A stretch of 64,000 nt of DNA from Tahibacter soli (lineage in GTDB: Bacteria > Pseudomonadota > Gammaproteobacteria > Xanthomonadales > Rhodanobacteraceae), in NCBI RefSeq assembly GCF_025717065.2, contig NZ_JAOVZO020000003.1, positions 310,001 through 374,000 of the forward strand, given 5' to 3'. Numbering within the stretch: the first letter of the stretch is position 1; each line of letters starts with the position of its first letter. The notes below the pieces were generated by a model. It was given only the letters and a program-made list of their open reading frames with translations. It was not told where the DNA came from and did not search any database. The position numbers and the translations under genes were made by a program. This document shows positions 1 through 64,000 of this stretch, piece after piece.

Positions 1-2
1 GC

Positions 3-884
<882 letters not shown>

Positions 885-890
885 CGCAAG

Positions 891-922
891 ACGACCGGCG
901 CGACGATGTTCGCGCCGGTCGT
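891..922. terminator. Perfect 13-bp hairpin between convergent genes
   Basis: The arm at 891-903 pairs perfectly with 910-922 around a six-base loop. It lies just after the RND pump gene and before the 3' end of a minus-strand gene, so it could act in both directions. There is no clear T tract on either side, so Rho-independent termination is inferred from structure and position only. Confidence 0.5.
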
Positions 923-927
923 TGCGG

Positions 928-1149
928 CTATCGGCCGAAGGCAACGATCAGTCCGACGACGAGTCAGGCCACGATCCACGCGACGCACCACGACATCACG
1001 TCGCCGATGCGCTCGCGTCGACCGCGCTCGGCCCGACGCCGCCGCGTGCGCTCGCGAAACGCCGGCGAGAAAAACCACAGCACCGGCCCGATCAGCGCGG
1101 CGAGGGGTTGGGCGAGGTCGACGACGGACAGCAACGAGGGTAGGGCCAT
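928..1149 (-). pseudogene. Small two-helix membrane protein interrupted by an in-frame TGA
   Basis: From ATG at 1149 the frame encodes an N-terminal hydrophobic helix (LIGPVLWFFSP), a very basic Arg-rich linker, and the start of a second helix (WCVAWIVA), then TGA at 964-966. The same frame continues as LVVGLIVAFGR to TAG at 928, which exactly completes a second transmembrane helix. A Trp codon (TGG) instead of TGA would give an intact 73-residue protein. This could be a recent nonsense mutation, a sequence error, or a functional 61-residue form. No function is recognised. Confidence 0.5.
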
Positions 1150-1196
1150 GCCTGCGACCCTGCCGGTCTTGCGCATTGCCGCAATCGGCCGAACGT

Positions 1197-1616
1197 TTAC
1201 CCGGCGTCAAAAAAAGCGTAATCGCCGGGGCGCGGCTCGCGCGGCAGCAGGTCCGGCCGCTCTGCCGCGATGCGCTGCGCGACGAACGTGATCCGCGCAC
1301 GCGCCTTCATCATCAGCTCGAGAAACTCGCGCTGGTTCGCCATATAGCCGTCGATATCCTCTCCCTGCCGCAAGAGCGACTGCAGCGCGTCGGCGTTGTC
1401 GCCGTAGCAGCGCACGAGCGCGTCGGAATCGAACGTGAGTATCGCCAGCGCCGTGCGGCGCGGCATGTGCGAACGCACGTCGAGGAGCGCTTCTTCGAGA
1501 TGGCCGGCTTCGACGCGTGTATACATCGCGCGAAAGCGTGTCGGACGGTCTTCCCGTGTCGGTGCGGGTGCCGCGGCGCGTGCGGATTTCGCCGTGCGGG
1601 GACGGGGCTGGGACAT
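1197..1616 (-). CDS. Hypothetical protein
   Basis: 139 residues, with AGGAGCG just before the ATG. The first ~30 residues are basic and low in complexity; the rest looks like a compact alpha-helical domain with a tract around DSDALVRCYGDNADALQSLL. No signal peptide or membrane segment is visible and I recognise no family. It is a single gene; its upstream region holds the inverted-repeat element at 1647-1814. Confidence 0.6.
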   Translation of the reverse strand: MSQPRPRTAKSARAAAPAPTREDRPTRFRAMYTRVEAGHLEEALLDVRSHMPRRTALAILTFDSDALVRCYGDNADALQSLLRQGEDIDGYMANQREFLELMMKARARITFVAQRIAAERPDLLPREPRPGDYAFFDAG

Positions 1617-1646
1617 GGGACGCTCCTTGTCGGCTTGTTGGCGCGG

Positions 1647-1814
1647 CTAGTGGCCTGCAACAGACAAATCGAAAGCAGCTCGCTCGTCCTGGCCGCGCAG
1701 TACTTGCTGCTCACTCGGCCGATAGCGGGTGCTATCGGCCTTGCTCCGCAGCGGCGTCCTGCACGATGCGTCCTTCGCGATCCCTCTTCCGATTTGTCTG
1801 TTGCAGGCCACTAG
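1647..1814. repeat. 168-bp palindromic MITE-like element with 25-bp perfect inverted ends
   Basis: The 25 bases at 1647-1671 are the exact reverse complement of 1790-1814, and both ends begin with CTAG. Almost at the centre is a second perfect hairpin: GGCCGATAGC (1717-1726), loop GGGT, GCTATCGGCC (1731-1740). There is no open reading frame inside. The layout resembles a miniature inverted-repeat transposable element or a structured RNA. It fills most of the 420-bp gap between the divergent genes at 1616 and 2037. No second copy was seen in the window. Confidence 0.65.
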
Positions 1815-2036
1815 TAAACGGCGAGTCGCTGCCGCACGTCACGCGGCAAAAGCAAACAAAAGAAAATGCGGTCGTCGCTGCTGCGTTCGAAACGTGCTCG
1901 ACCGCGGTGCCGCACGCTCCGTACTGTGTTGAGTGGAGCCGTCCCGCCGACGCGTGAGGGGAAAATGCGCCATCGCACGTCCTCGTTCACGCATGCGGCG
2001 CAGTCTCGCACCGCAGACGCTACGGGAGGGAACGCC

Positions 2037-2954
2037 ATGTGGAACAAGGAAATCCGGCGCCGTGTCGCGCCGACGCTGCGTGCCGCGTGCATGGCGGCGT
2101 TCGCGCTCGGTGCGGCCGTCAGCGCGGTCGCCGGCGATCCGCCGGGCGTTGCGCTGACCGCGCCCGACGGCGCGCTGCGCCTCGCACCCGGCGAAACCGG
2201 CACGTTCCGGTTGCGCGCCGAAGGCGACAGCGCGTTCGGCGCGAACGTCTCTTTCTACTACGGCGACGGCGAATACGTACCCGCCGGCACCGCGCCGGCC
2301 GCCGGCTGTCCCGCGCTGCCGCTGACGGGCAGCTATCTTCCGGTGTCGTTCGACCCGACGCAGGCGGGCGGCGTGCTCGACTGCGTTTACGGCGTGACGC
2401 GCAACGCCGATTCGATCAACGATCTGTACATCGGGTTTTCGCCGCCGAACTACGCGCCGGGCGAGATCAATCCCGTGTCGCTGATCGTCGGCGCGATCGC
2501 GCGGCTGCAACTGGCGGTACAGACCGAATCGTCCCGGCTGCGCGAAGACGGGCACGCCGAAGCGATCGTCCGTCTGACGGTTCACAGTTCCACACCGGCA
2601 AGTTTGAATGGATTGACCGCCGGCGAGTGCTACTACGGCATGTCGCCGTTCGGCATCGACGGCAACATCCCCGACGGATGCGGCGACAACAGTCACTTCG
2701 GCGGCGGCTGCTTCGCGGTCGACGTTCCGTATGGATTCCGCCTGGCGCCGGTGCCGGCGTTCGGCACGAGGAGCTGCCTCGTCAAATTGACCAGCCGGCA
2801 ACCGTACAGCGCACCGTTGAGCTACGGGATCGGCCTCTACGGGCTGCTCACCGACGGCGCGACCGGCGGCACGGTGCTCGCGGACAGCCTGTACCAGCCG
2901 GGACTGGCGCTGCGACTGGCGCTCGACGGCATCTGGTCCGACGGATTCGAATGA
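2037..2954 (+). CDS. Secreted protein of unknown function with C-terminal DGFE tail
   Basis: 305 residues. The start is fixed by GGGAGGG eight bases before the ATG. Residues 1-32 are a classical signal peptide (basic start, hydrophobic AAFALGAAVSA, cleavage near AVAGD). The mature part is a beta-rich, Cys-containing domain with no family I recognise. It ends in GIWSDGFE at the very C-terminus. As I recall, short tails ending in DGFE recur on exported proteins of Rhodanobacteraceae-type genomes, possibly as a sorting or recognition tag. Single gene, divergent from 1197-1616. Confidence 0.7.
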   Translation: MWNKEIRRRVAPTLRAACMAAFALGAAVSAVAGDPPGVALTAPDGALRLAPGETGTFRLRAEGDSAFGANVSFYYGDGEYVPAGTAPAAGCPALPLTGSYLPVSFDPTQAGGVLDCVYGVTRNADSINDLYIGFSPPNYAPGEINPVSLIVGAIARLQLAVQTESSRLREDGHAEAIVRLTVHSSTPASLNGLTAGECYYGMSPFGIDGNIPDGCGDNSHFGGGCFAVDVPYGFRLAPVPAFGTRSCLVKLTSRQPYSAPLSYGIGLYGLLTDGATGGTVLADSLYQPGLALRLALDGIWSDGFE

Positions 2955-2964
2955 CGCGAAGCGG

Positions 2965-3672
2965 CTACCACTTCGACGGCGGCGCCGGTTTGGCGACGAA
3001 CGACTTCGCGACGCCGCCCTGCACGACGACCTCGCCGCCGCTTTCGAACGTGAAGCGGTAGTTCTCGTCCATCGTGCGGCGCTGTCCGCCGATTTCCTGC
3101 ACGCGTCCGGGTTCGACCGACACCGCGGCGAGACGGTCCGGGATCAGCGCCGTGACGTTCGCCGGCACGTCGCAGCGCAGATGGTGGATGAACGCGAGCT
3201 CCGCGAGGCGCCCGTCGGCGAGGATCCACGACAGCAGCAGGCCGTGCAGCGGCGGTTCCGACAGCTCGATCGCGTGCAGGCGCGCGCCCGCGAGCACGTC
3301 GAAATCGTTCAGCGATTCCTGCACTTTTCCCTTTTTTCGATCGCGGTTGCCGAAGCCGGCGTTCTGCGGGTCTTCGCACACGAGCCCCTGCTCGCGGAAC
3401 CATTCGACGACGGCGGCGACCGGCGCCGCGTCGGCCGCACCGTGCAGCGATCAGTGGAAATAGCCCGGATGCGCGACGAGTTCGCCGAGCGGAAAGCCGA
3501 CGACGGGCCCTTCGCTCGCGGCTTCGCCGATCCGCGCGCCGTCGAAGTGCGCCGCGATTGCATCGAGCACCTTGCGCCGCGCGCGGCGCTGCGCCGCGTT
3601 CGGTAGGAATTCCGGATCGCGCGCGTCGGCGTACTCGAGTTTCGCGGGCACGAAGAACAGGTCGAGCGCCAT
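2965..3672 (-). pseudogene. Hypothetical cytoplasmic protein interrupted by an in-frame TGA
   Basis: The ATG at 3672 opens a frame starting MALDLFFVPAKLEYAD. It runs to TGA at 3451-3453 (after GYFH) and continues in the same frame as SLHGAADAAPVAAVVEWF through 2965. Reading the TGA as Trp gives a single 235-residue protein with no other defect, so the coding signal spans the stop. No signal peptide or known motif is visible. Possible explanations are a nonsense mutation, a sequence error, or two separate products. Recoding to Trp genome-wide is unlikely because many neighbouring genes end in TGA. Confidence 0.55.
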
Positions 3673-3850
3673 GGCTTTTTTCCGGTCGTGAGCAGTGCGC
3701 ATTGTGCGCCAGAACGCTGCTCGGGACGTCGTCGGGGCTGCCTCACAAGGGCCGGCAGGCATGGCGTCGCCGGTTCCGCCGCCGCCGCGTGACTTGCCGC
3801 GCGAAGTTCCCGAGAATTCCGGCGATGCACGTCGAGTCAGGAGTCGAGTC

Positions 3851-4258
3851 GTGACGAACGAAACGCCGCTGTCGGAATACCTCGTGGTGTCGCGCGGACA
3901 CTGGAACGAAAATCTCGCACCGGAAGAAATCCAGAACGCGATCGACCGGTTCTACGTGTGGCACGCGAGGCTCGTCGACGAAGGGCGCATGAAGCCGGGT
4001 CGGCGGCTCGCGCGCGACGGGCGCGTGGTCGCGCGCGGCGGCGTAACGGACGGACCGTTCACCGAAGCGAAGGAAATCGTCGGCGGCTACTGGTTCATCG
4101 TGGCGCGCGATCTCGACGAGGCGGCGCGCATCGCGGCCGAAAATCCGTGCATGGCCTGCGGATTGTTCTACGAGATCCGGCCGATCGAGGACGAGCGGGC
4201 GAGCGCGTTCGTGGACAGTTCGGAGACGCCGTCGAAGCGACGACCGTCGTTCGAATGA
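3851..4258 (+). CDS. YCII-related (DGPF) domain protein
   Basis: 135 residues, a small ferredoxin-like alpha/beta domain of the YCII/DGPF family, whose hallmark is visible as DGPFTEAKEIVGGYWF. The function of the family is poorly defined; members often lie next to ECF sigma factors or act as single-domain enzymes. I chose the GTG at 3851 because AGGAG lies seven bases upstream and because residues before it are low-complexity Pro/Arg. The C-terminal ~20 residues are polar and probably disordered. Confidence 0.75.
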   Translation: MTNETPLSEYLVVSRGHWNENLAPEEIQNAIDRFYVWHARLVDEGRMKPGRRLARDGRVVARGGVTDGPFTEAKEIVGGYWFIVARDLDEAARIAAENPCMACGLFYEIRPIEDERASAFVDSSETPSKRRPSFE

Positions 4259-4419
4259 CGGCACGGGCGGGAAGCGTCGATCGACAGGGCTGCGCGCCAG
4301 GCGCGGATCGGCGGATCGTGCGACGTCGCGTCGAAGAACGGTCGTAGATCGTCCGGCACACTCGCACGCGTCGGCTAGCGCGTATGAATGCGCGAGCCAT
4401 CAACGTTGCGGGAATCCCG

Positions 4420-5653
<1,234 letters not shown>

Positions 5654-5670
<17 letters not shown>

Positions 5671-6574
5671 TCGCGTCGTTCCCGGGGGCGAGTCGCCCCT
5701 GGACCTGCGAGAACGCTTCGACCACGAAGTCCACCAGCGCGCGGATGCGCGGCGTGTCGCGCATGTCGACGTGAAACCCGACCCGCACCGCGCGCACCGG
5801 CATGGGATGCGGCACCGTCACGCGACGCAGCGCGCAATCGCCGCCGGCGATGAAACACGGCAGCACGGCCATCGCCGCGCCGCCGCGCACGGCGGCGAGA
5901 TGCGCGCGCAGGCCGTTCGCGTGAAGCACGGTGCGTGCGCGGTGCGCCAACGCCGGCAGCCACGACTCGTGCGGCACTTCGCCGGCCGCGCGATCGAGCA
6001 GCACCAGCCGGTGGCCTTCGAAGCCGTTCGCGGCGTCGGGCTGGCCGTGCCGCTCGAGATAATCGTCGGACGCGTACAGCGCATACGCGGCGTTGCCGAC
6101 GCGGCGCTCCACGAGATTTTCCTGCGCGAACGATCCGAAACGGAACGCGAGGTCGGCCTCGCGGCGTGCGAGGTTGTATACCTTCGTGTCGTTGACCAGC
6201 TCGATCGTGAGGCCGGGATGCGAGGCGCCGAACCGCGCGAGCATCGGCGCGATCACTTCGTCGCCGAGCCAGTCGAGACTCGTCACGAGGATCTCGCCGC
6301 TGAGGCCCGTATCGCGCGCGGCGATCTGCCGCTGCACCGACAGCGCGCCCGCGTCCATCTGCTCCAACCCTTCGACGAGCGACCGGCCGAGCAACGTGAG
6401 CCGCAAGCCGTTCGCGTCGCGGTCGAACAGTTTCGCGTCGAGGCGCCGCTCGAGCGCGTCGAGCCGCCGGCTCACGGTCGGCTGCGTCGTGCCGAGCGTG
6501 CGCGCCGCCGCGCTCAACGTACCCTCGCGCGAAATCGCCAGCACCACTTTCAGATCGTCCCAGTCGATCGCCAT
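5654..6574 (-). CDS. LysR-family transcriptional regulator
   Basis: 306 residues. The N-terminal winged helix-turn-helix is clear (AISREGTLSAAARTLGTTQ, then PTVSRRLDALE), followed by a periplasmic-binding-protein-like effector domain. The type resembles LysR proteins that repress or activate a divergent neighbour, and the VOC/SDR pair at 6711 is divergent from it, 136 bp away, so these are the likely targets. The start chosen is MAIDWDDLK; in-frame ATGs at 6586 and 6607 are alternatives with no better ribosome-binding site. Confidence 0.88.
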
Positions 6575-6710
6575 CGGATGTCCCATGCGTTTTCGAATGA
6601 CCGGCATGTCGAATCGATGACTGCATTCGGCCGCCGCGCTTCCTAGACTCTCATACGCCGGCCGAATGCGGCCGGCGGTACTTGTATATCTTTGATCCGG
6701 AGTCGAACGC

Positions 6711-7088
6711 ATGCTCCAGCTCGACCATCTCATCCTGCGCGTCGGCGACGCGCAAGCGTCCGCGCGGTTCTACGAAAAGCTCGTCGGCCTGCGGCGCGAA
6801 GGCCATGCCGGACCGTTCGAAGTGCTGCGCGTGAACGACGATTGCACGATCGACCTGTTGCCGGAACCGCCGAAAGACCCGGTCCATCTCGCGTTTTGCA
6901 TGGACAGGCGCGCTTTCGACGGCGTGCGCGAAAGGCTGCGAGCGGCGGGCGTCGCCTTCGGCGGCGATCCGTTCGTGCGCGACGGCCGTTCCGCATTGCA
7001 GGCGGGCGCTCGCGGCCAGGCCGAAGCGCTGTACTTCTTCGATCCTGACGGCCACAACCTCGAGGTGCGCACGCATGAACCCCGCTGA
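6711..7088 (+). CDS. VOC-family (glyoxalase/bleomycin-resistance fold) protein
   Basis: 125 residues with the paired beta-alpha-beta-beta-beta units of the vicinal oxygen chelate fold: LQLDHLILRVGD at the start, and YFFDPDGHNLEVRTH at the end, which carries the usual metal-ligand Glu. GGAG lies eight bases before the ATG. Members are glyoxalases, ring-cleavage dioxygenases or binding proteins; the substrate cannot be told. The last 14 bases overlap the next gene, so the two are probably co-translated and may act in one pathway. Confidence 0.82.
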   Translation: MLQLDHLILRVGDAQASARFYEKLVGLRREGHAGPFEVLRVNDDCTIDLLPEPPKDPVHLAFCMDRRAFDGVRERLRAAGVAFGGDPFVRDGRSALQAGARGQAEALYFFDPDGHNLEVRTHEPR

Positions 7089-7881
7089 CGTTCGAGTTGC
7101 CGCGGCAGATGCCGTCGTGCCGACTTTCGCGGACCTGCGCGACAAAGTGGCCGTGGTCACCGGCGGTTCGCGCGGCATCGGCGCCGCGACGTGCCTTGCG
7201 CTCGCGCGCAGCGGCGTGCGGCTGGCGATCAACGGACGCGATCCCGCGGCGCTGCGCGCCAATGTGGCGGCCGTGGAGTCCGTCGGCGGCGAGGCGATCG
7301 GCATGGAGGCCGACTGCTCGGATCTCGCGCAGGTGCGGCGCATGCAGGGGCGCGTGGAGGCGCACTACGGCGCGCCGGACTTCGTGCTCGCGTTCGCGGG
7401 CGGCGGCACGGGCCGGCCGGTGCCGGTGCACGACATCAGCGAAGAAGACTGGCGATCGAGTCTCGACAACAATCTCACGTCGACGTTCTTCACGGTCAAA
7501 TGCTTCCTGCCCGGCATGCTCGCGCGCGGCACCGGCGGCATTCTGACGATGGCCTCCGCCGGCGCGCGCGTCGCGGCGGGCGCGCCGGCGGGATACGGCG
7601 CGGCGAAGGCCGGCGTCATCCTGCTGACGCGGCATCTGGCGCAGGAGGTCGGACCGCGGGGTCTGCGCGTCAACTGCGTTTCGCCGTCGGCGGTGTTGAC
7701 CGAGCGCACGCGGGCGACGCTTTCGCCGGAGCGCCGGGCGCGGATGCTGGACGGATTTCCGCTCGGACGTCTCGGCACGCCGGACGACGTGGCGTCCGCG
7801 TCGCTGTTCCTGCTCAGCGACGCTTCGGCGTGGGTCACCGGCGTGGTGTTCGATGTGGCGGGAGGGCGGGTGATGGTGTGA
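7075..7881 (+). CDS. Short-chain dehydrogenase/reductase (SDR)
   Basis: 268 residues, classical SDR. The cofactor motif TGGSRGIG is at about residues 26-33, the NAG-like stretch appears as AFAGGGTG, and the catalytic YxxxK as YGAAK. The C-terminus ends in a typical VTGVVFDVAGG. It would reduce or oxidise a small hydroxy/keto substrate with NAD(P)H. The start overlaps the VOC gene. The divergent LysR protein is the likely regulator. Confidence 0.88.
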   Translation: MNPADVRVAAADAVVPTFADLRDKVAVVTGGSRGIGAATCLALARSGVRLAINGRDPAALRANVAAVESVGGEAIGMEADCSDLAQVRRMQGRVEAHYGAPDFVLAFAGGGTGRPVPVHDISEEDWRSSLDNNLTSTFFTVKCFLPGMLARGTGGILTMASAGARVAAGAPAGYGAAKAGVILLTRHLAQEVGPRGLRVNCVSPSAVLTERTRATLSPERRARMLDGFPLGRLGTPDDVASASLFLLSDASAWVTGVVFDVAGGRVMV

Positions 7882-7954
7882 TTCGCGCGAATCACAGGAC
7901 TCGCGCCGGCCGCTCCCGTATGCTTTGCGCCCATCGTGGTCCGATCGGCAGTTC

Positions 7955-8479
7955 ATGGGCGAAGAAATTTCAGGCAGCGGCATCGACGATCTGGTTGCGC
8001 ACCTGTACCAGCAACTGCGCGTCCTGGCGCACAGCGAGCGCCGGCGCGGCGGCGGCCCCGATACGCTGCACACCACGGCGCTCGTCAACGAGGTCTATCT
8101 GAAGCTCGCCGATGCCGATCGCCTGCGCTTCGGCGAACCGCGGCAGTTCTTTTCATACGCCGCGCAAGCCATGCGGCACATCCTGCTCGATCGCGCCAAG
8201 CTGCGGATGCGGCTCAAGCGGGAGGACAGCCGCCTGCGCGTTTCGTTGACCGATCCCGACATCGAAGCCGTCAGCGTCGACCCGGCCGACGCGGTGGTGC
8301 TCGATGCGGCGCTGACGGAGTTGTCGAAGCTCGATGCGCGTGCGGCACAGGTCGTCGAGCTGCATTTCTTTGCCGGGCTCGGACTGCAACAGATCGCCGA
8401 TCTGCTCGACGTGCACCGGCGCACCGTCGATCGCGACTGGCGCTTCGCGTCGGCGTTCCTCAAAGCGCAACTGGTGTGA
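7955..8479 (+). CDS. ECF-type RNA polymerase sigma factor
   Basis: 174 residues. The N-terminal region 2 includes the family signature ALVNEVYLKL and FSYAAQAMRHILLDRAK; region 4 carries the helix-turn-helix GLQQIADLLDVHRRTVDRDW. This is the sigma-70-like subgroup commonly encoded directly before a receptor Ser/Thr kinase. The stop codon overlaps the kinase start (GTGA), so kinase and sigma factor are almost certainly a signalling pair; phosphorylation of the sigma factor is an inference from family precedent. Confidence 0.88.
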   Translation: MGEEISGSGIDDLVAHLYQQLRVLAHSERRRGGGPDTLHTTALVNEVYLKLADADRLRFGEPRQFFSYAAQAMRHILLDRAKLRMRLKREDSRLRVSLTDPDIEAVSVDPADAVVLDAALTELSKLDARAAQVVELHFFAGLGLQQIADLLDVHRRTVDRDWRFASAFLKAQLV

Positions 8480-11265
8480 CGATCGAGCCGCGCCCCGGTC
8501 TGCGCGCCTGCTTCGACGCGCTGGTCGAGCTGCCTGCGCATGAGCGCGCGGCGTGGCTCGATGCGCACGCGATCGACGACGAACTCCGCGAGCGACTGCG
8601 CAAGATGCTCGCGGCGGACGGTCTGGACAACGCATCGGTGCCGGTTCTGCGCACCGGCGCCGCCGTGCTGGCGACGGAGTTCACGCCGGAGTCCGACGAC
8701 GGCGCCGGCCTGATCGGCACGAGCATCGGCCCGTACCGGCTGGCCGGCGTGCTGGGACAGGGCGGCACGTCGGTGGTGTTTCGCGCCGAGCGGCCGATGG
8801 GCGAGGGTACGCAGACCGTCGCGCTGAAAGTGCTGCGCACCGGTCTTTTTTCCGCCGACAGCCAGCGCCGGTTTCGCCGCGAGCAGGGCGTGCTGAGCCA
8901 GCTGTCGCACCCGAACATCGCGGGACTGATCGACGGCGGCATCAGCGCCGGCGGCATTCCGTTCATCGCGACCGAGTTCGTCGACGGACTGCCGATCACC
9001 GACTACGCCGATGCGAATGCGCTCGACCTGCTCGCGCGGCTGCGCCTGCTCGCGACGGTCTGCCGGGCGGTGGACGGCGCGCACCGCGCGCTCGTCGTGC
9101 ATCGCGACCTGAAACCGTCCAACGTGCTGGTGAGCCGCGACGGCGTGGCGAAAGTGCTGGATTTCGGCATCGCGGGACTGCTCGACGACGGCAGCGGAAC
9201 CACCGCGCAAACGCAGGTGATCTCGCTGACGCCGGGCTACGCGGCGCCGGAGCAGTATCGGCCAGGTCCGGTGACGACGGCGATGGACGTCTACGCGCTC
9301 GGCGTGCTGCTCGGCGAACTGCTGACGGGGCGACCCGTCGCGTCGGCTTCGTTTGCGGGTTTGTCGCGCGCGCTCGCCGACGGTTCGCCGGAGACGCCCG
9401 CCGGGCTGCCGGCCGCTCCTGCGTTGCGGCGTCTGCTGCGCGGCGATCTCGACGCGATCCACGCGACGGCCTGCGCGCGCGAACCCGATCGGCGCTACGG
9501 TTCGGCCGCGCTGCTCGCCGACGATCTCGAACGCTATCTGCACAAGCTGCCGATCGGCGCACACGCGCCGTCGCTGTCGTACCGATTGCGCAAATATGTA
9601 CAACGCAACCGCCTCGGCGCGAGCGCGCTGATCCTGAGCCTCGTCGCCGTCGTCGTCGGCGTCACGACGACGCTGTGGCAGGCGCGCGTCGCGCAGGAGG
9701 AAGGCCGGCGCGCCGCCGCGGTGGGCAATTTCCTGGTCGGCCTGTTCGAGGCGTCGAAACCCGGGCAGCTGCCGGAGCAGCGACTGACGCTCGAACAGGT
9801 GGTGCAGCGCGCCAGCGAGCGGCTGCAGGCGGAGAACGACCTGTCGGTACCGACGCGCATCGACATGATGCGCATGCTCGCCGAGGCAAGCATGGCGGCC
9901 AGCGATTTTCCCGCCGCGAACCGGCTGCTGGATCGCGCGTCGGCTTTGGGCGCCGCGACGTTCTCGCGCGACGATCCGATGCTGCTGCGGATTCGCCTGC
10001 TGCAGGCGCACCTGTTGATTCTCGAGACGCGCTACGCCGACAGCGCGACCGCGTACGAGGCGATCCTGCCGCAGATCCGCGAGGCCGACGACGAGGAGAG
10101 CATCCGCGCGCTGCAGAACTACGCGCTCGCGCTGATGTATTCCGCGCGTGCCGAAAAAGCGCTCGACATTTCAGCGCAGGCGACGCGCGCCGCCGTCGTT
10201 TTTTACGGCGAAGGCTCGCAGGGCGCGGTGCTCGCGGCGCTGGAACAGGGCAACATGTTCGTCGGCGCGGGACGACCCGCCGACGCGGCGGCGGCGATCG
10301 AACCGGCGTTGCGTCGATGGCGCGAAGCGCGCTGGCCGCCGACGCGCGATTTCCTGCGCGGTCTGGTCGATCTTGCGAACACGCGCATGCTGCTCGGCGA
10401 CGTCGCCGCGGGCGAACGGCTCGCGCGCGAAAATCTTGCGGCGGCCGAACTGATCTACGACGCGCCGAACGTCGACATCGCGCGCGCGTCGCTGAACCTC
10501 GGCGAGATGCTGACGCAGATCGAACGCGTGGACGAGGCGCAAGCGCCGATGACGCGCGCGCTGGCGATGTTCCGTGCGATCCACGGCGAAGGGCAGATGC
10601 GCGACGCGAACACGCTGACGCGCATCGCGCAGCTGCAATGGCGCAGAAGGGATCTCGACGCCGCGGCGCAGTCGATCCGGCAGTCGCGGCCGTGGTGCGA
10701 AAGACCGGGCCTGCATCCGACGCGCACGTGCCTCGAACTCGACACGGAAGACGCGCGAGTCGCGCTGGCACAGGGCGATCGATCACGAGCCGACGCGAGC
10801 AGCGCGCGCGGCCTTGCGATGGCGCGCGAGATCTACCGCGACGGCAGCCCGGCGAGCGCCGACCTGCTGCAGCTGCGTGCGGCGGTGCAACTCGGCGACG
10901 GCGATGCCGCGGCGGCGCTCGCATCGTGCGACGAAGCGCGGGCGATGCTGCTTGCGATCGGCGCAAGCGAAGGACCGATCGCGGTCGCGGTGCTCGCGCG
11001 CCGCGCCGCGGCGCTCGAAGCGCGGCGCCGCTATGCCGAGGCGCTGGGCGATATCCGGCAAGCGCTGGCGCTGTGGCAGCGCATGGTGCCGCAAGGCTAT
11101 CGGCGCCGCGCTGAGTTGTTGGCGCAACTGGCGCGGCTGCAGTCGGCGACGGGCGATGCGAGCGCTGCGAAAGCCACGGCGAAGGCGGCGCTCGCGTCGA
11201 TCGATCGGCGAGGCGAGGTCGATGCGGATTGGCTCGCAGTGGTTCTTTCGCTGGCGGGAAGTTAG
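8476..11265 (+). CDS. Membrane Ser/Thr protein kinase with TPR sensor domain
   Basis: 929 residues, starting at a GTG that overlaps the sigma-factor stop. The kinase domain covers about residues 80-350, with GQGGTS loop, Lys118 in VALK, HRDLKPSN (catalytic Asp211), DFG at 229-231 and APEQ. A single transmembrane helix follows at about 380-400 (ASALILSLVAVVVGV). The remaining ~500 residues are tetratricopeptide-like helical repeats, expected to be periplasmic. A short N-terminal segment before the kinase (residues 1-70) matches the usual spacer in these proteins. It probably senses an envelope signal and controls the sigma factor encoded by the preceding gene. Confidence 0.88.
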   Translation: MTIEPRPGLRACFDALVELPAHERAAWLDAHAIDDELRERLRKMLAADGLDNASVPVLRTGAAVLATEFTPESDDGAGLIGTSIGPYRLAGVLGQGGTSVVFRAERPMGEGTQTVALKVLRTGLFSADSQRRFRREQGVLSQLSHPNIAGLIDGGISAGGIPFIATEFVDGLPITDYADANALDLLARLRLLATVCRAVDGAHRALVVHRDLKPSNVLVSRDGVAKVLDFGIAGLLDDGSGTTAQTQVISLTPGYAAPEQYRPGPVTTAMDVYALGVLLGELLTGRPVASASFAGLSRALADGSPETPAGLPAAPALRRLLRGDLDAIHATACAREPDRRYGSAALLADDLERYLHKLPIGAHAPSLSYRLRKYVQRNRLGASALILSLVAVVVGVTTTLWQARVAQEEGRRAAAVGNFLVGLFEASKPGQLPEQRLTLEQVVQRASERLQAENDLSVPTRIDMMRMLAEASMAASDFPAANRLLDRASALGAATFSRDDPMLLRIRLLQAHLLILETRYADSATAYEAILPQIREADDEESIRALQNYALALMYSARAEKALDISAQATRAAVVFYGEGSQGAVLAALEQGNMFVGAGRPADAAAAIEPALRRWREARWPPTRDFLRGLVDLANTRMLLGDVAAGERLARENLAAAELIYDAPNVDIARASLNLGEMLTQIERVDEAQAPMTRALAMFRAIHGEGQMRDANTLTRIAQLQWRRRDLDAAAQSIRQSRPWCERPGLHPTRTCLELDTEDARVALAQGDRSRADASSARGLAMAREIYRDGSPASADLLQLRAAVQLGDGDAAAALASCDEARAMLLAIGASEGPIAVAVLARRAAALEARRRYAEALGDIRQALALWQRMVPQGYRRRAELLAQLARLQSATGDASAAKATAKAALASIDRRGEVDADWLAVVLSLAGS

Positions 11266-11276
11266 CGGAAGCCGAG

Positions 11277-11295
11277 CGTAGCGCGCGTCGCTACG
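11277..11295. terminator. Hairpin at convergent gene ends
   Basis: CGTAGCG (11277-11283) pairs with CGCTACG (11289-11295). It sits between the kinase gene and the 3' end of the minus-strand gene at 11291. There is no T tract, so the assignment as a terminator is weak. Confidence 0.3.
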
Positions 11296-11941
11296 GTGAC
11301 GACGCGCGCCTGGAGAACGTCGCCTCGTCGACGCCGTTCGACTGTATATCGACCCCGGCGACGTCGGCGATCAACTGCAGCATCGAGTCGAGCGGAATCG
11401 ACTCGAAGCGAAACGTGGCGCGCCGATCGCCCAGGAGTTCGGCGCCGCGCAACGTCCAGCCGCCGATCGCCTGCAGCCGTGCCGCAACGGCGTCGATCGG
11501 CTGGTTCTCGATGTCCACGCTCAGCAGCTTCGGCGAGTCGTCGTTTTTCGTATCCGGTGTGATGCGCACGCTGACGCGCCATTCGCGACCCGGCGCGTCG
11601 CTGCCGAACTGCGTCCGCACGCCGAGCGGAATGTCCGATTTTTCCACACGGATATTGCGCTTCAGATCGTCGGCGACGATGTGCGTCAGCCGGCCGTCGT
11701 CCGATCGAATGCGAAGCCGGAAGAGGTCGCGACCGCTCGACGCATCGCTCGCGATGCCGGCGCCGCACGACCGGATATCGAGTCGCCGTGCGTCGCTCGA
11801 CGGCGGCACGGAAAACGCGATGTCGACATTCAAGACGTGGCGACACGGCTCCACGCGAAAATCGCCGGCGGCAAACGCGCTCGTCGACAGGATCAGCCAG
11901 AGCATGGCCATTGCCTCGGATGCAAAGCGCGATGAGAACAC
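11291..11941 (-). CDS. Secreted protein with STN-like (secretin/TonB short N-terminal) domain
   Basis: 216 residues. The start has a signal peptide (MFSSRFASEAMAMLWLILS, cleavage near AFAAG). The C-terminal ~70 residues look like an STN domain: IENQPIDAVAARLQAIGGW, then a beta strand TFRFESIPLDSMLQLIADV and VDIQSNG. STN domains are found at the periplasmic start of secretins and of TonB receptors that signal to ECF sigma factors; here the domain stands alone. It lies convergent to the sigma-factor/kinase pair. Role unknown; ATG at 11911 is an alternative start. Confidence 0.6.
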   Translation of the reverse strand: MFSSRFASEAMAMLWLILSTSAFAAGDFRVEPCRHVLNVDIAFSVPPSSDARRLDIRSCGAGIASDASSGRDLFRLRIRSDDGRLTHIVADDLKRNIRVEKSDIPLGVRTQFGSDAPGREWRVSVRITPDTKNDDSPKLLSVDIENQPIDAVAARLQAIGGWTLRGAELLGDRRATFRFESIPLDSMLQLIADVAGVDIQSNGVDEATFSRRASSP

Positions 11942-11963
11942 ATCGGGCGCGGCAGGTCAGGGT

Positions 11964-12188
11964 CTAGCGGCTGGCGACCACACTGAACGTGTTTTCCGCC
12001 GTTACCTTGCCCGGAAACGCGATTTCGATCCGCCAGATGCCCGGGCGCTGTTCCCGAGGCATGTCGCAGCGTACGCGCGGCGGTTCCGACAGGGCCCGCT
12101 CGATCGGGCAAAGCCCGGCAGCGCTTCGACCGTCGGCGACGACGAGCCTCAAGTGGTCGTTGTCGGCGCGTAGCCTCGGCGGTCGCAT
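11964..12188 (-). CDS. Hypothetical protein, possibly a 5'-truncated remnant
   Basis: 74 residues from ATG 12188. The C-terminal part (GIWRIEIAFPGKVTAENTF) looks like a beta-sandwich strand pair, but no signal peptide is present. The frame is open for a further 15 codons upstream (WIQAPITPGRKKLA) without a start codon before a TAG, which suggests the original N-terminus was lost. It ends 22 bases before the STN-like gene, in the same direction, so both may share a transcript. Confidence 0.35.
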   Translation of the reverse strand: MRPPRLRADNDHLRLVVADGRSAAGLCPIERALSEPPRVRCDMPREQRPGIWRIEIAFPGKVTAENTFSVVASR

Positions 12189-12284
12189 CGCGAGTTTTTT
12201 TCGACCGGGCGTGATCGGTGCCTGTATCCAATGACGCTATGGGTACTCGTACAGTTGTCCGCCCCGCCCATCGGAACCCGCGCC

Positions 12285-14731
12285 ATGACCGAAACGACCG
12301 AAAAGACCGGCGAGTCCTCCGCGACCGCCATTGACGACACGCGCCCCGTCGACAACGTGCCGCCGTTCGTCATTCCCCGCGACCGGCGCAAATACACGCG
12401 CTTCCTCGCTCCGCCGTTCGACGGGCCCGGCCTCCAGTTGTTCGAGGGGCCCGAGCACGAGGCGCTCGGTGACGGCCTGACGTTCTATCACTCGGATGGC
12501 AGCGCGTTTACGCAGTCGCCGCCTGACGTCAACTACTTCCAGACGCAAGGCGGACAGTTGCTGAGCTTCGGCCAGATCCTCGCGCTGGCCGGCGACTTCT
12601 ACGGCGTGCCGAGCCAGCCGATTTCCGACGGCGCGAATCCTCAGGAGCAGCAGCAGCGCTTTCAGAACGCGTTCGACACGCTGTACACGGAGACATCGAC
12701 CAACGGCGTGTACCAGGCGCAGAACATTCTCGCCGTGATGCAGGCGCAGTCGGACGCGGTCGCGAACGCGACCGCGCAGATCCTCGCGGCCGATCCCAAG
12801 GCGCAGGATGCGTCGTCGCAGGCGTATTCGCAGACGAACGCCAATCACGAATTCGATGCGCGCTACAACGTCGCGAGCGGCGCCTATCCCACCTCGCCGT
12901 GGTACTTCTCGCAAGGCAGCTTCCTCCAGCTTGCGGCCGTGAACTGGGACCACTTCGGCGCGAACGCGATCGCCGCGTATCGCGCGGGCCATACCTTGGC
13001 GGTGCAGGCCGCGGCGAACGGCAGCGAGACGCTGGCCTATGCGCTGGAAGCGTTCGCGTGTCACTTCCTGACCGACCTGTTTTCGTCGGGCCACCTGCGC
13101 ACGCCGCGCAAGGCGCTGAGCACGAGCATCGCGGCCTCCATGTGCTCGCTGCTGATGCACGACGAGGACTGCTACAACGGCCTCATCGTGCAGGACAAGG
13201 ATGCCAACGTGTGGACGGCCTACGGCGACAAGCGCCTCTTCGATCCGGTGAACCAGACGAACTACTCGAGGGCGAAGAAGGCCGTCAGCATCTCGCTCGG
13301 CGAAGTGATCACCGCGCTGCAGAACGGCAAGGCGGCTGCGGCGTCTCCGGCGTTCGCCGCGCTCGACATGATTCCGTCGCTCGATGTCGTGACCAATGCA
13401 CTCGACAAGCGCAACTGGTCGCCGCTGTACGTGCTCAATGGCAGCTCACCCAAGGTGCGCGACCGATTGGAAGACCTGCGCTGCCGCGTGTGGACGAGTA
13501 CCTTTTCCTACGGTTCCACTTATTGGCGCATGCCGGCCGGCGGCGTGCACAGCCCGGGCGGTGCGCCGCCGCAAACGGCGACGGGACCTGCGCATTCGGT
13601 CGCGTGGCAGAGCCATCGCATCATCGGTTCGAGCGAGAACGACCTCGCCCCGACCGCGGCGATCGTCACCAATTGGAACCCGAATGCGATCAACAACCTG
13701 CCGCCCGGCAGCCTCGGCGGCCCGATTCCGCCCGTCGCATTCGATCTGCCGCAGCAGAACACGCTGCTCGTCGCGTTCCGCAAAACGAGCAGCGACGGCA
13801 GCAATCACCACCTGCACTACATCCCGGTGCCGATGACCGACGCGCCGACTTTCAAGGTGTACACGCCGTTGGAATTCGCGATCGGCAGCAACCCGTCGCA
13901 GACCGTCAACGGCGGCGATCCGGCCATCGTCGCTTCGCCGGGCTCGGCGTTCATCGTGTTCGCCGGTTCCGACGGCACCCTGTATCAGGGAACCTGGCTG
14001 ACGACCACGCGGTTCTGGTCGACGCCGACCGGCGCCCCCTGCAACCGGCGCTCGACGCCGCCGACACCGGCACCTACAAACTGATCGCGCCGACGAGCGG
14101 CAGCGACGCCGCGCCGCGAGTGGCGCTGTGCAGCATCGGCGGCGTGGGCCTCTACATGGCGTTTCCGGCGCGTTCGGTGCCGAACAGCACGGGCAACATC
14201 GTTTTCTTCACATGGAACGGCGAGGGCGCGTTCGGGACGCCGAAGCCGGTTGTCTACACGGCGGGCGGCGGCGCCGCGGTGTATCCGAAGACGACATTGC
14301 CGGTGAGCCTGATCGAATTCGGCGGCGCTCTGCTGCTGGCATTCGCCGATTCGGCGAACAACAACGCGATCCAGGTGCTGCGCAATACCGGCGGCAACAC
14401 CGCCTGGACCCAGCTGACCGCCGCGGTGAAGAGTGCGAACGGGCAGCCGGTGAGAACGCATTCGGCGCTGAGCCTCGTCGAATACGGCGGCGCGGTGGTG
14501 CTGGTCGTCAACGACAACAATGGGAACATCTACACCCACGGCTACGAGCCGAAAGCCAACCGCTGGGTCGACTACCTGATCTCGGGAACGTCGAACGGCA
14601 ACGGCGTGAGCGCGCCGCTGCAGACGAAGTACGGCCTGAGCGCGGTGAGCTTCGGCGGCGACGCGTACGTCGTGTTCACCGACAAGGCGAACGGCGCGCC
14701 GAGCATCATGACGACGGCGACGGGTACGTAG
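12285..14731 (+). pseudogene. Large phospholipase-C-like protein with beta-propeller-like C-terminus, frameshifted
   Basis: The first frame runs from ATG 12285. At about residues 259-274 it has HFLTDLFSSGHLRTPR, a His/Asp pattern seen in zinc-dependent phospholipase C-like proteins. The C-terminal half consists of repeated beta blocks (LLVAFRKTSSDG, FIVFAGSDGTLYQG, LLLAFADSANNNAIQVL, YVVFTDKANGAPSI) like a propeller lectin. The frame breaks at the C5 tract 14035-14039: the first frame stops at 14084, while the coding signal resumes one base over and ends at 14731. One extra C would give an intact ~815-residue protein. No signal peptide is visible. Frameshift, phase variation and sequence error are all possible. 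Confidence 0.6.
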
Positions 14732-14735
14732 TCGT

Positions 14736-14780
14736 CACGACGGGGCGTCGGCGGATCGTCCGCTGCGCCCCGTTGTCGTG
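14736..14780 (+). terminator. Large hairpin after the phospholipase-like gene
   Basis: CACGA plus CGGGGCG at 14736-14747 pairs with CGCCCCG and TCGTG at 14766-14780, with a three-base bulge. A second small hairpin (GCGGA/TCCGC, 14751-14763) sits in the loop. It begins five bases after the stop codon. No T tract. Confidence 0.45.
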
Positions 14781-14859
14781 CCGGCGGCGGCGCTTGCCGA
14801 GTTACGCCAGGTGCTGCCCGTTGCCGCGACGAATCCGAGCTTTCCCTCCGGAGAAAGCG

Positions 14860-14970
14860 ATGACGACGCGCGGTCTTGGATTCCGTACCTTCGCGTCTCG
14901 GCAGGTCGGCGTGATCCCGTTCCGGCTGATCGCGATACCGCTGGTAGTAGCTGCGGCGATTGCCTTCTGA
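14860..14970 (+). CDS. Possible 36-residue membrane peptide
   Basis: GGAGAAAGCG precedes ATG at 14860. The product has a basic N-terminal half (MTTRGLGFRTFASRQ) and a hydrophobic C-terminal half (VIPFRLIAIPLVVAAAIAF) that would form one transmembrane helix with the N-terminus in the cytoplasm. Good ribosome-binding spacing and the charge/hydrophobicity pattern support it; there is no homology evidence. It lies in the 413-bp gap before the GNAT gene. Confidence 0.4.
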   Translation: MTTRGLGFRTFASRQVGVIPFRLIAIPLVVAAAIAF

Positions 14971-15073
14971 ACAAGGCGATCTGTGCGGGACTCGATTTCC
15001 TGGTGACGGCTCCCCGAGCGCTGCGAAGGCAGACAAGCCCGTTGCCCGTTGCCGTGCTTCGCGCACGGATGAA

Positions 15074-15087
15074 GTTGATCGATGTCA
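15074..15087 (+). promoter_or_regulatory. FNR-type box upstream of the GNAT gene
   Basis: TTGATCGATGTCAA differs from the palindrome TTGAT-N4-ATCAA at one position. Its inner edge lies 58 bases before the ATG at 15145, the same spacing as at five other genes in this block. Confidence 0.6.
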
Positions 15088-15144
15088 AGTTCCATGGCGC
15101 CAATGCGCGCAGGATGCGCCAACGACCTCTCAAGGAGATGTGCA

Positions 15145-15729
15145 ATGAACGACGTGACTTCGCAAGCTCCCCAGGCCGCATCAGATCATTCCCTCGTCAC
15201 GACCCCGATATCCGCGGAAACGCCGCGTTGGACGCATCGGCTGCGCGACGGGACGGGTGTACTGATCCGGGCCTTGCGCAAAGAAGATGCGGCGCTCGAG
15301 CGGACGTTCATCGAGAGACTGTCGCCGGCGTCGCGCCGATTTCGGTTTCTGGGGCAGATCGCGTCGCCGAGCGACGAGCTCATTCGCTCGTTGACCGATA
15401 TCGACTATGTGCATGATGTTGCGTTCGTGGCATTGCTGCACGCCGACAACGAAAAAAAGGAGATCGGTGTCGCGCGCTACGGCACCTCGGCGGACGGAAC
15501 CCGCTGCGAATGCGCCGTCACGGTCGCCGACGAATGGCAGGGACGCGGTCTCGGAACGGTGCTCCTCGAGCACCTGGTCGACGTCGCGCGGGAACGAGGG
15601 ATACGGGAGATGTATTCGATCGACGCCGCAGACAACCATGCAATGCGCGATCTGGCCGACGCTTTCGGATTCACGCGCACCACGGATCCGGACGACCCGA
15701 CGCTGGTGACCCATCGTCTGCGCCTGTAG
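15145..15729 (+). CDS. GNAT-family N-acetyltransferase
   Basis: 194 residues; AAGGAG lies eight bases before the chosen ATG. The GNAT core is visible from about residue 35: LRDGTGVLIRALRKED, the acetyl-CoA loop WQGRGLGTVLLEHLVDVA, and a last strand near AFGFTRT. The sequence resembles the acetyltransferase domain of Pat/YfiQ-type protein lysine acetyltransferases, so proteins such as acetyl-CoA synthetase are possible substrates. It is a single gene preceded by an FNR-type box, placing it in the low-oxygen/stress block downstream. Confidence 0.8.
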   Translation: MNDVTSQAPQAASDHSLVTTPISAETPRWTHRLRDGTGVLIRALRKEDAALERTFIERLSPASRRFRFLGQIASPSDELIRSLTDIDYVHDVAFVALLHADNEKKEIGVARYGTSADGTRCECAVTVADEWQGRGLGTVLLEHLVDVARERGIREMYSIDAADNHAMRDLADAFGFTRTTDPDDPTLVTHRLRL

Positions 15730-16162
15730 GCCGGTTGCGTTCCCGAAGCCGATAGAGCGGTGATCGATGCGTTGCGACCGCGCCGCACATCGCAGCCGTC
15801 GCAGCGCATCGTCGCGTCGGGCAGCGGTGCGCCGCGCACGGCGAGCGGCTTGCGTCGAGCCATCATTCGTCGATCGCGACCGGACAATCGAACCGGCACA
15901 CGAAAGCTCGGGCGATGCCGTTCGATGCCCCGCGCCGGATCGGGCGCGGCCCGCAGTTCGCCGGCCGGCATCCGCAGCTTCGCGTTCTCCGGCGAGCCCC
16001 ATCGGGCTGCCGCGCGTCGACATTGAAAATTTCCGAGAAATTATAGCGACGTACCCGGCGCCGCCCGGCGTGGCGTAGTCCCGCCCATGCGCCGCCACGG
16101 TCCGATTCGTGCCGCGCGCTCTCTCTGCCGGCGCACGTCGAGTCGGGTCAACACATGCGACG
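15730..16162. other. Intergenic stretch without a convincing gene
   Basis: About 430 bases between the GNAT gene and the regulatory repeat before the FNR-like gene. Open frames here are Arg/Pro-rich and lack ribosome-binding sites. The only structure seen is an AT-rich 15-bp palindrome, AATTTC-CGA-GAAATT, at 16028-16042. Confidence 0.6.
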
Positions 16163-16205
16163 GTTACGCACCGTTACAAACGGTTGCGGCACCGTCGTCG
16201 TCCGC
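16163..16205 (+). promoter_or_regulatory. Direct repeats GTTAC at 10-bp period upstream of the FNR-like gene (copy 1)
   Basis: GTTAC occurs at 16163 and 16173 and GTTGC at 16183, exactly one helical turn apart, followed by GTCGTCGTCCGC. The whole 43-bp block matches 20058-20100 at 37 positions. Direct repeats with this spacing are typical binding sites of OmpR/PhoB-type response regulators, and one is encoded at 19024-19764. Confidence 0.6.
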
Positions 16206-16266
16206 ACGTCGCGGCCGTGTAGCTTGCACAGCACGAAATCGTCGCAGTCCCGCACCGGAGCTCATC

Positions 16267-16998
16267 ATGTCCGCCGTCGCATCCACCGTTTCGTCAACCG
16301 CCTCCACCCATGCGCTTTCGCCCAGATTGCCGGCCCCGGCACTCGACATCGATGCGGTCGCCGCGCATGTGCCGGTATTGCGGCGGCGCCTCCTCGCCGG
16401 GCAGCACCTCTTTCGCGCCGGCCAGCCGTTCAGGGCGCTGTACTTCGTGCACGCCGGATTCCTGCGCACGAGTCTCGTCACGAGCGACGGGCGAGAACAG
16501 GTGACCGGCTTCTCCATGCGCGGCGATCTCCTCGGCGCGGAGTCGATCGGCTCCGCCACGCACGTCAACGACGTCGTCGCATTGGACACCTGTGAAATCG
16601 TCGAATTGCCCTATCCCGCGGTTCTTGCCGCGTGCCTGGCGGTGCCGCAGTTGCACGGGGCGCTGATGCAGGCATTGGCGACGGAGCTTCGGCGTGATCG
16701 CAGCTGGATGCTGGCGATCGGTACGTTGTCGGCCGAGCGTCGCGTCGCGGGATTTCTGCTCGACCTTGCCGAGCGCTACAAGGCGCTGGGTTTCAGCGCG
16801 AGCCATTTCGTGCTGCGCATGAGCCGCGTCGACATCGGCAATTTCCTGGCACTCAAGCATGAGACGGTGACGCGCGCGCTGTCGCATCTGGCGGCAACCG
16901 GCCTGATCGAGGTCGACCGGCGCGAGATTCGCATCCGCAGTACGTCGCAGCTCGAGGCTCTGGCGTGCGGGTGCGGCGACGAGGCGAGAGCGGCCTGA
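16267..16998 (+). CDS. Crp/FNR-family transcriptional regulator without the FNR iron-sulfur cysteines
   Basis: 243 residues; GGAG precedes the ATG. A cyclic-nucleotide-like beta barrel (residues ~40-125, LFRAGQPFRALYFVHAGFLR) is followed by the dimer helix and a winged helix (MSRVDIGNFLALKHETVTR). Glu199, Thr202 and Arg203 fall where FNR uses Glu, Ser and Arg to read TTGAT, so FNR-type boxes are the expected targets. FNR's N-terminal Cys cluster is absent (no Cys before residue 109; Cys109 matches the central FNR Cys). It therefore probably does not carry an oxygen-sensing [4Fe-4S] cluster and may respond to another ligand or be controlled by its level. Confidence 0.85.
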   Translation: MSAVASTVSSTASTHALSPRLPAPALDIDAVAAHVPVLRRRLLAGQHLFRAGQPFRALYFVHAGFLRTSLVTSDGREQVTGFSMRGDLLGAESIGSATHVNDVVALDTCEIVELPYPAVLAACLAVPQLHGALMQALATELRRDRSWMLAIGTLSAERRVAGFLLDLAERYKALGFSASHFVLRMSRVDIGNFLALKHETVTRALSHLAATGLIEVDRREIRIRSTSQLEALACGCGDEARAA

Positions 16999-17005
16999 CG
17001 ACTCG

Positions 17006-19027
17006 TTACGGCGCGCGGTCGAGAACGTCGCGCACGGCACCGGCGAGATCTTCCTTGCGGTAGGGTTTCCGAACGAGGGGTACGCCGCGCGGAAGATCCG
17101 AATCCAGGCCGTCGTATCCGGACGTCAGCAACACCGGCAGATCCGGGCGCATCGATCGTGCCGCGTATGCGAGTTCGATGCCGGTCTGGCCGTTTCCGAG
17201 CACGACGTCGCTGAAAAGCAACGCGATCTCGGGTTCGTCGCGCAGTACGGCGAGTGCCTGGGCCGCGTCGGAGGCTTCGTGGACGGAATAGCCGAGGGAG
17301 CGCAGAAACGCGACGGCGATGCCGCGCACTTCGAACTCGTCCTCGACGACGAGTATCGCCTCCTTGCCCCGGCGAGGCGTGGCGGCGGGGGCGTTGACGA
17401 TACCGGGAGCGCCGGTCGAGGCGACGGGCAGATACAGCTCGATGAGCGTACCGTAGCCGAGTTGGCTTTGCGCCAGGAGATGTCCGCCGGACTGCTTGAC
17501 GAAGCCGTAAACCATGCTCAGACCGAGGCCGCTTCCCTTGCCTGCTTCCTTGGTCGTGAAGAAGGGCTCGAACGCGCGCGCGAGCACGTCGGGCGACATG
17601 CCGAGACCGCTGTCGGCTACCGATACGGCGATATAGTTGCCGGCGGGCAGTTCGCTCGTCGCCGCGCCGGCGTCGACGTCGAGCGCTCGGGCAGTCAGCT
17701 CCAGACGCCCGCCGCGCGGCATCGCATCGCGGGCGTTCAGGGCAAGATTCAGCAAGGCACCTTCCAGCTGCGAGGGATCGGCGAATACGGGCGGCAGTGC
17801 CTTGCCGGCTTCCCCGCAATCCACCTCGACGCGGATCGTTTCGCCGAGCGTGCGCTTGAGCATGACGCCGAGTTCGTCGAGCAGCTTGCGCGTATCGATC
17901 GCGGCCGGACTCAGACGCTGGCGCCGCGCGAATGCCAGGAGCTTGCGCGTGAGTTCCGCGCCGCGGCCGACCGCACGCAGCGCGCGCGCGATCACGTCGC
18001 TCGCATCGGGGTTGTCGACCAGCTCGTCCTCGAGGATTTGCAGGTTGCCGGAGACGATCGTCAGGAGATTGTTGAAATCGTGCGCGATTCCGCCGGTCAG
18101 CTGGCCGACCGCGTCGAGGCGCTGCGCGTGCGCAAGCTGGTCCTGCGTCTGGTGGCGCAGCGCCGCGGTCGCGAGCACGTTGGCGACCACCTTGAGGAAA
18201 TGTTCGGCATCGCGGTCGAAAACGCGGCGCCTGCGCATCAGCACGACCAGCGCCCCCATCGGGTTGGCCATGTTCAATATCGGTACGAAACAGCCGCCCT
18301 CGACGCCGGCTGCCGCGAAGTCGCTGCGTATCGACGCCGGCACGAACGAATCGAGGGGATGTGCTTCGGCACCCGCACCCGCGCCGGCGACGGCGCTCAG
18401 GTCGATCGAACGGCAAGCCGCAGCGACGACGTCGGAGTCGACGCTGCGCGCGGCACAGGAAAGAATCTCGCCGCGTTGCGGTTGCAGCACGAAGATTCCC
18501 GCGCCGTCGGCATCGAGGGCTTCGACCACCAGCGGTGCGACCTTCTCGGCAAGGTGGTCGAAATCCGGGGCCTCCAGCGCAAGCTGACCGATCTTCGCCG
18601 TGAAGGCGTCGTACCGCGATCGCGCCAATGCCTGCCGCTGCCGTTGCGTCTCGGAAATATCGCGGATCGACGCGGCGAACAGCGTCGCGCCGGCGTCGCT
18701 GACCGGGCTGAGCGCGATTTCGACCGGAAAGTGGGTGCCGTCGCGGCGACGGCCGACCAGTTCCTGTCCCGCTCCCATCGGCCGGACGCGCGGCCGCTCC
18801 ATGTAGCGAGCCTTGTGCGCCAGATGGGCATCGCGCACGTGCTCCGGCAGCATGATTTCGACCGGCTGGCCAAGTAGTTCGTCGACCGCGTATCCGAACA
18901 AGAGCGCCGCCTGCGGATTGGCGAGCACGATGCGACCGTCCAGACCGACCACCACCATCGCGTCGGGGGCCGTTTCGAACAAGGCGCGATAAAGCGCGGA
19001 TCGCTCGTCCGGTGCGTGGCTCGTCAT
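17006..19027 (-). CDS. Hybrid sensor histidine kinase (PAS-GAF-HisKA-HATPase-REC)
   Basis: 673 residues, no transmembrane helix, so cytoplasmic. PAS domain at about 12-125 (LFETAPDAMVVVGLDGRIV), GAF at about 150-290, the phospho-acceptor His316 in GGIAHDFNNLLT, ATP-binding N box near 432 (LALNARDAM), G boxes DSGLGMS and GKGSGLGLSMVYG, and a C-terminal receiver (residues ~556-670) with phospho-acceptor Asp607 in LLFSDVVLG and Lys in VRKPYRK. PAS and GAF domains often bind haem, flavin or small ligands, fitting a redox or oxygen signal. The ATG overlaps the stop of the response-regulator gene (ATGA), so the two are co-translated. Confidence 0.92.
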   Translation of the reverse strand: MTSHAPDERSALYRALFETAPDAMVVVGLDGRIVLANPQAALLFGYAVDELLGQPVEIMLPEHVRDAHLAHKARYMERPRVRPMGAGQELVGRRRDGTHFPVEIALSPVSDAGATLFAASIRDISETQRQRQALARSRYDAFTAKIGQLALEAPDFDHLAEKVAPLVVEALDADGAGIFVLQPQRGEILSCAARSVDSDVVAAACRSIDLSAVAGAGAGAEAHPLDSFVPASIRSDFAAAGVEGGCFVPILNMANPMGALVVLMRRRRVFDRDAEHFLKVVANVLATAALRHQTQDQLAHAQRLDAVGQLTGGIAHDFNNLLTIVSGNLQILEDELVDNPDASDVIARALRAVGRGAELTRKLLAFARRQRLSPAAIDTRKLLDELGVMLKRTLGETIRVEVDCGEAGKALPPVFADPSQLEGALLNLALNARDAMPRGGRLELTARALDVDAGAATSELPAGNYIAVSVADSGLGMSPDVLARAFEPFFTTKEAGKGSGLGLSMVYGFVKQSGGHLLAQSQLGYGTLIELYLPVASTGAPGIVNAPAATPRRGKEAILVVEDEFEVRGIAVAFLRSLGYSVHEASDAAQALAVLRDEPEIALLFSDVVLGNGQTGIELAYAARSMRPDLPVLLTSGYDGLDSDLPRGVPLVRKPYRKEDLAGAVRDVLDRAP

Positions 19028-19764
19028 TTGCGCTCCACCGCAGGAACGAAGAGATATCCGGCGCCGCGAACGGACTTGATCAATGCAGGCTGGTTCGGGT
19101 CGATCTCGAGCTTGCGTCTGAGGCGTCCGATCTGCATGTCGATGGCCCGGTCGAACGGACCGGCTTCGCGACCGTGAATGCTGCTCATCAAGGCGTCTCG
19201 CGAGAGCACGCGATTGGGCTGGAGGACGAATGCACGCAGCAGGTCGTACTCGCCGCTCGTGAGCGCGACGGACTTTCCGTCGGGAGCGTGCAGCGAGCGT
19301 GCCGCGAGGTCGAACCGAAAGTCGGCGAACACGACGACATCGCGAGCGGGCGTTGCGGTCGGAAGCGGCTTTTCCGCGGGGGCCGAACGACGCAGCACGC
19401 TGCGCACGCGCGCGAGCAGTTCGCGCAGATCGAACGGCTTCGTCACATAGTCGTCCGCACCCAGTTCGAGCCCGACGATACGGTCCACGGAGTCGCCCCG
19501 GCCGGTCACGATAATCACCGCACCGTGCCAGTGCTCGCGCAGGTAGCGCGTCAGGGCGAGGCCGTCCTCGCCGGGCAGTCCAAGGTCGAGCAGAACGAGA
19601 TCGATCGTCTCGCCGGCGATCTGCCGCCGCATTTCGTCGCCGCCCGTTGCCGTACTGATGCGGAAACCTTGCTTTGTGAAGTAAAGCACGAGCAGGTCGA
19701 GGACTTCGCGATCGTCGTCGACCGCCAGCAGGTGGGGCGAAGTCGTTGCGCTGAACCCGATCAT
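19024..19764 (-). CDS. OmpR/PhoB-type response regulator
   Basis: 246 residues. The receiver domain shows acidic DDD at residues 16-18, phospho-acceptor Asp60 in LVLLDLGLPG, and the conserved Lys in VTKPFD; the C-terminal winged helix ends GAGYLF. It is cognate to the overlapping histidine kinase. The start MIGFSATTSPHLLAVDDD was chosen because upstream codons are Arg-rich; no strong ribosome-binding site is seen. Its likely DNA targets are the GTTAC direct repeats at 16163 and 20058, which flank the operon on both sides. Confidence 0.92.
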   Translation of the reverse strand: MIGFSATTSPHLLAVDDDREVLDLLVLYFTKQGFRISTATGGDEMRRQIAGETIDLVLLDLGLPGEDGLALTRYLREHWHGAVIIVTGRGDSVDRIVGLELGADDYVTKPFDLRELLARVRSVLRRSAPAEKPLPTATPARDVVVFADFRFDLAARSLHAPDGKSVALTSGEYDLLRAFVLQPNRVLSRDALMSSIHGREAGPFDRAIDMQIGRLRRKLEIDPNQPALIKSVRGAGYLFVPAVERK

Positions 19765-19816
19765 GGCGGCAAGGAGCGAAAAGGTCGGCGACGATGGTAC
19801 CCCTGCCGTGCCTTCC

Positions 19817-19874
19817 GCGCGACAGCCTCTTCGCAGAAGCGGCTGTCGCGCGATGTACTGTCCAAGAATGGACA
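19817..19874 (-). promoter_or_regulatory. Leader hairpin and 16-bp palindrome upstream of the response regulator
   Basis: GCGCGACAGCC (19817-19827) pairs perfectly with 19841-19851, and the loop itself pairs CTTC/GAAG. Next to it lies TGTCCA-AGAA-TGGACA (19859-19874), a perfect palindrome that may be an operator. They are 53-110 bases before the response-regulator start, in the 412-bp divergent region whose other half holds the GTTAC repeats. No further structure was seen in that region. Confidence 0.45.
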
Positions 19875-20057
19875 ATTGGACCGCCCGGGCGATCGGATGA
19901 CTGCGCGACACCGCCTCTCGATACAGGAACGGGCGGCGCCGTTTCCGACACGTCTGCCCGATGGCGGAGGACGGCCCTTCTTTCAGGTGCGGGTTTTCGA
20001 GCATGGCGGCGCGCCGGCGAGTCCGGCTATCGGCGTGCCTTCGCAGCATCGCGGCGA

Positions 20058-20100
20058 GTTACGAACCGTTACTTACCGTTGCGGCGCTGTCGTCGTCCGC
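20058..20100 (+). promoter_or_regulatory. Direct repeats GTTAC at 10-bp period upstream of usp1 (copy 2)
   Basis: GTTAC at 20058 and 20068 and GTTGC at 20078, followed by GTCGTCGTCCGC. This block is 37/43 identical to 16163-16205. It lies 77 bases before the ATG at 20177 and may also act on the divergent response-regulator operon. Confidence 0.6.
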
Positions 20101-20176
20101 TCGCTCGATGTGAGTACCTTTGTTCGCGCCGGGTGGGAATTGCTTGCAGGTATCGGTCGAGAGCGGGGTCTTCGCG

Positions 20177-20599
20177 ATGAAAATTCTCCTTGCCGTCGAT
20201 GGAGGCTCTCACAGCCGCCGGGCCGTCAAGTATGTAACGTCGAACTGGCGTCTGTTCGAAGGCAGGGCCGCGTTGACGCTGCTGCACGTCGACCCGCCGC
20301 TGATGACGCGCGTCGCCCGGGCACTGGGGCGTGAAGAAGTTCAGCGCTACCACGCCGACAATGCCAAGGCGTCGCTCAAGCACGCACGCGCCGCTTTGCG
20401 GCGCGCGCGGATCGCCTGCACCGAGCAATGCCTCGTCGGCGACCCCGGAACGACGATTTCGCAGACGGCGTCGGCCGGCCGATACGCAATGGTCGTCATG
20501 GGTTCGCACGGCCACGGCGCGTTCGGAAATTTACTGCTGGGGTCTGTCGTAACCAAGGTGCTGCACGGGTGCAAGGTGCCCGTGCTCATCGTCCGATGA
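20177..20599 (+). CDS. Universal stress protein, single domain (usp1)
   Basis: 140 residues. Starts MKILLAVDGGSHSRRAVKY, the usual first strand and Asp of UspA-fold proteins, and ends with the ATP-binding pattern GSHGHGAFGNLLLGSV (G-2x-G-9x-G-S). It should bind ATP and form dimers. First gene of a plus-strand run usp1-usp2-usp3-oxidoreductase, preceded by the GTTAC repeats. Confidence 0.88.
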   Translation: MKILLAVDGGSHSRRAVKYVTSNWRLFEGRAALTLLHVDPPLMTRVARALGREEVQRYHADNAKASLKHARAALRRARIACTEQCLVGDPGTTISQTASAGRYAMVVMGSHGHGAFGNLLLGSVVTKVLHGCKVPVLIVR

Positions 20600-20626
20600 T
20601 CGGCGAATTCGACGGGGTTGGGTGTC

Positions 20627-21322
20627 ATGTTCGACGACCTGCTGGTCTTTTGCCTCAACGATGAAAACTGGCCGCGAGCGATCGCCTACGCGCGATCGCT
20701 CGCCCCGTCGTCGGGCGGGCGGACCACGGTTCTGGTGCGGAAGGCGGCCGACCTGTCTCTCGTGGACGCGGATGCTTCGACGCGCGTGGTGCATTGCCGT
20801 TCGGGATTGGCGGAGTCGATCGGCTTCCATGCCGCGTGGGCGGACGTCGTCGTGATCGATGCGCCAGCCGCGCTGGCGGACCTGGAATCCATCCTGTGCG
20901 ACGGCGGACGTCCTTGTGCGGTGCTCCCGTTCGGCGCGCGGACGCCGGCGCCGCCGCGCAGGATCGCCGTCGGCTGGAACGGCTCGCTCGAATCCATGCG
21001 AGCGCTCAAGGCGGCGTTGCCGCTGCTTCGTCGCGCCGAGCACGTCGTCGTCCTCGACGCGGGCAGGAAGTCGCACGAGATGTGCGACGCAACGCCGTGT
21101 GCGGCGACCTGGCTGGCCGAACGCGGCATCTTCGCGGCGCGTGTTCGAAGCGACAGCGCGGCGCAAGGCGGCAGAACGCTCGTCGAGCTCGCCGCGGAAC
21201 ACGCGGTCGACCTCCTCGTGCTCGGGGCGTATCGCCATCAGCGCTTCACCGAATGGGACACCGGCGCGACGCTCGATCAAGTCCTGCGCGACGGCGACAT
21301 ACCCGTACTGCTCGGCCACTAG
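20627..21322 (+). CDS. Universal-stress-protein-like, divergent tandem type (usp2)
   Basis: 231 residues. The C-terminal half is a USP domain (RRIAVGWNGSLESMRALKAA ... LLVLGAYRHQRFTEW), with the loop GAYRHQRFTEWDTGATL diverged from the ATP-binding consensus. The N-terminal half is a degenerate UspA fold with no clear nucleotide loop. The ATG at 20627 is preferred over a TTG at 20618. It lies 27 bases after usp1, in one likely operon. Confidence 0.75.
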   Translation: MFDDLLVFCLNDENWPRAIAYARSLAPSSGGRTTVLVRKAADLSLVDADASTRVVHCRSGLAESIGFHAAWADVVVIDAPAALADLESILCDGGRPCAVLPFGARTPAPPRRIAVGWNGSLESMRALKAALPLLRRAEHVVVLDAGRKSHEMCDATPCAATWLAERGIFAARVRSDSAAQGGRTLVELAAEHAVDLLVLGAYRHQRFTEWDTGATLDQVLRDGDIPVLLGH

Positions 21323-21354
21323 ATCGCCGAGCGTCCACTCCTGGAGAGAACGCC

Positions 21355-22161
21355 ATGCAAGACATCCTGTTGCCGCTGACCGACGCCTACGACCGAAACG
21401 CGGCCTGTGTCTACGCGGCCGAACTCGCCGCGGGCCTTGGCGCTTCGTTGACGGCGCTGTATGCAGTGCAACCCTTCCTCGGCGGACCCGCCTTCAACTC
21501 TCCCGGCGTGATCGCCGAGGCCGTCGGCTATCTGCTGGAACAGCGCAAGGCGGCGGTCGAGGGTGCCGCGCCTTTCCTGGATTGGGCGCAGCGCCGGGGT
21601 GTAGCGAGGGCGCTCTGGGAAACATCGGATGCGCCGTTCGCACGTGCCGTCGCCGCCGCAGCCAGTTGGCACGACATCGTCGTGCTGCAGGCCGACGCCG
21701 ACACGGAAACCGGTCGCGCGGCGATGCTCGGCGAGGTATTGCTGACCTGCGGTCGGCCTTGCATCGTCGTGCGCGGCGCAGCGTCCGCGCCGCCGCGGCG
21801 CATCGCCGTCGCCTGGAACGGTTCCGTTGAATGTGTCCGCGCCGTCCAGTCGTCGCTGGGACTTCTGCTGCGCGCCGACGAAGTCGTCCTGCTCCAGAGC
21901 GAACCTTCAGAGCGGACCGCGTCGCAATTGCCGCGCATCGATACGTATCTGAAACGGCACGGCGTGCGTCCGACGTACCACCCGCACAAGATCGGAGATC
22001 GTACGCCGGGCGAGTCTCTGCTGCAGGCCGCTCAGGCGGCGGGCGCCGATCTGATGGTCATGGGCGCCTACGGCCACAGCCGCTTCAGCGAATGGGTGCT
22101 CGGCGGTGCGACGCGCCACGTGCTCGAAGAGGCGCGCCTCCCGGTATACCTGAGGCACTGA
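21355..22161 (+). CDS. Tandem universal stress protein (usp3)
   Basis: 268 residues; GGAGAG lies seven bases before the ATG. The N-terminal USP half starts MQDILLPLTDAYDRNAACVY; the C-terminal half starts RRIAVAWNGSVECVRAVQ and ends with GAYGHSRFSEWVLGGAT, the tandem-USP form of the ATP-binding loop. The architecture matches usp5 at 34764. Expected to be cytoplasmic. It ends three bases before the next gene. Confidence 0.86.
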   Translation: MQDILLPLTDAYDRNAACVYAAELAAGLGASLTALYAVQPFLGGPAFNSPGVIAEAVGYLLEQRKAAVEGAAPFLDWAQRRGVARALWETSDAPFARAVAAAASWHDIVVLQADADTETGRAAMLGEVLLTCGRPCIVVRGAASAPPRRIAVAWNGSVECVRAVQSSLGLLLRADEVVLLQSEPSERTASQLPRIDTYLKRHGVRPTYHPHKIGDRTPGESLLQAAQAAGADLMVMGAYGHSRFSEWVLGGATRHVLEEARLPVYLRH

Positions 22162-22164
22162 CCC

Positions 22165-22746
22165 GTGAAAATCACGATCCTCGACGGACACCCCGATCCG
22201 GATGCGGCAAGATTCGTACACGCGCTCGCCGACGCCTATGCGGCGGGAGCCCGGCAGAACGGACACCAGGTCCGGCGTATCGACGTCGCGCGAATGACGT
22301 TCGGGCTTTTGTCGACGAAGCAGGAATTCGAATCCGCCGAACCCGAGGAGGCGATCCGCGGCGCGCAGGCGGACATCGCGTGGTGCGATCACTTCGTCGT
22401 CCTGTATCCGCTCTGGCTCGGCGACGTCCCGGCACGCCTGAAAGGACTTTTCGAGCAGGTCTTTCGTCCCGGCTTCGCGTTCGCGGCGGCCCGAAAAGGC
22501 CGCTTCCCGACTCGCCTGCTCGCCGGCAGATCGGCCAGGATTGTCGTCACGATGGGAATGCCGGCCGTCGTCTACCGCTGGTTCTTTCGCGCGCACAGCG
22601 TGAAATCGCTTCAGCGCAACGTGCTGGGCTTTTGCGGGTTCGGTCCCGTGCGCAGCCTGCTGATCGGGGCCGTTGAAAATCTCACGCCGGCCCGACGCGA
22701 CAGGTACCTTCAGCAGATGCGTGCCCTCGGCCGCGATGCCGGGTGA
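22165..22746 (+). CDS. Flavodoxin-fold NAD(P)H-dependent oxidoreductase
   Basis: 193 residues from a GTG three bases after usp3. The first strand and loop (MKITILDGHPDPDAARFVHA) and the YPLWLGDVPARLKGLFEQVF segment are typical of FMN/FAD quinone reductases (MdaB/NQO-like). It probably reduces quinones or similar acceptors with NAD(P)H, giving redox protection. Last gene of the usp1 run; the DUF1003 gene ends convergently 18 bases later. Confidence 0.8.
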   Translation: MKITILDGHPDPDAARFVHALADAYAAGARQNGHQVRRIDVARMTFGLLSTKQEFESAEPEEAIRGAQADIAWCDHFVVLYPLWLGDVPARLKGLFEQVFRPGFAFAAARKGRFPTRLLAGRSARIVVTMGMPAVVYRWFFRAHSVKSLQRNVLGFCGFGPVRSLLIGAVENLTPARRDRYLQQMRALGRDAG

Positions 22747-22763
22747 GTGCGCAGCCGCGTCGC

Positions 22764-23462
22764 TCAGCGCCCGGCGTCGCCGCCGGCGCCCGGTTCGACG
22801 GCTTCGTCTGCGACGGACGCCAACTCGCGTTCGCCATGAAGCCGCAAGAGATGATTGACCTTTTCGTGAAGGTGCCTGATCTCGAGTTCGGCTTTCAGGT
22901 TGACCCGGTAGTCGTGGTCGGCGCGTTCGCGATCGCGCGCGGCCGCGCGGTTCTGGCTCATCAGAATGATCGGTGCCTGGATTGCGGCGAGACACGACAA
23001 CACCAGATTGAGCAGGATGAAGGGCGGCGGATCGAATGCCGCGTCGCGCAGAAGCGCGCCGTTGATCACGATCCACGAGCCGAGGACGGCCGAAAACCAC
23101 AGAAGGAACGCCCAGCTCCCGCCGAACGATGCAATTGCGTCGGACAGCCGTTGCCCGCGCGTGCGGCTGTCCGATCCGGCGTCGAGCGAACAATCGTCGC
23201 TGGTCGAGACATCGATGCTGACGGCGAGCAAACTCTCGCGCCGGAGCGAGTCCTGTACGTAGCCGCTGCGCAGGCGGTCCAGATCCTGCTCGCAGATGCG
23301 GCCTCTGAGCGAAAGTTGCGCATGCGTGCGGCGCGCGTATTCGAGCAGCGAAGCGCCGAGCGTGTGGAGCGGCCAGGACGCGGCCGAGCGGGTCAGATGC
23401 TTGCCGCAGACGGCGCAGCGCGAAGCGTTTCCGGATCGCGAACGCGGCAGGCGCGTGGCCAT
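22764..23462 (-). CDS. DUF1003 membrane protein
   Basis: 232 residues. Two transmembrane helices lie in the middle (WAFLLWFSAVLGSWIVING and FILLNLVLSCLAAIQAPII), followed by the DUF1003 hallmark IILMSQNRAAARDRERADHD and the amphipathic tail VNLKAELEIRHL. N-terminal CAVCGKHL may bind metal. Function of the family is unknown. The stop of usp4 overlaps its start (TGATG), so it is co-translated with usp4. Confidence 0.82.
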   Translation of the reverse strand: MATRLPRSRSGNASRCAVCGKHLTRSAASWPLHTLGASLLEYARRTHAQLSLRGRICEQDLDRLRSGYVQDSLRRESLLAVSIDVSTSDDCSLDAGSDSRTRGQRLSDAIASFGGSWAFLLWFSAVLGSWIVINGALLRDAAFDPPPFILLNLVLSCLAAIQAPIILMSQNRAAARDRERADHDYRVNLKAELEIRHLHEKVNHLLRLHGERELASVADEAVEPGAGGDAGR

Positions 23463-23863
23463 CAGCTCACCACCAGCACCGGCAGATCGCAATGCGCAAG
23501 TACCTGCTGCGTCTGGCTGCCGAACAGCAGCGCCGCAACGGCGCCGCGTCGATGCGACGCCATGACGATCAGGTCGCAGTCAAGCTTGAGCGCGCTGGAA
23601 ACGATCACTTCGTGAGGCTGGTCGCCAGCCGCGCGGATCATGCTGCACTCCACACCCGCCGCATGCGCCACTCGGGCAGCGTAGTTGAGCATGTCGCGCG
23701 CCCGATCGACGTCGGCTGTGCCGCCGCCGGAGGCTCTCTGCGGCGGTTCGATATGCAGCGCGGTGACCTTCGCATGCATCTGCCGCGCGAGACGCACGCC
23801 GCAGCGAACAGCGGATTCCGATGCCGGCGAATCGTCCATCGGAAGCAGGAGATGTTTGTACAT
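23462..23863 (-). CDS. Universal stress protein, single domain (usp4)
   Basis: 133 residues. MYKHLLLPMDDSPASESAV opens the UspA fold; ASHRRGAVAALLFGSQTQQV is the nucleotide-loop region. It has its own FNR-type box 62 bases upstream and overlaps the DUF1003 gene. Upstream in-frame codons up to 23938 are not expected to be translated because they overlap the box. Confidence 0.86.
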   Translation of the reverse strand: MYKHLLLPMDDSPASESAVRCGVRLARQMHAKVTALHIEPPQRASGGGTADVDRARDMLNYAARVAHAAGVECSMIRAAGDQPHEVIVSSALKLDCDLIVMASHRRGAVAALLFGSQTQQVLAHCDLPVLVVS

Positions 23864-23924
23864 TGGAGTCGCCGCCTCGCCGATGATTACCGGCTCATTG
23901 GGACATCGCCGCACCTGTTGCGTG

Positions 23925-23938
23925 TTGATCTGGCTCAA
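23925..23938 (-). promoter_or_regulatory. FNR-type box upstream of usp4
   Basis: TTGATCTGGCTCAA on the plus strand, one mismatch to TTGAT-N4-ATCAA; 62 bases from the usp4 start. Confidence 0.55.
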
Positions 23939-23956
23939 GCGCCGCTGCCGGAACGC

Positions 23957-24994
23957 TCATCGCCGGTCCGTCATGTCGAGAACGACACGGCCGTCGACGC
24001 GCCCGGCGCGCAAGTCGTCGAAGACCCGGTTGACCTCTTCCAGACGGGCCGTGTGCGTATGCGTCGTCACCTTGTTCGCGACGGCGAATTCGACGGCCTC
24101 GGCCAGATCCTTGCGCGTACCCACGATCGAGCCGCGAACGGTGATGCGCTTGAGCACGACGTCGAACACGGGCGTCGGAAACGCGCCGGGCGGAAGACCG
24201 ACCACGCTGATCGTGCCGCGGCGGCGCACCAGGTTGAAGGCCTGTGCGAACGCGGGCAGCGAGACCGCCGTCACGAGAACGCCGTGCGCGCCGCCGCCCG
24301 TCGCCCGCGCGACATGCGCCGCGGCTTCGGGGTCGGTCGCGTCGACGGCGACATCGGCGCCCATCGATGTCGCGAGCGCGAGCTTGTCGGCGCCGACGTC
24401 GAGAGCGGCGACCTGCAGGCCCATGGCCTTGGCGTACTGAATGCCCACATGTCCCAGTCCGCCGATGCCGACGATCGCGAGCCATTCCCCCGGCTTTGCC
24501 TCGGTTTCCTTGATGCCTTTGTAGGTCGTCACTCCCGCGCACAGGATGGGCGCCATCCGGATCTCGTCCGTGCCGCTCGGAAGCGGCACCACGTAGGCGG
24601 CGTTGCCGATCGCGTAGTCGGCGAAAGCGCCGTTCACACCGTAGCCGGTGTTGTGCTGGGATTCGCATACGGTCTCCCAGCCGCTGACGCAGTGCTCGCA
24701 GGCGCCGCAGGCGTCATGCAGCCAGGGCAGACCGACCAGGTCGCCTTCCCGGAGACGGGTAACGCCGGGACCGCACGCGGCGACGAGGCCGATTCCTTCA
24801 TGACCCGGTATGAAAGGCAGAGAGGGCTGAATCGGCCAGTCGCCGTCGGCCGCATGCAGATCGGTATGGCAGACGCCGCACGCGAGAATGCGAACCAGCA
24901 CTTCCCCGTAGCGGGGTTCGGGGATGGCCGTCTCTTCAATCGTCAGCGGAGCGCCGAAGCGGCGAACGATCGCGGCACGCATCGTATTCGACAT
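23957..24994 (-). CDS. Zinc-dependent alcohol dehydrogenase (AdhP/AdhA type)
   Basis: 345 residues, medium-chain dehydrogenase. Catalytic zinc ligands Cys42-His43 (ACGVCHTDLH) and GHE in FIPGHEGIG; structural zinc lobe with four Cys in ACGACEHCVSGWETVC; NAD-binding GIGGLGHVGIQYAKAMG. The pattern fits AdhP-type ethanol/acetaldehyde enzymes used in fermentation or alcohol oxidation. An FNR-type box lies 63 bases upstream, supporting induction at low oxygen. usp4 and DUF1003 follow on the same strand. Confidence 0.92.
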   Translation of the reverse strand: MSNTMRAAIVRRFGAPLTIEETAIPEPRYGEVLVRILACGVCHTDLHAADGDWPIQPSLPFIPGHEGIGLVAACGPGVTRLREGDLVGLPWLHDACGACEHCVSGWETVCESQHNTGYGVNGAFADYAIGNAAYVVPLPSGTDEIRMAPILCAGVTTYKGIKETEAKPGEWLAIVGIGGLGHVGIQYAKAMGLQVAALDVGADKLALATSMGADVAVDATDPEAAAHVARATGGGAHGVLVTAVSLPAFAQAFNLVRRRGTISVVGLPPGAFPTPVFDVVLKRITVRGSIVGTRKDLAEAVEFAVANKVTTHTHTARLEEVNRVFDDLRAGRVDGRVVLDMTDRR

Positions 24995-25056
24995 GAGAGT
25001 AGTCCCGCACGAGATTCAGTGTGCGGCAACTTATCGTTGTCCCTGCGGCGCGATGT

Positions 25057-25070
25057 TGACGTGTATCAAG
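25057..25070 (-). promoter_or_regulatory. FNR-type box upstream of the alcohol dehydrogenase
   Basis: TTGACGTGTATCAA, one mismatch to TTGAT-N4-ATCAA; 63 bases before the ATG at 24994. Confidence 0.65.
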
Positions 25071-25100
25071 GAGGGCGGCTCGCGCCGGACGCGTGGAAAA

Positions 25101-25817
25101 TCAGGGCGAGGTTTCGACCGGAGGGGCCGATGCCGATGAACCGCATCCGCCGACGAAAGGCGAGCGGTTCAGCCATTGCGTCACAGGGAAATAGGCGAAC
25201 ACGAGAGAACCGTCCCGGATCGTGTTTATCAGCGCCGGCGCAATTTCGCGGCGTACAGCCGGGCATCCAAAGCTTCGCCCGAGCCGGCCCTGGCCCAGGA
25301 TCACGCGCTCGCTGACGTAGTCGGCGCCATGCATAACGATAGCTCGCTCGAGCGCGCGGTCGTTGAAACCGGCGTCCAATCCGCGAAGGCGCAGCGAGTA
25401 GCCGTTGTGCCCGGTGTACGTGTCTTGCGTGACGAACAGTCCCACGCTCGACATGAGGCTGCCGGCGTCGTTCGAAAAGCGTTGCGCGAAATTGTCGCCG
25501 CTGTTGCGCCCGTGTGCGACCCATTCCTCGAAAAGCAGCGTGCCGAGCGACAGATCGAAGACCCACAGTCGCCGCTCGGTCGACGGTTTCGAATAGTCGA
25601 TGACGCTGAGCGTCTTCGGCGAGGTGGCCGGCTCCCTGGCGCGAACGCAGGCCAAAGCGCGTGCGGCCAGACCCAGAACCTCGCGGTCCGCGTTGGGCGC
25701 AGCCCGCGCGAGATCGGACGCCAGCGCGTCGGCGGAGAAATTCGCCGCAGGTGTCGGCGCGGCCGCTAATAGAGCGACGACCAGTTGCGTTGCGGCGGGG
25801 AGGAGCGACTCGATCAA
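25101..25817 (-). CDS. Murein L,D-transpeptidase catalytic-domain family protein (YkuD_2 type), exported
   Basis: 238 residues from a TTG start at 25817. A hydrophobic stretch (LLPAATQLVVALLAAAPTPAA) looks like a signal peptide. The conserved core contains VIDYSKPSTERRLWVFDL, IVMHGADYVSE and the active-site region GRSFGCPAVRRE with the nucleophile Cys. Such proteins are predicted L,D-transpeptidases or carboxypeptidases acting on peptidoglycan. It lies directly after another YkuD protein on the same strand, 65 bases apart. Confidence 0.78.
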   Translation of the reverse strand: MIESLLPAATQLVVALLAAAPTPAANFSADALASDLARAAPNADREVLGLAARALACVRAREPATSPKTLSVIDYSKPSTERRLWVFDLSLGTLLFEEWVAHGRNSGDNFAQRFSNDAGSLMSSVGLFVTQDTYTGHNGYSLRLRGLDAGFNDRALERAIVMHGADYVSERVILGQGRLGRSFGCPAVRREIAPALINTIRDGSLVFAYFPVTQWLNRSPFVGGCGSSASAPPVETSP

Positions 25818-25882
25818 AGGCTTGGGGAATTTCCAAGTGGCGACGGAAGCTTAGCGAATTTCTCGCCGCGGCGCCGACGCGG

Positions 25883-26920
25883 CTATCGGCTCGCGGACGG
25901 CGCGGGTTCCGCGATGTCGCGAATCCCCGGGCGATCGGTGACGAGAACCGTCGTTCCCGGTACGATCGACGCATTGACGCGGCGCGCGAAGTCGGCGGGA
26001 ACGCGTACGTGATCCGCCAGTTGGTCGATCGATGCGACGGTGCTCACATAGTCGAAGGCGTGCACCGACCAGCGGCGGCGGGGCCACAGGGGATCGAGCC
26101 GGCTCGGCGCATTGTCGAAGTCCGCCGTCGCGACAAGAACCAGCGATCCGCTGAACGAGAACTCGTCCGAAACGTCGATGGGCGACGCGGCGATCAATAT
26201 GCCGTCGCGCATCACATACACCTTTTGATCGCTCAGCGCGACGAGTATGTTCGTAGGGCCGCTCGTATAGGACGGCGCGTCGCTCCACCACGCACCCTCG
26301 CCGGCGCCCGTGCGGTGCGGCGAACCCGAAGGATCGATCGGCGCCAGGAGGGCAGGGTGCGCGACACCCGGTGACGACGTTCCGGCGCTTGCAACGATGA
26401 TGGTTTCTCCGTTGCGCGTGACCTCGAACAGCTTGCGCGCGAAAGCCGTCGGAAGCCGAATGCAGCCGTGCGATGCCGGATATCCGGGTAGCGCTCCCGC
26501 ATGCAGCGCAACGCCATCCCAGGTCAGTCGCTGCATGAACGGCATGGGGGCGTCGTCGTACAAGTCTGATTTGTGAAATCGCGCTTTTTGGAGGATCACA
26601 AAAGTACCTTGCGGCGTCTCGTGCCCCGGGCGACCTGAGCTGATGGTGCTGATGCCGATGGCGATGCCGTTGCGATACACGTACAGGCGCTGTTCGTCGA
26701 GACTGACGACGACGACCACCGGTCCGGCGGGGGCGACTTCGGGATGCCAGCGATATTGGCCGGGCTTCAGCGAAAGGATCGCATCGGTGGGCGCGGCGAC
26801 GCTCGCGGCAACCGCGACGCAGATCAGCAAATACGGCAGCAGTCGGCGTAACCGTTGCCGGCCGGCGCCGCCGGCTGGCCGCGTGGCCGACGATCCGGAA
26901 GTGACCTTTGTTGCTGGCAT
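25883..26920 (-). CDS. L,D-transpeptidase (YkuD domain), membrane-anchored or exported
   Basis: 345 residues. A basic start and a hydrophobic helix (LLPYLLICVAVAASVAA) anchor or export it. The YkuD catalytic motif is clear: HAGALPGYPASHGCIRLP with His and nucleophile Cys, preceded by VSLDEQRLYVYRNG. A second YkuD-like half without the Cys follows (residues ~215-330, ILVALSDQKVYVMRDGI). L,D-transpeptidases make 3-3 peptidoglycan cross-links or attach proteins to the wall, here perhaps as part of an envelope stress response. Confidence 0.88.
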   Translation of the reverse strand: MPATKVTSGSSATRPAGGAGRQRLRRLLPYLLICVAVAASVAAPTDAILSLKPGQYRWHPEVAPAGPVVVVVSLDEQRLYVYRNGIAIGISTISSGRPGHETPQGTFVILQKARFHKSDLYDDAPMPFMQRLTWDGVALHAGALPGYPASHGCIRLPTAFARKLFEVTRNGETIIVASAGTSSPGVAHPALLAPIDPSGSPHRTGAGEGAWWSDAPSYTSGPTNILVALSDQKVYVMRDGILIAASPIDVSDEFSFSGSLVLVATADFDNAPSRLDPLWPRRRWSVHAFDYVSTVASIDQLADHVRVPADFARRVNASIVPGTTVLVTDRPGIRDIAEPAPSASR

Positions 26921-27046
26921 CGGGAGTGGTTCCGTTGTCGAAAAGGCCGGGGGCGTCAGGCGCCTCGTGTACGGGCTGTATCGGTCGCGCCGTGCGTTAT
27001 GGCAGCGGGAGCTTTACCCGGCGCAGCGAGGGTGCGGCACATGCCG

Positions 27047-27697
27047 TCACCGCGTTCGCGTCGATTCGTCGCGAAAGTGCGCGTCGCCGATCGAGGCGGT
27101 CCAGTCGGCGATTCGCATCACGATGCGGTTCAAGGCCGCCTGAAATGCGGCATAGACGCCGGGCAGCTTCGCATCGGCACACGCTTCGTCTTCGACGAAG
27201 CGGCGCGATGCGAGAACCTGTCCGTTGGACGCATCCACCAGTTGCGCCGTGATCTGAATCGTCGCCGTCGGCAACGGGGCGCCGCGAAACTCGATCTGAA
27301 AGCCGTGCAGGTCAGATCGCAAGACGTAATCGGCAGTCAGGCCGCTCGACGGTGTGCCGACGCCGGTCACGCCGGCGTACTCGCGCAAGCCGTCGACAAT
27401 GAAGCGCTGCATCATGACCGGTACTTCGTCGCTCCAACGCGCGCCCCGGTAGAACTGAAGCGTGCCCGGCTCTTCCACGACGACGATGCGCGTACCCGCC
27501 AGCGGTTCCAGCGTCGCGGGTTCCGCCACCCACAGTTGCCATCGGCGGGGCGCGGCGGGAACGGACGAGCCGTTTGCGGGAAGCGCTATGTGCGGTGCAT
27601 AGACGGTCAGGGCCTCTCGCTTGCCGGCCACCAGCGAACACGCCGAAAGCGATACCGCCAGCGCGCCTGCGACGATCCACGTTCTCGGTCTGTTCAT
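27047..27697 (-). CDS. ABC-transport auxiliary lipoprotein (PqiC-like)
   Basis: 216 residues. Lipoprotein signal with lipobox LSAC near residue 20. The body resembles the ABC-type transport auxiliary component family (VYAPHIALP, WSDEVPVMMQRFIVDGLREY, VDASNGQVLASRRF), outer-membrane lipoproteins that pair with MCE-domain ABC systems. Its start overlaps the stop of the MCE gene (ATGA), making it the fourth gene of an Mla-like operon (permease-ATPase-MCE-lipoprotein). Confidence 0.82.
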   Translation of the reverse strand: MNRPRTWIVAGALAVSLSACSLVAGKREALTVYAPHIALPANGSSVPAAPRRWQLWVAEPATLEPLAGTRIVVVEEPGTLQFYRGARWSDEVPVMMQRFIVDGLREYAGVTGVGTPSSGLTADYVLRSDLHGFQIEFRGAPLPTATIQITAQLVDASNGQVLASRRFVEDEACADAKLPGVYAAFQAALNRIVMRIADWTASIGDAHFRDESTRTR

Positions 27698-28641
27698 CGC
27701 GGTTCGAATTCCTTGACGGGTTCTTGTCCGAGCAGGTAGGCGGCCGGGTTTTCCCGCAGTCGCGCGGCGACGGCGCGGATCGAGCGCAGCGTCGATCGCA
27801 ACTCGGCGACCGCCGGCGATATCTGCGACAGCCCGTCTCGTCCGAAACCGGCGATGGCCGCGCGATTCTCGTCCAGCACGGCATTGGCGGTATCGGTCGT
27901 CCGCCGGACCGAATCCAGCCAGGCGCGCGCGGAGGCCAGCGTGAGCCGGCCTTCGCGGTCGACGAGCGTTCGCGCGGACGCGGCGAGCGCGTCCACGCGA
28001 GCGAGCGTGTCTTCCAGCCGTGCCGACGTCGTCGCCAGCGTCGCGATCGCTGCCTTCAGTTCGGCGCGCTGATCGGCGACCGCGCCGGTGACCTGGTCGA
28101 TATGTTCGAGCGAGCGGGCGACATGGCTCATGTTTTCGTCGGACAGCAACGTGCCGACGCGCGCCAGCACGTCGTTGGCGTTGACGGCCACGTCCTGCCC
28201 CGAGGCCAACAGCGTCTGCAGCGCGGACGCATCGGCGACGATGCGCGGATATTCGTCGCCGGCGGCCGCGGTCAGGCGCGGTGCCGCAGGGCTTCCGCCG
28301 GAGAGCTGGATCACGGTGACTCCGGTAAGGCCGACCAGATTCAAACTGGCCTTCGTATCGGTTTTGACGGGCGTGCCGCCGAACAGTCGGACGCGAATCA
28401 CGACCTGGCGGGGGTCGTCGTTCGCCAGCGACAATTTGCGAACGTCGCCTACTTGTATACCGTTATACTGAACGGCGCCGCCGACGGTGAGCCCCGTCAC
28501 CGCCTCCTTGAATACGATGTCGTAGTAGTCCCACTCCCGGTCCAGCGACAGTTTTCCGATCCACATCACGAACAGCAGCGCCGCGATGAAAACGGTCAAC
28601 GTGAAGGCACCGATCAGGACGTAGCTGGCGCGTGTTTCCAT
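27694..28641 (-). CDS. MCE-domain (MlaD-like) periplasmic lipid-binding protein
   Basis: 315 residues, GAGGAG before the ATG. One N-terminal transmembrane helix (YVLIGAFTLTVFIAALLFVMW), then one MCE domain (YYDIVFKEAVTGLTVGGAV, VQYNGIQVGDVRKL, GLTGVTVIQL), then a long helical region (~150-300). MCE proteins form hexameric rings or tubes that carry phospholipids between membranes. It works with the ATPase and permease just upstream. Confidence 0.9.
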   Translation of the reverse strand: METRASYVLIGAFTLTVFIAALLFVMWIGKLSLDREWDYYDIVFKEAVTGLTVGGAVQYNGIQVGDVRKLSLANDDPRQVVIRVRLFGGTPVKTDTKASLNLVGLTGVTVIQLSGGSPAAPRLTAAAGDEYPRIVADASALQTLLASGQDVAVNANDVLARVGTLLSDENMSHVARSLEHIDQVTGAVADQRAELKAAIATLATTSARLEDTLARVDALAASARTLVDREGRLTLASARAWLDSVRRTTDTANAVLDENRAAIAGFGRDGLSQISPAVAELRSTLRSIRAVAARLRENPAAYLLGQEPVKEFEPR

Positions 28642-28651
28642 GACGAGCTCC

Positions 28652-29446
28652 TCAAGCCGGCGTGCCCTGCGCCGATCCGTGCGACTGCGCGCTGCGTGCG
28701 CGCGGACCCTGGAAGCACTGGCGAATCCAGGGGTCGGGGTGGCGTTCGACGACCGCTATGCGATCGACGACGACGACGCGACGATCGGAGATAACCGCGA
28801 CGCGGTCGCAGATCGCGTACAGGCTGTCCAGATCGTGGGTAACCAGGAACACGGTCAGGTTGAGCGCGTCCCCCAGCGTTCCGATCAGCGCGTCGAACGC
28901 CGCCGCGCCCACCGGGTCCAGGCCGGACGTCGGTTCGTCGAGAAACAGAACTTCCGGATCGAGTGCGAGGGCCCGGGCGAGACCCGCTCGCTTGCGCATG
29001 CCGCCGGAAAGCTGGGCCGGGTACTTTGCCGCCGCGTCGCTCGGCAGCCCTGCGAGTCGGATCTTGAGCATCGCGATTTCGTCGGCAAGTCCGGCCGGCA
29101 ACCGGAAATTCTCGATCAGGGGTACTTTGACGTTCTCCAGCACGGTCAACGACGAGAACAACGCGCCATCCTGAAACATCAGCCCGAACCGACGATCGAT
29201 TATCTGGCGGTCCTCCGGGCGCAGACGGGTAGTGTCCTGGCCGAACAAGGTGACGCGACCGTCCGTGGGTTCCTGCAGCCCGACGATGGAACGCAGCAAA
29301 ACCGACTTGCCTGCTCCCGAGCCGCCGATCACGCCCAGCACCTCGCCGCGGTATACGTCCAGATCGAGTCCGTCGTGTACGACCTGCTTGCCGAAGACGT
29401 TGCGCAGTCCGCGTACCCGGATGACGGATTCGCGCGCCTCGTTCAC
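28652..29446 (-). CDS. ABC transporter ATPase (MlaF-like)
   Basis: 264 residues from a GTG that overlaps the permease stop (GTGA). Walker A GGSGAGKS, Q loop FQDGALFSSL, signature LSGGMRKRAGLARAL, Walker B VLFLDEPTSGLDP, H loop THD. The GGMRKR signature is characteristic of MlaF/Ttg2A ATPases. Supplies energy for lipid transport. Confidence 0.93.
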   Translation of the reverse strand: MNEARESVIRVRGLRNVFGKQVVHDGLDLDVYRGEVLGVIGGSGAGKSVLLRSIVGLQEPTDGRVTLFGQDTTRLRPEDRQIIDRRFGLMFQDGALFSSLTVLENVKVPLIENFRLPAGLADEIAMLKIRLAGLPSDAAAKYPAQLSGGMRKRAGLARALALDPEVLFLDEPTSGLDPVGAAAFDALIGTLGDALNLTVFLVTHDLDSLYAICDRVAVISDRRVVVVDRIAVVERHPDPWIRQCFQGPRARSAQSHGSAQGTPA

Positions 29447-30579
29447 AAGTGGATCTCCATGAAGAACATGGCGAACAATGCGTCGAAAACGATGACGAGA
29501 AAAATGGCCTGAACGACCGAAGCCGTCGTATGCCGACCTACGGATTCGGCGCTGCCCTGAACCTTGAATCCTTCCAGGCACCCTACGGCCGCGATCAGAA
29601 ACGCGAACACGGGGGCCTTGGACATGCCGACCCAGAAGTGGCGCAGGCTCGTCGTCTCATGCAGCCGTGCAACGAACATGCTCGGCGTGATGTCCAGCGA
29701 CATCGAACCCACGATGCCGCCGCCGACGAGACCGGCGAACATGCCGATCACGGTGAGGGCCGGCAGCATCACGAGCAGGGCGAGCAGCCGCGGCAAGACG
29801 AGCAGCTCGATGGGGTCGAGCCCCAGCGCCGCGATCGCGTCGAGTTCCTCGCGACTCTTCATCGACCCGATTTGCGCCGTGAACGCGCTGCCCGAGCGTC
29901 CGGCGAGCAGGATTGCGGTCAGCAGCACGCCGAACTCGCGCAGGAACGAGTAGGAGACCAGTTCGACCGTGTAGATCGACGCGCCGAAGTCGCGCAGCAC
30001 GGTCGCGCCGAGAAAGGCCACCACCGCACCGACCAGAAAAGTCAACAATGCGACAATGGGGACTGCGTCGAGCCCGGTCTGCTCCATATGAAATACCGTC
30101 GCTGTGACGCGCAGTTTCCTGCGGCGCACGACGACTTTCGCGAGCGTCGCGAGAACTGCGCCGACGAAGCCGAGGAGTTCCCGGGTGCGTTGCCACAGTC
30201 CGGCGATCCAGACGCCGACACGTTCGACCATCCGAACGAAATTCGCGTGTTTCGCCGCCGGCGGCGCGAGGGTGTCCAGTCTGGCGAAGACGAGATCGAG
30301 CAGCGCGAGATCGGCCTTGCTCATGTTGTCGATGCGATGATCGGCGAATCGCGTGCTTCCGTGCCGCAGCAGCCGGCCCAGGAGCAGCGCTCCGGTCGTG
30401 TCGAACGCGCCGAGCCCGGCGGCGTCGACGGTCAAGGCTCCGTCGGCGCTCCGGATGGCTGCAAGGCGTTCGATCTGCGCGCAGAGCCGTCCCGCGTTGG
30501 CGAGCGTCCAATCGCCGTCCATGCGGATGCTCGGACGCGCGGTTCCGTCCGGGACGTCAATGAAGGCGGCATCTACCAT
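29443..30579 (-). CDS. ABC transporter permease (MlaE-like) with N-terminal STAS-like domain
   Basis: 378 residues. Residues ~1-115 resemble a STAS-like domain (LTVDAAGLGAFDTTGALLLG), a fusion seen in MlaE homologues where MlaB is part of the permease. The rest is the MlaE fold: VALLTFLVGAVVAFLGA, a conserved coupling segment AGRSGSAFTAQIGSMKSREE, and hydrophobic helices to the end. No separate MlaB is present, consistent with the fusion. First gene of the operon, with an FNR-like box 61 bases upstream. Confidence 0.9.
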   Translation of the reverse strand: MVDAAFIDVPDGTARPSIRMDGDWTLANAGRLCAQIERLAAIRSADGALTVDAAGLGAFDTTGALLLGRLLRHGSTRFADHRIDNMSKADLALLDLVFARLDTLAPPAAKHANFVRMVERVGVWIAGLWQRTRELLGFVGAVLATLAKVVVRRRKLRVTATVFHMEQTGLDAVPIVALLTFLVGAVVAFLGATVLRDFGASIYTVELVSYSFLREFGVLLTAILLAGRSGSAFTAQIGSMKSREELDAIAALGLDPIELLVLPRLLALLVMLPALTVIGMFAGLVGGGIVGSMSLDITPSMFVARLHETTSLRHFWVGMSKAPVFAFLIAAVGCLEGFKVQGSAESVGRHTTASVVQAIFLVIVFDALFAMFFMEIHL

Positions 30580-30639
30580 GCTCGATCGCTCGGAACGACG
30601 TGGGGCATTCCTAGACTGCCGACGCGCCGCCGGTCGACG

Positions 30640-30653
30640 GTGATCTGAATCAA
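30640..30653 (-). promoter_or_regulatory. FNR-like box upstream of the Mla-like operon
   Basis: GTGATCTGAATCAA, one mismatch to TTGAT-N4-ATCAA; 61 bases before the permease start, same spacing as the other boxes. Confidence 0.5.
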
Positions 30654-30738
30654 TCGAAATCGACAATCGTTCGAACCCGGACCGACTCGCGCCGAACGGG
30701 CTGCCCGGGTCGAACAACGCCGGCTGGAGCCGCGCGCT

Positions 30739-32148
30739 TCAAGCCGGGCCGGCTGCCAGCAGGTCCACTTCGTCGCGGTACTCGGGAATTCGGGCCGTCC
30801 AGCGAAGCTCCCGCTCGATCCTCAGCCGCAGGGCGTCGGCCGCGTCAGGTTCGCCGTGCGTGACGAAAGCGCCGCGTGGCGCGGACGGGGCCGTGCGCAG
30901 CCACGCCATGATCTCGTCGGCATCGGCATGCGCCGAGGCGCTGTCCATCGAGACGACTTCGGCATTCACCGGCACGTCCTCGCCGTACACGCGAACGCTA
31001 CGGGCCCCCGCGGCGAGTGCGGCGCCGCGGGTTCCGCCGGCCTGAAATCCGGCGAGCACGATCGCGTTGCGCGAATCGGGCGCGAACGCGCGCAGATGAT
31101 GCAGCACACGACCGCCGGTGAGCATGCCGCTGGCCGATACGATGATCATCGGCCCGCGTTTTTCGTTGAGCGCGCGCGACTCGTCGGCCGATCCCACGAT
31201 CGTCACCGATTCGCGCAACAGTGCGAAGTCCTCCCGGTCCAGATGGTGCTCTCCGGCGAACCGTTCATACAGTTCGGTGACTTCGGCGGCCATCGGGCTG
31301 TTGAGGTAGATCGGTACCTTGGCGATCGTACCGGCGTGCTGAAGACGCGCGAGCAGCACCAGGAGCAGCTGCGCGCGGCCGACGGCGAACGCCGGGATTA
31401 CGATCGTGCCGCCGCGCGCGAGGACGCGGCGGCAGACCCGGGCGAGTTCGGATTCCAGCGTGTCCGCGCCGTGGAGCCGGTTTCCATAAGTGGATTCGGT
31501 GACTATCCAGTCGCAGCCGGCGAGCGGAAACGGCGCCGGCATGACGGGATCGTGCCAGCGTCCGATGTCCCCGCTGAACGTGACGGTCGTGTCGGCGTGG
31601 TTCAGCGTAACGGACGCGGCACCGAGAATGTGCCCTTGCGGACGCAGCGTAGCCCGCACGCCGGGCACGGGCTCGAACGTCCGGTTCCAGGCCGCCTGCC
31701 GGAACAGCTTCAGCGCCTTCCGCGCCTGCGCCTCGTCGTACAACGGTTCGGCGGGACGATGCTTGCTGTAGCCGCCGCGGTTGGCGTGGTCGGCATCTTC
31801 GGCCAGCAGATGGCCCGAATCGGGAAGCAGGACGCCGCACAGCGCACGCGTCGCACCGGTGGACCAGACTTTACCTTGGAATCCTTGCGCGGCCAGTCGC
31901 GGCAGGAAGCCCGAATGGTCGAGATGCGCGTGAGTCAGCACGATCGCGTCTATGGATGCCGGATCGACCGGAAACTCGGCCCAGTTGCGCAATCGCAACG
32001 GCTTGTAGCCTTGAAACAGTCCGCAGTCGACGAGCAGGCGCGACTCGGCCGTTTCGACGAGATACTTCGAGCCCGTTACGGTCGACGTTGCTCCCAGAAA
32101 CGTCAGCTTGAATCGAGGGGGCGATGTCCTGGTCGGCTTGATCTTCAT
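30739..32148 (-). CDS. MBL-fold beta-CASP ribonuclease-like protein (YSH1/CPSF type)
   Basis: 469 residues; GGAGA before the ATG. Metallo-beta-lactamase motif THAHLDHSG (metal ligands), GDIGR, then the beta-CASP region (ESTYGNRLHG, IPAFAVGRAQ, SASGMLTGGRVLHH) and RMMBL-like tail (SMDSASAHADADEIMAWL, FVTHGEP). The family cleaves RNA with zinc. In several bacteria it is linked to usp and P-type ATPase genes, as here: it follows the P-type ATPase by 44 bases on the same strand. Confidence 0.9.
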   Translation of the reverse strand: MKIKPTRTSPPRFKLTFLGATSTVTGSKYLVETAESRLLVDCGLFQGYKPLRLRNWAEFPVDPASIDAIVLTHAHLDHSGFLPRLAAQGFQGKVWSTGATRALCGVLLPDSGHLLAEDADHANRGGYSKHRPAEPLYDEAQARKALKLFRQAAWNRTFEPVPGVRATLRPQGHILGAASVTLNHADTTVTFSGDIGRWHDPVMPAPFPLAGCDWIVTESTYGNRLHGADTLESELARVCRRVLARGGTIVIPAFAVGRAQLLLVLLARLQHAGTIAKVPIYLNSPMAAEVTELYERFAGEHHLDREDFALLRESVTIVGSADESRALNEKRGPMIIVSASGMLTGGRVLHHLRAFAPDSRNAIVLAGFQAGGTRGAALAAGARSVRVYGEDVPVNAEVVSMDSASAHADADEIMAWLRTAPSAPRGAFVTHGEPDAADALRLRIERELRWTARIPEYRDEVDLLAAGPA

Positions 32149-32192
32149 CCGGGTCTCCCGATTGTACGAACAGTGAGAGGGGTCGAAACGCG

Positions 32193-34760
32193 CTAGGCGC
32201 GAGCGTGGCGCAATGCCAGCCGGCGCGCTCGTTGCACGCCGCTGCGTGTCGCCGTCGCCAGGGCCATCGGGAAGAGGAACGCGGCAAGCGAGGCCCACCA
32301 GTCCGGCGAGGCGAATCGGAAGATCGACGCTATCGGCGCGAGATACATCGCGCAGAGCAATGCCAATGTTGCCATTAGAGAAATAATCCAGAAATACGGA
32401 TTGTTAAAACGCAGCGCGCCCCTTGCGCCGTTACCGTCGCGGTTGAGCGCGAGAAGCGCGAGATTTGCCCCGACGATGGCGGAGAAAGTCAGCGCCTTGA
32501 TTTCTCCGTCCGGCAAGCCCCATTGCCAGGCGGCCGCATACACGGCCGCCGCAGCGGCGAGTCCGGCGGCGCCTTCGGCCAGCGCAATCCCGATTTCGCC
32601 GATGCCGAGGACCGGCGCATCGCGAGCGCGCGGCCGCTGACCCATGACGTCCGTGCCGGTGACCTGACGTTCGAACACGAGCGTGCACGACGGGTCGATG
32701 ATGAGTTCGAGGAACACCACGAGGACGGGCGAGAGTACGAGCGGGCCGCCGAACAGGAGCGGCAGGAACGCCATGCCGGCCACGGGAACGTGAACCGCGA
32801 GGATGTAGCGCAGCGCTCGCTGAATATTCGCGTAGATCGTACGGCCGAGCCGAATGCCGCCGACGATCGATGCGAAGCGATCATCGAGAAGAACCACCTG
32901 CGCCGCCTCGCGCGCGACGTCCGTGCCGCGCCGGCCCATCGCGATCCCGACATGGGCGCATTTGAGGGCGGGCCCGTCGTTGACGCCGTCGCCCGTCATC
33001 GCGACGACTTCCCCCGCGTCGCGCAGCGCGCGCACGAGACGCAGTTTTTCGTCGGGCGACACGCGTGCGAATACGTCGCACGCCAGGATCGCGTTGCCGA
33101 ACGCGCCGTCGTCGAGCGGCGAAAGCTCGTCCCCCGAGAGAACCGATCGGTTGTCGATGCCCGCCGCTGCCGCAATGCTTCGTGCGGTCGCCGGGTGATC
33201 TCCGGTGATCATCACGACCCGCACGCCGGCCGCTTGCGCTTCGGCTACGGCGCGGGGCACGTCGCCGCGCAGCGGGTCGGAAAAGCCGATCAGCCCCAAT
33301 GGATCGAGATGGAGATCGGTGGGCGAGGGCGGCAGCTCGGATTCGGCAAGGTCGATCGACCCGAATTGCGCGCGAGCGACGGCCAGCACGCGCAGCCCCG
33401 AGCTTGCCAGTTCTGCCGCGGCGCCGAGAAGTTGCGACTTCTCGCGAGCATCCAGCCGGCATAGTTCGGCGATTGCTTCGGGGGCGCCCTTGCAAGCGAC
33501 AAGCAGGCGCCGGGAGCCCGGTATCCGCCAAACATAGGTGCGTGCCTTCGACGCGGCCGACAACGGGTAGCGACGCACGAGGATGCCGCGCCGCGAGACT
33601 TCACCGGGGCCGGCAGCATTCCCGATCGCCAACTCCATCGGGTCGGTCGGCGCGGGCTCGCCGGCCAATGCGGCCAACCGCAGCAGCTCGCCGAAAGCCG
33701 GGGGGATCGCCGAGCCGTCTTCGGACTGCCAGCGCTCGCCCCCGGCAACCAGCGCCCGTATCGCCATGCGGTTTTCGGTCAACGTGCCCGTCTTGTCGAC
33801 GCAAAGCACCGATATGGCGCCGAGCGTCTCGATCGCAGGCGGACGCCGCACGAGCACTTGCGCACGAGCCAGCCGCCATGCGCCGAGCGCGAGGAAGATG
33901 GTCAACACGAGCGGAAACTCTTCGGGGACATTCGCGATCGCCAGGGTGATACCGGCGAGTAAGGCGTCGACAAAGGTGCCGCGAGTCGCCCAGAACAGGG
34001 CTGTCACCAGCACGCACGAACTCAGACCGATGATCGCGAAGACCAGGACGAGCCGATCGATTTGCTGTTGCGTCGGCGAGCGTACGGTGTGTATGGCGCC
34101 AAGCGATGTGCCGATGCGGCCGACCTGCGTTTGCGCGCCGACGGCCCTGACGCGGGCGCGTGCCTGTCCGCTTACGATCAGTGTGGCGCTATACAACGTC
34201 TGACCCGGCGTGGGCGGCCTACTCGAGTCGGTGCGGATGGTTTTTGATACGGGCATCGATTCGCCCGTCAACAACGACTCGTCGACCGTCAAAGCGTGCG
34301 CGAACAGGAGATCGCAATCGGCAGGCACCCGGTCGCCTTCCTCGGCGAAGATCAGATCCCCGACGACGAGTTTGCGCGCGTCGATGCGAACCAGCGCCCC
34401 GTCGCGATAGACGGCCGCCTGCGGGCTCGACAGGTCTCGCAGCGCATCCAGCGCCCGCTCGGTCTTGCCGCGCTGGATGACCGTGGAGCTGACGACGACG
34501 ACCACCGAAAGACACAATACGGTTGCTTCGGCCAGGTCGCCGAGTGCGAAATAGAGCGCGGCGGCGACGACGAGCAGCGCCAGCATCGGCTCGCGCAATG
34601 CGTCGACGAGCAGGTCGAAAAATGCAGGCCGGCGATCGACCGGCATTGCATTCGGACCGTCTCGCGACTGCTGCCACAGCGCTTGTTCGGACGTCAGGCC
34701 GAACTCCGCCCATTCGTCTTGCGCCGACGCGATTTCGCCGCGGGAGTCCGACATCTGCAT
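32193..34760 (-). CDS. P-type cation-transporting ATPase (P2-like)
   Basis: 855 residues. N-terminal cation-ATPase domain, actuator motif TGES, M4 segment NVPEEFPLVL, phosphorylation motif DKTGTLT, nucleotide site KGAPE, and hinge TGDGVNDGPALK; six or more C-terminal helices (residues ~640-850). The PEEFP sequence in M4 differs from the PEGLP of calcium pumps, so the ion is uncertain. It starts three bases after usp5, in an operon usp5-ATPase-MBL. Confidence 0.92.
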   Translation of the reverse strand: MQMSDSRGEIASAQDEWAEFGLTSEQALWQQSRDGPNAMPVDRRPAFFDLLVDALREPMLALLVVAAALYFALGDLAEATVLCLSVVVVVSSTVIQRGKTERALDALRDLSSPQAAVYRDGALVRIDARKLVVGDLIFAEEGDRVPADCDLLFAHALTVDESLLTGESMPVSKTIRTDSSRPPTPGQTLYSATLIVSGQARARVRAVGAQTQVGRIGTSLGAIHTVRSPTQQQIDRLVLVFAIIGLSSCVLVTALFWATRGTFVDALLAGITLAIANVPEEFPLVLTIFLALGAWRLARAQVLVRRPPAIETLGAISVLCVDKTGTLTENRMAIRALVAGGERWQSEDGSAIPPAFGELLRLAALAGEPAPTDPMELAIGNAAGPGEVSRRGILVRRYPLSAASKARTYVWRIPGSRRLLVACKGAPEAIAELCRLDAREKSQLLGAAAELASSGLRVLAVARAQFGSIDLAESELPPSPTDLHLDPLGLIGFSDPLRGDVPRAVAEAQAAGVRVVMITGDHPATARSIAAAAGIDNRSVLSGDELSPLDDGAFGNAILACDVFARVSPDEKLRLVRALRDAGEVVAMTGDGVNDGPALKCAHVGIAMGRRGTDVAREAAQVVLLDDRFASIVGGIRLGRTIYANIQRALRYILAVHVPVAGMAFLPLLFGGPLVLSPVLVVFLELIIDPSCTLVFERQVTGTDVMGQRPRARDAPVLGIGEIGIALAEGAAGLAAAAAVYAAAWQWGLPDGEIKALTFSAIVGANLALLALNRDGNGARGALRFNNPYFWIISLMATLALLCAMYLAPIASIFRFASPDWWASLAAFLFPMALATATRSGVQRARRLALRHARA

Positions 34761-34763
34761 TCT

Positions 34764-35588
34764 TCAATGCCGCAGCAGAAGCGGCATCGGGGCGTGCGCA
34801 AGCGCGTGACGCGTGGCGCCACCGAACGCCCACTCGCTGAATCGGCTGCGCCCGTAGGCGCCCATGACCAATAGCGTCGCTTCGTTCGCCGCTGCCGCAT
34901 CAAGAATGGCGCGTCCGGCATCCGCGCCGCTGGCACCGATCGCCACGAAAGAGACGGGGATGGCGTGCCGCGCGAAATAGGATTCGAGATTGAAGTTCGG
35001 CAACCAGCCGATTTCCGAGAACGGATCGCGAATCTCTCCGCTCAACACCGTGACGCGTCCGGCGCGCTCCAGCAGCGGGCGTGCGGCATGGATCGCGCGA
35101 ACCGCTTCCGCCGAACCGTTCCAGGCGACAGCGACGGAACGCAGCGACGGGGCGTCGTCGAAGTCCGGAGGAACGACGAGCGCAGGCAGGCCGGAGCGAA
35201 TCGCGACCGCACCGATTTGCGCGGCCTCCGCATCGCCCCAGTCTCGGCGCGTCAGGACCAGAAGATCGTGCCAATTGCCAAGATGGCGCAGAACGTCGGG
35301 AACCGAGCCTTCGGCGACTTGCCAGGCCGCGTGCCGCACCCCCTGATCGCGGGCCCATTTCTCGAATTCGCCGCGGGCTTCGTACGCTTTTCGTTCCGCG
35401 CTGCGGATGCTTTCGAGGATGAGCGCGAACGCCTCGGTCGCGCCGTAGAGCGCACCGGATGCCGACGGCGTGGGACAGACGAGAGTTCCGGTCAATGACG
35501 ATTCGGTGAGCGCGGCGAACTTCGCCGCGTAGCCGAAATCGGCATCCCACCGATCATGACTGTTGCCGAGCGCGAGGATGCTTTGCAT
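34764..35588 (-). CDS. Tandem universal stress protein (usp5)
   Basis: 274 residues. Two UspA-like halves: the first opens MQSILALGNSHDRWDADFGY; the second contains SVAVAWNGSAEAVRAIHA and GAYGRSRFSEWAFGGATRH with the ATP-loop pattern. Sequence and architecture are close to usp3. It leads the operon with the P-type ATPase and MBL genes and has a perfect FNR-type box 55 bases upstream. Confidence 0.88.
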   Translation of the reverse strand: MQSILALGNSHDRWDADFGYAAKFAALTESSLTGTLVCPTPSASGALYGATEAFALILESIRSAERKAYEARGEFEKWARDQGVRHAAWQVAEGSVPDVLRHLGNWHDLLVLTRRDWGDAEAAQIGAVAIRSGLPALVVPPDFDDAPSLRSVAVAWNGSAEAVRAIHAARPLLERAGRVTVLSGEIRDPFSEIGWLPNFNLESYFARHAIPVSFVAIGASGADAGRAILDAAAANEATLLVMGAYGRSRFSEWAFGGATRHALAHAPMPLLLRH

Positions 35589-35642
35589 GGCGGCCGTCTC
35601 CCTGGATGAATTTCTACGCTAGCCGAAGGCGCCGGGTCGCTC

Positions 35643-35656
35643 TTGATACAAATCAA
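35643..35656 (-). promoter_or_regulatory. Perfect FNR-type box upstream of usp5
   Basis: TTGATACAAATCAA matches TTGAT-N4-ATCAA exactly; 55 bases from the usp5 start codon. Confidence 0.8.
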
Positions 35657-35717
35657 CTCGCGCGCGACGGCGCATGTTGCGGATCGCGAACCGACGGCGT
35701 CTCGTCCTTGAGCCTTG

Positions 35718-35731
35718 TTGATTTGCATCAA
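35718..35731 (+). promoter_or_regulatory. Perfect FNR-type box upstream of the BON protein
   Basis: TTGATTTGCATCAA, an exact match; 58 bases before the ATG at 35789. It and the box at 35643 serve divergent genes. Confidence 0.8.
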
Positions 35732-35788
35732 CACCGGGCACGCGCTTTCGCGCGGCAATGGCGAAAGCCCAAACTCGGAAAGAGCGCC

Positions 35789-36439
35789 ATGAACGACAAG
35801 CAGCTTCGTCAGAATGTCATCGAGGAACTGGAGTTCGAGCCCAGCATCGACGCGGCATACGTAGGCGTTGCGGCCGCGCACGGTGTGGTTACGCTGAGCG
35901 GCCACGTAAGTTCGTACCCGCAGAAGACGGCGGCCGAACGCGCGGTATGGCGGGTAAAGGGTGTCAGGGGGCTCGCCCAGGAGATCGAGGTCCGCCTGCC
36001 GGGGCACAAGAAAGACGCCGACGATGAAATCGCCCAGCGCGCGGTCAACGTGCTCGCGTGGAACACGCAGGTGCCGCACGATGCGGTAAGAGTTCGCGTC
36101 TCGGAAGGCTGGCTGACGCTCTCCGGCACCGTGGCCTGGAATCATCAGCGAACGGCGGCCGAGGAAGCCGTTCGCGAACTGACGGGTGTCGTCGGCGTAT
36201 TCAACGAGATTGAGCTTGCGCCGCAGATTCGAGTGACCGACATCAAGCAGCGCATCGTCGCTGCGCTCGGCCGGCATGCGGAAGTGGAAGCGGCGAAAAT
36301 CGACGTTGACGTAGATGGCGCCACGGTCACGATTTCCGGAGAAGTGGACAACTGGGGCGAGCGTCAGGCTGTCGAACGCGCGGCATGGGCCGTCGGCGGC
36401 GTGCGCAAAGTCGTCGACAACCTGCGCTTTCGCATGTAG
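35789..36439 (+). CDS. Triple BON-domain protein
   Basis: 216 residues containing three BON domains in a row (about 3-70, 75-145, 150-215), each with the V-x-L-x-G-x-V core: GVVTLSGHVSSY, GWLTLSGTVAWN, ATVTISGEVDNW. No signal peptide is visible, so unlike OsmY it should be cytoplasmic. BON domains bind lipids or membranes; cytoplasmic forms occur in usp-rich anaerobic regulons. A perfect FNR-type box precedes it. Confidence 0.85.
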   Translation: MNDKQLRQNVIEELEFEPSIDAAYVGVAAAHGVVTLSGHVSSYPQKTAAERAVWRVKGVRGLAQEIEVRLPGHKKDADDEIAQRAVNVLAWNTQVPHDAVRVRVSEGWLTLSGTVAWNHQRTAAEEAVRELTGVVGVFNEIELAPQIRVTDIKQRIVAALGRHAEVEAAKIDVDVDGATVTISGEVDNWGERQAVERAAWAVGGVRKVVDNLRFRM

Positions 36440-36571
36440 GGCTCCGTTTCGCGGAACGCCGGCAAGTCGGTGCGGCAAGAGAGGCCCGATCGGTCAGTAG
36501 CAGGCTAGCCCGCCGTGAGAAGATTCCGGCGTTAGCGACAGACGATTCCGAGCAACAAGTAGGGAGTTCCA

Positions 36572-37093
36572 ATGAATCTCGCGCTGGTGTTCGTGTTGTC
36601 GGTGATTGCTCAAGGGCCGGCCTACAAATGCAAGGACGCGGCAGGAGCAATCAGCTTCTCAGACCGCCCGTGTCCGTCGGGAGCAGACTTGGTCAAGAAG
36701 ACTGCGCTCCCTAGCGATGGCGGACGCGGTAGCGCGTCGTCAGTGACAGGTGACGATCCGCGATGGTGCGACGAAGGTGTGGCGCCGGCAGATCTCGTCA
36801 ATGCGTGCCTAGACGCGTGGCGGCCGTCATTGCGTGATCCGCGCGGCGCCTACGCGGAGGGTGGCCGGCTGACGCGCAATCAAAAAAATGGCGACCTTGA
36901 CGTATTCGTTAACGGCTACGCAAAGAATGGCTTTGGGGGGACAAATGCGCTCGAAATGCAGTGCAAGCGCACGCCGGAAAACGCGCTCGAAACATCGGGC
37001 ACGGAATCTTGGATTAAGCTATATTTAGCTTTCTCACAATTGAACGTGAAGCCTTCTCCGCACGTTGTCGAGCAGTGTTCCAGTGGCCAGTAG
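36572..37093 (+). CDS. Secreted DUF4124-like protein
   Basis: 173 residues. Short signal-like start (MNLALVFVLSVIAQGPA), then the DUF4124 pattern YKCKDAAGAISFSDRPCP. The remainder is polar, with several Cys. Codon and base use are less GC-biased than the genes to the left, and the gene opens the accessory region that ends at the integrase. Function unknown. Confidence 0.65.
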   Translation: MNLALVFVLSVIAQGPAYKCKDAAGAISFSDRPCPSGADLVKKTALPSDGGRGSASSVTGDDPRWCDEGVAPADLVNACLDAWRPSLRDPRGAYAEGGRLTRNQKNGDLDVFVNGYAKNGFGGTNALEMQCKRTPENALETSGTESWIKLYLAFSQLNVKPSPHVVEQCSSGQ

Positions 37094-37166
37094 TCCAAGG
37101 AAGGGGGCGCCGCCTGGCTGGGATTGGCTGGAAGGGAACATGCGCCCAAGGGCGTCGCCCGCGACC

Positions 37167-37547
37167 TTACGCCTGGTTGATGACAACGCGGACCGTGCTC
37201 TCGTCATCACCCTCCTCGAACTCGACAGGAAACTCCAGGCGCGCGTGTGCACCGAGTATCTCGACATGCCGCGGGAGGCCATGCGTCCAGTGCGCGCGAC
37301 AGAACGACGCTAGGCGCTCAGATACCTGCGCATCACTGATCGTAATGTCCACGAGAGCTTCGTCAACGAGGCGCTCCATGTCGGAGCGCTGATTCGAATC
37401 CACAGGCCGCAGCCGGAAGCTAAGAAAGGCTTTGCCTGCCCGAACGGACGCAGTGAAGTTGTTGGCGCCGATGGAGTCGCCCGAACTCGCGTACTGGAGG
37501 TAGACCGAGGACTGGCCTTTGCGCAAGGTGACGATCGGAAAACCCAT
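37167..37547 (-). CDS. Hypothetical protein, paralogue of the next upstream gene
   Basis: 126 residues, no signal or membrane segment. Shares with the product of 37599-37970 a pattern LRKG ... NF.A.VR ... SF.L.P ... SNxRSD ... A..SERLA.F ... G..R..EI ... EF..G..ES, so the pair arose by tandem duplication. Looks like a small alpha/beta domain. Third gene of a minus-strand trio in the island. Confidence 0.55.
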   Translation of the reverse strand: MGFPIVTLRKGQSSVYLQYASSGDSIGANNFTASVRAGKAFLSFRLRPVDSNQRSDMERLVDEALVDITISDAQVSERLASFCRAHWTHGLPRHVEILGAHARLEFPVEFEEGDDESTVRVVINQA

Positions 37548-37598
37548 GCATGCCTCCCATGTTCGCCTTGACGGACAGCTGAAAATTGCGCGCTACGC

Positions 37599-37970
37599 CT
37601 AGGCCGCCTGGACGTGGATGACACTCTCGTATTCGCCAACGTCGAACTCGGCGCGAAACTTGTACCGAACGTCTTTGTGAACAATTTCGAGCCGGCGCGA
37701 CACCCCCTGCGCCAGACTGTGGTCGCGGAACCTAGCCAGCTCGCGGGCAATCTGCTCACTCTGGATGGCCACGCGGGTGAGCTTGTGGCGACCGAGCTTG
37801 CGAGCGTCTGAACGTTCGTTGTCGCTACACGGCTTGAGCTCGAAGCTCATGACCGCCGCATCTTCACGAACCACGGCCCTGAAGTTTCTCGCGCGGATCG
37901 AATAGGCCTCAGGCCCGCCGAACATCAGAGACGCCCACGCCGTGCCTTTGCGCAAGTCCATCGTCAGCAT
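37599..37970 (-). CDS. Hypothetical protein, paralogue of 37167-37547
   Basis: 123 residues when started at MLTMDLRKG (ATG 37970); an ATG at 38012 would add 14 residues rich in Gly. Aligns along its whole length with the neighbouring gene. No known domain recognised. A duplicated unknown gene beside an integrase suggests a mobile-island function such as defence or regulation, but nothing shows it directly. Confidence 0.55.
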   Translation of the reverse strand: MLTMDLRKGTAWASLMFGGPEAYSIRARNFRAVVREDAAVMSFELKPCSDNERSDARKLGRHKLTRVAIQSEQIARELARFRDHSLAQGVSRRLEIVHKDVRYKFRAEFDVGEYESVIHVQAA

Positions 37971-38022
37971 TTCGGTTCGCCCCGCCGTGCCCGGCCCTGT
38001 CCATCCTCGCATGCTGAAACTA

Positions 38023-38355
38023 TCAAGGCCCCAGACGTCTGAACATCTGACTAAGCGCCGTTAGTCCTTGGTCGACCAAGTCCGGATTCAGATGCGTCAC
38101 GGGATAGGTGATTTGCATCACCATCGCGCGGAACGGTACTCCGGAAACCGGCACGACGGTTCGAAGAAGCGCACAGACCTCTTCGTTGTTGGCGGGGCCT
38201 GAAATCTGCCATTCGCCGTTTAAAAGTCTGCAGCTCCCGTCCTGATCCAGCTCCACGACGTCCCGGAAGCCGGCGGCATCCATCGCTCGATAGAACGCCA
38301 CCCAGTCGGCGGCTCGATGCTCTTCGATGAGTTGAACTCGAACGGAGAAGTCCAT
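38023..38355 (-). CDS. Hypothetical protein
   Basis: 110 residues from MDFSVRVQLIEEHRAADW; an ATG at 38430 would add 25 residues. Predicted soluble, mixed alpha/beta, with VELDQDGSCRLLNGEWQIS. Same strand and close to the paralogue pair (52 bases from the start chosen there). Function unknown. Confidence 0.5.
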   Translation of the reverse strand: MDFSVRVQLIEEHRAADWVAFYRAMDAAGFRDVVELDQDGSCRLLNGEWQISGPANNEEVCALLRTVVPVSGVPFRAMVMQITYPVTHLNPDLVDQGLTALSQMFRRLGP

Positions 38356-38521
38356 GGCACGGATCCCGGCAACAGCTTGCAAATCACCTGCCGCCACAGC
38401 TCCGAACCTCTCACCGCTAGCGCCCCCCATCGCCGTCGCGATCGAGATGTGTAACTTGGCGCGTGAGAGAATTCAGGCCCCGGCGGCACGTTGACGAAGT
38501 CACGTTGCGAGGAAACCCGCC

Positions 38522-38731
38522 ATGGAAGTCAATTTGCTAGCCGCATCCAAAAAGCCGAACCCTCGTTTCGAGGTCTACCAGGATGCGGCGAACGAATGGC
38601 GATGGCGCCTCATTTCCAGTTCCGACATCATCGCGAATTCCGGTGAGGGCTATGCCTCGAAGGGCAATGCCCAGCGCGCGATCGATTCGGTCAAGCGCGT
38701 GGTGCCGGGGGCACCAATCATGGACGCATAA
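38522..38731 (+). CDS. YegP-like DUF1508 protein
   Basis: 69 residues; GAGGAAA lies before the ATG. The DUF1508 core is visible: FEVYQDAANEWRWRLISSS, then SGEGYASKGNAQRAIDSVKR. Members are short proteins, often in stress or mobile contexts, with no established role. Single copy here, divergent from 38023-38355. Confidence 0.75.
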   Translation: MEVNLLAASKKPNPRFEVYQDAANEWRWRLISSSDIIANSGEGYASKGNAQRAIDSVKRVVPGAPIMDA

Positions 38732-38890
38732 CACTCTGCGGACGCCGAGCTTGGGTCGCCGCGTCCAAGTGAGGCAGCGTCGTCGGCGCTCCAACGTCGG
38801 GAGCGCAGCAGGAGGTTGCTGCGATCGAGGACGAGCTACGCGAGCATGAGGCGTCGCGCGAGGTTGATAGGACGGGGCGCCGCAACCGCG

Positions 38891-39331
38891 TTACCTTTCC
38901 CCAAGATCCGTTCTCGTCGACAAGACCTCAGCCATCATCTTCCGAAGGTCGGGCGTGACAATCCATTCGCCCGTGCTCTTGCTCTCCCCGTCGGGGTCAG
39001 CCCAATACCAGAGCGAGTAAATGTGCAGGTCGACATCCCTGCGAATGCGCTCGAGCGCGCGGTTCCATTGCCGATCGTTGACGGGCGTACGTCCGGCTTG
39101 CTCGAACGCCATCTCGCACGACTGGATGATCATCTCCATCAGCGTGAAGCGTTCATCGCCGTCCAGCGTGCCGTCGTCGTAGGCCGTCAGAAACTCGTCT
39201 AGTCGTGCCGGATCGGCGACCTGGATCTCCCAGTCCTGCATGTTGCCACGGTTGGGCAGGCCGAAACGCCGCGCGAGCGAGTCGATCGCTGCGGCGGTCG
39301 GAAATCGCCAGTGGCGTTCGGGTACGTGCAT
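38891..39331 (-). CDS. Hypothetical protein
   Basis: 146 residues from ATG 39331 (MHVPERHWRFPTAAAIDSL). Contains acidic helical segments (DEFLTAYDDGTLDGDERFTLMEM) and an aromatic patch (LHIYSLWYWADPDG). No signal peptide, membrane segment or known motif. Island gene with an uncertain start. Confidence 0.5.
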   Translation of the reverse strand: MHVPERHWRFPTAAAIDSLARRFGLPNRGNMQDWEIQVADPARLDEFLTAYDDGTLDGDERFTLMEMIIQSCEMAFEQAGRTPVNDRQWNRALERIRRDVDLHIYSLWYWADPDGESKSTGEWIVTPDLRKMMAEVLSTRTDLGER

Positions 39332-39478
39332 TGAATGCCTCAGTGGACGGCGCGTTCGACGGTCGAGCAAGGCCTACAGTCTTGCGCCGGTTAAACGCTT
39401 CGATTGCGTTGGATTGTATCGCAAGCTTTGCGACCGACCCGGCGCAAGGTGAAAAGCCGCGATAGTCAGGAGAGGATG

Positions 39479-39844
39479 ATGAACAAGCCCGCCGAGATGA
39501 TCCACGAAGCCGAATGCCCGTGGGAGTCTGGAGTCCTTGGGCTTTCTGAAGAGCATGCTGTTGCCGTGAGCGCCGCACAGGAAAAGGAGATCGACGAATC
39601 GCTCGATCTCGTGCTGATGTCGATCCGACTTCCGAAGGCGTTGATCAACGACTTAAAGTTCATCGCGAAGCGCGAAGGGCTCGGCTATCAGCCGCTGATG
39701 CGACGCGTACTTATTCGCTTTGTCTCGAACGAGATGAAGAGCATTGCGCGTCAGGAACTCGTTCGGGGCAATTACGTCGATAAAACTGACGATGCCCATG
39801 TCGACGAGGATGAGCCTGTCTGTGCTGCTGGTGGCGCCAGGTAG
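39479..39844 (+). CDS. BrnA/CopG-like ribbon-helix-helix protein, apparently orphan
   Basis: About 121 residues; AGGAGAGG lies just upstream, and ATG at 39476 is an alternative. The C-terminal half has MSIRLPKALINDLKFIAKRE followed by GLGYQPLMRRVLIRFVSNE, which matches BrnA-type antitoxin DNA-binding domains. No BrnT-like toxin frame is found immediately upstream, so it may be an orphan regulator or a remnant. A terminator follows. Confidence 0.65.
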   Translation: MNKPAEMIHEAECPWESGVLGLSEEHAVAVSAAQEKEIDESLDLVLMSIRLPKALINDLKFIAKREGLGYQPLMRRVLIRFVSNEMKSIARQELVRGNYVDKTDDAHVDEDEPVCAAGGAR

Positions 39845-39868
39845 TCGACTCCGGAATGCTCAACAAGG

Positions 39869-39897
39869 AAGCCTCGCCGAACAAGCGGGGCTTTTTT
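39869..39897 (+). terminator. Rho-independent terminator
   Basis: AGCCTCGC (39870-39877) pairs with GCGGGGCT (39885-39892), one G-T pair, followed by a run of six T. It lies 25 bases after the ribbon-helix-helix gene. Confidence 0.8.
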
Positions 39898-39963
39898 GTG
39901 AGCCCTATCTAGCAACATCGAACCCAGACCGTGCGGCGAACTCCTGTCTGGCAGACAGTAGAT

Positions 39964-41157
39964 TCAGGCCGTATGCCCAGTGCGTAACGCAGCAAGGTAG
40001 TCCGCCCACGCCTGCATCATCTTCCGCCGCTCCGTGAGGTACTGGGCGCGGTTGTATACGGCGCGGACTTTGTCGCGCTCGGCGTGCGCAAGCTGCCGCT
40101 CGATCACGTCAGGCGGCCAACCCATTTCGTTGAGGCGCGTCGACGCCAGCGCCCGGAAGCCGTGGCCGGTCATTTCCTCGGTCGAGTAGCCGAGTCGGCG
40201 CAGTGCGGCGTTGATCGTGTTGTCGGACATCGCGCGCGACTTCACGCGGATCGACGGGAAGACGAAGCGGCCGTCGCCTGTAAGTGCCTGGATCTCCCGA
40301 AGCACCGAGACGGCCTGCGTCGACAGCGGCACGATGTGTTCCTCGCGCATCTTCATGCGCGCCGCGGGAATGCGCCACTCGGCGGCCTGCAGGTCGATCT
40401 CCGACCATTCCGCCTTGCGTAGCTCGCCAGGCCGGACGAACACGAGCGGGGCGAGTCGCAGAGCGGCGAGGGTGGCGCCAGCGCCCGTGTAGCCGTCGAT
40501 CGCTCGCAGCAGTTCGCCAATGCGCTTCGGGTCGGTGATCGCCGCGCGCGGCACGGAGACGGCCGGCGCGAGCGCGCCACGGAGATCGGCCGATGGATCG
40601 CGCAGCGCACGGCCGGTTGCGATAGCGTAGCGGAAGACTTGGCCGCAGCGGGCCTTCGTTCGGTGCGCGGTTTCGTGCGCGCCCTTCGCCTCGATCCTGC
40701 GGAGAGCCGCGAGCAGGTCGGGCGAGCTGATGGCGTCGACGGCCAGCTTGCCGAGCATGGGGAAGATGAAGGTCTCGAGCATCCACTTTGCCTTGCCGAG
40801 TGTGACGTGCGACAGCCGCTTCGATTGCAGCGCCATCCACTCCCGAGCGATTGCCTCGAACGTGTTCTCGGTAGCGAATTGAGCTCGCGCTTTTTCCACT
40901 TTGCGTTGAACGCCCGGGTCGATGCCGTCGGCGAGCTGCTTCTTCGCGTCGTCGCGCTTGAGGCGCGCCGCGCGCAGGGAGACTTCAGGATAGACGCCGA
41001 GACTGAGCAACTGTTCCTTGCCGGCGACGCGGTACTTCAGACGCCACCAGCGGGAGCCGTTCGGCTTTACGAGCAGGTACAAACCGCCAGCGTCAAACAG
41101 CTTCATAGGGCGGTCGACGGGCACGGAATTCTTGATCGAAATCTCGGTCAGCGGCAT
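39964..41157 (-). CDS. Tyrosine-type site-specific integrase (P4/DUF4102 type)
   Basis: 397 residues from ATG 41157. N-terminal DUF4102-type domain (MPLTEISIKNSVPVDRPMKL, then GLYLLVKPNGSRWWRLKYR), SAM-like core (residues ~95-190), and the catalytic domain with Arg in FVRPGELRKAEW, HGFRALASTRL (His-x-x-Arg) and the nucleophile Tyr in VRAVYNRAQYLTERRK. It sits 166 bases from the 3' end of tRNA-Leu, the usual target of this class, so it should have inserted the island on its left. No duplicated tRNA end marking the left boundary was found by eye. Confidence 0.93.
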   Translation of the reverse strand: MPLTEISIKNSVPVDRPMKLFDAGGLYLLVKPNGSRWWRLKYRVAGKEQLLSLGVYPEVSLRAARLKRDDAKKQLADGIDPGVQRKVEKARAQFATENTFEAIAREWMALQSKRLSHVTLGKAKWMLETFIFPMLGKLAVDAISSPDLLAALRRIEAKGAHETAHRTKARCGQVFRYAIATGRALRDPSADLRGALAPAVSVPRAAITDPKRIGELLRAIDGYTGAGATLAALRLAPLVFVRPGELRKAEWSEIDLQAAEWRIPAARMKMREEHIVPLSTQAVSVLREIQALTGDGRFVFPSIRVKSRAMSDNTINAALRRLGYSTEEMTGHGFRALASTRLNEMGWPPDVIERQLAHAERDKVRAVYNRAQYLTERRKMMQAWADYLAALRTGHTA

Positions 41158-41322
41158 GGGGGTAACTCCTCTGAGTACCCCAAGCTTACCCCCAAAGTTA
41201 CCCCCGAATTTTCCCGGTTGCAGGCGTACGAGTCCGGACGACGGCGTACAGTCGGCGAGCCGGAAAGCGAGCTGTGATGCGGGTTTCAGGACTTTGGCGA
41301 ACGTCGCCGGACTTGCTAGGTG

Positions 41323-41406
41323 TGCCGGTGGAGGGACTCGAACCCACACTCTGTTGCCAGAAACGGATTTTGAGTCCGTCGCGTCTACCAATTCCGCCAC
41401 ACCGGC
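41323..41406 (-). tRNA. tRNA-Leu (anticodon CAA)
   Basis: 84 nt with full cloverleaf: acceptor GCCGGTG/CACCGGC, D-loop AATTGGTAGACGC, anticodon loop CTCAAAA (anticodon CAA), long variable arm, and GGTTCGAGTCC T-arm. The 3' CCA is not encoded. Its 3' end faces the integrase, so it is the probable attachment site of the island. Confidence 0.95.
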
Positions 41407-41580
41407 ATAGGTGTCGCGCCTTCGGGGCACGGCTGGCGTGCGGCGGCGCGGGGCAGGGCGCGCAGTATAAAGCCTGCGCGCGATTGCGCAATCCCAGGTG
41501 GCACCGTTGCGTTTCGACGCAGCCGGAGGGCTATGCTTGCGCCGTTCGATGGATGGAGGGGCAGGACGCCTCTCGATCTC

Positions 41581-42159
41581 TCAGTGCGTGCGGTCGAGCG
41601 ACAGCTTGCGCTCGTCGCGTTCGTACCACGACGCGTCTTTCTTCTGGAACACCGCGCAGCTCGTCATCGGGCCGCTGTACACGTGCAGCGAGACGGCCAC
41701 GTCGCGGTCGCTCGGGTTCTGGATCGTGTGGTATTCGTGCGGCGGGATCAGGCTGCCGGCCGAGCCCGCGCCGGCGATCATCGTGCCGCGCGATTCGAAC
41801 CGGAACCGGTTTTCCTCCTGGCCCAGGAGCTCGTACGGCGTGATCTCCAGCGCGCCGTGCCACACGCCTTCGACGCACCACATGCCGGCGTGATCGTGGA
41901 TCGGCGTGCCCTGGCCCGGCCCCCACGTCATCGCGATGACGCAGTAGCCGTGTTCCTCGCTCACGTACAGCTCGCGCCGCGCGTAGTGGTCGCCCACCGA
42001 TTCGAACACGCAGTCGGGCAGCTTCACTTCGGGGTCGCGGATCAGCTGGCACAGCGCGTGCCGCAGCTTGTCGGTGATCTGCGTCGGGCAGTCGCGACAG
42101 ACCGCGGCGTCGATCGCGTCGACCAGGCGTCTGGCGCCCGGAAAATCCAGCGTAAGCAT
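41581..42159 (-). CDS. Cysteine dioxygenase family protein
   Basis: 192 residues. Cupin fold with TPIHDHAGMWCVEGVWHG (first metal-binding motif, HxH) and IPPHEYHTIQNP (second). Cysteine dioxygenases oxidise cysteine to cysteine sulfinate with iron and O2; the related 3-mercaptopropionate dioxygenases are a possible alternative. Placed directly after the MetX-family gene on the same strand (35 bases), suggesting a sulfur amino-acid context. Confidence 0.82.
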   Translation of the reverse strand: MLTLDFPGARRLVDAIDAAVCRDCPTQITDKLRHALCQLIRDPEVKLPDCVFESVGDHYARRELYVSEEHGYCVIAMTWGPGQGTPIHDHAGMWCVEGVWHGALEITPYELLGQEENRFRFESRGTMIAGAGSAGSLIPPHEYHTIQNPSDRDVAVSLHVYSGPMTSCAVFQKKDASWYERDERKLSLDRTH

Positions 42160-42194
42160 GTCGGTGTTCCGTAAGGCGTTGCGTGACGCCAAGT

Positions 42195-43295
42195 TTACAG
42201 CCGCGCCAGGAACTGCGCGATGGCCGCGCCGAATCGCGCGATGTCGACGAGGAACGCATCGTGCCCCTGCGGGCTGTCGAGGGCGACGAACTCGACCTGC
42301 GCGCCGCCGGCTTCGAGGCCCTGCGCGATTTCTTCCTGCTGGCTCAGCGGAAACAGGATGTCGGTCGACACGCCGATGACGAGCGCGCGTTCGAGCGCCA
42401 ACGTTTTCAGCGCCTGTAGCGCGCTGCCGCCGCCGTATTCGCCGATGTCGAACCAGTCGCTGGCGCGCGAGAGGTAAAGATAGCTGTTCGGATCGAAATT
42501 GCGCACGAACCGGCGCGCGTGGCCCGCAAGGTACGACTCGATCTGGAACTCGGCGCCGAACGGGTCGTCCTCGCGCTGCTCCGAATCGAGCCGGATGCGC
42601 GCGAAGCGGCCCACCCATTCCATCGCCGAGCGGTACGTGATCACGCCGAGCTTGCGCGCGATCGACATGCCGGCCTCGGGATAGCGCACGTCGTCGTAGC
42701 GGCCTTCGTTCCAGTTCGGGTCGAGGCGGATCGCTTCGCGCTGCAGCGAGCGGATCGCGATCGCGAACGGCTGCGCCTGCGGCGCGGTCGAGATGCTGAT
42801 GTGGCCGCGCGCGCTGCCGGGATGCAGCGCGAGATACGCCAGCGCCGTCATGCCGCCCATCGAATTGCCGAGCAGGCACGCGAGGCGCTCGATGCCGAGG
42901 CCGCGCACGAGTTCGTACGCGGCATTCGCGGCGTCCTCGAGCGTGAGTTCGGGAAACGCCAGGCGATATGCTTCGCCGGTGGCCGGATCGATCGACGCGG
43001 CGCCGGTGGAACCCTTGCAGCTGCCGAGCGTGTTGACGCAGATGACGAACCAGCGGTTCGTGTCGATGTGCTTGCCGGGGCCGAGCATCTCTTCCCACCA
43101 GCCGGCGCTGGTGTCGGCCGCGTTCGAGGCCGCGTGCGCGCTCGGGGACAGTCCGGTCAGGATGAGGATGGCGTTGTCGCGCGCGGCGTTCAGTTCGCCC
43201 CAGGTTTCGTAGGCCACCTGCGCGTCGACGAGCGCGCCGCCGCGTTTGAACGCGAACGGCGAGGTCAGGTTGAAATACTGGCGTGCGTCGCCCAT
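42195..43295 (-). CDS. MetX-family O-acyltransferase (homoserine or serine)
   Basis: 366 residues, alpha/beta hydrolase fold. Nucleophile Ser lies in LLGNSMGGMTAL (the elbow is GNSMGG, not the common GGSMGG), with a conserved Asp in VSTDILFPLSQQ and His in SPQGHDAFL. The family includes homoserine O-acetyl- and O-succinyltransferases; some members from Xanthomonas-type bacteria act on serine. Adjacent cysteine dioxygenase makes a cysteine-linked role plausible. The start MGDARQYFN was chosen over upstream Arg-rich codons. Confidence 0.8.
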   Translation of the reverse strand: MGDARQYFNLTSPFAFKRGGALVDAQVAYETWGELNAARDNAILILTGLSPSAHAASNAADTSAGWWEEMLGPGKHIDTNRWFVICVNTLGSCKGSTGAASIDPATGEAYRLAFPELTLEDAANAAYELVRGLGIERLACLLGNSMGGMTALAYLALHPGSARGHISISTAPQAQPFAIAIRSLQREAIRLDPNWNEGRYDDVRYPEAGMSIARKLGVITYRSAMEWVGRFARIRLDSEQREDDPFGAEFQIESYLAGHARRFVRNFDPNSYLYLSRASDWFDIGEYGGGSALQALKTLALERALVIGVSTDILFPLSQQEEIAQGLEAGGAQVEFVALDSPQGHDAFLVDIARFGAAIAQFLARL

Positions 43296-43394
43296 CGGGA
43301 AAGGATTCGTGCGGCGCCGGGGCCGGAAGGCCGGCAATGTAAACTCTGGCGCGCGGCAATCCAAGGTTTGCCTTGCGAAGCGAAGGGAATAACG

Positions 43395-44054
43395 ATGTTC
43401 GGAAACTCGCGGGAGGTCGCGAGCAGCCAGCGGCAGGCGCATCCGCGGCTCGTTGAAATCGTCGGCAGGCACTTGCGGGAGCCGTTTCGCAAGCCGATTT
43501 CCGACGCCTCGCGCGCGGCGTTCGATGCACTCGCGGCGCGGGTCGAAGACGCGTCGCGGCCGTTGGTGCTCGACGCGGGGTGCGGCACCGGCGCGAGCAC
43601 GCTCGCGCTCGCGCGGCGGCATCGCGAGGCGTTCGTCGTCGGCGTCGACAAATCGCGGGCGCGGCTGGAAGTCGGCCAGCGCGCGCTCGCGTGCGCCGAT
43701 GATGTTGCGAATGCGCTTTTGTTGCGCTGTGATCTTGTGGATTTATGGCTGCTGGCGGCGCGTGCCGGGATGCGGTTCGAGCGGCAGTACCTGCTGTATC
43801 CGAATCCGTGGCCGAAGCCGGAATACGTGATGCGGCGCTGGCCCGGGCATCCGGTGTTGCCGGCGATCCTCGCGTGCGGCGGTGCGCTCGAGCTGCGCAC
43901 GAATTGGGACGTGTATGCACTCGAATGGGCCGAGGCGTTGCGTGTCGCAGGGCGCGAGGCTTGCGTCGAATTGCTGATACCGGACGGGCTGACGCCGTTC
44001 GAAGCGAAGTATGCGGCGTCGGGACATCGCTTGTGGCGGGTGGAGAGCCCGTGA
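43395..44054 (+). CDS. TrmB-like SAM-dependent methyltransferase
   Basis: 219 residues. SAM-binding motif VLDAGCGTGASTLALA (about residue 60), VGVDKSRARLEVGQRA, and the family signature region YPNPWPKPEYVMRRWPGHP, which resembles the PDPWPKxRH of tRNA (guanine-N7)-methyltransferases but is diverged. It would methylate G46 of tRNA or a related substrate. Divergent from the MetX gene; the intergenic region is 99 bp. Confidence 0.72.
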   Translation: MFGNSREVASSQRQAHPRLVEIVGRHLREPFRKPISDASRAAFDALAARVEDASRPLVLDAGCGTGASTLALARRHREAFVVGVDKSRARLEVGQRALACADDVANALLLRCDLVDLWLLAARAGMRFERQYLLYPNPWPKPEYVMRRWPGHPVLPAILACGGALELRTNWDVYALEWAEALRVAGREACVELLIPDGLTPFEAKYAASGHRLWRVESP

Positions 44055-44102
44055 TCCCGGCGAGGCCGGGTCCAGCTTTTCGCCCTTGCTCGTCATTCCG
44101 GC
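44053..44102. repeat. REP-like palindromes, left of the IS
   Basis: A hairpin CCCGGC-GAG-GCCGGG lies at 44056-44070, and the left arm ATTCCGGC of a second palindrome at 44095-44102. The second arm, GCCGGAAT, is at 45413-45420, so the insertion element split it. These match the common GTCATTCCGGC repeat type. Confidence 0.7.
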
Positions 44103-44109
44103 GTATGCC

Positions 44110-45406
44110 CACTGCTGTCCGGAATATTTGTATACGAGCAAGCGAAAAGTGTTGCGGCGCTTGGATTAACGGGTTAAGACCCTGAGCGCCAACTCAAATC
44201 CGAGCGCCGCAACGATGTACAGAGTAAGCCGCCTGGGCGAACTATTGGAAGAGAGCTTCCGCGCCCGCTTCGACGCGCAGGTGCGTCAGCACAACGCCGA
44301 CAAGCACCTCAAGAAGTTCAAACGCTGGGACCAGTTCGTGGCGATGACCTGTGCGCAGTTGCAGGGCGCCACGAGCCTGCGCGCGCTCACCGGCGGTCTG
44401 AAGGCGCTGTCGAACCACCACTATCACCTGCGCACCAGACTCGTTGGCCACTCGACCTTGGCCGATGCCAACCAGCGCGATCCGGCGGTGTTCGGAGCGG
44501 TGGCGCAAATGCTGATGTCGCAGGTGGCGCGCAAGCTGCGCAAGGAGTGCCAGCGGACGCTGGTACGGATCGACTCGACCTCGATCACGCTCAAAGGCAA
44601 CGGCTTTGACGCGTGGACGTCCGATACGAGCAACTGCTTCACGCAAGGGCTGAAGCTGCATGTGGCGCTCGACGATGCGGATGTGCCGGTCTATCACAGC
44701 ATCACGGCGGCCAACGTCAACGATGTGACCGAAGGAGCGAAGATACCGATCGAACGCGGCACGACGTACGTGTTCGACAAGGGCTACTGCGACTATGGCT
44801 GGTGGTGGTCGATCCACCAGGCCGGCGCATGGTTCGTCACGCGAGTGAAGACCAACGCGGTGCTGAAGGTCGAGCAGACACTGCCGATTCCTCCGGGCAA
44901 TCGATCCCGGATTCTGGCTGACGAAGTCGTGCGTCTGAGCAACAAGAACCCCGGCGCGGGCCGCAAGAATCCTTATACCGCGCGGCTGCGGCGTATCACG
45001 ATACGAAGAGACAACGACCAGACGCTCGTGCTGATCAGCAACGACCTGGACCGCAGTGCTGCGCAGATCGCCGCCTGCTATCAACAACGCTGGGACGTCG
45101 AATTGTTCTTCAAGTGGCTCAAGCAGCACTTGAACATCAAGCGCTATCTGGGCCGATCTCCCAACGCGGTGCGTACACAATTGCTCATCGCGCTGATCGT
45201 CTATCTGCTCGTGGCCTTGTTAAGACATCGCACGAAAACCGACGCGACGCTCTGGCTGTTCACCGCCGTTCTACGCATGACTTTGTTCGAGCGGCCGCAG
45301 TTGCACGAGGACATGCGACAACGACGAGCGACCAAGGCTGCCGAGCTCGATGCTCGACAGCCTCAACTGGCTGATTGGAAATGATATTTATTCCGGACAG
45401 CAGTGA
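44110..45406 (+). mobile_element. IS4-family insertion sequence with terminal repeats and 9-bp target duplication
   Basis: The ends read CACTGCTGTCCGGAATA on the left and its reverse complement on the right (CGGACAGCAGTG), with one extra base at the right end. The host sequence GCGTATGCC is duplicated at 44101-44109 and 45407-45415, proving recent transposition. Length 1297 bp, one transposase gene. Confidence 0.9.
44215..45384 (+). CDS. IS4-family transposase
   Basis: 389 residues, apparently intact. N-terminal DUF4372-like region (KRWDQFVAMTCAQLQ), first catalytic Asp in LVRIDSTSI, second near VFDKGYCDY, and the Y(2)R(3)E(6)K signature in YQQRWDVELFFKWLKQHL. Element ends and target duplication surround it, so it should be active. 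Confidence 0.95.
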   Translation: MYRVSRLGELLEESFRARFDAQVRQHNADKHLKKFKRWDQFVAMTCAQLQGATSLRALTGGLKALSNHHYHLRTRLVGHSTLADANQRDPAVFGAVAQMLMSQVARKLRKECQRTLVRIDSTSITLKGNGFDAWTSDTSNCFTQGLKLHVALDDADVPVYHSITAANVNDVTEGAKIPIERGTTYVFDKGYCDYGWWWSIHQAGAWFVTRVKTNAVLKVEQTLPIPPGNRSRILADEVVRLSNKNPGAGRKNPYTARLRRITIRRDNDQTLVLISNDLDRSAAQIAACYQQRWDVELFFKWLKQHLNIKRYLGRSPNAVRTQLLIALIVYLLVALLRHRTKTDATLWLFTAVLRMTLFERPQLHEDMRQRRATKAAELDARQPQLADWK

Positions 45407-45410
45407 GCGT

Positions 45411-45541
45411 ATGCCGGAATCCAGCTTGTAGGTTTGGTTTCGCGGATAGCGAAAAACTGGACCCCGGCCTGCGCCGGGGTGACGAGCAAAAGCGAAAGCA
45501 ACGTCAAAAAACCGGATCCCGGATTTCGCCGGGATGACGAG
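45411..45541. repeat. REP-like palindromes, right of the IS
   Basis: Right arm of the split palindrome (45413-45420), hairpin CCCCGGC-CTGC-GCCGGGG at 45462-45479, and ATCCCGG-ATTTCG-CCGGGAT at 45516-45535, each with GTGACGAGC or GATGACGAGC at one side. They form a cluster between two convergent genes. Confidence 0.7.
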
Positions 45542-45585
45542 CTTTGAGAGGCGACGTTGACGTTGAGCTCGACGCGCCAGCCGCT

Positions 45586-46176
45586 CTACTCCTTCACCCG
45601 CTCGATCGTAGAAATCCAGTTCGGCTCCCACGTCTTGCCCCCGTCGGCCGAAAACGACTGCACGAACTTCGCGCTCGTCGGCGTCACATCCGACCATACG
45701 TAGCGCACGAAGATCGCGCGGCCGTCGAAGTACTCCTGGTCGTAGAACTCGCCGACGCCGTTCTTCCACTCGCCGACCACCGGTTTTTCGTCGAGCTTGC
45801 CGTTCTTCGCGTTCGCCCAGTAGATGTGCCACTGGCCCGTCGTCGGGTTGTAGAGGCGCAGCGTGAAGCCGTCGATCTTCGTGCCGGTTTCCGGGCTGTC
45901 GACGTGGAACTCGTCCATCGTGCCGCGGCCGTCCCAGACCTTCTTCGTGATCTGCGTGCCTTCGAATTCGACCCATTCGTTCGATCCCGACAGCGGGTGC
46001 TTCAGGCGCTTCAACTTCGCCTTCCACGTGCCGACGATCGGATCGAAATCGCGCGAGCCGTCGCGCACGGGCGCCTTGTTCGCGCTCGTCTGCGCCGGCG
46101 CGTTCGCCGGCTGCGCGAACGCGGGCAGGGCACACGCGGCGGCGGCGCCCGTCAGCAGGAATGCAAAAACCTTCAT
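45586..46176 (-). CDS. Secreted DUF1579-like protein
   Basis: 196 residues; GGAG before the ATG. Signal peptide (MKVFAFLLTGAAAACALPAFAQ). The mature part is a beta-rich domain with DFDPIVGTWKAKLKRL, WHIYWANAKNGKL and FVQSFSADGGKTWEPNW, reminiscent of lipocalin-like DUF1579 proteins. Divergent from the MocR regulator, 33 bases apart, so it may be its target. Confidence 0.6.
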   Translation of the reverse strand: MKVFAFLLTGAAAACALPAFAQPANAPAQTSANKAPVRDGSRDFDPIVGTWKAKLKRLKHPLSGSNEWVEFEGTQITKKVWDGRGTMDEFHVDSPETGTKIDGFTLRLYNPTTGQWHIYWANAKNGKLDEKPVVGEWKNGVGEFYDQEYFDGRAIFVRYVWSDVTPTSAKFVQSFSADGGKTWEPNWISTIERVKE

Positions 46177-46209
46177 GTCGATCTCCGGGGATTGAGGTGG
46201 CATGTCGTC

Positions 46210-47691
46210 ATGAGCGAGGATGCGCGCACCAACCGGCCTCTCAAACGACCACCTCCCGTGCAGCTTCTGATACCACTTTCGCCGCAAGGCGGTCCGCTGA
46301 ACCGACAGGTCTACGCCGGTCTGCGCCAGGCGATTCTCGACGGCACGTTCGGCGCCGGCGCGCGCCTGCCGTCCACGCGCGATCTCGCCGAACAGCTGCG
46401 CATTTCGCGCACCGTCGTCGTGCTCGCGTACGAGCAGCTGCTCGCCGAAGGCTACGTCGTCGGCCGCGGCGGCTCGGGCACGTACGTGCCGGAAGGCCTC
46501 GCCGCCGCGCGGCCCGCCGGCAACGATCCGCCGGCCGACATCCGCCTGTCGCGCTTCGGCGCTTACGCCGCGCAGACCGGCTCGTCGGCCGCGTTTCCGC
46601 AGCGGCCGGCGTCGCCGCCGCGTTTCGATTTCGCCTACGGACGCAGCGATGTGGATTGTTTTCCGTTTGAACAATGGCGCCGCATTCTGCAGCGCCGCGC
46701 GCGCCGCACGCCGATCCGCGAACTCGACTACGGCCCTGCGACCGGCAGCGAGGCGCTGCGCGCGGCGATTTGCGAGCACCTGAAGCGTTCGCGCGCCGTC
46801 GCCTGCGATCCGTCGCAGGTGATCGTGGTGAACGGTTCGCAGCAGGCGCTCGACCTCGTCGCGCGCGTGCTGATCGAGCCGGGCGACGCCATCGCGATCG
46901 AAGATCCGAGCTACCAGGGCGCGAAGGAAGTGCTGCGCGCGGCCGGCGCGCGATTGCAGCCGGTCGCGGTCGATCGCGACGGGCTCGATCCCGCGCGTCT
47001 GTCGGACGACGCGCGCATGGCGTTCGTGACGCCGTCGCATCAGTTTCCGACCGGCGCGATCCTGCCGCTCGCGCGTCGGCAGGCGCTGCTGCAATGGGCG
47101 CGGCGGCGCAACGCGGTGATCGTCGAGGACGACTATGACGGCGAGTTCCGCTATCAAGGCAAGCCGCTCGAATCGCTGCAGGGGCTCGATACGGAAGGGC
47201 GCGTCGTCTACGTCGGCACGTTTTCGCGCACGGTGTTTTCGTCGCTGCGCATCGGCTATCTCGTCGTGCCGGCGTCGCTGCTCGCCGCGTTCACGGCGGC
47301 GAAATGGCTGTGCGACCGGCATACGGCGACGCTGGAACAGGAAACGCTCGCCGAATTCATCGCGTCGGGCATGTACGAGCGGCACCTGCGCCGCGTAAGG
47401 CGGCGCAACGAGGCCGCGCGCGACGTGCTGCTCGGCGCGGTGAAGAAGCACCTGGGCGATCGCGTCGAAGTGACCGGCGAGGGCGCCGGTGCGCACATCG
47501 TGCTGTGGCCGCGCGGCGACATGGCGGAAGACGCGATCGTCGCCGCCGCGCTCGATCGTGGGGTCGGCGTGTACGGTATCGGCGGGTATTACTTGCGGCG
47601 GCCGTCGCCGGCGGGTTTGTTGCTGGGGTATTCGCGGATGCGGGAGGCGGAGATTCGGGAGGGGGTGAAGCGGTTGGGGGCGGTGATCTAG
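46210..47691 (+). CDS. MocR-type (GntR/aminotransferase fusion) regulator with Arg at the PLP-lysine position
   Basis: 493 residues. N-terminal GntR winged helix (residues ~20-90, LPSTRDLAEQLRISRTVVV), then a fold-type I aminotransferase-like domain (NGSQQALDLVARVLIEPGD, EDDYDGEFRY, GAHIVLWPRG). The family normally has GTFSK with the PLP-binding Lys; here it is GTFSRT, with Arg340. This would prevent the usual Schiff base, so it may bind an unmodified ligand or PLP differently. Divergent from the DUF1579-like gene. Confidence 0.85.
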   Translation: MSEDARTNRPLKRPPPVQLLIPLSPQGGPLNRQVYAGLRQAILDGTFGAGARLPSTRDLAEQLRISRTVVVLAYEQLLAEGYVVGRGGSGTYVPEGLAAARPAGNDPPADIRLSRFGAYAAQTGSSAAFPQRPASPPRFDFAYGRSDVDCFPFEQWRRILQRRARRTPIRELDYGPATGSEALRAAICEHLKRSRAVACDPSQVIVVNGSQQALDLVARVLIEPGDAIAIEDPSYQGAKEVLRAAGARLQPVAVDRDGLDPARLSDDARMAFVTPSHQFPTGAILPLARRQALLQWARRRNAVIVEDDYDGEFRYQGKPLESLQGLDTEGRVVYVGTFSRTVFSSLRIGYLVVPASLLAAFTAAKWLCDRHTATLEQETLAEFIASGMYERHLRRVRRRNEAARDVLLGAVKKHLGDRVEVTGEGAGAHIVLWPRGDMAEDAIVAAALDRGVGVYGIGGYYLRRPSPAGLLLGYSRMREAEIREGVKRLGAVI

Positions 47692-47776
47692 GTTGATTCT
47701 GCGATTACGTTCGGGAATACGCGACTGGCGCTTGCTGTGGCAGCAACGAGGATTCTTGCGTCGCCCCCTCTCCCAA

Positions 47777-47870
47777 CCCTCTCCCCCAAGCAAGCTTGGA
47801 GGAGAGGGCTATAGCGCGGTAACGATTGAATTCTCCGTTCCCTCTCCTCCAACGGCGTTGGGGGAGAGGG
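47777..47870. repeat. Two CCCTCTCC-type hairpins
   Basis: CCCTCTCC... with GGAGAGGG pairs at 47777-47808 and 47840-47870. The same hairpin type occurs within the ccm operon at 53536-53671. They lie between the convergent MocR and ccmI genes. Confidence 0.65.
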
Positions 47871-47912
47871 ATAGGGTGAGGAGGCGCGGCGGACGATCGC
47901 GTCGAGCCTGCT

Positions 47913-49115
47913 TTACTGGACGACCTTGTCGATCGTCACCTCGACCGGCTCCGTGCGCTTCACGTCGACCGGCTTCGACAGCGTCTGCAGATCGCCCGGC
48001 TGCGCCATCGCGTTGCCGCTCTGCGAGACGCGCGCGCCGATGACCACTTGCGGAAACTGCGACAGCTTCAGGTTCGGCAGCATGCCCATGCCTTCGGTCA
48101 GCGTCACCGTCGTCGGCAGGTCGGAAACCTTCACGCGCTGCACCGCGAGCGGCATCGGCGGGCCGCTCGCCGCACGCGCGAACACGAATACCGTCGCGTC
48201 GGCCGGCGCCTGGGCGCGCAGCTTCGCGTCGAGCGACACCGTTACCGTCAGGCGGATGTCGCTCGCCGCGCTTTCCGGCTTCGCTTCGGGCCCGGCGGCT
48301 GCCGGCGTCGCTGCGGCCGTCGCCGGGAGGTGGCCCGCGCTGCGCGCCTCGTCGATCTGCGCCTGCACCGACTTGGCCGCTTCCGAGCCCGGTTCCATTT
48401 GCGCCAGCAGCGTTTCCCAGCGCGCGATCGCGTCGGCGTGGCGCTCGGCCTGGCGGTCGCTGACGCCGAGCAGCCACAGGCCGCGCTGGTGCTGCGGATT
48501 GGATTTCACCGCTTTTTCCAGAAGTTCGCGCGATTGTCCGTCGAGCTTGCGATCGGCGCTCGCGAGCGCCAGCGCTTCGGCGTAGTCCACCTGCACGTCG
48601 GGATTGTCCGGCAGCCGGTCGTACGCCTGCTTGACCGCGTCGCGCGCCTCGTCGAAGCGCTGCATCGACTTGTATGCGCGGCCGAGCAGCAGCCAGCCCT
48701 CGGCATCGTCGGGATTCTGCTTGAGCTTCGCCGCGAGGTTGGCGACGGCGGCGTCCATGTTCGGGCCGTGTTCGTTCGACGCGGCCGGCACGGCGGCGGC
48801 AGGGTCCATCGCAGCGGGATTGCCGAGCTTCGCGTACAGGCCGATCGCGGCCGCGGGCAGCACGAGCACGACGGTCAGGAGCGAGGCGAACGCCGTGCGC
48901 GAACGCGGCGCGGGCGCGTCGTTCGCGGAAGGCGCGAGCGCGGCGAGTTTCGCGGCGTGTTCTTCGGCGCTGATGACGCCGGCGGCGAGCGCGTCGTCGA
49001 GCGCGCGACGTTTCGTGACGTCCGGGGCGCGGCCGCGCCGCATCAGCGGCAGTACGACGAAAGCGAGCGCCGCGAGCAGCATCGCGCCCGCGAGCAGTAC
49101 GAACAACGGACTCAC
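47913..49115 (-). CDS. ccmI: Cytochrome c maturation protein CcmI
   Basis: 400 residues from a GTG (AGGAGG upstream, GTGA overlap with ccmH). Two N-terminal transmembrane helices (FVLLAGAMLLAALAFVVLP and FASLLTVVLVLPAAAIGLY) flank a cytoplasmic loop; the periplasmic part carries TPR repeats (GWLLLGRAYKSMQRFDEAR) and an IgG-like C-terminal domain. CcmI chaperones apocytochrome c for the haem lyase CcmF/CcmH. Last gene of the ccm operon; a CCCTCTCC-type repeat cluster follows. Confidence 0.9.
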   Translation of the reverse strand: MSPLFVLLAGAMLLAALAFVVLPLMRRGRAPDVTKRRALDDALAAGVISAEEHAAKLAALAPSANDAPAPRSRTAFASLLTVVLVLPAAAIGLYAKLGNPAAMDPAAAVPAASNEHGPNMDAAVANLAAKLKQNPDDAEGWLLLGRAYKSMQRFDEARDAVKQAYDRLPDNPDVQVDYAEALALASADRKLDGQSRELLEKAVKSNPQHQRGLWLLGVSDRQAERHADAIARWETLLAQMEPGSEAAKSVQAQIDEARSAGHLPATAAATPAAAGPEAKPESAASDIRLTVTVSLDAKLRAQAPADATVFVFARAASGPPMPLAVQRVKVSDLPTTVTLTEGMGMLPNLKLSQFPQVVIGARVSQSGNAMAQPGDLQTLSKPVDVKRTEPVEVTIDKVVQ

Positions 49116-49546
49116 CAGTCTTCCTCCTCGCCGGCGGCGCGGGTGGGGGCGGGGTTCTGCGCGGCGCGCCGGCGTACCGTCAGCCACACGGCGATGCCGC
49201 CGACGGCGAGCAGTACGAACGGACCGAACCACAGCACGAGCGTCGAGGCTTTCAGCGGCGGGTCGTACAGCACGAATTCGGAATAGCGCGCGACGAGATA
49301 CGACTTGATTTCATCGTCGCTCTTGCCCGCGCGCAGCTGCTCGAACACTTCGTTGCGCAGATCCTTGGCGAGGCCCGCGTCGGAGTCGGCGAGGTTCTGG
49401 TTCTGGCAGACGAGGCAGCGCAGTTCGCGCGCCAGGTGCTGGAAGCGCTGCTCTTCGGCGGCGTCCTTGAACGGCAGCGGCTCGACCGCATGCGCGACGA
49501 AGGCTGCCGCGAGGCCGATCAGCGCGGCGAACACACGAGCGATCAT
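49112..49546 (-). CDS. ccmH: Cytochrome c maturation protein CcmH
   Basis: 144 residues. Signal peptide, then the thiol motif LRCLVCQNQN used to reduce apocytochrome c, then a C-terminal transmembrane helix (WFGPFVLLAVGGIAVWL). Start ATG 49546 overlaps the stop of ccmG (TGATG). Confidence 0.94.
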   Translation of the reverse strand: MIARVFAALIGLAAAFVAHAVEPLPFKDAAEEQRFQHLARELRCLVCQNQNLADSDAGLAKDLRNEVFEQLRAGKSDDEIKSYLVARYSEFVLYDPPLKASTLVLWFGPFVLLAVGGIAVWLTVRRRAAQNPAPTRAAGEEEDW

Positions 49547-50091
49547 CACCGGGCACCTCCGCGCAGCGCGACGATCGCCGGCTTGAGCGTCTTCTCGATG
49601 TAGTCGGGCGTCAGCACGCCGATGCGCTTCAAGCGAATCACGCCGTTGCCGTCGACGAGGAACGTTTCCGGCGCGCCGTACACGCCGAAATCGATCGCGA
49701 CGCGGCTTTCGGCGTCGACGACGATCACGTCGTACGGATTGCCGAACCGCGCGAGCCACGCGCGCGCGTCGGTCGGGTCGTCCTTCCAGTTGTAGCCGAC
49801 GACTTTGACGCCGAGTTCCTTCGCGTAGCGCACGATCACCGGATGTTCCTCGACGCAGCTCGGGCACCAGCTGCCGAAGACGTTCAACAGATACGGCTCG
49901 CCCTTGAGATCGGCGCTGCCGAACGTCTTGCCCGGATCGTCGAACAGCGGCAGCGCGAACGTCGGCGCGCTCTTGCCGATCAGCGGCGACGGCACTTCGC
50001 GCTGGTCGTGCGACTTGTTCCAGTAGATGCCGAAACCGAGCAGGCCGGCGATCAGCGCAAAGCCGATCAGCGGCAGAAAACGTCCCATCAT
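49546..50091 (-). CDS. ccmG: Thiol:disulfide interchange protein DsbE/CcmG
   Basis: 181 residues. N-terminal transmembrane anchor (LIGFALIAGLLGFGIYW), then a periplasmic thioredoxin fold with active site GSWCPSC and cis-Pro region YGAPETFLVDGNG. It keeps apocytochrome c or CcmH reduced. Start at the first ATG of ATGATG, which overlaps the ccmF stop. Confidence 0.94.
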   Translation of the reverse strand: MMGRFLPLIGFALIAGLLGFGIYWNKSHDQREVPSPLIGKSAPTFALPLFDDPGKTFGSADLKGEPYLLNVFGSWCPSCVEEHPVIVRYAKELGVKVVGYNWKDDPTDARAWLARFGNPYDVIVVDAESRVAIDFGVYGAPETFLVDGNGVIRLKRIGVLTPDYIEKTLKPAIVALRGGAR

Positions 50092-52064
50092 GCGGCAGCC
50101 TCCAGCGGCTTGGGCGCGGCCTGCGCGAGCGCCGGCTCTTTCGCGGGATTCGGCGCGAACCGGAAGCGGCGGTCGCACGCGGCGACGAAACCGCCGAGCA
50201 TCATCAGGAGCGCGCCGAGCCAGATCCAGCGCACGAACGGCTTGACGTAGATGCGCACCGACCACGCGCCGCCGTCGCCGAGCGGTTCGCCGAGCGCGAC
50301 GTAGACGTCGCGCGTCAGGCCCGGATCGATCGACGATTCGGTCTGCACTTGGCCGCGCGGATACTGGCGCTTCTGCGGGTGCAGCGTGGCGACGACGGTA
50401 TCGCCGCGGCTGACGACGAGCGTGCCGGAATCGGCGATCCAGTTCGGTCCCTGCGCGCGCTTGACGCCTTCGAAGCGAAAATCCAGATTGCCGACAGTGG
50501 TACTTTTACCCGGTTCGAAGCGCAGGTCTTTTTCGACGCCGGTGGCTTCGGTCACGAACACGCCGGCCACGAACACGGCGACGCCGAAGTGCGCGAGGAT
50601 CATGCCGAGCATTTCCGGCGTGTAGCGGCGCCCGGCCGGCGCGTTGCGCCAGCGCGAGAGCGCGTACGCGCCGATGCCGGCGCCGACCCACAGCGCCGCG
50701 GCGACGCCGATGAACGCCTTGAGCGGCAGCGGCCCCGCGACGAGCCACGCGGCGGGCACCGACAGCGCGGCGAGCAGCGCGGCCGGCGCGAGCGCGCGCA
50801 ACGAGGCCGCGACATCGCCCTGGCGCCAGCGGATGAACGGGCCGAACGGCACGAGCAGCACGACGGGAATCATGAGGATCGTGAACATCCAGCCGAAGAA
50901 CGGCGGGCCGACCGACAGCTTGCCGGCGTTGAACGCCTCGAACATCAGCGGCGCGAGCGTGCCGATCAGCACCATGGCCGCGGCCACGGAAAACATGAGG
51001 TTGTTGATCAGCAGCAGCGTCTCGCGGCTCGTGCCGGCGAACGGCTCGCCGCCGGCGACCTTCGGCGCGCGCACGGCGAACAGCGTCAGCGATCCGCCGA
51101 TCACGATGACCAGGAACGCGAGAATGAACATGCCGCGCTCGGGATCGCTCGCGAACGCGTGCACCGACGTGAGCACGCCCGAGCGCACGAGGAACGTGCC
51201 GAGCAGCGACAGCGAAAACGCGAAGATCGCGAGGCACAGCGTCCACGCGCGGAACGAGCCGCGTTTTTCGGTGACGGCCTGCGAATGGATCAGCGCGGTG
51301 CCGACGAGCCACGGCATGAACGAGGCGTTTTCGACCGGATCCCAGAACCACCAGCCGCCCCAGCCGAGTTCGTAGTACGCCCACCACGAGCCGAGCGCGA
51401 TGCCGAGCGTGAGGAACGCCCACGCGACGTTCGTCCACGGCCGCGCCCAGCGCACCCAGGCGACGTCGAGATTGCCGCCGAGCAGCGCCGCGATCGCGAA
51501 CGCGAACGCGACGGAGAACCCGACGTAGCCGGTGTAGAGCATCGGCGGATGCACGATCAGGCCGAAGTCCTGCAGCAGCGGATTGAGATCGTTGCCGTCG
51601 GCGAGCGCCGGCACGTGGCGCAGGAACGGGTTCGACGTGAGCAGCGTGAACAGGAGGAACCCGACGCTGACGAAGCCGAGCACGCCGAGCACGCGCGCGA
51701 CGAACGCGTCGGGCAGGCGGCGCGAGAACGCGGCGACCGCGACGGTCCAGACGTTGAGGATCAGTATCCACAGCAGCAGCGAACCTTCGTGCGCGCCCCA
51801 CACCGCCGAGAAGCGGTAGTACCACGGCAGCTGCGAATTGGAATTCTGCGCGACGTAGGCGACCGAGAAATCCTGCGCGACGAACGCGTAGGTGAGGATC
51901 GCGAACGACACCGCGACGAACACGGCCTGGCCCGCGCTCGCGGGTTTCGCGACGGCGATCAGCGCCGCGTTGTTGCGCCACGCGCCGTATATCGGCAGCA
52001 CGGTCTGCACCGCTGCGAGCAGCAGCGCGAGGATCAGGGCGAATTGGCCGAGTTCGGGGAGCAT
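50088..52064 (-). CDS. ccmF: Haem lyase subunit CcmF
   Basis: 658 residues, polytopic (13 or more helices). The WWD haem-binding motif WGGWWFWDPVENASFMPW is present, with conserved flanking His (LIVHPPMLYTGY). Forms with CcmH and CcmI the complex that ligates haem to apocytochrome. Confidence 0.95.
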   Translation of the reverse strand: MLPELGQFALILALLLAAVQTVLPIYGAWRNNAALIAVAKPASAGQAVFVAVSFAILTYAFVAQDFSVAYVAQNSNSQLPWYYRFSAVWGAHEGSLLLWILILNVWTVAVAAFSRRLPDAFVARVLGVLGFVSVGFLLFTLLTSNPFLRHVPALADGNDLNPLLQDFGLIVHPPMLYTGYVGFSVAFAFAIAALLGGNLDVAWVRWARPWTNVAWAFLTLGIALGSWWAYYELGWGGWWFWDPVENASFMPWLVGTALIHSQAVTEKRGSFRAWTLCLAIFAFSLSLLGTFLVRSGVLTSVHAFASDPERGMFILAFLVIVIGGSLTLFAVRAPKVAGGEPFAGTSRETLLLINNLMFSVAAAMVLIGTLAPLMFEAFNAGKLSVGPPFFGWMFTILMIPVVLLVPFGPFIRWRQGDVAASLRALAPAALLAALSVPAAWLVAGPLPLKAFIGVAAALWVGAGIGAYALSRWRNAPAGRRYTPEMLGMILAHFGVAVFVAGVFVTEATGVEKDLRFEPGKSTTVGNLDFRFEGVKRAQGPNWIADSGTLVVSRGDTVVATLHPQKRQYPRGQVQTESSIDPGLTRDVYVALGEPLGDGGAWSVRIYVKPFVRWIWLGALLMMLGGFVAACDRRFRFAPNPAKEPALAQAAPKPLEAAA

Positions 52065-52100
52065 GGCGGTATCTCGTGGCGGCCGTCGTTCGGCCGGGTG

Positions 52101-52565
52101 CTACTGCTTTTGCGGCGCGGGCGCGTCTTTGACTTCGTGCTTGGCGTGCGCCTTCGCCATCGCATCGGCGACGTCGCGCGGCACGTAGGTTTCGTCGTGC
52201 TTGGCGAGCACTTCGGTCGCGACGAAGCGGCCGTTGTCCATCTTGCCGGTGGCGATGACCGACTGCTTTTCGCGGAAGAGGTCCGGCAGGATGCCGTGGT
52301 ACTCCACGGTCATGTCGGCGTCGCCGTCGGTGGTGACGAATTCCACTTTCAGCGAATCGGTCGCGCGCTTGATCGAGTCGGCCTTGACCATGCCGCCGAG
52401 CCGGAACCGCGCGTCGGCCGGCACCTTGCCCTGCAGCACTTCGACCGGCGTGTACAGGTACGTGACGTTCTGCGTCAGCGCGACGACGCCGAGCGCGGTG
52501 GCGATGCCGACGGCGGCGAGGATCAGGCCGATGACCGTCATGCGGCGCTTGCGGGTGGGATTCAT
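52101..52565 (-). CDS. ccmE: Haem chaperone CcmE
   Basis: 154 residues. N-terminal membrane anchor, then a beta-barrel with LAKHDETYVP: the His is the covalent haem attachment site, the Tyr its partner. Its ATG overlaps the ccmD stop. Confidence 0.95.
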   Translation of the reverse strand: MNPTRKRRMTVIGLILAAVGIATALGVVALTQNVTYLYTPVEVLQGKVPADARFRLGGMVKADSIKRATDSLKVEFVTTDGDADMTVEYHGILPDLFREKQSVIATGKMDNGRFVATEVLAKHDETYVPRDVADAMAKAHAKHEVKDAPAPQKQ

Positions 52566-52738
52566 GGCATGTCTCCGGTTTTCGCGCGTTCGCGGCGGCT
52601 GCGTCCGCGCAGCTCTCGCAGCACGCGCTTCTTGCGCACGAGCGGCGCGAACGCGTCGATCGCGAGCGCGACGAAGAAGATCGCGTACGCGCTCCAGACG
52701 AAGCCGCCGTAGCCGCCCATCGAGAAGAATTCGTTCAT
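52562..52738 (-). CDS. ccmD: Cytochrome c maturation protein CcmD
   Basis: 58 residues. MGGYGGFVWSAYAIFFVAL gives the single transmembrane helix; a basic tail follows. It joins CcmC and releases haem-loaded CcmE. Overlaps ccmC and ccmE by ATGA at both ends. Confidence 0.93.
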   Translation of the reverse strand: MNEFFSMGGYGGFVWSAYAIFFVALAIDAFAPLVRKKRVLRELRGRSRRERAKTGDMP

Positions 52739-53493
52739 GCGCGGCCCTCCGCGGCGTCGGCTTCGGCGCGCGCCCACTCCTTGCCCGATTCGAGCTCGAG
52801 CAGGTCGACGCGCGCGCGCGACAGCAGGCTCGCGGCGAACACGAACTTCGTCGCGATCGCCATGACGAGCAGCGGCCAGAGCATGCGCGAATCGATCAGC
52901 GACGGGCCGAACAGCTTGACGGTCGAGCCCTGGTGCAGCGTGTTCCACCACTTCACCGAGAAGTGCACGATCGGCAGGTTGACGATGCCGATGAGCGCCA
53001 GGAACGCCGCGGCGCGCGCGGCCTGGCGACGGTCTTCGATCGCATGGTACAGGCCGATCACGCCGAGATAGAGAAACAGCAGCACGAGTTCGGACGTCAG
53101 GCGCGCGTCCCACGTCCACCACGTGCCCCACATCGGCTTGCCCCAGATCGCGCCGGTGGCGAGGCAGACGAACGTGAACGCCGCGCCGACGGGCGCCGCG
53201 GCCATCGCGAGCGTTTCGGACAGCTTGATGCGCCACACCAGCGCGATGAAGCCGTTGACGGCCATGAACGCGTAGATGAAAAGGCTCATCCAGGCGCTCG
53301 GCACGTGGATGAAGATGATGCGGTAGGCGTCGCCCTGCTGATAGTCCTTCGGCGCGAGCACGAGACCGCCGTACAGGCCGATCGCGCCGAGGATCAGCGC
53401 CGCCGCCCAGAACCACGGCACGAGCCGGCCCGCGAACCGGTAAAAATAGGGGGGCGAGCCGAGTTTATGGAACCACAATACCAGTGGATTCAT
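52735..53493 (-). CDS. ccmC: Haem exporter CcmC
   Basis: 252 residues, six transmembrane helices. WWD motif WGTWWTWDARLTSELVL, with conserved His in IFIHVPSAW and IVHFSVKWWN. It loads haem onto CcmE. Preceded by a 227-bp repeat-filled gap instead of the overlap seen elsewhere in the operon. Confidence 0.95.
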   Translation of the reverse strand: MNPLVLWFHKLGSPPYFYRFAGRLVPWFWAAALILGAIGLYGGLVLAPKDYQQGDAYRIIFIHVPSAWMSLFIYAFMAVNGFIALVWRIKLSETLAMAAAPVGAAFTFVCLATGAIWGKPMWGTWWTWDARLTSELVLLFLYLGVIGLYHAIEDRRQAARAAAFLALIGIVNLPIVHFSVKWWNTLHQGSTVKLFGPSLIDSRMLWPLLVMAIATKFVFAASLLSRARVDLLELESGKEWARAEADAAEGRA

Positions 53494-53532
53494 ACGCTTG
53501 TGGAAAAACTCACTATGCTGGCTGCGGGCGGT

Positions 53533-53680
53533 CAGCCCTCTCCCCCGGGATCGCCTGGGGAAGAGGGTTGGGTGAGGGGGCGGGCGCCGCGTTCTTCCCC
53601 GAGATCGACGAAGTGCGTCGCGTCGCCCCCTCACCCCAGCCCTCTCCCCCAGGCGCGCCTGGGGGAGAGGGAGTTTCCGG
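53533..53680. repeat. Inverted pair of CCCTCTCCCCC hairpins inside the ccm operon
   Basis: Hairpins at 53536-53567 and 53640-53671, each CCCTCTCCCCC...GGGGGAGAGGG-like; the flanking GTGAGGGGGCG and CGCCCCCTCAC also pair, so the whole 53533-53671 block is an inverted repeat. Same family as 47777-47870. Confidence 0.75.
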
Positions 53681-53720
53681 GCTTGCGACGTGAGTGTCGC
53701 AAGAACCGATATCCGTTGCG

Positions 53721-54404
53721 CTAGCTGATCGAAATCTTCAACGCCGCCGCGCACGCCAGCGGTGCCAGCACGAGCGACAGCGCCAGTCCCGCGCCGAGCC
53801 AGAGCAGCGGCGCGGCGACCGGCAGGCCGTTCTGCGCGGCGTTGCAGGCGCCCGCCGCGAAGATCAACACCGGCACGTACAGCGGCAGCACCAGCAGGGC
53901 CAGCAGCATACCAGAGCGGCGCATGCCGACCGTCAGCGCCACGCACACCGCGCCGATCAGGCTCAGGAGCGGCGTCGACAGCGCAAGCACGGCCAGCAGC
54001 ACCGGCTGCACCGGTCCCGGCAGGAACAGCATCTCGCCGACGAGCGGCGCGATCGCGACGAGCGGCAGCGCCGTCGTCAGCCAGTGCACGAAGATCTTGC
54101 AGGCCAGCAGCAGCGCCAGCGGATGCGGCGACAGCACGAGCTGTTCGAGTGAACCGTCCTCGAGGTCCGAGCGGAACAGCGCGTCCAGCGACAGCAATCC
54201 TGCCAGCAACAGGGCCACGAGTACCGTGCCTGCGGCAATTCGCCCCAGCACCTGCGGTTCCGGGCCGATCGCGAACGGAAACAGCGCGACCACCATCAGC
54301 GCGAACAGCATCGGGTTCAGCGCGTCGCCGCGGCGGCGCCAGAGCAGGGCCAGATCGCGGGCGAGCAGCGCGCGGCAGGCGCCCCACAGCGTGCCGTAGC
54401 TCAT
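53721..54404 (-). CDS. ccmB: Haem ABC transporter permease CcmB
   Basis: 227 residues, six helices (MLFALMVVALFPFAIGP; SLIGAVCVALTVGMRR; LLALLVLPLYVPVLIF). Starts at ATG 54404 overlapping the ccmA stop. Partner of CcmA in releasing haem-CcmE. Confidence 0.93.
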   Translation of the reverse strand: MSYGTLWGACRALLARDLALLWRRRGDALNPMLFALMVVALFPFAIGPEPQVLGRIAAGTVLVALLLAGLLSLDALFRSDLEDGSLEQLVLSPHPLALLLACKIFVHWLTTALPLVAIAPLVGEMLFLPGPVQPVLLAVLALSTPLLSLIGAVCVALTVGMRRSGMLLALLVLPLYVPVLIFAAGACNAAQNGLPVAAPLLWLGAGLALSLVLAPLACAAALKISIS

Positions 54405-55042
54405 GCGACGGCCTTCAGCGGAATGCGGCGCGGCGTGCCCGACGTGTAGGCGTACGCGCCGTGCGACGTGATCAGTGCCGCGCCGCCGCGCCGCGCGTGC
54501 ACTTCGAGCAGGCGGTTGACGAGCGCGATGCCTTCGCGGTCGAGGTTCGCGTACGGCTCGTCGAGCAGCCACAGCGCGGCCGGCACGAGCAGCAGGCGCG
54601 CGAGCGCGACGCGCTTTTTCTGGCCGGCCGACAGCTGACGCAGCGGAACCTCTTCGAAACCTTCGAGCCCGACGCTCAGCAGCGCCTGGTTCGGCGTGAT
54701 GCCGGCGCGCAGGCCGCCCAGGCCGATCGCGAACCGCAGATTTTGCAAAGGCGACAATTCCCCTTTGAGCCCGAGCAGATGGCCGAGCAGCGCGACCTGG
54801 TGCGACAGCCGCGCGAGCGTCAGCGGTTCGCCGTTGAGCAGCACCGCGCCCGCGCTCGGCTCGACGAGGCCCGACAGCACCTTGAGCAGCGTGGTCTTGC
54901 CGCTGCCGTTGTCGCCCTCCATCAGCACCACCTCGCCGTGACGCAGCGCGAAATCGATCGGGCCGAAGATCGGCTCGTCGTTGCGCGCGAAGGCGAGGCC
55001 GCGGGCTTCGAGCAGCGGCGGGGTGTCGGGATCGGGATTCAT
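54401..55042 (-). CDS. ccmA: Haem ABC exporter ATPase CcmA
   Basis: 213 residues. Walker A EGDNGSGKTTLL, signature LSAGQKKRVALARL, Walker B LWLLDEPYANLD, H loop TSHG. First gene of the operon; ATG 55042 is 65 bases after the end of the AlgX-like gene. Confidence 0.95.
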   Translation of the reverse strand: MNPDPDTPPLLEARGLAFARNDEPIFGPIDFALRHGEVVLMEGDNGSGKTTLLKVLSGLVEPSAGAVLLNGEPLTLARLSHQVALLGHLLGLKGELSPLQNLRFAIGLGGLRAGITPNQALLSVGLEGFEEVPLRQLSAGQKKRVALARLLLVPAALWLLDEPYANLDREGIALVNRLLEVHARRGGAALITSHGAYAYTSGTPRRIPLKAVA

Positions 55043-55107
55043 GGGGCGCGCAATGCTACCGGGGCGGTGCGTGCGGCGCCACCGGTACGCGGCACGCGCG
55101 ACACGCC

Positions 55108-56319
55108 CTACGGCGCGCCGGGCGCCGGCGCGGCCGGCGATCCGCCGGGCGGCAGTCCCTTGGCGTACGCGGCGATGCGGTCGACATTGCCTTCCTGGAC
55201 CAGAAGGATGAGCCGGTCGACGCGCTGCGTGCGCATCGCGCGATCGACGAGCTCGGCCAGCCGGTCCGCCGGCAGGTGGTTGGACGTCACCTGCGACAGG
55301 TCGCGGAACGCGCCGGCGAAGACGGCGGAGGTCTCGACGCCGTACGAATCCGACACCATCACGACCGATTCGGGAACGACGGGCCTGTCGTTCGCGTAAA
55401 ACTTCGCTTCGACGACAGGTACAGGAAACAGCGGTCCGATCGCATTGCTGAACGCCTGTTTTCTCGCCTCGTCGGGTACCACGTGCGGATTGCGCAGGAA
55501 GTAGGCCGGGGTCTGCTGCACGATGCCGTAGGTGATCATGATTTCCGACGGCACGACGCCGCGCTCGAGCCGGTCGCCGACATCGGTCGGCGCGCCGATC
55601 GCGGCCAGGTACGCGTCGCGCACGACCTTGAGGCTCATGCCCACGGCGTGCCAGTTCGCTTTCGGAAAAAACGCCTCGTCGCCGCTCGCCGCGCGCATCG
55701 GCTGGAACGGGTATACGAACGTCACGCCCTGCGGCGCGGCGACGCCAAGCAGCGGCGAGTGGCCGTTCGCGATGTCGAGGCAGGCCTTGCGGTACCGGTC
55801 GGGCACCGAGTACGGCAGTTTCTGCGCATACAGCGTCAGCGCCGTCGGAACGATGACGACGTCGAGCGCTATCCCGCGTTCGTGCGCGAACCGCGCGAGC
55901 GTCGGCAGCGCGTCGCGCAGGCGCGCGACGGACGCTTCGCTGTGCGAGCGCACGCAGCTGTTCTCGAAGATGCCGTAGACGTCGGCGTCGCTGTCGCCGT
56001 TGAGGAAGACGTAGCCGTCCTGCGCGATCGTCACGCGCCGCTGCGGCGGCGTCGCGAGCACGAAGTACAGGAATTTCTTTTGCAGCATCGAAGCCTGCAT
56101 GATCGGATACGCCCGATCGGCGAGCCACGCCTTGGCTTTGCGGAAATACTGCACCGGGTCCGGAGCGAATTCGGCGCTTTTCGGCCACGGCGCCAGCGTC
56201 CGGCTGTGGAAGAATTCGAGCAGGGCCGTGTTCTGCAGGCGGATGCCCGCCACCGGGATCAGCAGCAGGAGCGCGATCAGCGACGTCAGGATGCGGGCGC
56301 GAAGGGAAAGGATCAGCAT
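55108..56319 (-). CDS. AlgX/AlgJ-like SGNH acetyltransferase protein (copy 1)
   Basis: 403 residues, N-terminal membrane anchor (ILTSLIALLLLIPVAGIRL). SGNH/AlgX motifs: Ser in VMVSDSYG, and NWHAVGMSLKVV carrying the conserved His. Such proteins acetylate secreted polysaccharides together with an MBOAT protein. Paralogous to the gene at 57882 and placed directly after the MBOAT gene. Confidence 0.8.
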   Translation of the reverse strand: MLILSLRARILTSLIALLLLIPVAGIRLQNTALLEFFHSRTLAPWPKSAEFAPDPVQYFRKAKAWLADRAYPIMQASMLQKKFLYFVLATPPQRRVTIAQDGYVFLNGDSDADVYGIFENSCVRSHSEASVARLRDALPTLARFAHERGIALDVVIVPTALTLYAQKLPYSVPDRYRKACLDIANGHSPLLGVAAPQGVTFVYPFQPMRAASGDEAFFPKANWHAVGMSLKVVRDAYLAAIGAPTDVGDRLERGVVPSEIMITYGIVQQTPAYFLRNPHVVPDEARKQAFSNAIGPLFPVPVVEAKFYANDRPVVPESVVMVSDSYGVETSAVFAGAFRDLSQVTSNHLPADRLAELVDRAMRTQRVDRLILLVQEGNVDRIAAYAKGLPPGGSPAAPAPGAP

Positions 56320-56325
56320 GGCCGG

Positions 56326-57741
56326 TCAGAACCGGAAGTAGATGAACGGGCTGTACGCGCCCGAAAAGATCTTGAGCGACGCCGCGACGAGCACGACGGC
56401 CGCGACGACCGTGCCGGCCGCGTAGCGCCATCCGGCGACGCCGCGCGGCCACGGCCGCGGCGCGGGAACGGCCATGAGGCGCCGTGTCACGAAGCGGGCG
56501 AGCGGCATGCTGAACAGCACGCCGGCGACCAGGGCCGCGGTTTCCTCGCCGGTCATGACCGTGGCGACGTCGGCGTCGACGGTGCCGTCCAGGAAGAACA
56601 TCTTGGCGAGCAGGCTGCCGGCCTGCCCGATGTCGGCGGCGCGGAAGAACACCCAGCCGATCATGACGGCGAGCAGCGTATACGCGTGCCGCAGCACGCG
56701 CGGCGACCGTTCGAGCAGCCGTTCCATGCCGAGCCGTTCGACGACGAGCAGCAGGCCGTGGTACGCGCCCCACAGCACGAACGTCCACGCCGCGCCGTGC
56801 CACAGGCCGCACAGCAGGAACACGATCATGAGGTTGCGGTACGTCGCAAGCGGACCGTTGCGATTGCCGCCGAGCGGAATGTAGAGATAGTCGCGGAACC
56901 AGCGCGACAGGCTCATGTGCCAGCGCCGCCAGAACTCGGTGATCGACTGCGAGATGTACGGGTAGTTGAAGTTCTGCGGAAAATGGAAGCCCGCGACCCA
57001 GCCCAGGCCGATCGCCATCGTCGAATAGCCGCCGAAGTCGAAGAAGATCTGCAGCGTGTAGCAGACCACCGCGAGCCACGCCGTCGCCTGCGACAACGTG
57101 TCGGCGCGGGCGAACAGCGGGTCGGCGACGCCGGCGAGCGTGTCGGCCAGGAGCACCTTCTGCCCGAGTCCGAAGCAGAACAGCGTCAGCCCGTAGTACA
57201 CGTGCCGCGCCGTCACCACGCGTCGCTTGAGATGACCCGCGACCGTGTGGAAACGCAGGATCGGACCTGCGATCAGCTGCGGGAACATCAGCATGTACAG
57301 CGACAGGTTCACGAACGAGCGTTCCGCGCGCGCGTCGCGGCGGTAGATGTCGACGAGATACGAGATCGCGTGGAACGTGAAGAACGAAATGCCGAGCGGC
57401 AGGTGGATCTGCATGATCCACGAATCGGGCGCGGCGCCGAACAGGCTGTGCGCGAGGAATCCGGCGTATTTGAAGAAGACGAGCAGCGACAGGTTCACCG
57501 CGACGCTCGCCGCGAGCACGCGCTTTCTCGTCGCCGCGTCGCGGGCGTCGCCGATCAGGATGCCGAACGCGTAGTTGGCGGCGACCGAGAACGCGACGAC
57601 GGCGGTATACCAGCCCTCGCCGACGAAGTAGAAAAAGAGGCTGAACAGGACGAAGGTCAGGTTTCTGTTCGGAATGAAAGCCTGGCTGAGCAGGAACAAC
57701 GGCAGGAACAGAAACAGGAAGTCGATGCTCGAAAAAACCAT
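56326..57741 (-). CDS. MBOAT-family O-acyltransferase (AlgI-like)
   Basis: 471 residues, 10-11 transmembrane helices. MBOAT signatures: FWRRWHMSLSRWFRDYLYIP and the catalytic His in GLWHGAAWTFVLWG. Moves acetyl groups across the membrane for the AlgX-like partners on each side. The end is six bases from the start of the downstream AlgX-like gene. Confidence 0.92.
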   Translation of the reverse strand: MVFSSIDFLFLFLPLFLLSQAFIPNRNLTFVLFSLFFYFVGEGWYTAVVAFSVAANYAFGILIGDARDAATRKRVLAASVAVNLSLLVFFKYAGFLAHSLFGAAPDSWIMQIHLPLGISFFTFHAISYLVDIYRRDARAERSFVNLSLYMLMFPQLIAGPILRFHTVAGHLKRRVVTARHVYYGLTLFCFGLGQKVLLADTLAGVADPLFARADTLSQATAWLAVVCYTLQIFFDFGGYSTMAIGLGWVAGFHFPQNFNYPYISQSITEFWRRWHMSLSRWFRDYLYIPLGGNRNGPLATYRNLMIVFLLCGLWHGAAWTFVLWGAYHGLLLVVERLGMERLLERSPRVLRHAYTLLAVMIGWVFFRAADIGQAGSLLAKMFFLDGTVDADVATVMTGEETAALVAGVLFSMPLARFVTRRLMAVPAPRPWPRGVAGWRYAAGTVVAAVVLVAASLKIFSGAYSPFIYFRF

Positions 57742-57881
57742 GTCGTCTGGCAGTCCGTTCGATCCGTTTTGCTTGAGGGGCGGAGCGCCGCCCGGCATGC
57801 CCGCGGCCGGCCCGGGGCCGAAGCGGACGCAGAGTATAGTCGCGAGCCGCCGCGGTTGACGCCGGGGCGACCCGTATGGCG

Positions 57882-59060
57882 TCACTGCGCCCTGCGCAGC
57901 ACCCGGCCGTAATTGATCGCGCGGTCGACGCCGCCTTCCTGAAACAGCAGCACGATGCGGTCGACGCGGTGCAGCGCCCGTGCGCGCGCGACGAGTTCGG
58001 CCGCGTTGCCGAGCGGCAGATCGTTCGTATTGACCTGCGTGACCTCGGCGAACGCGCCGGCGAACACTTCGGCCGCGAGCTGGCCGAACGAATCGGAAAC
58101 GATCAGCAGCGACGCGTCGACCGGCGGCCGGTCGTTGAGGTAGACGTGCGAGGGGAATGCGGGGTTCGTGAACAGGTCGCCGACGGCCGCGCGGAACGCC
58201 GCATCGCGCGCCGCGTCGAAACGCACGTGGGCGTTGCGCACCGCGTAAGCCGGCTGCGGATCGGCGACGCCGCTCATCAGCAGCATTTCCGCCGGCTGGT
58301 CGACCGCTTCGATGCGCTCGTCGACGACGGCGGGCAGTCCGGCCGCCGCGAGCCACGTATCGCGCAGCACCGCAAGGCTCTTGCCCGACGCGTGCCAGTT
58401 GTTGCGCGGATAGAACGCGGGATCGGCGAGGAACGGACGCAGCGCGTCGTAGAGATACAGGTAGCGCACGCCGGCCGGGACCTGCACGTCGCGCAGCGCC
58501 GAGCGGCCCGCGGCGACCGCCGCGCAGCCCTCGCGCAGCCGGCGCGACACCGACGGCGGCAGGCGTTCGGCATACAGCGTCGCGGTCGTCGGAACGACGA
58601 TCACGTCGACCGGCGTCGCGATTTCGCGCGAAAACGTCGCCAGCTCGCCGAGCGAACGCGAAAGGCCGCGGCCGGCATCGGCGCCGTGCGCGCGCACGCA
58701 CAGGCTTTCCAGCAGCACGTCGGGTTCGGTCTCGTTCCAGCTGTTGAGAAACACCTGGCCGTCGAGGCCGATCGTCAGCTTGTGCGCCGGCGGCGAGCCG
58801 AGCACGAAGTACAGGAATCGCTTGTACGCGTTCGTTGCGGCGATCGTCGGCCACGCGCGATCGGTCAGCCACGCGCGTGCGGCGCGGAACGCCGCGGGCG
58901 GATCGACGAACGCCGCCGGTTCGGGCCACGCGGCGAGCCTGCGTGTGTGGAAGCGTTCGAGCCGTTCCGTATCCTGCAGGCGGATGCCGGCGACCGGCGC
59001 GACGAGCACGAGCGCGACGAGCGTCGTGATCAGCCGGGCGCGGGCGGTCATGCCGATCAT
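57882..59060 (-). CDS. AlgX/AlgJ-like SGNH acetyltransferase protein (copy 2)
   Basis: 392 residues from ATG 59060 (59051 also possible). Same plan as copy 1: membrane anchor (LITTLVALVLVAPVAGIRL), NWHASGKSLAVL, and IVSDSFGQLAAEVF. It starts four bases after the stop of the DUF3293 gene, so it may be co-transcribed with the kynurenine genes. Confidence 0.8.
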   Translation of the reverse strand: MIGMTARARLITTLVALVLVAPVAGIRLQDTERLERFHTRRLAAWPEPAAFVDPPAAFRAARAWLTDRAWPTIAATNAYKRFLYFVLGSPPAHKLTIGLDGQVFLNSWNETEPDVLLESLCVRAHGADAGRGLSRSLGELATFSREIATPVDVIVVPTTATLYAERLPPSVSRRLREGCAAVAAGRSALRDVQVPAGVRYLYLYDALRPFLADPAFYPRNNWHASGKSLAVLRDTWLAAAGLPAVVDERIEAVDQPAEMLLMSGVADPQPAYAVRNAHVRFDAARDAAFRAAVGDLFTNPAFPSHVYLNDRPPVDASLLIVSDSFGQLAAEVFAGAFAEVTQVNTNDLPLGNAAELVARARALHRVDRIVLLFQEGGVDRAINYGRVLRRAQ

Positions 59061-59064
59061 GGCG

Positions 59065-59484
59065 TCACGACGCTCGCTCGTAGCAGCGCAGTTCCACCGG
59101 TGCATCGCCGCGGCCCGCGAGCACGGCATGCTGCGCGTAGCGCGCGGCCAGAGCGTCGATCGACGTCAGGTCGAGTCCCGCCGCGACGAGCGACGCTTCG
59201 CGCCAGCCATGGCCGCGGCCGACCGCCGGCAGCACGCGCGCGCCGAGCGCTGCCAGATCGGCCAGCAGGCGGTGCTGCGCGGCGCGGTTCGCGTGGGCCG
59301 GCTGGGCGGTCGAGCGCGGGTTGTACGCGGTGATCAGCGCGAATGCCGCCCCGGCCAGCCACTGTCGAAACTCGAACGGCGGCGGCGCGTCGACGCGCAG
59401 CGTCGCGCGACGGCCGCCCGGCAGACGCGCGTCGTAGCGCGTCGCCCGGTACAGCGCGACGAGGTCCGCGCCGGGGCCGGTCAT
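59065..59484 (-). CDS. DUF3293 protein
   Basis: 139 residues. Matches the DUF3293 pattern: ALYRATRYDARLP, FALITAYNPRS, GHGWREASLVAAGL, ARYAQHAVLAG. Function unknown. Overlaps the kmo stop by ATGA, so it is co-translated with kmo. Confidence 0.8.
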   Translation of the reverse strand: MTGPGADLVALYRATRYDARLPGGRRATLRVDAPPPFEFRQWLAGAAFALITAYNPRSTAQPAHANRAAQHRLLADLAALGARVLPAVGRGHGWREASLVAAGLDLTSIDALAARYAQHAVLAGRGDAPVELRCYERAS

Positions 59485-60893
59485 GTCGCCGGCAACGGGT
59501 CCAGCGTGTCGACGACGAGCGCGTCGGCGGCATCGAGGTCGATCTCGTCGATGTTGCGCTTGCCGGCGGTCAGGCGGCGCAGCAGGTCGAGCTGGATGTC
59601 GCCGCGCGCGTACGCGACGGCGTACGGCAGGCGCGAGAACGTCACCATCCAGTAGCGCGGCACGAAGCGGCCCGGATGGCGCGCGGCGAGCGTGCGTTCG
59701 AGCGCGCGGCGCAGCAGGAAATCGGCGTCGTCGACGCGGTCGCGCATCTCGACGTAGTTGTCGAGCGCCATCGCCGCGATCGCGTCGGCGTTCGGCTTGC
59801 GCCGTCGTTCGAATTCGGCGAACACGGCGGCCGGATCGGCGATGCCGCCCTCCATAAGCTCGGCGAGTTCGACGGCGTCTTCGAAGCCGCAGTTCATGCC
59901 CTGACCGTGAAACGGCACGATCGCGTGCGCGGCGTCGCCCAGCAGCAGCGCGCGATCGTTCCAGTGCCAGCGGTCGAGATACAGCGTGCCGAGCACGCCG
60001 GTCGGATTGCGCTCGTAGTCGTCGAGATATTCGGGCATCAGCGGCACGGCGTCGGCGAAGTCGCGTTCGAAGAACGCGCGCACGGCGTCGCGCGAATCGA
60101 GCCGTGCGAGCGACGGATCGCCTTCGTTCGGCAGGAACAGCGTCACGGTGAAGCTGCCTTCGGCGTTCGGCAGCGCGATGCACATATACCCGCCGCGCGG
60201 CCAGATGTGCAGCGCGTTCGGCTCCATCGCGAAGGTGCCGCCGTTCGCGCGCGCTTCGCGCAGATCGGCCGGCAGGCGGTCGGCGTCGAACGCCGTCAGC
60301 GGCGGAATTTCCAGCTCCTTGTAGCCGTGCCCGAGCGGTTCGAAGCGCTCGCCGAGGTCGGTCGCCTGCGTCATCGCCTGGCGCAGCGCGGAGCCCGCGC
60401 CGTCGGCGCCGATCAGCACGCCGGCCGCATGCGTGCGCAGGCTGCCGTCCACATCGCTACGAAACGACAACGTGGAATCTTTCCAGTCGACCGATTCGAG
60501 GCGCGCGTCGAAGTGCACGCGAGCGCCGGCGGCTTGCGCCGCGTCGAGCAGCGTCATGTTCAGGCGTCCGCGGTTGACCGACCAGATCACTTCGCTGTCG
60601 TCGCGCCCGTAGCGCTGCAGGTTCGTGCGGCCGTCGGTGTCGTGCACCATGCGACCGCGCATCATTACGGCGAGCGGGCGCATCGCGTCGGAAAGGCCGG
60701 CAAGCCGCAGACCGTGCCAGCCGCGCTCGGCGAGCGCGAGATTGATCGAACGGCCGCCGATAAAACCGGCCTTGCGCGGATCGGGGCGGCGTTCGAAAAC
60801 GTCGACGGCGTAGCCGCGCTGCGCGAGCAGGGTCGCGAGCAGCGAGCCGACGAGGCCGGCGCCGACGAGGGTGATGCGGGAAGACTTCGACAT
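59481..60893 (-). CDS. kmo: Kynurenine 3-monooxygenase
   Basis: 470 residues. FAD-binding GAGLVGSLLATLLAQRGY, substrate/FAD region GGRSINLALAERG, and LLGDAAHAIVPFHGQGMNCG. Hydroxylates kynurenine to 3-hydroxykynurenine with NADPH and O2. Same strand as kynU and ACMSD, so the kynurenine route to the 2-amino-3-carboxymuconate semialdehyde stage is expected. Confidence 0.95.
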   Translation of the reverse strand: MSKSSRITLVGAGLVGSLLATLLAQRGYAVDVFERRPDPRKAGFIGGRSINLALAERGWHGLRLAGLSDAMRPLAVMMRGRMVHDTDGRTNLQRYGRDDSEVIWSVNRGRLNMTLLDAAQAAGARVHFDARLESVDWKDSTLSFRSDVDGSLRTHAAGVLIGADGAGSALRQAMTQATDLGERFEPLGHGYKELEIPPLTAFDADRLPADLREARANGGTFAMEPNALHIWPRGGYMCIALPNAEGSFTVTLFLPNEGDPSLARLDSRDAVRAFFERDFADAVPLMPEYLDDYERNPTGVLGTLYLDRWHWNDRALLLGDAAHAIVPFHGQGMNCGFEDAVELAELMEGGIADPAAVFAEFERRRKPNADAIAAMALDNYVEMRDRVDDADFLLRRALERTLAARHPGRFVPRYWMVTFSRLPYAVAYARGDIQLDLLRRLTAGKRNIDEIDLDAADALVVDTLDPLPAT

Positions 60894-60985
60894 GGACCGG
60901 GCGGACTCAAGGAGGAATCCGCCGGAGTTTCCATGCGCGGGGCGGGCAGTTCAATGGGCGCGGCGCGGCGACGGCGCGCGAAGGG

Positions 60986-61537
60986 CTATCGCCGCGGCAC
61001 CGATTCGCCCGGCATCAGGAAATAGCCGGTCCCGTTCCACGCGATCTCGTCGGGCGTGCAGCCGACGCATCGCGTCCAGCGGATGCGGCCGACGTCGAGC
61101 GTGCCGGCCGTGTCGCGCGACAGCGCGCCGAAGCCGGGCTCGCCTTCGACGGTTTCGCGGTACGCGCGCGTCCACGTCGATGTGTACTGCGTGAAGATCG
61201 CGACGAACCGGCCGGTCTTGCCGCGACGATCGGCGTAGGTGCCGACGACGGCGCGGTCGGGGTGTCCGTCGTCGTTGAAGTCGCCCTGCAGCTGGAACGT
61301 CAGGCCGCGCTTGTCGAGTTCGGCGCGTTGCGCGGCGTCGAAGTCCGCGGTGCCGAGCGCCCGCGCCGATCGCCAGTCGCCGTCGATCGCCGCGACCGGG
61401 ACGCCGAAGACGTCGCCGCCGGTCGGATCGAGCCGGAACGTTTCCCACCACGGCGCCGCGCGCTCGGCCGCGCCGGCGAGCGGCGCGACGACGAGTGCGA
61501 GCAGGGCGATGCGCGCGATCAACGCGGTGCCGCCCAT
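60986..61537 (-). CDS. Secreted FG-GAP-like protein
   Basis: 183 residues with signal peptide (LIARIALLALVVAPLAGA). QGDFNDDGHPDRAVVGTYAD resembles a Ca-binding FG-GAP/VCBS repeat. Cys pair RCVGC near the C-terminus. The start overlaps the end of kynU by 19 bases. Role unknown; the position inside the kyn operon may be incidental. Confidence 0.65.
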   Translation of the reverse strand: MGGTALIARIALLALVVAPLAGAAERAAPWWETFRLDPTGGDVFGVPVAAIDGDWRSARALGTADFDAAQRAELDKRGLTFQLQGDFNDDGHPDRAVVGTYADRRGKTGRFVAIFTQYTSTWTRAYRETVEGEPGFGALSRDTAGTLDVGRIRWTRCVGCTPDEIAWNGTGYFLMPGESVPRR

Positions 61538-62805
61538 TCCTTGACCGCCTCGACGAACGCGTGGCAGTCGGCGAACCGGTTGTACAGCGGCGTCGGCGCG
61601 ATGCGGATCGTGTCGGGTTCGCGCCAGTCGCCGACGATGCCGCGCGCGTTCAGATGCTCGAACAGCGAACGGCCGGCGTCGCGCGGCCCGTTCACGCGCA
61701 GGCTCAGCTGGCAGCCGCGCCGCGCGGGTTCCCTCGGCGTCGCGATCGACAGCGCGCCGCCGGTCTGCGTCTCGATCAGCCATGCCAGGTACGCGGTCAG
61801 CGCGAGCGATTTCTCGCGCAGGCGGTCGATGCCCGCGCGCTTGAAGATTTCCAGCGACACGCGCAGAGGCGCCAAGGCAAGAATGGGAGGATTGGACAAT
61901 TGCCAGCCGTCGGCACCGGGCGTCGGCACGAACTGCGAGCCCATCTGGAAGCGCGTCGACTGGTCGTGTCCCCACCAGCCGGCGAAGCGCGGGCGGTCCG
62001 AGCGCGCGTGCCGCTCGTGCACGAAGCAGCCGGCGACGGCGCCCGGGCCGGAGTTGCCGTACTTGTAGTGGCACCACACAGCGAAGTCGCAGCCGGTGTC
62101 GTGGAGGTCGACCGGCACGTTGCCGACGGCGTGCGCGAGATCGAAGCCGACGACGCAGCCGCGCGCGTGCGCGGCGCGCGTGATCGATTTCAGGTCGAGC
62201 ACCTGGCCGGTGAGGTATTGCACGCCCGGCAGCAGCACGAGCGCGATGCGATCGCCGTGCTTGGCGAGCGCGCGTTCGATCGCGGCGTCCGAGATCGTGC
62301 CGTTCGGCTCGTCCGGATCGAGCGCGATCAGCGACGTGGCCGGATCGTAGCCGTGGAAGCGGATCTGCGATTCGACCGCGTAATGGTCGGACGGAAACGC
62401 GCGCCGCTCGATCAGGATCGCGTGGCGCTCGCGCGTCGGCCGGTAGAAGCTGACCATCATCAGGTGCAGGTTCGCCGACAGCGAATTCATCGCGACGACT
62501 TCGGACGGCAGCGCGCCGACGAGGCCGGCGAGGTCGTCGCGCACGAAGCCGTGGTACGGCATCCACGGGTGGCGTCCGCGGAAATGCGCCTCGACCGCGA
62601 GGTTGCCCCAGTCGTCGAGTTCGTCGATCAGCGCCTGGCGCGTCGCGCGCGGCTGCAGGCCGAGCGAGTTGCCGCACAGGTACACCTGCTCGGCGTCGCC
62701 GTGCGGCGGTATGAGGAATTCGACGCGCAGGCCGGCCAGCGGATCGGCCGCATCGGCGGCGAGCGCCCACGCGCGGTCGGCGCGAAAATCGTGCGGATAG
62801 GTCAT
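61519..62805 (-). CDS. kynU: Kynureninase
   Basis: 428 residues. Fold-type I PLP enzyme: YLCGNSLGLQPRAT, the PLP pocket DLAHAVGNVPVDLHD, and PLP-Lys in HYKYGNSGPGAVAG. Cleaves 3-hydroxykynurenine to 3-hydroxyanthranilate and alanine. Genes for the next step (3-hydroxyanthranilate dioxygenase) are not in the window. Confidence 0.95.
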   Translation of the reverse strand: MTYPHDFRADRAWALAADAADPLAGLRVEFLIPPHGDAEQVYLCGNSLGLQPRATRQALIDELDDWGNLAVEAHFRGRHPWMPYHGFVRDDLAGLVGALPSEVVAMNSLSANLHLMMVSFYRPTRERHAILIERRAFPSDHYAVESQIRFHGYDPATSLIALDPDEPNGTISDAAIERALAKHGDRIALVLLPGVQYLTGQVLDLKSITRAAHARGCVVGFDLAHAVGNVPVDLHDTGCDFAVWCHYKYGNSGPGAVAGCFVHERHARSDRPRFAGWWGHDQSTRFQMGSQFVPTPGADGWQLSNPPILALAPLRVSLEIFKRAGIDRLREKSLALTAYLAWLIETQTGGALSIATPREPARRGCQLSLRVNGPRDAGRSLFEHLNARGIVGDWREPDTIRIAPTPLYNRFADCHAFVEAVKEWAAPR

Positions 62806-62817
62806 CGGTGTGCTTGC

Positions 62818-63324
62818 TTATTTGCCGAGCGACGCGGCGATTTCGTCGCAGCCTTTGTCGAACGACGACAGCCACGTCGACGTCGTGCCCTTGAGCACGG
62901 GATGCATGCAGCGCAGCTGCACGCCGACGCCGTTGCGGTAGAAATAGCTCTCGCGATACTGGTACCGCGTCTTCACGTTGAGGCCCGAGTAGCGCAGGCT
63001 GCTGCCGTCGCTGCCCGAGTCGTGCTCGTAGCCCGGCGTCTGCTTCGCCTTTTCGATCGACGAATTGACGAAATCCTGGAACGCCTGCGCGTCGTCGAGC
63101 TTGCGCGTGGTGACGCTCACGCGCGACGCCTCGCCGGTGCCGGTGTCGGCGGGATCCTTCACCTGGAACGCGACGACCTGCGGATTGCCCTCGGTCATCT
63201 GCATGATGACGGGCCAGTCGGACGGCGCGCTGAAGCCGATGACGCCGTCGTTGAGCTTGAAGTCGGCGGCGTGCGCGGCGCCGGCCGCGGTGCAGAACAG
63301 GGCGAGCGTGATGCGAGCGAGCAT
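62818..63324 (-). CDS. Exported protein of unknown function
   Basis: 168 residues with signal peptide (MLARITLALFCTAAGAAHA), GGAGG before the ATG. Mature part is mixed alpha/beta (FSAPSDWPVIMQMTEGNPQ) with two Cys. No family recognised. Lies between kynU and ACMSD, 22 bases from the latter. Confidence 0.7.
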   Translation of the reverse strand: MLARITLALFCTAAGAAHAADFKLNDGVIGFSAPSDWPVIMQMTEGNPQVVAFQVKDPADTGTGEASRVSVTTRKLDDAQAFQDFVNSSIEKAKQTPGYEHDSGSDGSSLRYSGLNVKTRYQYRESYFYRNGVGVQLRCMHPVLKGTTSTWLSSFDKGCDEIAASLGK

Positions 63325-63346
63325 GCAACCTCCGAAGGGGCGTCGG

Positions 63347-64000
63347 TCAGGAAAAGCGCTGCGGCGACAGGCCGAGCCAGTCGAGCGCGGTGCCGTGGTA
63401 GATACGTGCCGCGCGCGTGTCGTCGAGCGCGAGCGAGGCGATGCCACTGCCCGGCTCCTGCTCGCCGAGCGGAAACGGGTAGTCGGTGCCGAGCATCACG
63501 CGCTCGTGGCCGACGACGTCGATGAGATAGCGCAGCGCCTGCGGATCGTGCACGCACGAGTCGAAGTACAGGCGATTGAAGTACGAACGCGGACTCTTCG
63601 CGTTGTCGGTCGCGACGAGGTCCGGCCGCATGCGAAAACCGTGTTCGATGCGCCCGATCGTGTACGGGAACGAACCGCCGCCGTGCGCGAGGCACACCTT
63701 GAGGGCCGGCAGGCGTTCGAGCACGCCGCCGAGGATCAGGCTGCAGGCCGCGCGCGACTGCTCGGCGGGCATCCCGACGAGCCACGGCAGCCAGTATTTC
63801 GGCATCGTCTCGCGGCCCATCATGTCCCACGGGTGCACGAGGATCGCGGCGTCGAGATCGGCGGCCGCTTCGAAAAACGGGAAAAGTTCCGGCGCGTCGA
63901 GATTCCAGTTTTCCACGTGGGAGCCGATCTGCACGCCGGCGAGGCCGAGCTCCTCGACGCAGCGCTGCATTTCGGCGATCGCGAGCGTCGGCGACTGCAG
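63347..64000 (-). CDS. 2-amino-3-carboxymuconate-6-semialdehyde decarboxylase (ACMSD), N-terminus cut by window
   Basis: About 217 C-terminal residues of an amidohydrolase-fold decarboxylase. ILVHPWDMMGRETMPKYWLP, CLAHGGGSFPYTIGRIEHG and LGTDYPFPLGEQEPG carry the His and Asp metal ligands of ACMSD. Diverts the kynurenine pathway to 2-aminomuconate degradation. N-terminal HxH lies beyond the window. Confidence 0.93.
   Translation of the reverse strand: MQSPTLAIAEMQRCVEELGLAGVQIGSHVENWNLDAPELFPFFEAAADLDAAILVHPWDMMGRETMPKYWLPWLVGMPAEQSRAACSLILGGVLERLPALKVCLAHGGGSFPYTIGRIEHGFRMRPDLVATDNAKSPRSYFNRLYFDSCVHDPQALRYLIDVVGHERVMLGTDYPFPLGEQEPGSGIASLALDDTRAARIYHGTALDWLGLSPQRFS

Follow-up and report, generated by a model that had tools for sequence, protein, structure and literature searches.

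Known low-oxygen stress loci and the block studied here

Loci for low-oxygen stress that contain many universal stress protein (usp) genes are found in Burkholderia (the lxa locus), Pseudomonas (under Anr) and Mycobacterium (under DosR). The wiring and re-wiring of such loci is less clear. Here we analysed a 64,000-nucleotide stretch of the Tahibacter soli genome (hereafter, the window), which contains a putative regulon that can be tested promoter by promoter and whose regulator, of the FNR family but devoid of cluster ligands, is accompanied by its own kinase.

As described in the available extracts of PMC6127331, the lxa locus of Burkholderia cenocepacia includes several usp genes, a BON protein (BCAM0280), a zinc alcohol dehydrogenase (BCAM0299), a metallo-beta-lactamase (MBL)-superfamily protein (BCAM0300), a flavin-reduction protein (BCAM0285) and a small heat-shock protein (BCAM0278). 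Papers that cite Sass et al. 2013 describe the locus as upregulated when oxygen is low (extracts of PMC6127331 and PMC9104464). Matched against this description of lxa content, the window presents a similar clustering of usp, BON, zinc alcohol dehydrogenase, MBL and flavin reductase genes (Table 1). It differs in being a cluster of about 20 kb with an internal regulator-kinase-response regulator triad and an Mla-like operon, and no Pfam match to a small heat-shock protein was found among the scanned block ORFs.

Two regulatory systems are also comparable. In B. dolosa, FixLJ induces fixK at low oxygen (extract of PMC5234846). With the FixL-FixJ-FixK system of rhizobia and the Burkholderia cepacia complex, the window shares a FixL-like PAS kinase, a response regulator and a cysteine-less FNR-family activator, and a cbb3 oxidase gene is a probable target, here of a paralogue of the activator. 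With FNR/Anr it shares the box, a recognition helix of the type E-x-x-[S/T]-R, the class II spacing, and usp, adh and cco-type targets; it differs in that the Fe-S ligands are absent from the window regulator and no Fe-S FNR was found in the genome. In Pseudomonas aeruginosa, usp genes are under the control of Anr (extract of PMC8509486), and the Anr consensus quoted for Burkholderia in the available part of PMC9104464 fits the window box. Among the literature matches listed, there was no recognised account of the triad or of the locus in Lysobacterales.

FNR-type boxes at a near-fixed distance from start codons

The original prediction, made on the sequence of the window, had placed six TTGAT-N4-ATCAA boxes, two perfect and four with one mismatch, at a constant distance before block genes. 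All six were found, two of them shifted by one base (15074 to 15075 and 25057 to 25056) and the other four at the same positions. Measured from predicted ATGs (several ORFs have other in-frame starts, some of which overlap the box), the gaps in Table 1 are 1-2 bases shorter than the 58, 62, 63, 61, 55 and 58 bases first reported, and the constancy of the spacing holds: a range of 7 or less among six gaps taken from 0-199 never occurred in 1,000,000 random draws. The presence of boxes at a near-fixed distance was thereby confirmed. The identities given to the genes (GNAT, Usp, DUF1003, AdhP, Mla-like operon, P-type ATPase, beta-CASP MBL and BON) were in agreement with ours. A seventh site with one mismatch (23062-23075), absent from the original prediction, lies within the DUF1003 ORF.

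Table 1. Boxes and genes of the block, with positions in the window; gaps run from the box edge to the predicted ATG
Feature	Position	Strand	Remark
FNR-type box TTGATCGATGTCAA	15075..15088	+	56 bases to GNAT ATG (15145)
GNAT acetyltransferase	15145..15729	+	
CRP/FNR-family regulator, FixK-like clade B	16267..16998	+	recognition helix HETVTR
Hybrid histidine kinase PAS-GAF-HisKA-HATPase-REC	17006..19027	-	GAF under Pfam cut-off; convergent with regulator
OmpR-type response regulator (receiver and Trans_reg_C)	19024..19740	-	start unsettled, ORF open to 20049
Universal stress protein	20177..20599	+	19740-20180 free of boxes with <=2 mismatches
Universal stress protein	20618..21322	+	C-terminal Usp match
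Flavodoxin-fold reductase	22165..22746	+	
DUF1003 protein	22764..23492	-	overlaps usp4 end; houses seventh site
Universal stress protein usp4	23462..23863	-	
FNR-type box TTGATCTGGCTCAA	23925..23938	-	61 bases to usp4 ATG (23863)
Zinc alcohol dehydrogenase AdhP	23957..24994	-	
FNR-type box TTGACGTGTATCAA	25056..25069	-	61 bases to adhP ATG (24994)
ABC_trans_aux lipoprotein	27047..27697	-	
MlaD/MCE protein	27694..28641	-	
ABC ATPase, MlaF-like	28652..29581	-	start codon unsettled
STAS-MlaE permease	29443..30579	-	
FNR-type box GTGATCTGAATCAA	30640..30653	-	60 bases to STAS-MlaE ATG (30579)
Beta-CASP metallo-beta-lactamase ribonuclease-type protein	30739..32298	-	start codon unsettled
P-type ATPase	32193..34760	-	best NCBIfam models Ca and H type; only general one above cut-off
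Universal stress protein usp5	34764..35588	-	
Perfect FNR-type box TTGATACAAATCAA	35643..35656	-	54 bases to usp5 ATG (35588)
Perfect FNR-type box TTGATTTGCATCAA	35718..35731	+	57 bases to BON ATG (35789)
Protein with three BON domains	35789..36439	+	

The window contains 7 matches with at most one mismatch, against a mean of 0.40 and a maximum of 2 in 100 dinucleotide shuffles, and five control patterns (one reversed and four scrambled) gave 0, 0, 0, 0 and 2 matches. The genome-wide scan proposed with the original prediction (6.65 Mb, 23 contigs) gave 4 perfect sites (0 for the pattern read backwards), 82 sites with at most one mismatch (18 for the control) and 6 exact TTGAYNNNNRTCAA sites (6 for the control, i.e. 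background level). Four of these six strict sites fall in the 20.7 kb of the block (with scanning roughly corrected for, a chance of about 4e-7). The sixth, C23:300382, lies in AT-rich surroundings, precedes an ORF that has no Pfam match and was treated as a chance occurrence. Outside the window there are 75 sites with at most one mismatch (82 minus 7), and 17 of the 25 inspected lie inside ORFs on the basis of a rough gene call; one, 57 bases before rplD, is inside rplC and was attributed to chance. Within the window, the promoters of the regulator and of the response regulator have no site with two mismatches or fewer.

We also considered whether the usp block is part of a tRNA-Leu integrase island. 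No same-strand exact copy of at least 13 bases of 41270-41420 occurs elsewhere in the window and many block genes lie near the regulator in relatives; this idea is not supported.

Promoter geometry

The boxes were then sought in the surroundings of the regulator in 13 relatives, 14 stretches totalling 272,060 bases; another two stretches, L114 and L118 (35,000 bases in all), in which neither boxes nor homologues occur, were excluded from the box count. This gave 57 sites with at most one mismatch, versus 0, 0, 0, 0 and 3 with the five control patterns (one reversed, four scrambled). At 30 of the 57 a block-gene homologue begins within 350 bases, and for 22 of these 30 an in-frame ATG, GTG or TTG is located 52-71 bases away.

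When 30 promoters were aligned on the box, 24 of them taken from related genomes and preselected for having a start codon 52-71 bases away, the top -10 offset was 22 bases, with a mean score of 1.85 versus 0.85 after shuffling (0/1000 shuffles equalled it). Taken by themselves, the six promoters of the window give a weak -10 signal (P = 0.107 at the best offset, 21; P = 0.049 at offset 22); the usp5 box has a -10-like TAGCGT 21 bases downstream. The class II geometry that had been claimed is coherent with the -10-like hexamer 22 bases past the box in the 30-promoter set. A CRP/FNR promoter arrangement of this class, with the site centred near -41.5, is therefore supported as the predicted geometry.

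The in-block regulator and the neighbouring kinase

An FNR-family regulator is indeed encoded inside the block, with a cNMP-like domain and a Crp helix-turn-helix. The FNR-like oxygen sensing that the original prediction implied for it is not supported: the protein is devoid of all four FNR cysteine ligands, those of the N-terminus and the central one. At the central position the alignment places a Val, and since the regulator's own Cys sits three residues earlier, this ligand is missing too. A simple motif search for the N-terminal Fe-S motif (C-x2-C-x5-C type, first 140 residues) was positive for 0/15 clade-B regulators and for 29/29 class-level homologues fetched. Among the sequences found, clade B is known from one family only, and the tree built here includes no FixK.

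The nearest solved proteins are those named "FNR type regulator" (9qly, 8qto, 5cvr), followed by FixK2, with DNR far below. The NCBIfam FixK model scores 76 bits, against a cut-off of 300, and FixK2 scores under FNR; the window regulator resembles gammaproteobacterial FNR more than it does FixK2. We call it FixK-like because it belongs to the FNR family and has no N-terminal cysteines, the criterion given in the available part of PMC7713065.

The PAS domain of the adjacent kinase has FixL as its top seven distinct solved sequences (5e-20 to 1.5e-16), then another kinase, then DosP. A His is present at the FixL haem position in 14/14 kinases, including that of the window. In place of the distal Arg of FixL, the window kinase has Gln and the relatives have one of Gln, Tyr, His and Phe, so O2 binding by this PAS is not assured. 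The FixL-like kinase is not mentioned in the original prediction. FixL has a FixJ-type response regulator as partner. Here, the response regulator is OmpR-type: it has Trans_reg_C in place of the FixJ-type (NarL/LuxR) output domain, and the kinase differs further from FixL by its receiver domain and weak GAF match. The three genes of the triad are contiguous in 13/13 relatives, which favours a functional link. On these sequence features, the FixL-like PAS kinase appears a likelier sensor than the in-block regulator.

Fe-S FNR, the regulator paralogue and ccoN

Searches of the window genome, which is 99% complete, revealed no Fe-S FNR: the sole matches of FNR queries are two cysteine-less proteins, and beyond these a domain search yielded nothing but a protein of the CRP type and some that are not FNR. 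Conversely, an Fe-S FNR is present in 7/7 congeners, which have 11-38 strict boxes each, versus the background-level 6 of the window genome.

A perfect box lies beside hemN and the paralogue of the regulator (contig C14), 57 bases before the ccoN ATG, a gap that depends on the chosen ATG, the longest ORF starting upstream and overlapping the box. The paralogue adjoins a response regulator, and no kinase of the above kind is found in the surrounding 20 kb. This paralogue could bind the same boxes, and ccoN, a cbb3 oxidase gene known as a target of low-oxygen control, is its probable target. An in situ replacement of fnr by the paralogue is not supported, because no ccoN homologue occurs within 20 kb around the Fe-S fnr in three congeners. 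For comparison, hemN is preceded by a perfect box in the congener G050, whereas here there is none with three mismatches or fewer (C14 14480-14760).

A probable FixK-like regulon and its alternatives

In our view the block is probably a stress locus for low oxygen, governed by a FixK-like regulator, with class II activation and FixL-like two-component control. The regulator, perhaps with its paralogue, would read TTGAY-N4-RTCAA boxes centred near -41.5 and, touching RNA polymerase in the class II manner, switch on the six promoters. The adjacent kinase and OmpR-type response regulator would most likely determine how much of the regulator is present or how active it is, the kinase PAS putatively binding haem and O2, and the block genes would rise as oxygen falls. 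The low-oxygen role is supported indirectly, since ccoN shares box and spacing and the block resembles lxa.

That the regulator itself senses without Fe-S, by its conserved Cys, by haem or NO as DNR, or by redox as FixK2, while the kinase module has another target, seems to us unlikely. In 13/14 aligned clade-B rows a Cys lies a few residues N-terminal to the conserved PxLQ/PxLH, FixK2 of Bradyrhizobium is under oxidation-mediated control (extract of PMC9104804), and the paralogue on C14 has no such kinase in the 20 kb around it; however, the contiguity of the triad and the distance from DNR both tell against this reading. We give very little credit to the idea that a former FNR regulon is decaying here and that its boxes have gone unused since the loss of fnr or are used by a CRP homologue. 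It would account for the mismatch in 4/6 boxes and for the background level of strict boxes in the genome, but two boxes are perfect, as is that of ccoN, the spacing is intact in 6/6, and the HETVTR helix is identical to that of the congeners G036 and G014, with 27 and 38 strict boxes. Even less probable is that an ordinary oxygen-sensing Fe-S FNR reads the boxes, the in-block regulator being secondary: the Anr consensus, the control of usp genes by Anr and the FNR of the seven congeners are coherent with it, but the searches reported above contradict it for the window genome unless fnr falls in an assembly gap.

Under the FixK-like reading, we propose tentatively, with somewhat more doubt than conviction, that the species lost Fe-S FNR. 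Two duplicated FixK-like regulators without Fe-S may have taken over the surviving regulon core (usp block and cbb3 oxidase), with the FixL-like haem-kinase controlling the usp block, and the other FNR boxes may have decayed. If so, a direct oxygen sensor would have been naturally replaced by a two-component cascade within one genus. As the regulon is compact and FNR is seemingly lost in one species and kept in seven congeners, such a replacement is testable.

Variation among relatives

Boxes and spacing are retained in most relatives, and several GNAT homologues there are also box-bearing. Homologues of usp are near the regulator in only 10/13 relatives, one relative (G057) has neither box nor usp within 16 kb around it, and some boxes are spaced differently (84 and 134 bases before usp1).

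The original prediction regarded the association of lipid transport and an RNase with the same switch as unusual. For the RNase this does not hold, because lxa has the MBL-superfamily protein BCAM0300; for lipid transport, the link is lineage-specific. Indeed, the MlaE gene is present in 4/8 genomes of the genus and preceded by a box in 3/4, including that of the window. The STAS-MlaE box has a weaker counterpart at a like position in relatives, and the MlaE boxes of the two other congeners carry two mismatches.

A class II FNR-box regulon and its conservation

The block is a real, conserved class II regulon of FNR-type boxes (TTGAT-N4-ATCAA). All six boxes of the original prediction are present, with coordinates agreeing within one base, and the gene identities assigned to them agree with the domain matches.

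Boxes, genes and other features of the window (gaps run from box to ATG, the ATGs being assumed starts)
Feature	Position	Strand	Gap (bases)
Box before GNAT	15075		56
Box before usp4-DUF1003	23925		61
Box before adhP	25056		61
Box before Mla-like operon	30640		60
Box before usp5/P-type ATPase/beta-CASP MBL RNase	35643		54
Box before BON	35718		57
Seventh site, internal to DUF1003 ORF	23062		
CRP/FNR-family regulator	16267-16998	+	
Adjoining kinase	17006-19027	-	
Response regulator	19024-19740	-	
Two sizeable ORFs upstream of block	12231-14970		
YkuD_2 and YkuD proteins	25101-26920		
Tyrosine integrase	39964-41277		
tRNA-Leu(CAA) gene	41322-41406		
DDE transposase with DUF4372	44215-45384		

The window holds seven sites with at most one mismatch, against a mean of 0.40 in shuffles. 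The proposed genome-wide motif scan returned four perfect sites (control 0) and 82 sites when one mismatch is allowed (control 18), while exact matches to TTGAYNNNNRTCAA, hereafter strict boxes, number only 6 (control 6), 4 of them falling inside the 20.7 kb of the block.

In 14 stretches from 13 relatives we counted 57 boxes, versus 0, 0, 0, 0 and 3 for the control patterns (one reversed, four scrambled); two further stretches without box or homologue (L114 and L118; 35,000 bases in all) were excluded from this count. A homologue of a block gene starts within 350 bases of 30 of the 57, and 22 of these 30 have an in-frame start at 52-71 bases. Some boxes of usp1 in relatives lie at 84 and 134 bases, outside the usual spacing, and two boxes lie more than 90 bases ahead of the start of the regulator gene.

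We aligned promoters anchored on the box: the six of the window and 24 from relatives, the latter chosen for a start codon 52-71 bases away (24/32 of the boxes no more than 350 bases from the start of a homologue). Across the 30 promoters the signal for a TATAAT-like hexamer is highest at an offset of 22 bases from the inner box edge, with a mean score of 1.85 versus 0.85 when shuffled, a value reached by 0/1000 single-base shuffles; in the relatives' promoters alone the mean score is 1.95. With this offset the centre of the box falls near -41.5. The class II spacing originally proposed is supported by the 30-promoter set, but the signal is weak in the six window promoters alone (best offset 21, P = 0.107; offset 22, P = 0.049).

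The regulator and its neighbours

The FNR-like regulator predicted inside the block does belong to the CRP/FNR family, its closest solved structures being FNR-type regulators and then FixK2, but the cysteine ligands of the Fe-S cluster are missing: inspection of sequence and alignment found none of the N-terminal Fe-S cysteines, and the central ligand position is Val, with a Cys three residues earlier. Among 59 family genomes, 47 gave some match at 1e-15, and a close group (51-66% identity) occurs in 13 genomes besides the window genome, which also carries a paralogue 67% identical. The class sample of 274 genomes contained no comparable relative; the 39 other matches at 1e-40 were only 35-42% identical, and the Fe-S motif was present in all 29 that were fetched.

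In a tree of 68 rows, the FixK-like group holding the regulator (clade B) comprises 15 rows (support 100/98) and joins another cysteine-less clade (93/82), and the two cluster with seven Fe-S FNRs (96/90). Two changes are needed to explain the Fe-S label. Clade B is best read from sequence as an FNR-family protein that would have lost its ligands and adopted a FixK-like mode of action. The tree is rooted at the midpoint, for drawing purposes only, and that ligands were lost rather than gained is therefore our inference.

A second cysteine-less FNR-type clade from other genera of the family (L077, L078, L083, L085 and L088) clusters with clade B. The simple Fe-S motif is also missing from the protein L162 (G014:C23), which is a 52% relative of Fe-S FNR and sits on a long branch among the family's Fe-S FNRs.

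Two genes lie convergent to the regulator, one for an OmpR-type response regulator and the other for a kinase with PAS, GAF, HisKA, HATPase and receiver domains (GAF below cut-off). The trio is adjacent in 13/13 relatives, with usp homologues nearby in 10/13 and boxes in 12/13; in one of these genomes, G057, the trio is present and the 16 kb examined hold no box or usp homologue. The top seven solved matches of the kinase PAS are FixL, followed by one other kinase and then DosP. A histidine position, aligned gap-free and which we take to be that of FixL's haem histidine, is conserved in 14/14 kinases and is a candidate haem ligand; at the position of FixL's distal arginine the kinases have Gln, Tyr, His or Phe. 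PAS domains of this type are common and are not all known to bind haem.

The paralogue, on contig C14, adjoins another OmpR-type response regulator, with no such kinase within the 20 kb examined, and has hemN-, ccoN- and ccoO-type genes as neighbours. An ATG of ccoN is preceded by a perfect box at 57 bases (the shorter start was chosen; the rough gene call is a longer ORF overlapping the box). Of the evidence tying the box to low oxygen this is the strongest, cbb3 oxidase being a classic target of low-oxygen regulation.

Apparent loss of the Fe-S FNR

A query with the Fe-S FNR of the congener G050 found a 57-100% identical relative in 7/7 other genomes of the genus; the motif was confirmed in three of the seven congeners (G036, G014 and G050), and the match in the other four spans the motif region. 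In the window genome the same query matched only two clade-B proteins, and this genome appears to have lost FNR.

Strict boxes number 11 (in an 87% complete genome), 22, 24, 27, 29, 35 and 38 in the seven congeners, with controls of 2-8. The congeners' mean rate predicts 30 in the window genome, against the 6 present (Poisson P of six or fewer = 1e-7, kinship ignored). The low count fits decay of the regulon following FNR loss, and may also come from loss of target genes. The sole target compared, hemN (57% identical), has a perfect box in G050 and no box with up to three mismatches in the window genome.

Gene content of the block

Next to Anr regulons and lxa, the low-oxygen-activated locus of Burkholderia cenocepacia, the gene content is ordinary; what differs is that the regulator is Fe-S-free and neighbours a FixL-like kinase, and that the genome has apparently lost FNR. 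The inclusion of an RNase, originally considered unusual, is not: lxa also has an MBL-superfamily protein, raised 24-fold from early to late isolates of one patient (PMC6127331), and in G050 the RNase gene homologue is preceded by a box of its own, 53 bases away. Lipid transport does remain an uncommon member. The MlaE gene is present in 4/8 genomes of the genus, its box having one mismatch in the window genome and two in G036 and G334; the G050 copy, for which the match starts only at residue 85, lacks one, and 31 of the 33 loci scanned from named genomes lack a site (up to two mismatches) in the 250 bases next to the match.

Other features of the window

Neither of the two ORFs upstream of the block has an NCBIfam match, and the first also lacks a Pfam match. 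Two distinct L,D-transpeptidase-type proteins are encoded on the same strand after the Mla-like operon, and the two gaps scanned contain no site with up to three mismatches. GC drops to about 60% across 36-40 kb. The tyrosine integrase next to the tRNA-Leu gene, together with this lower GC, probably marks a small integrated element; the tRNA-Leu region has no exact same-strand copy of at least 13 bases in the window. The DDE transposase lies in a low-GC dip at its own position.
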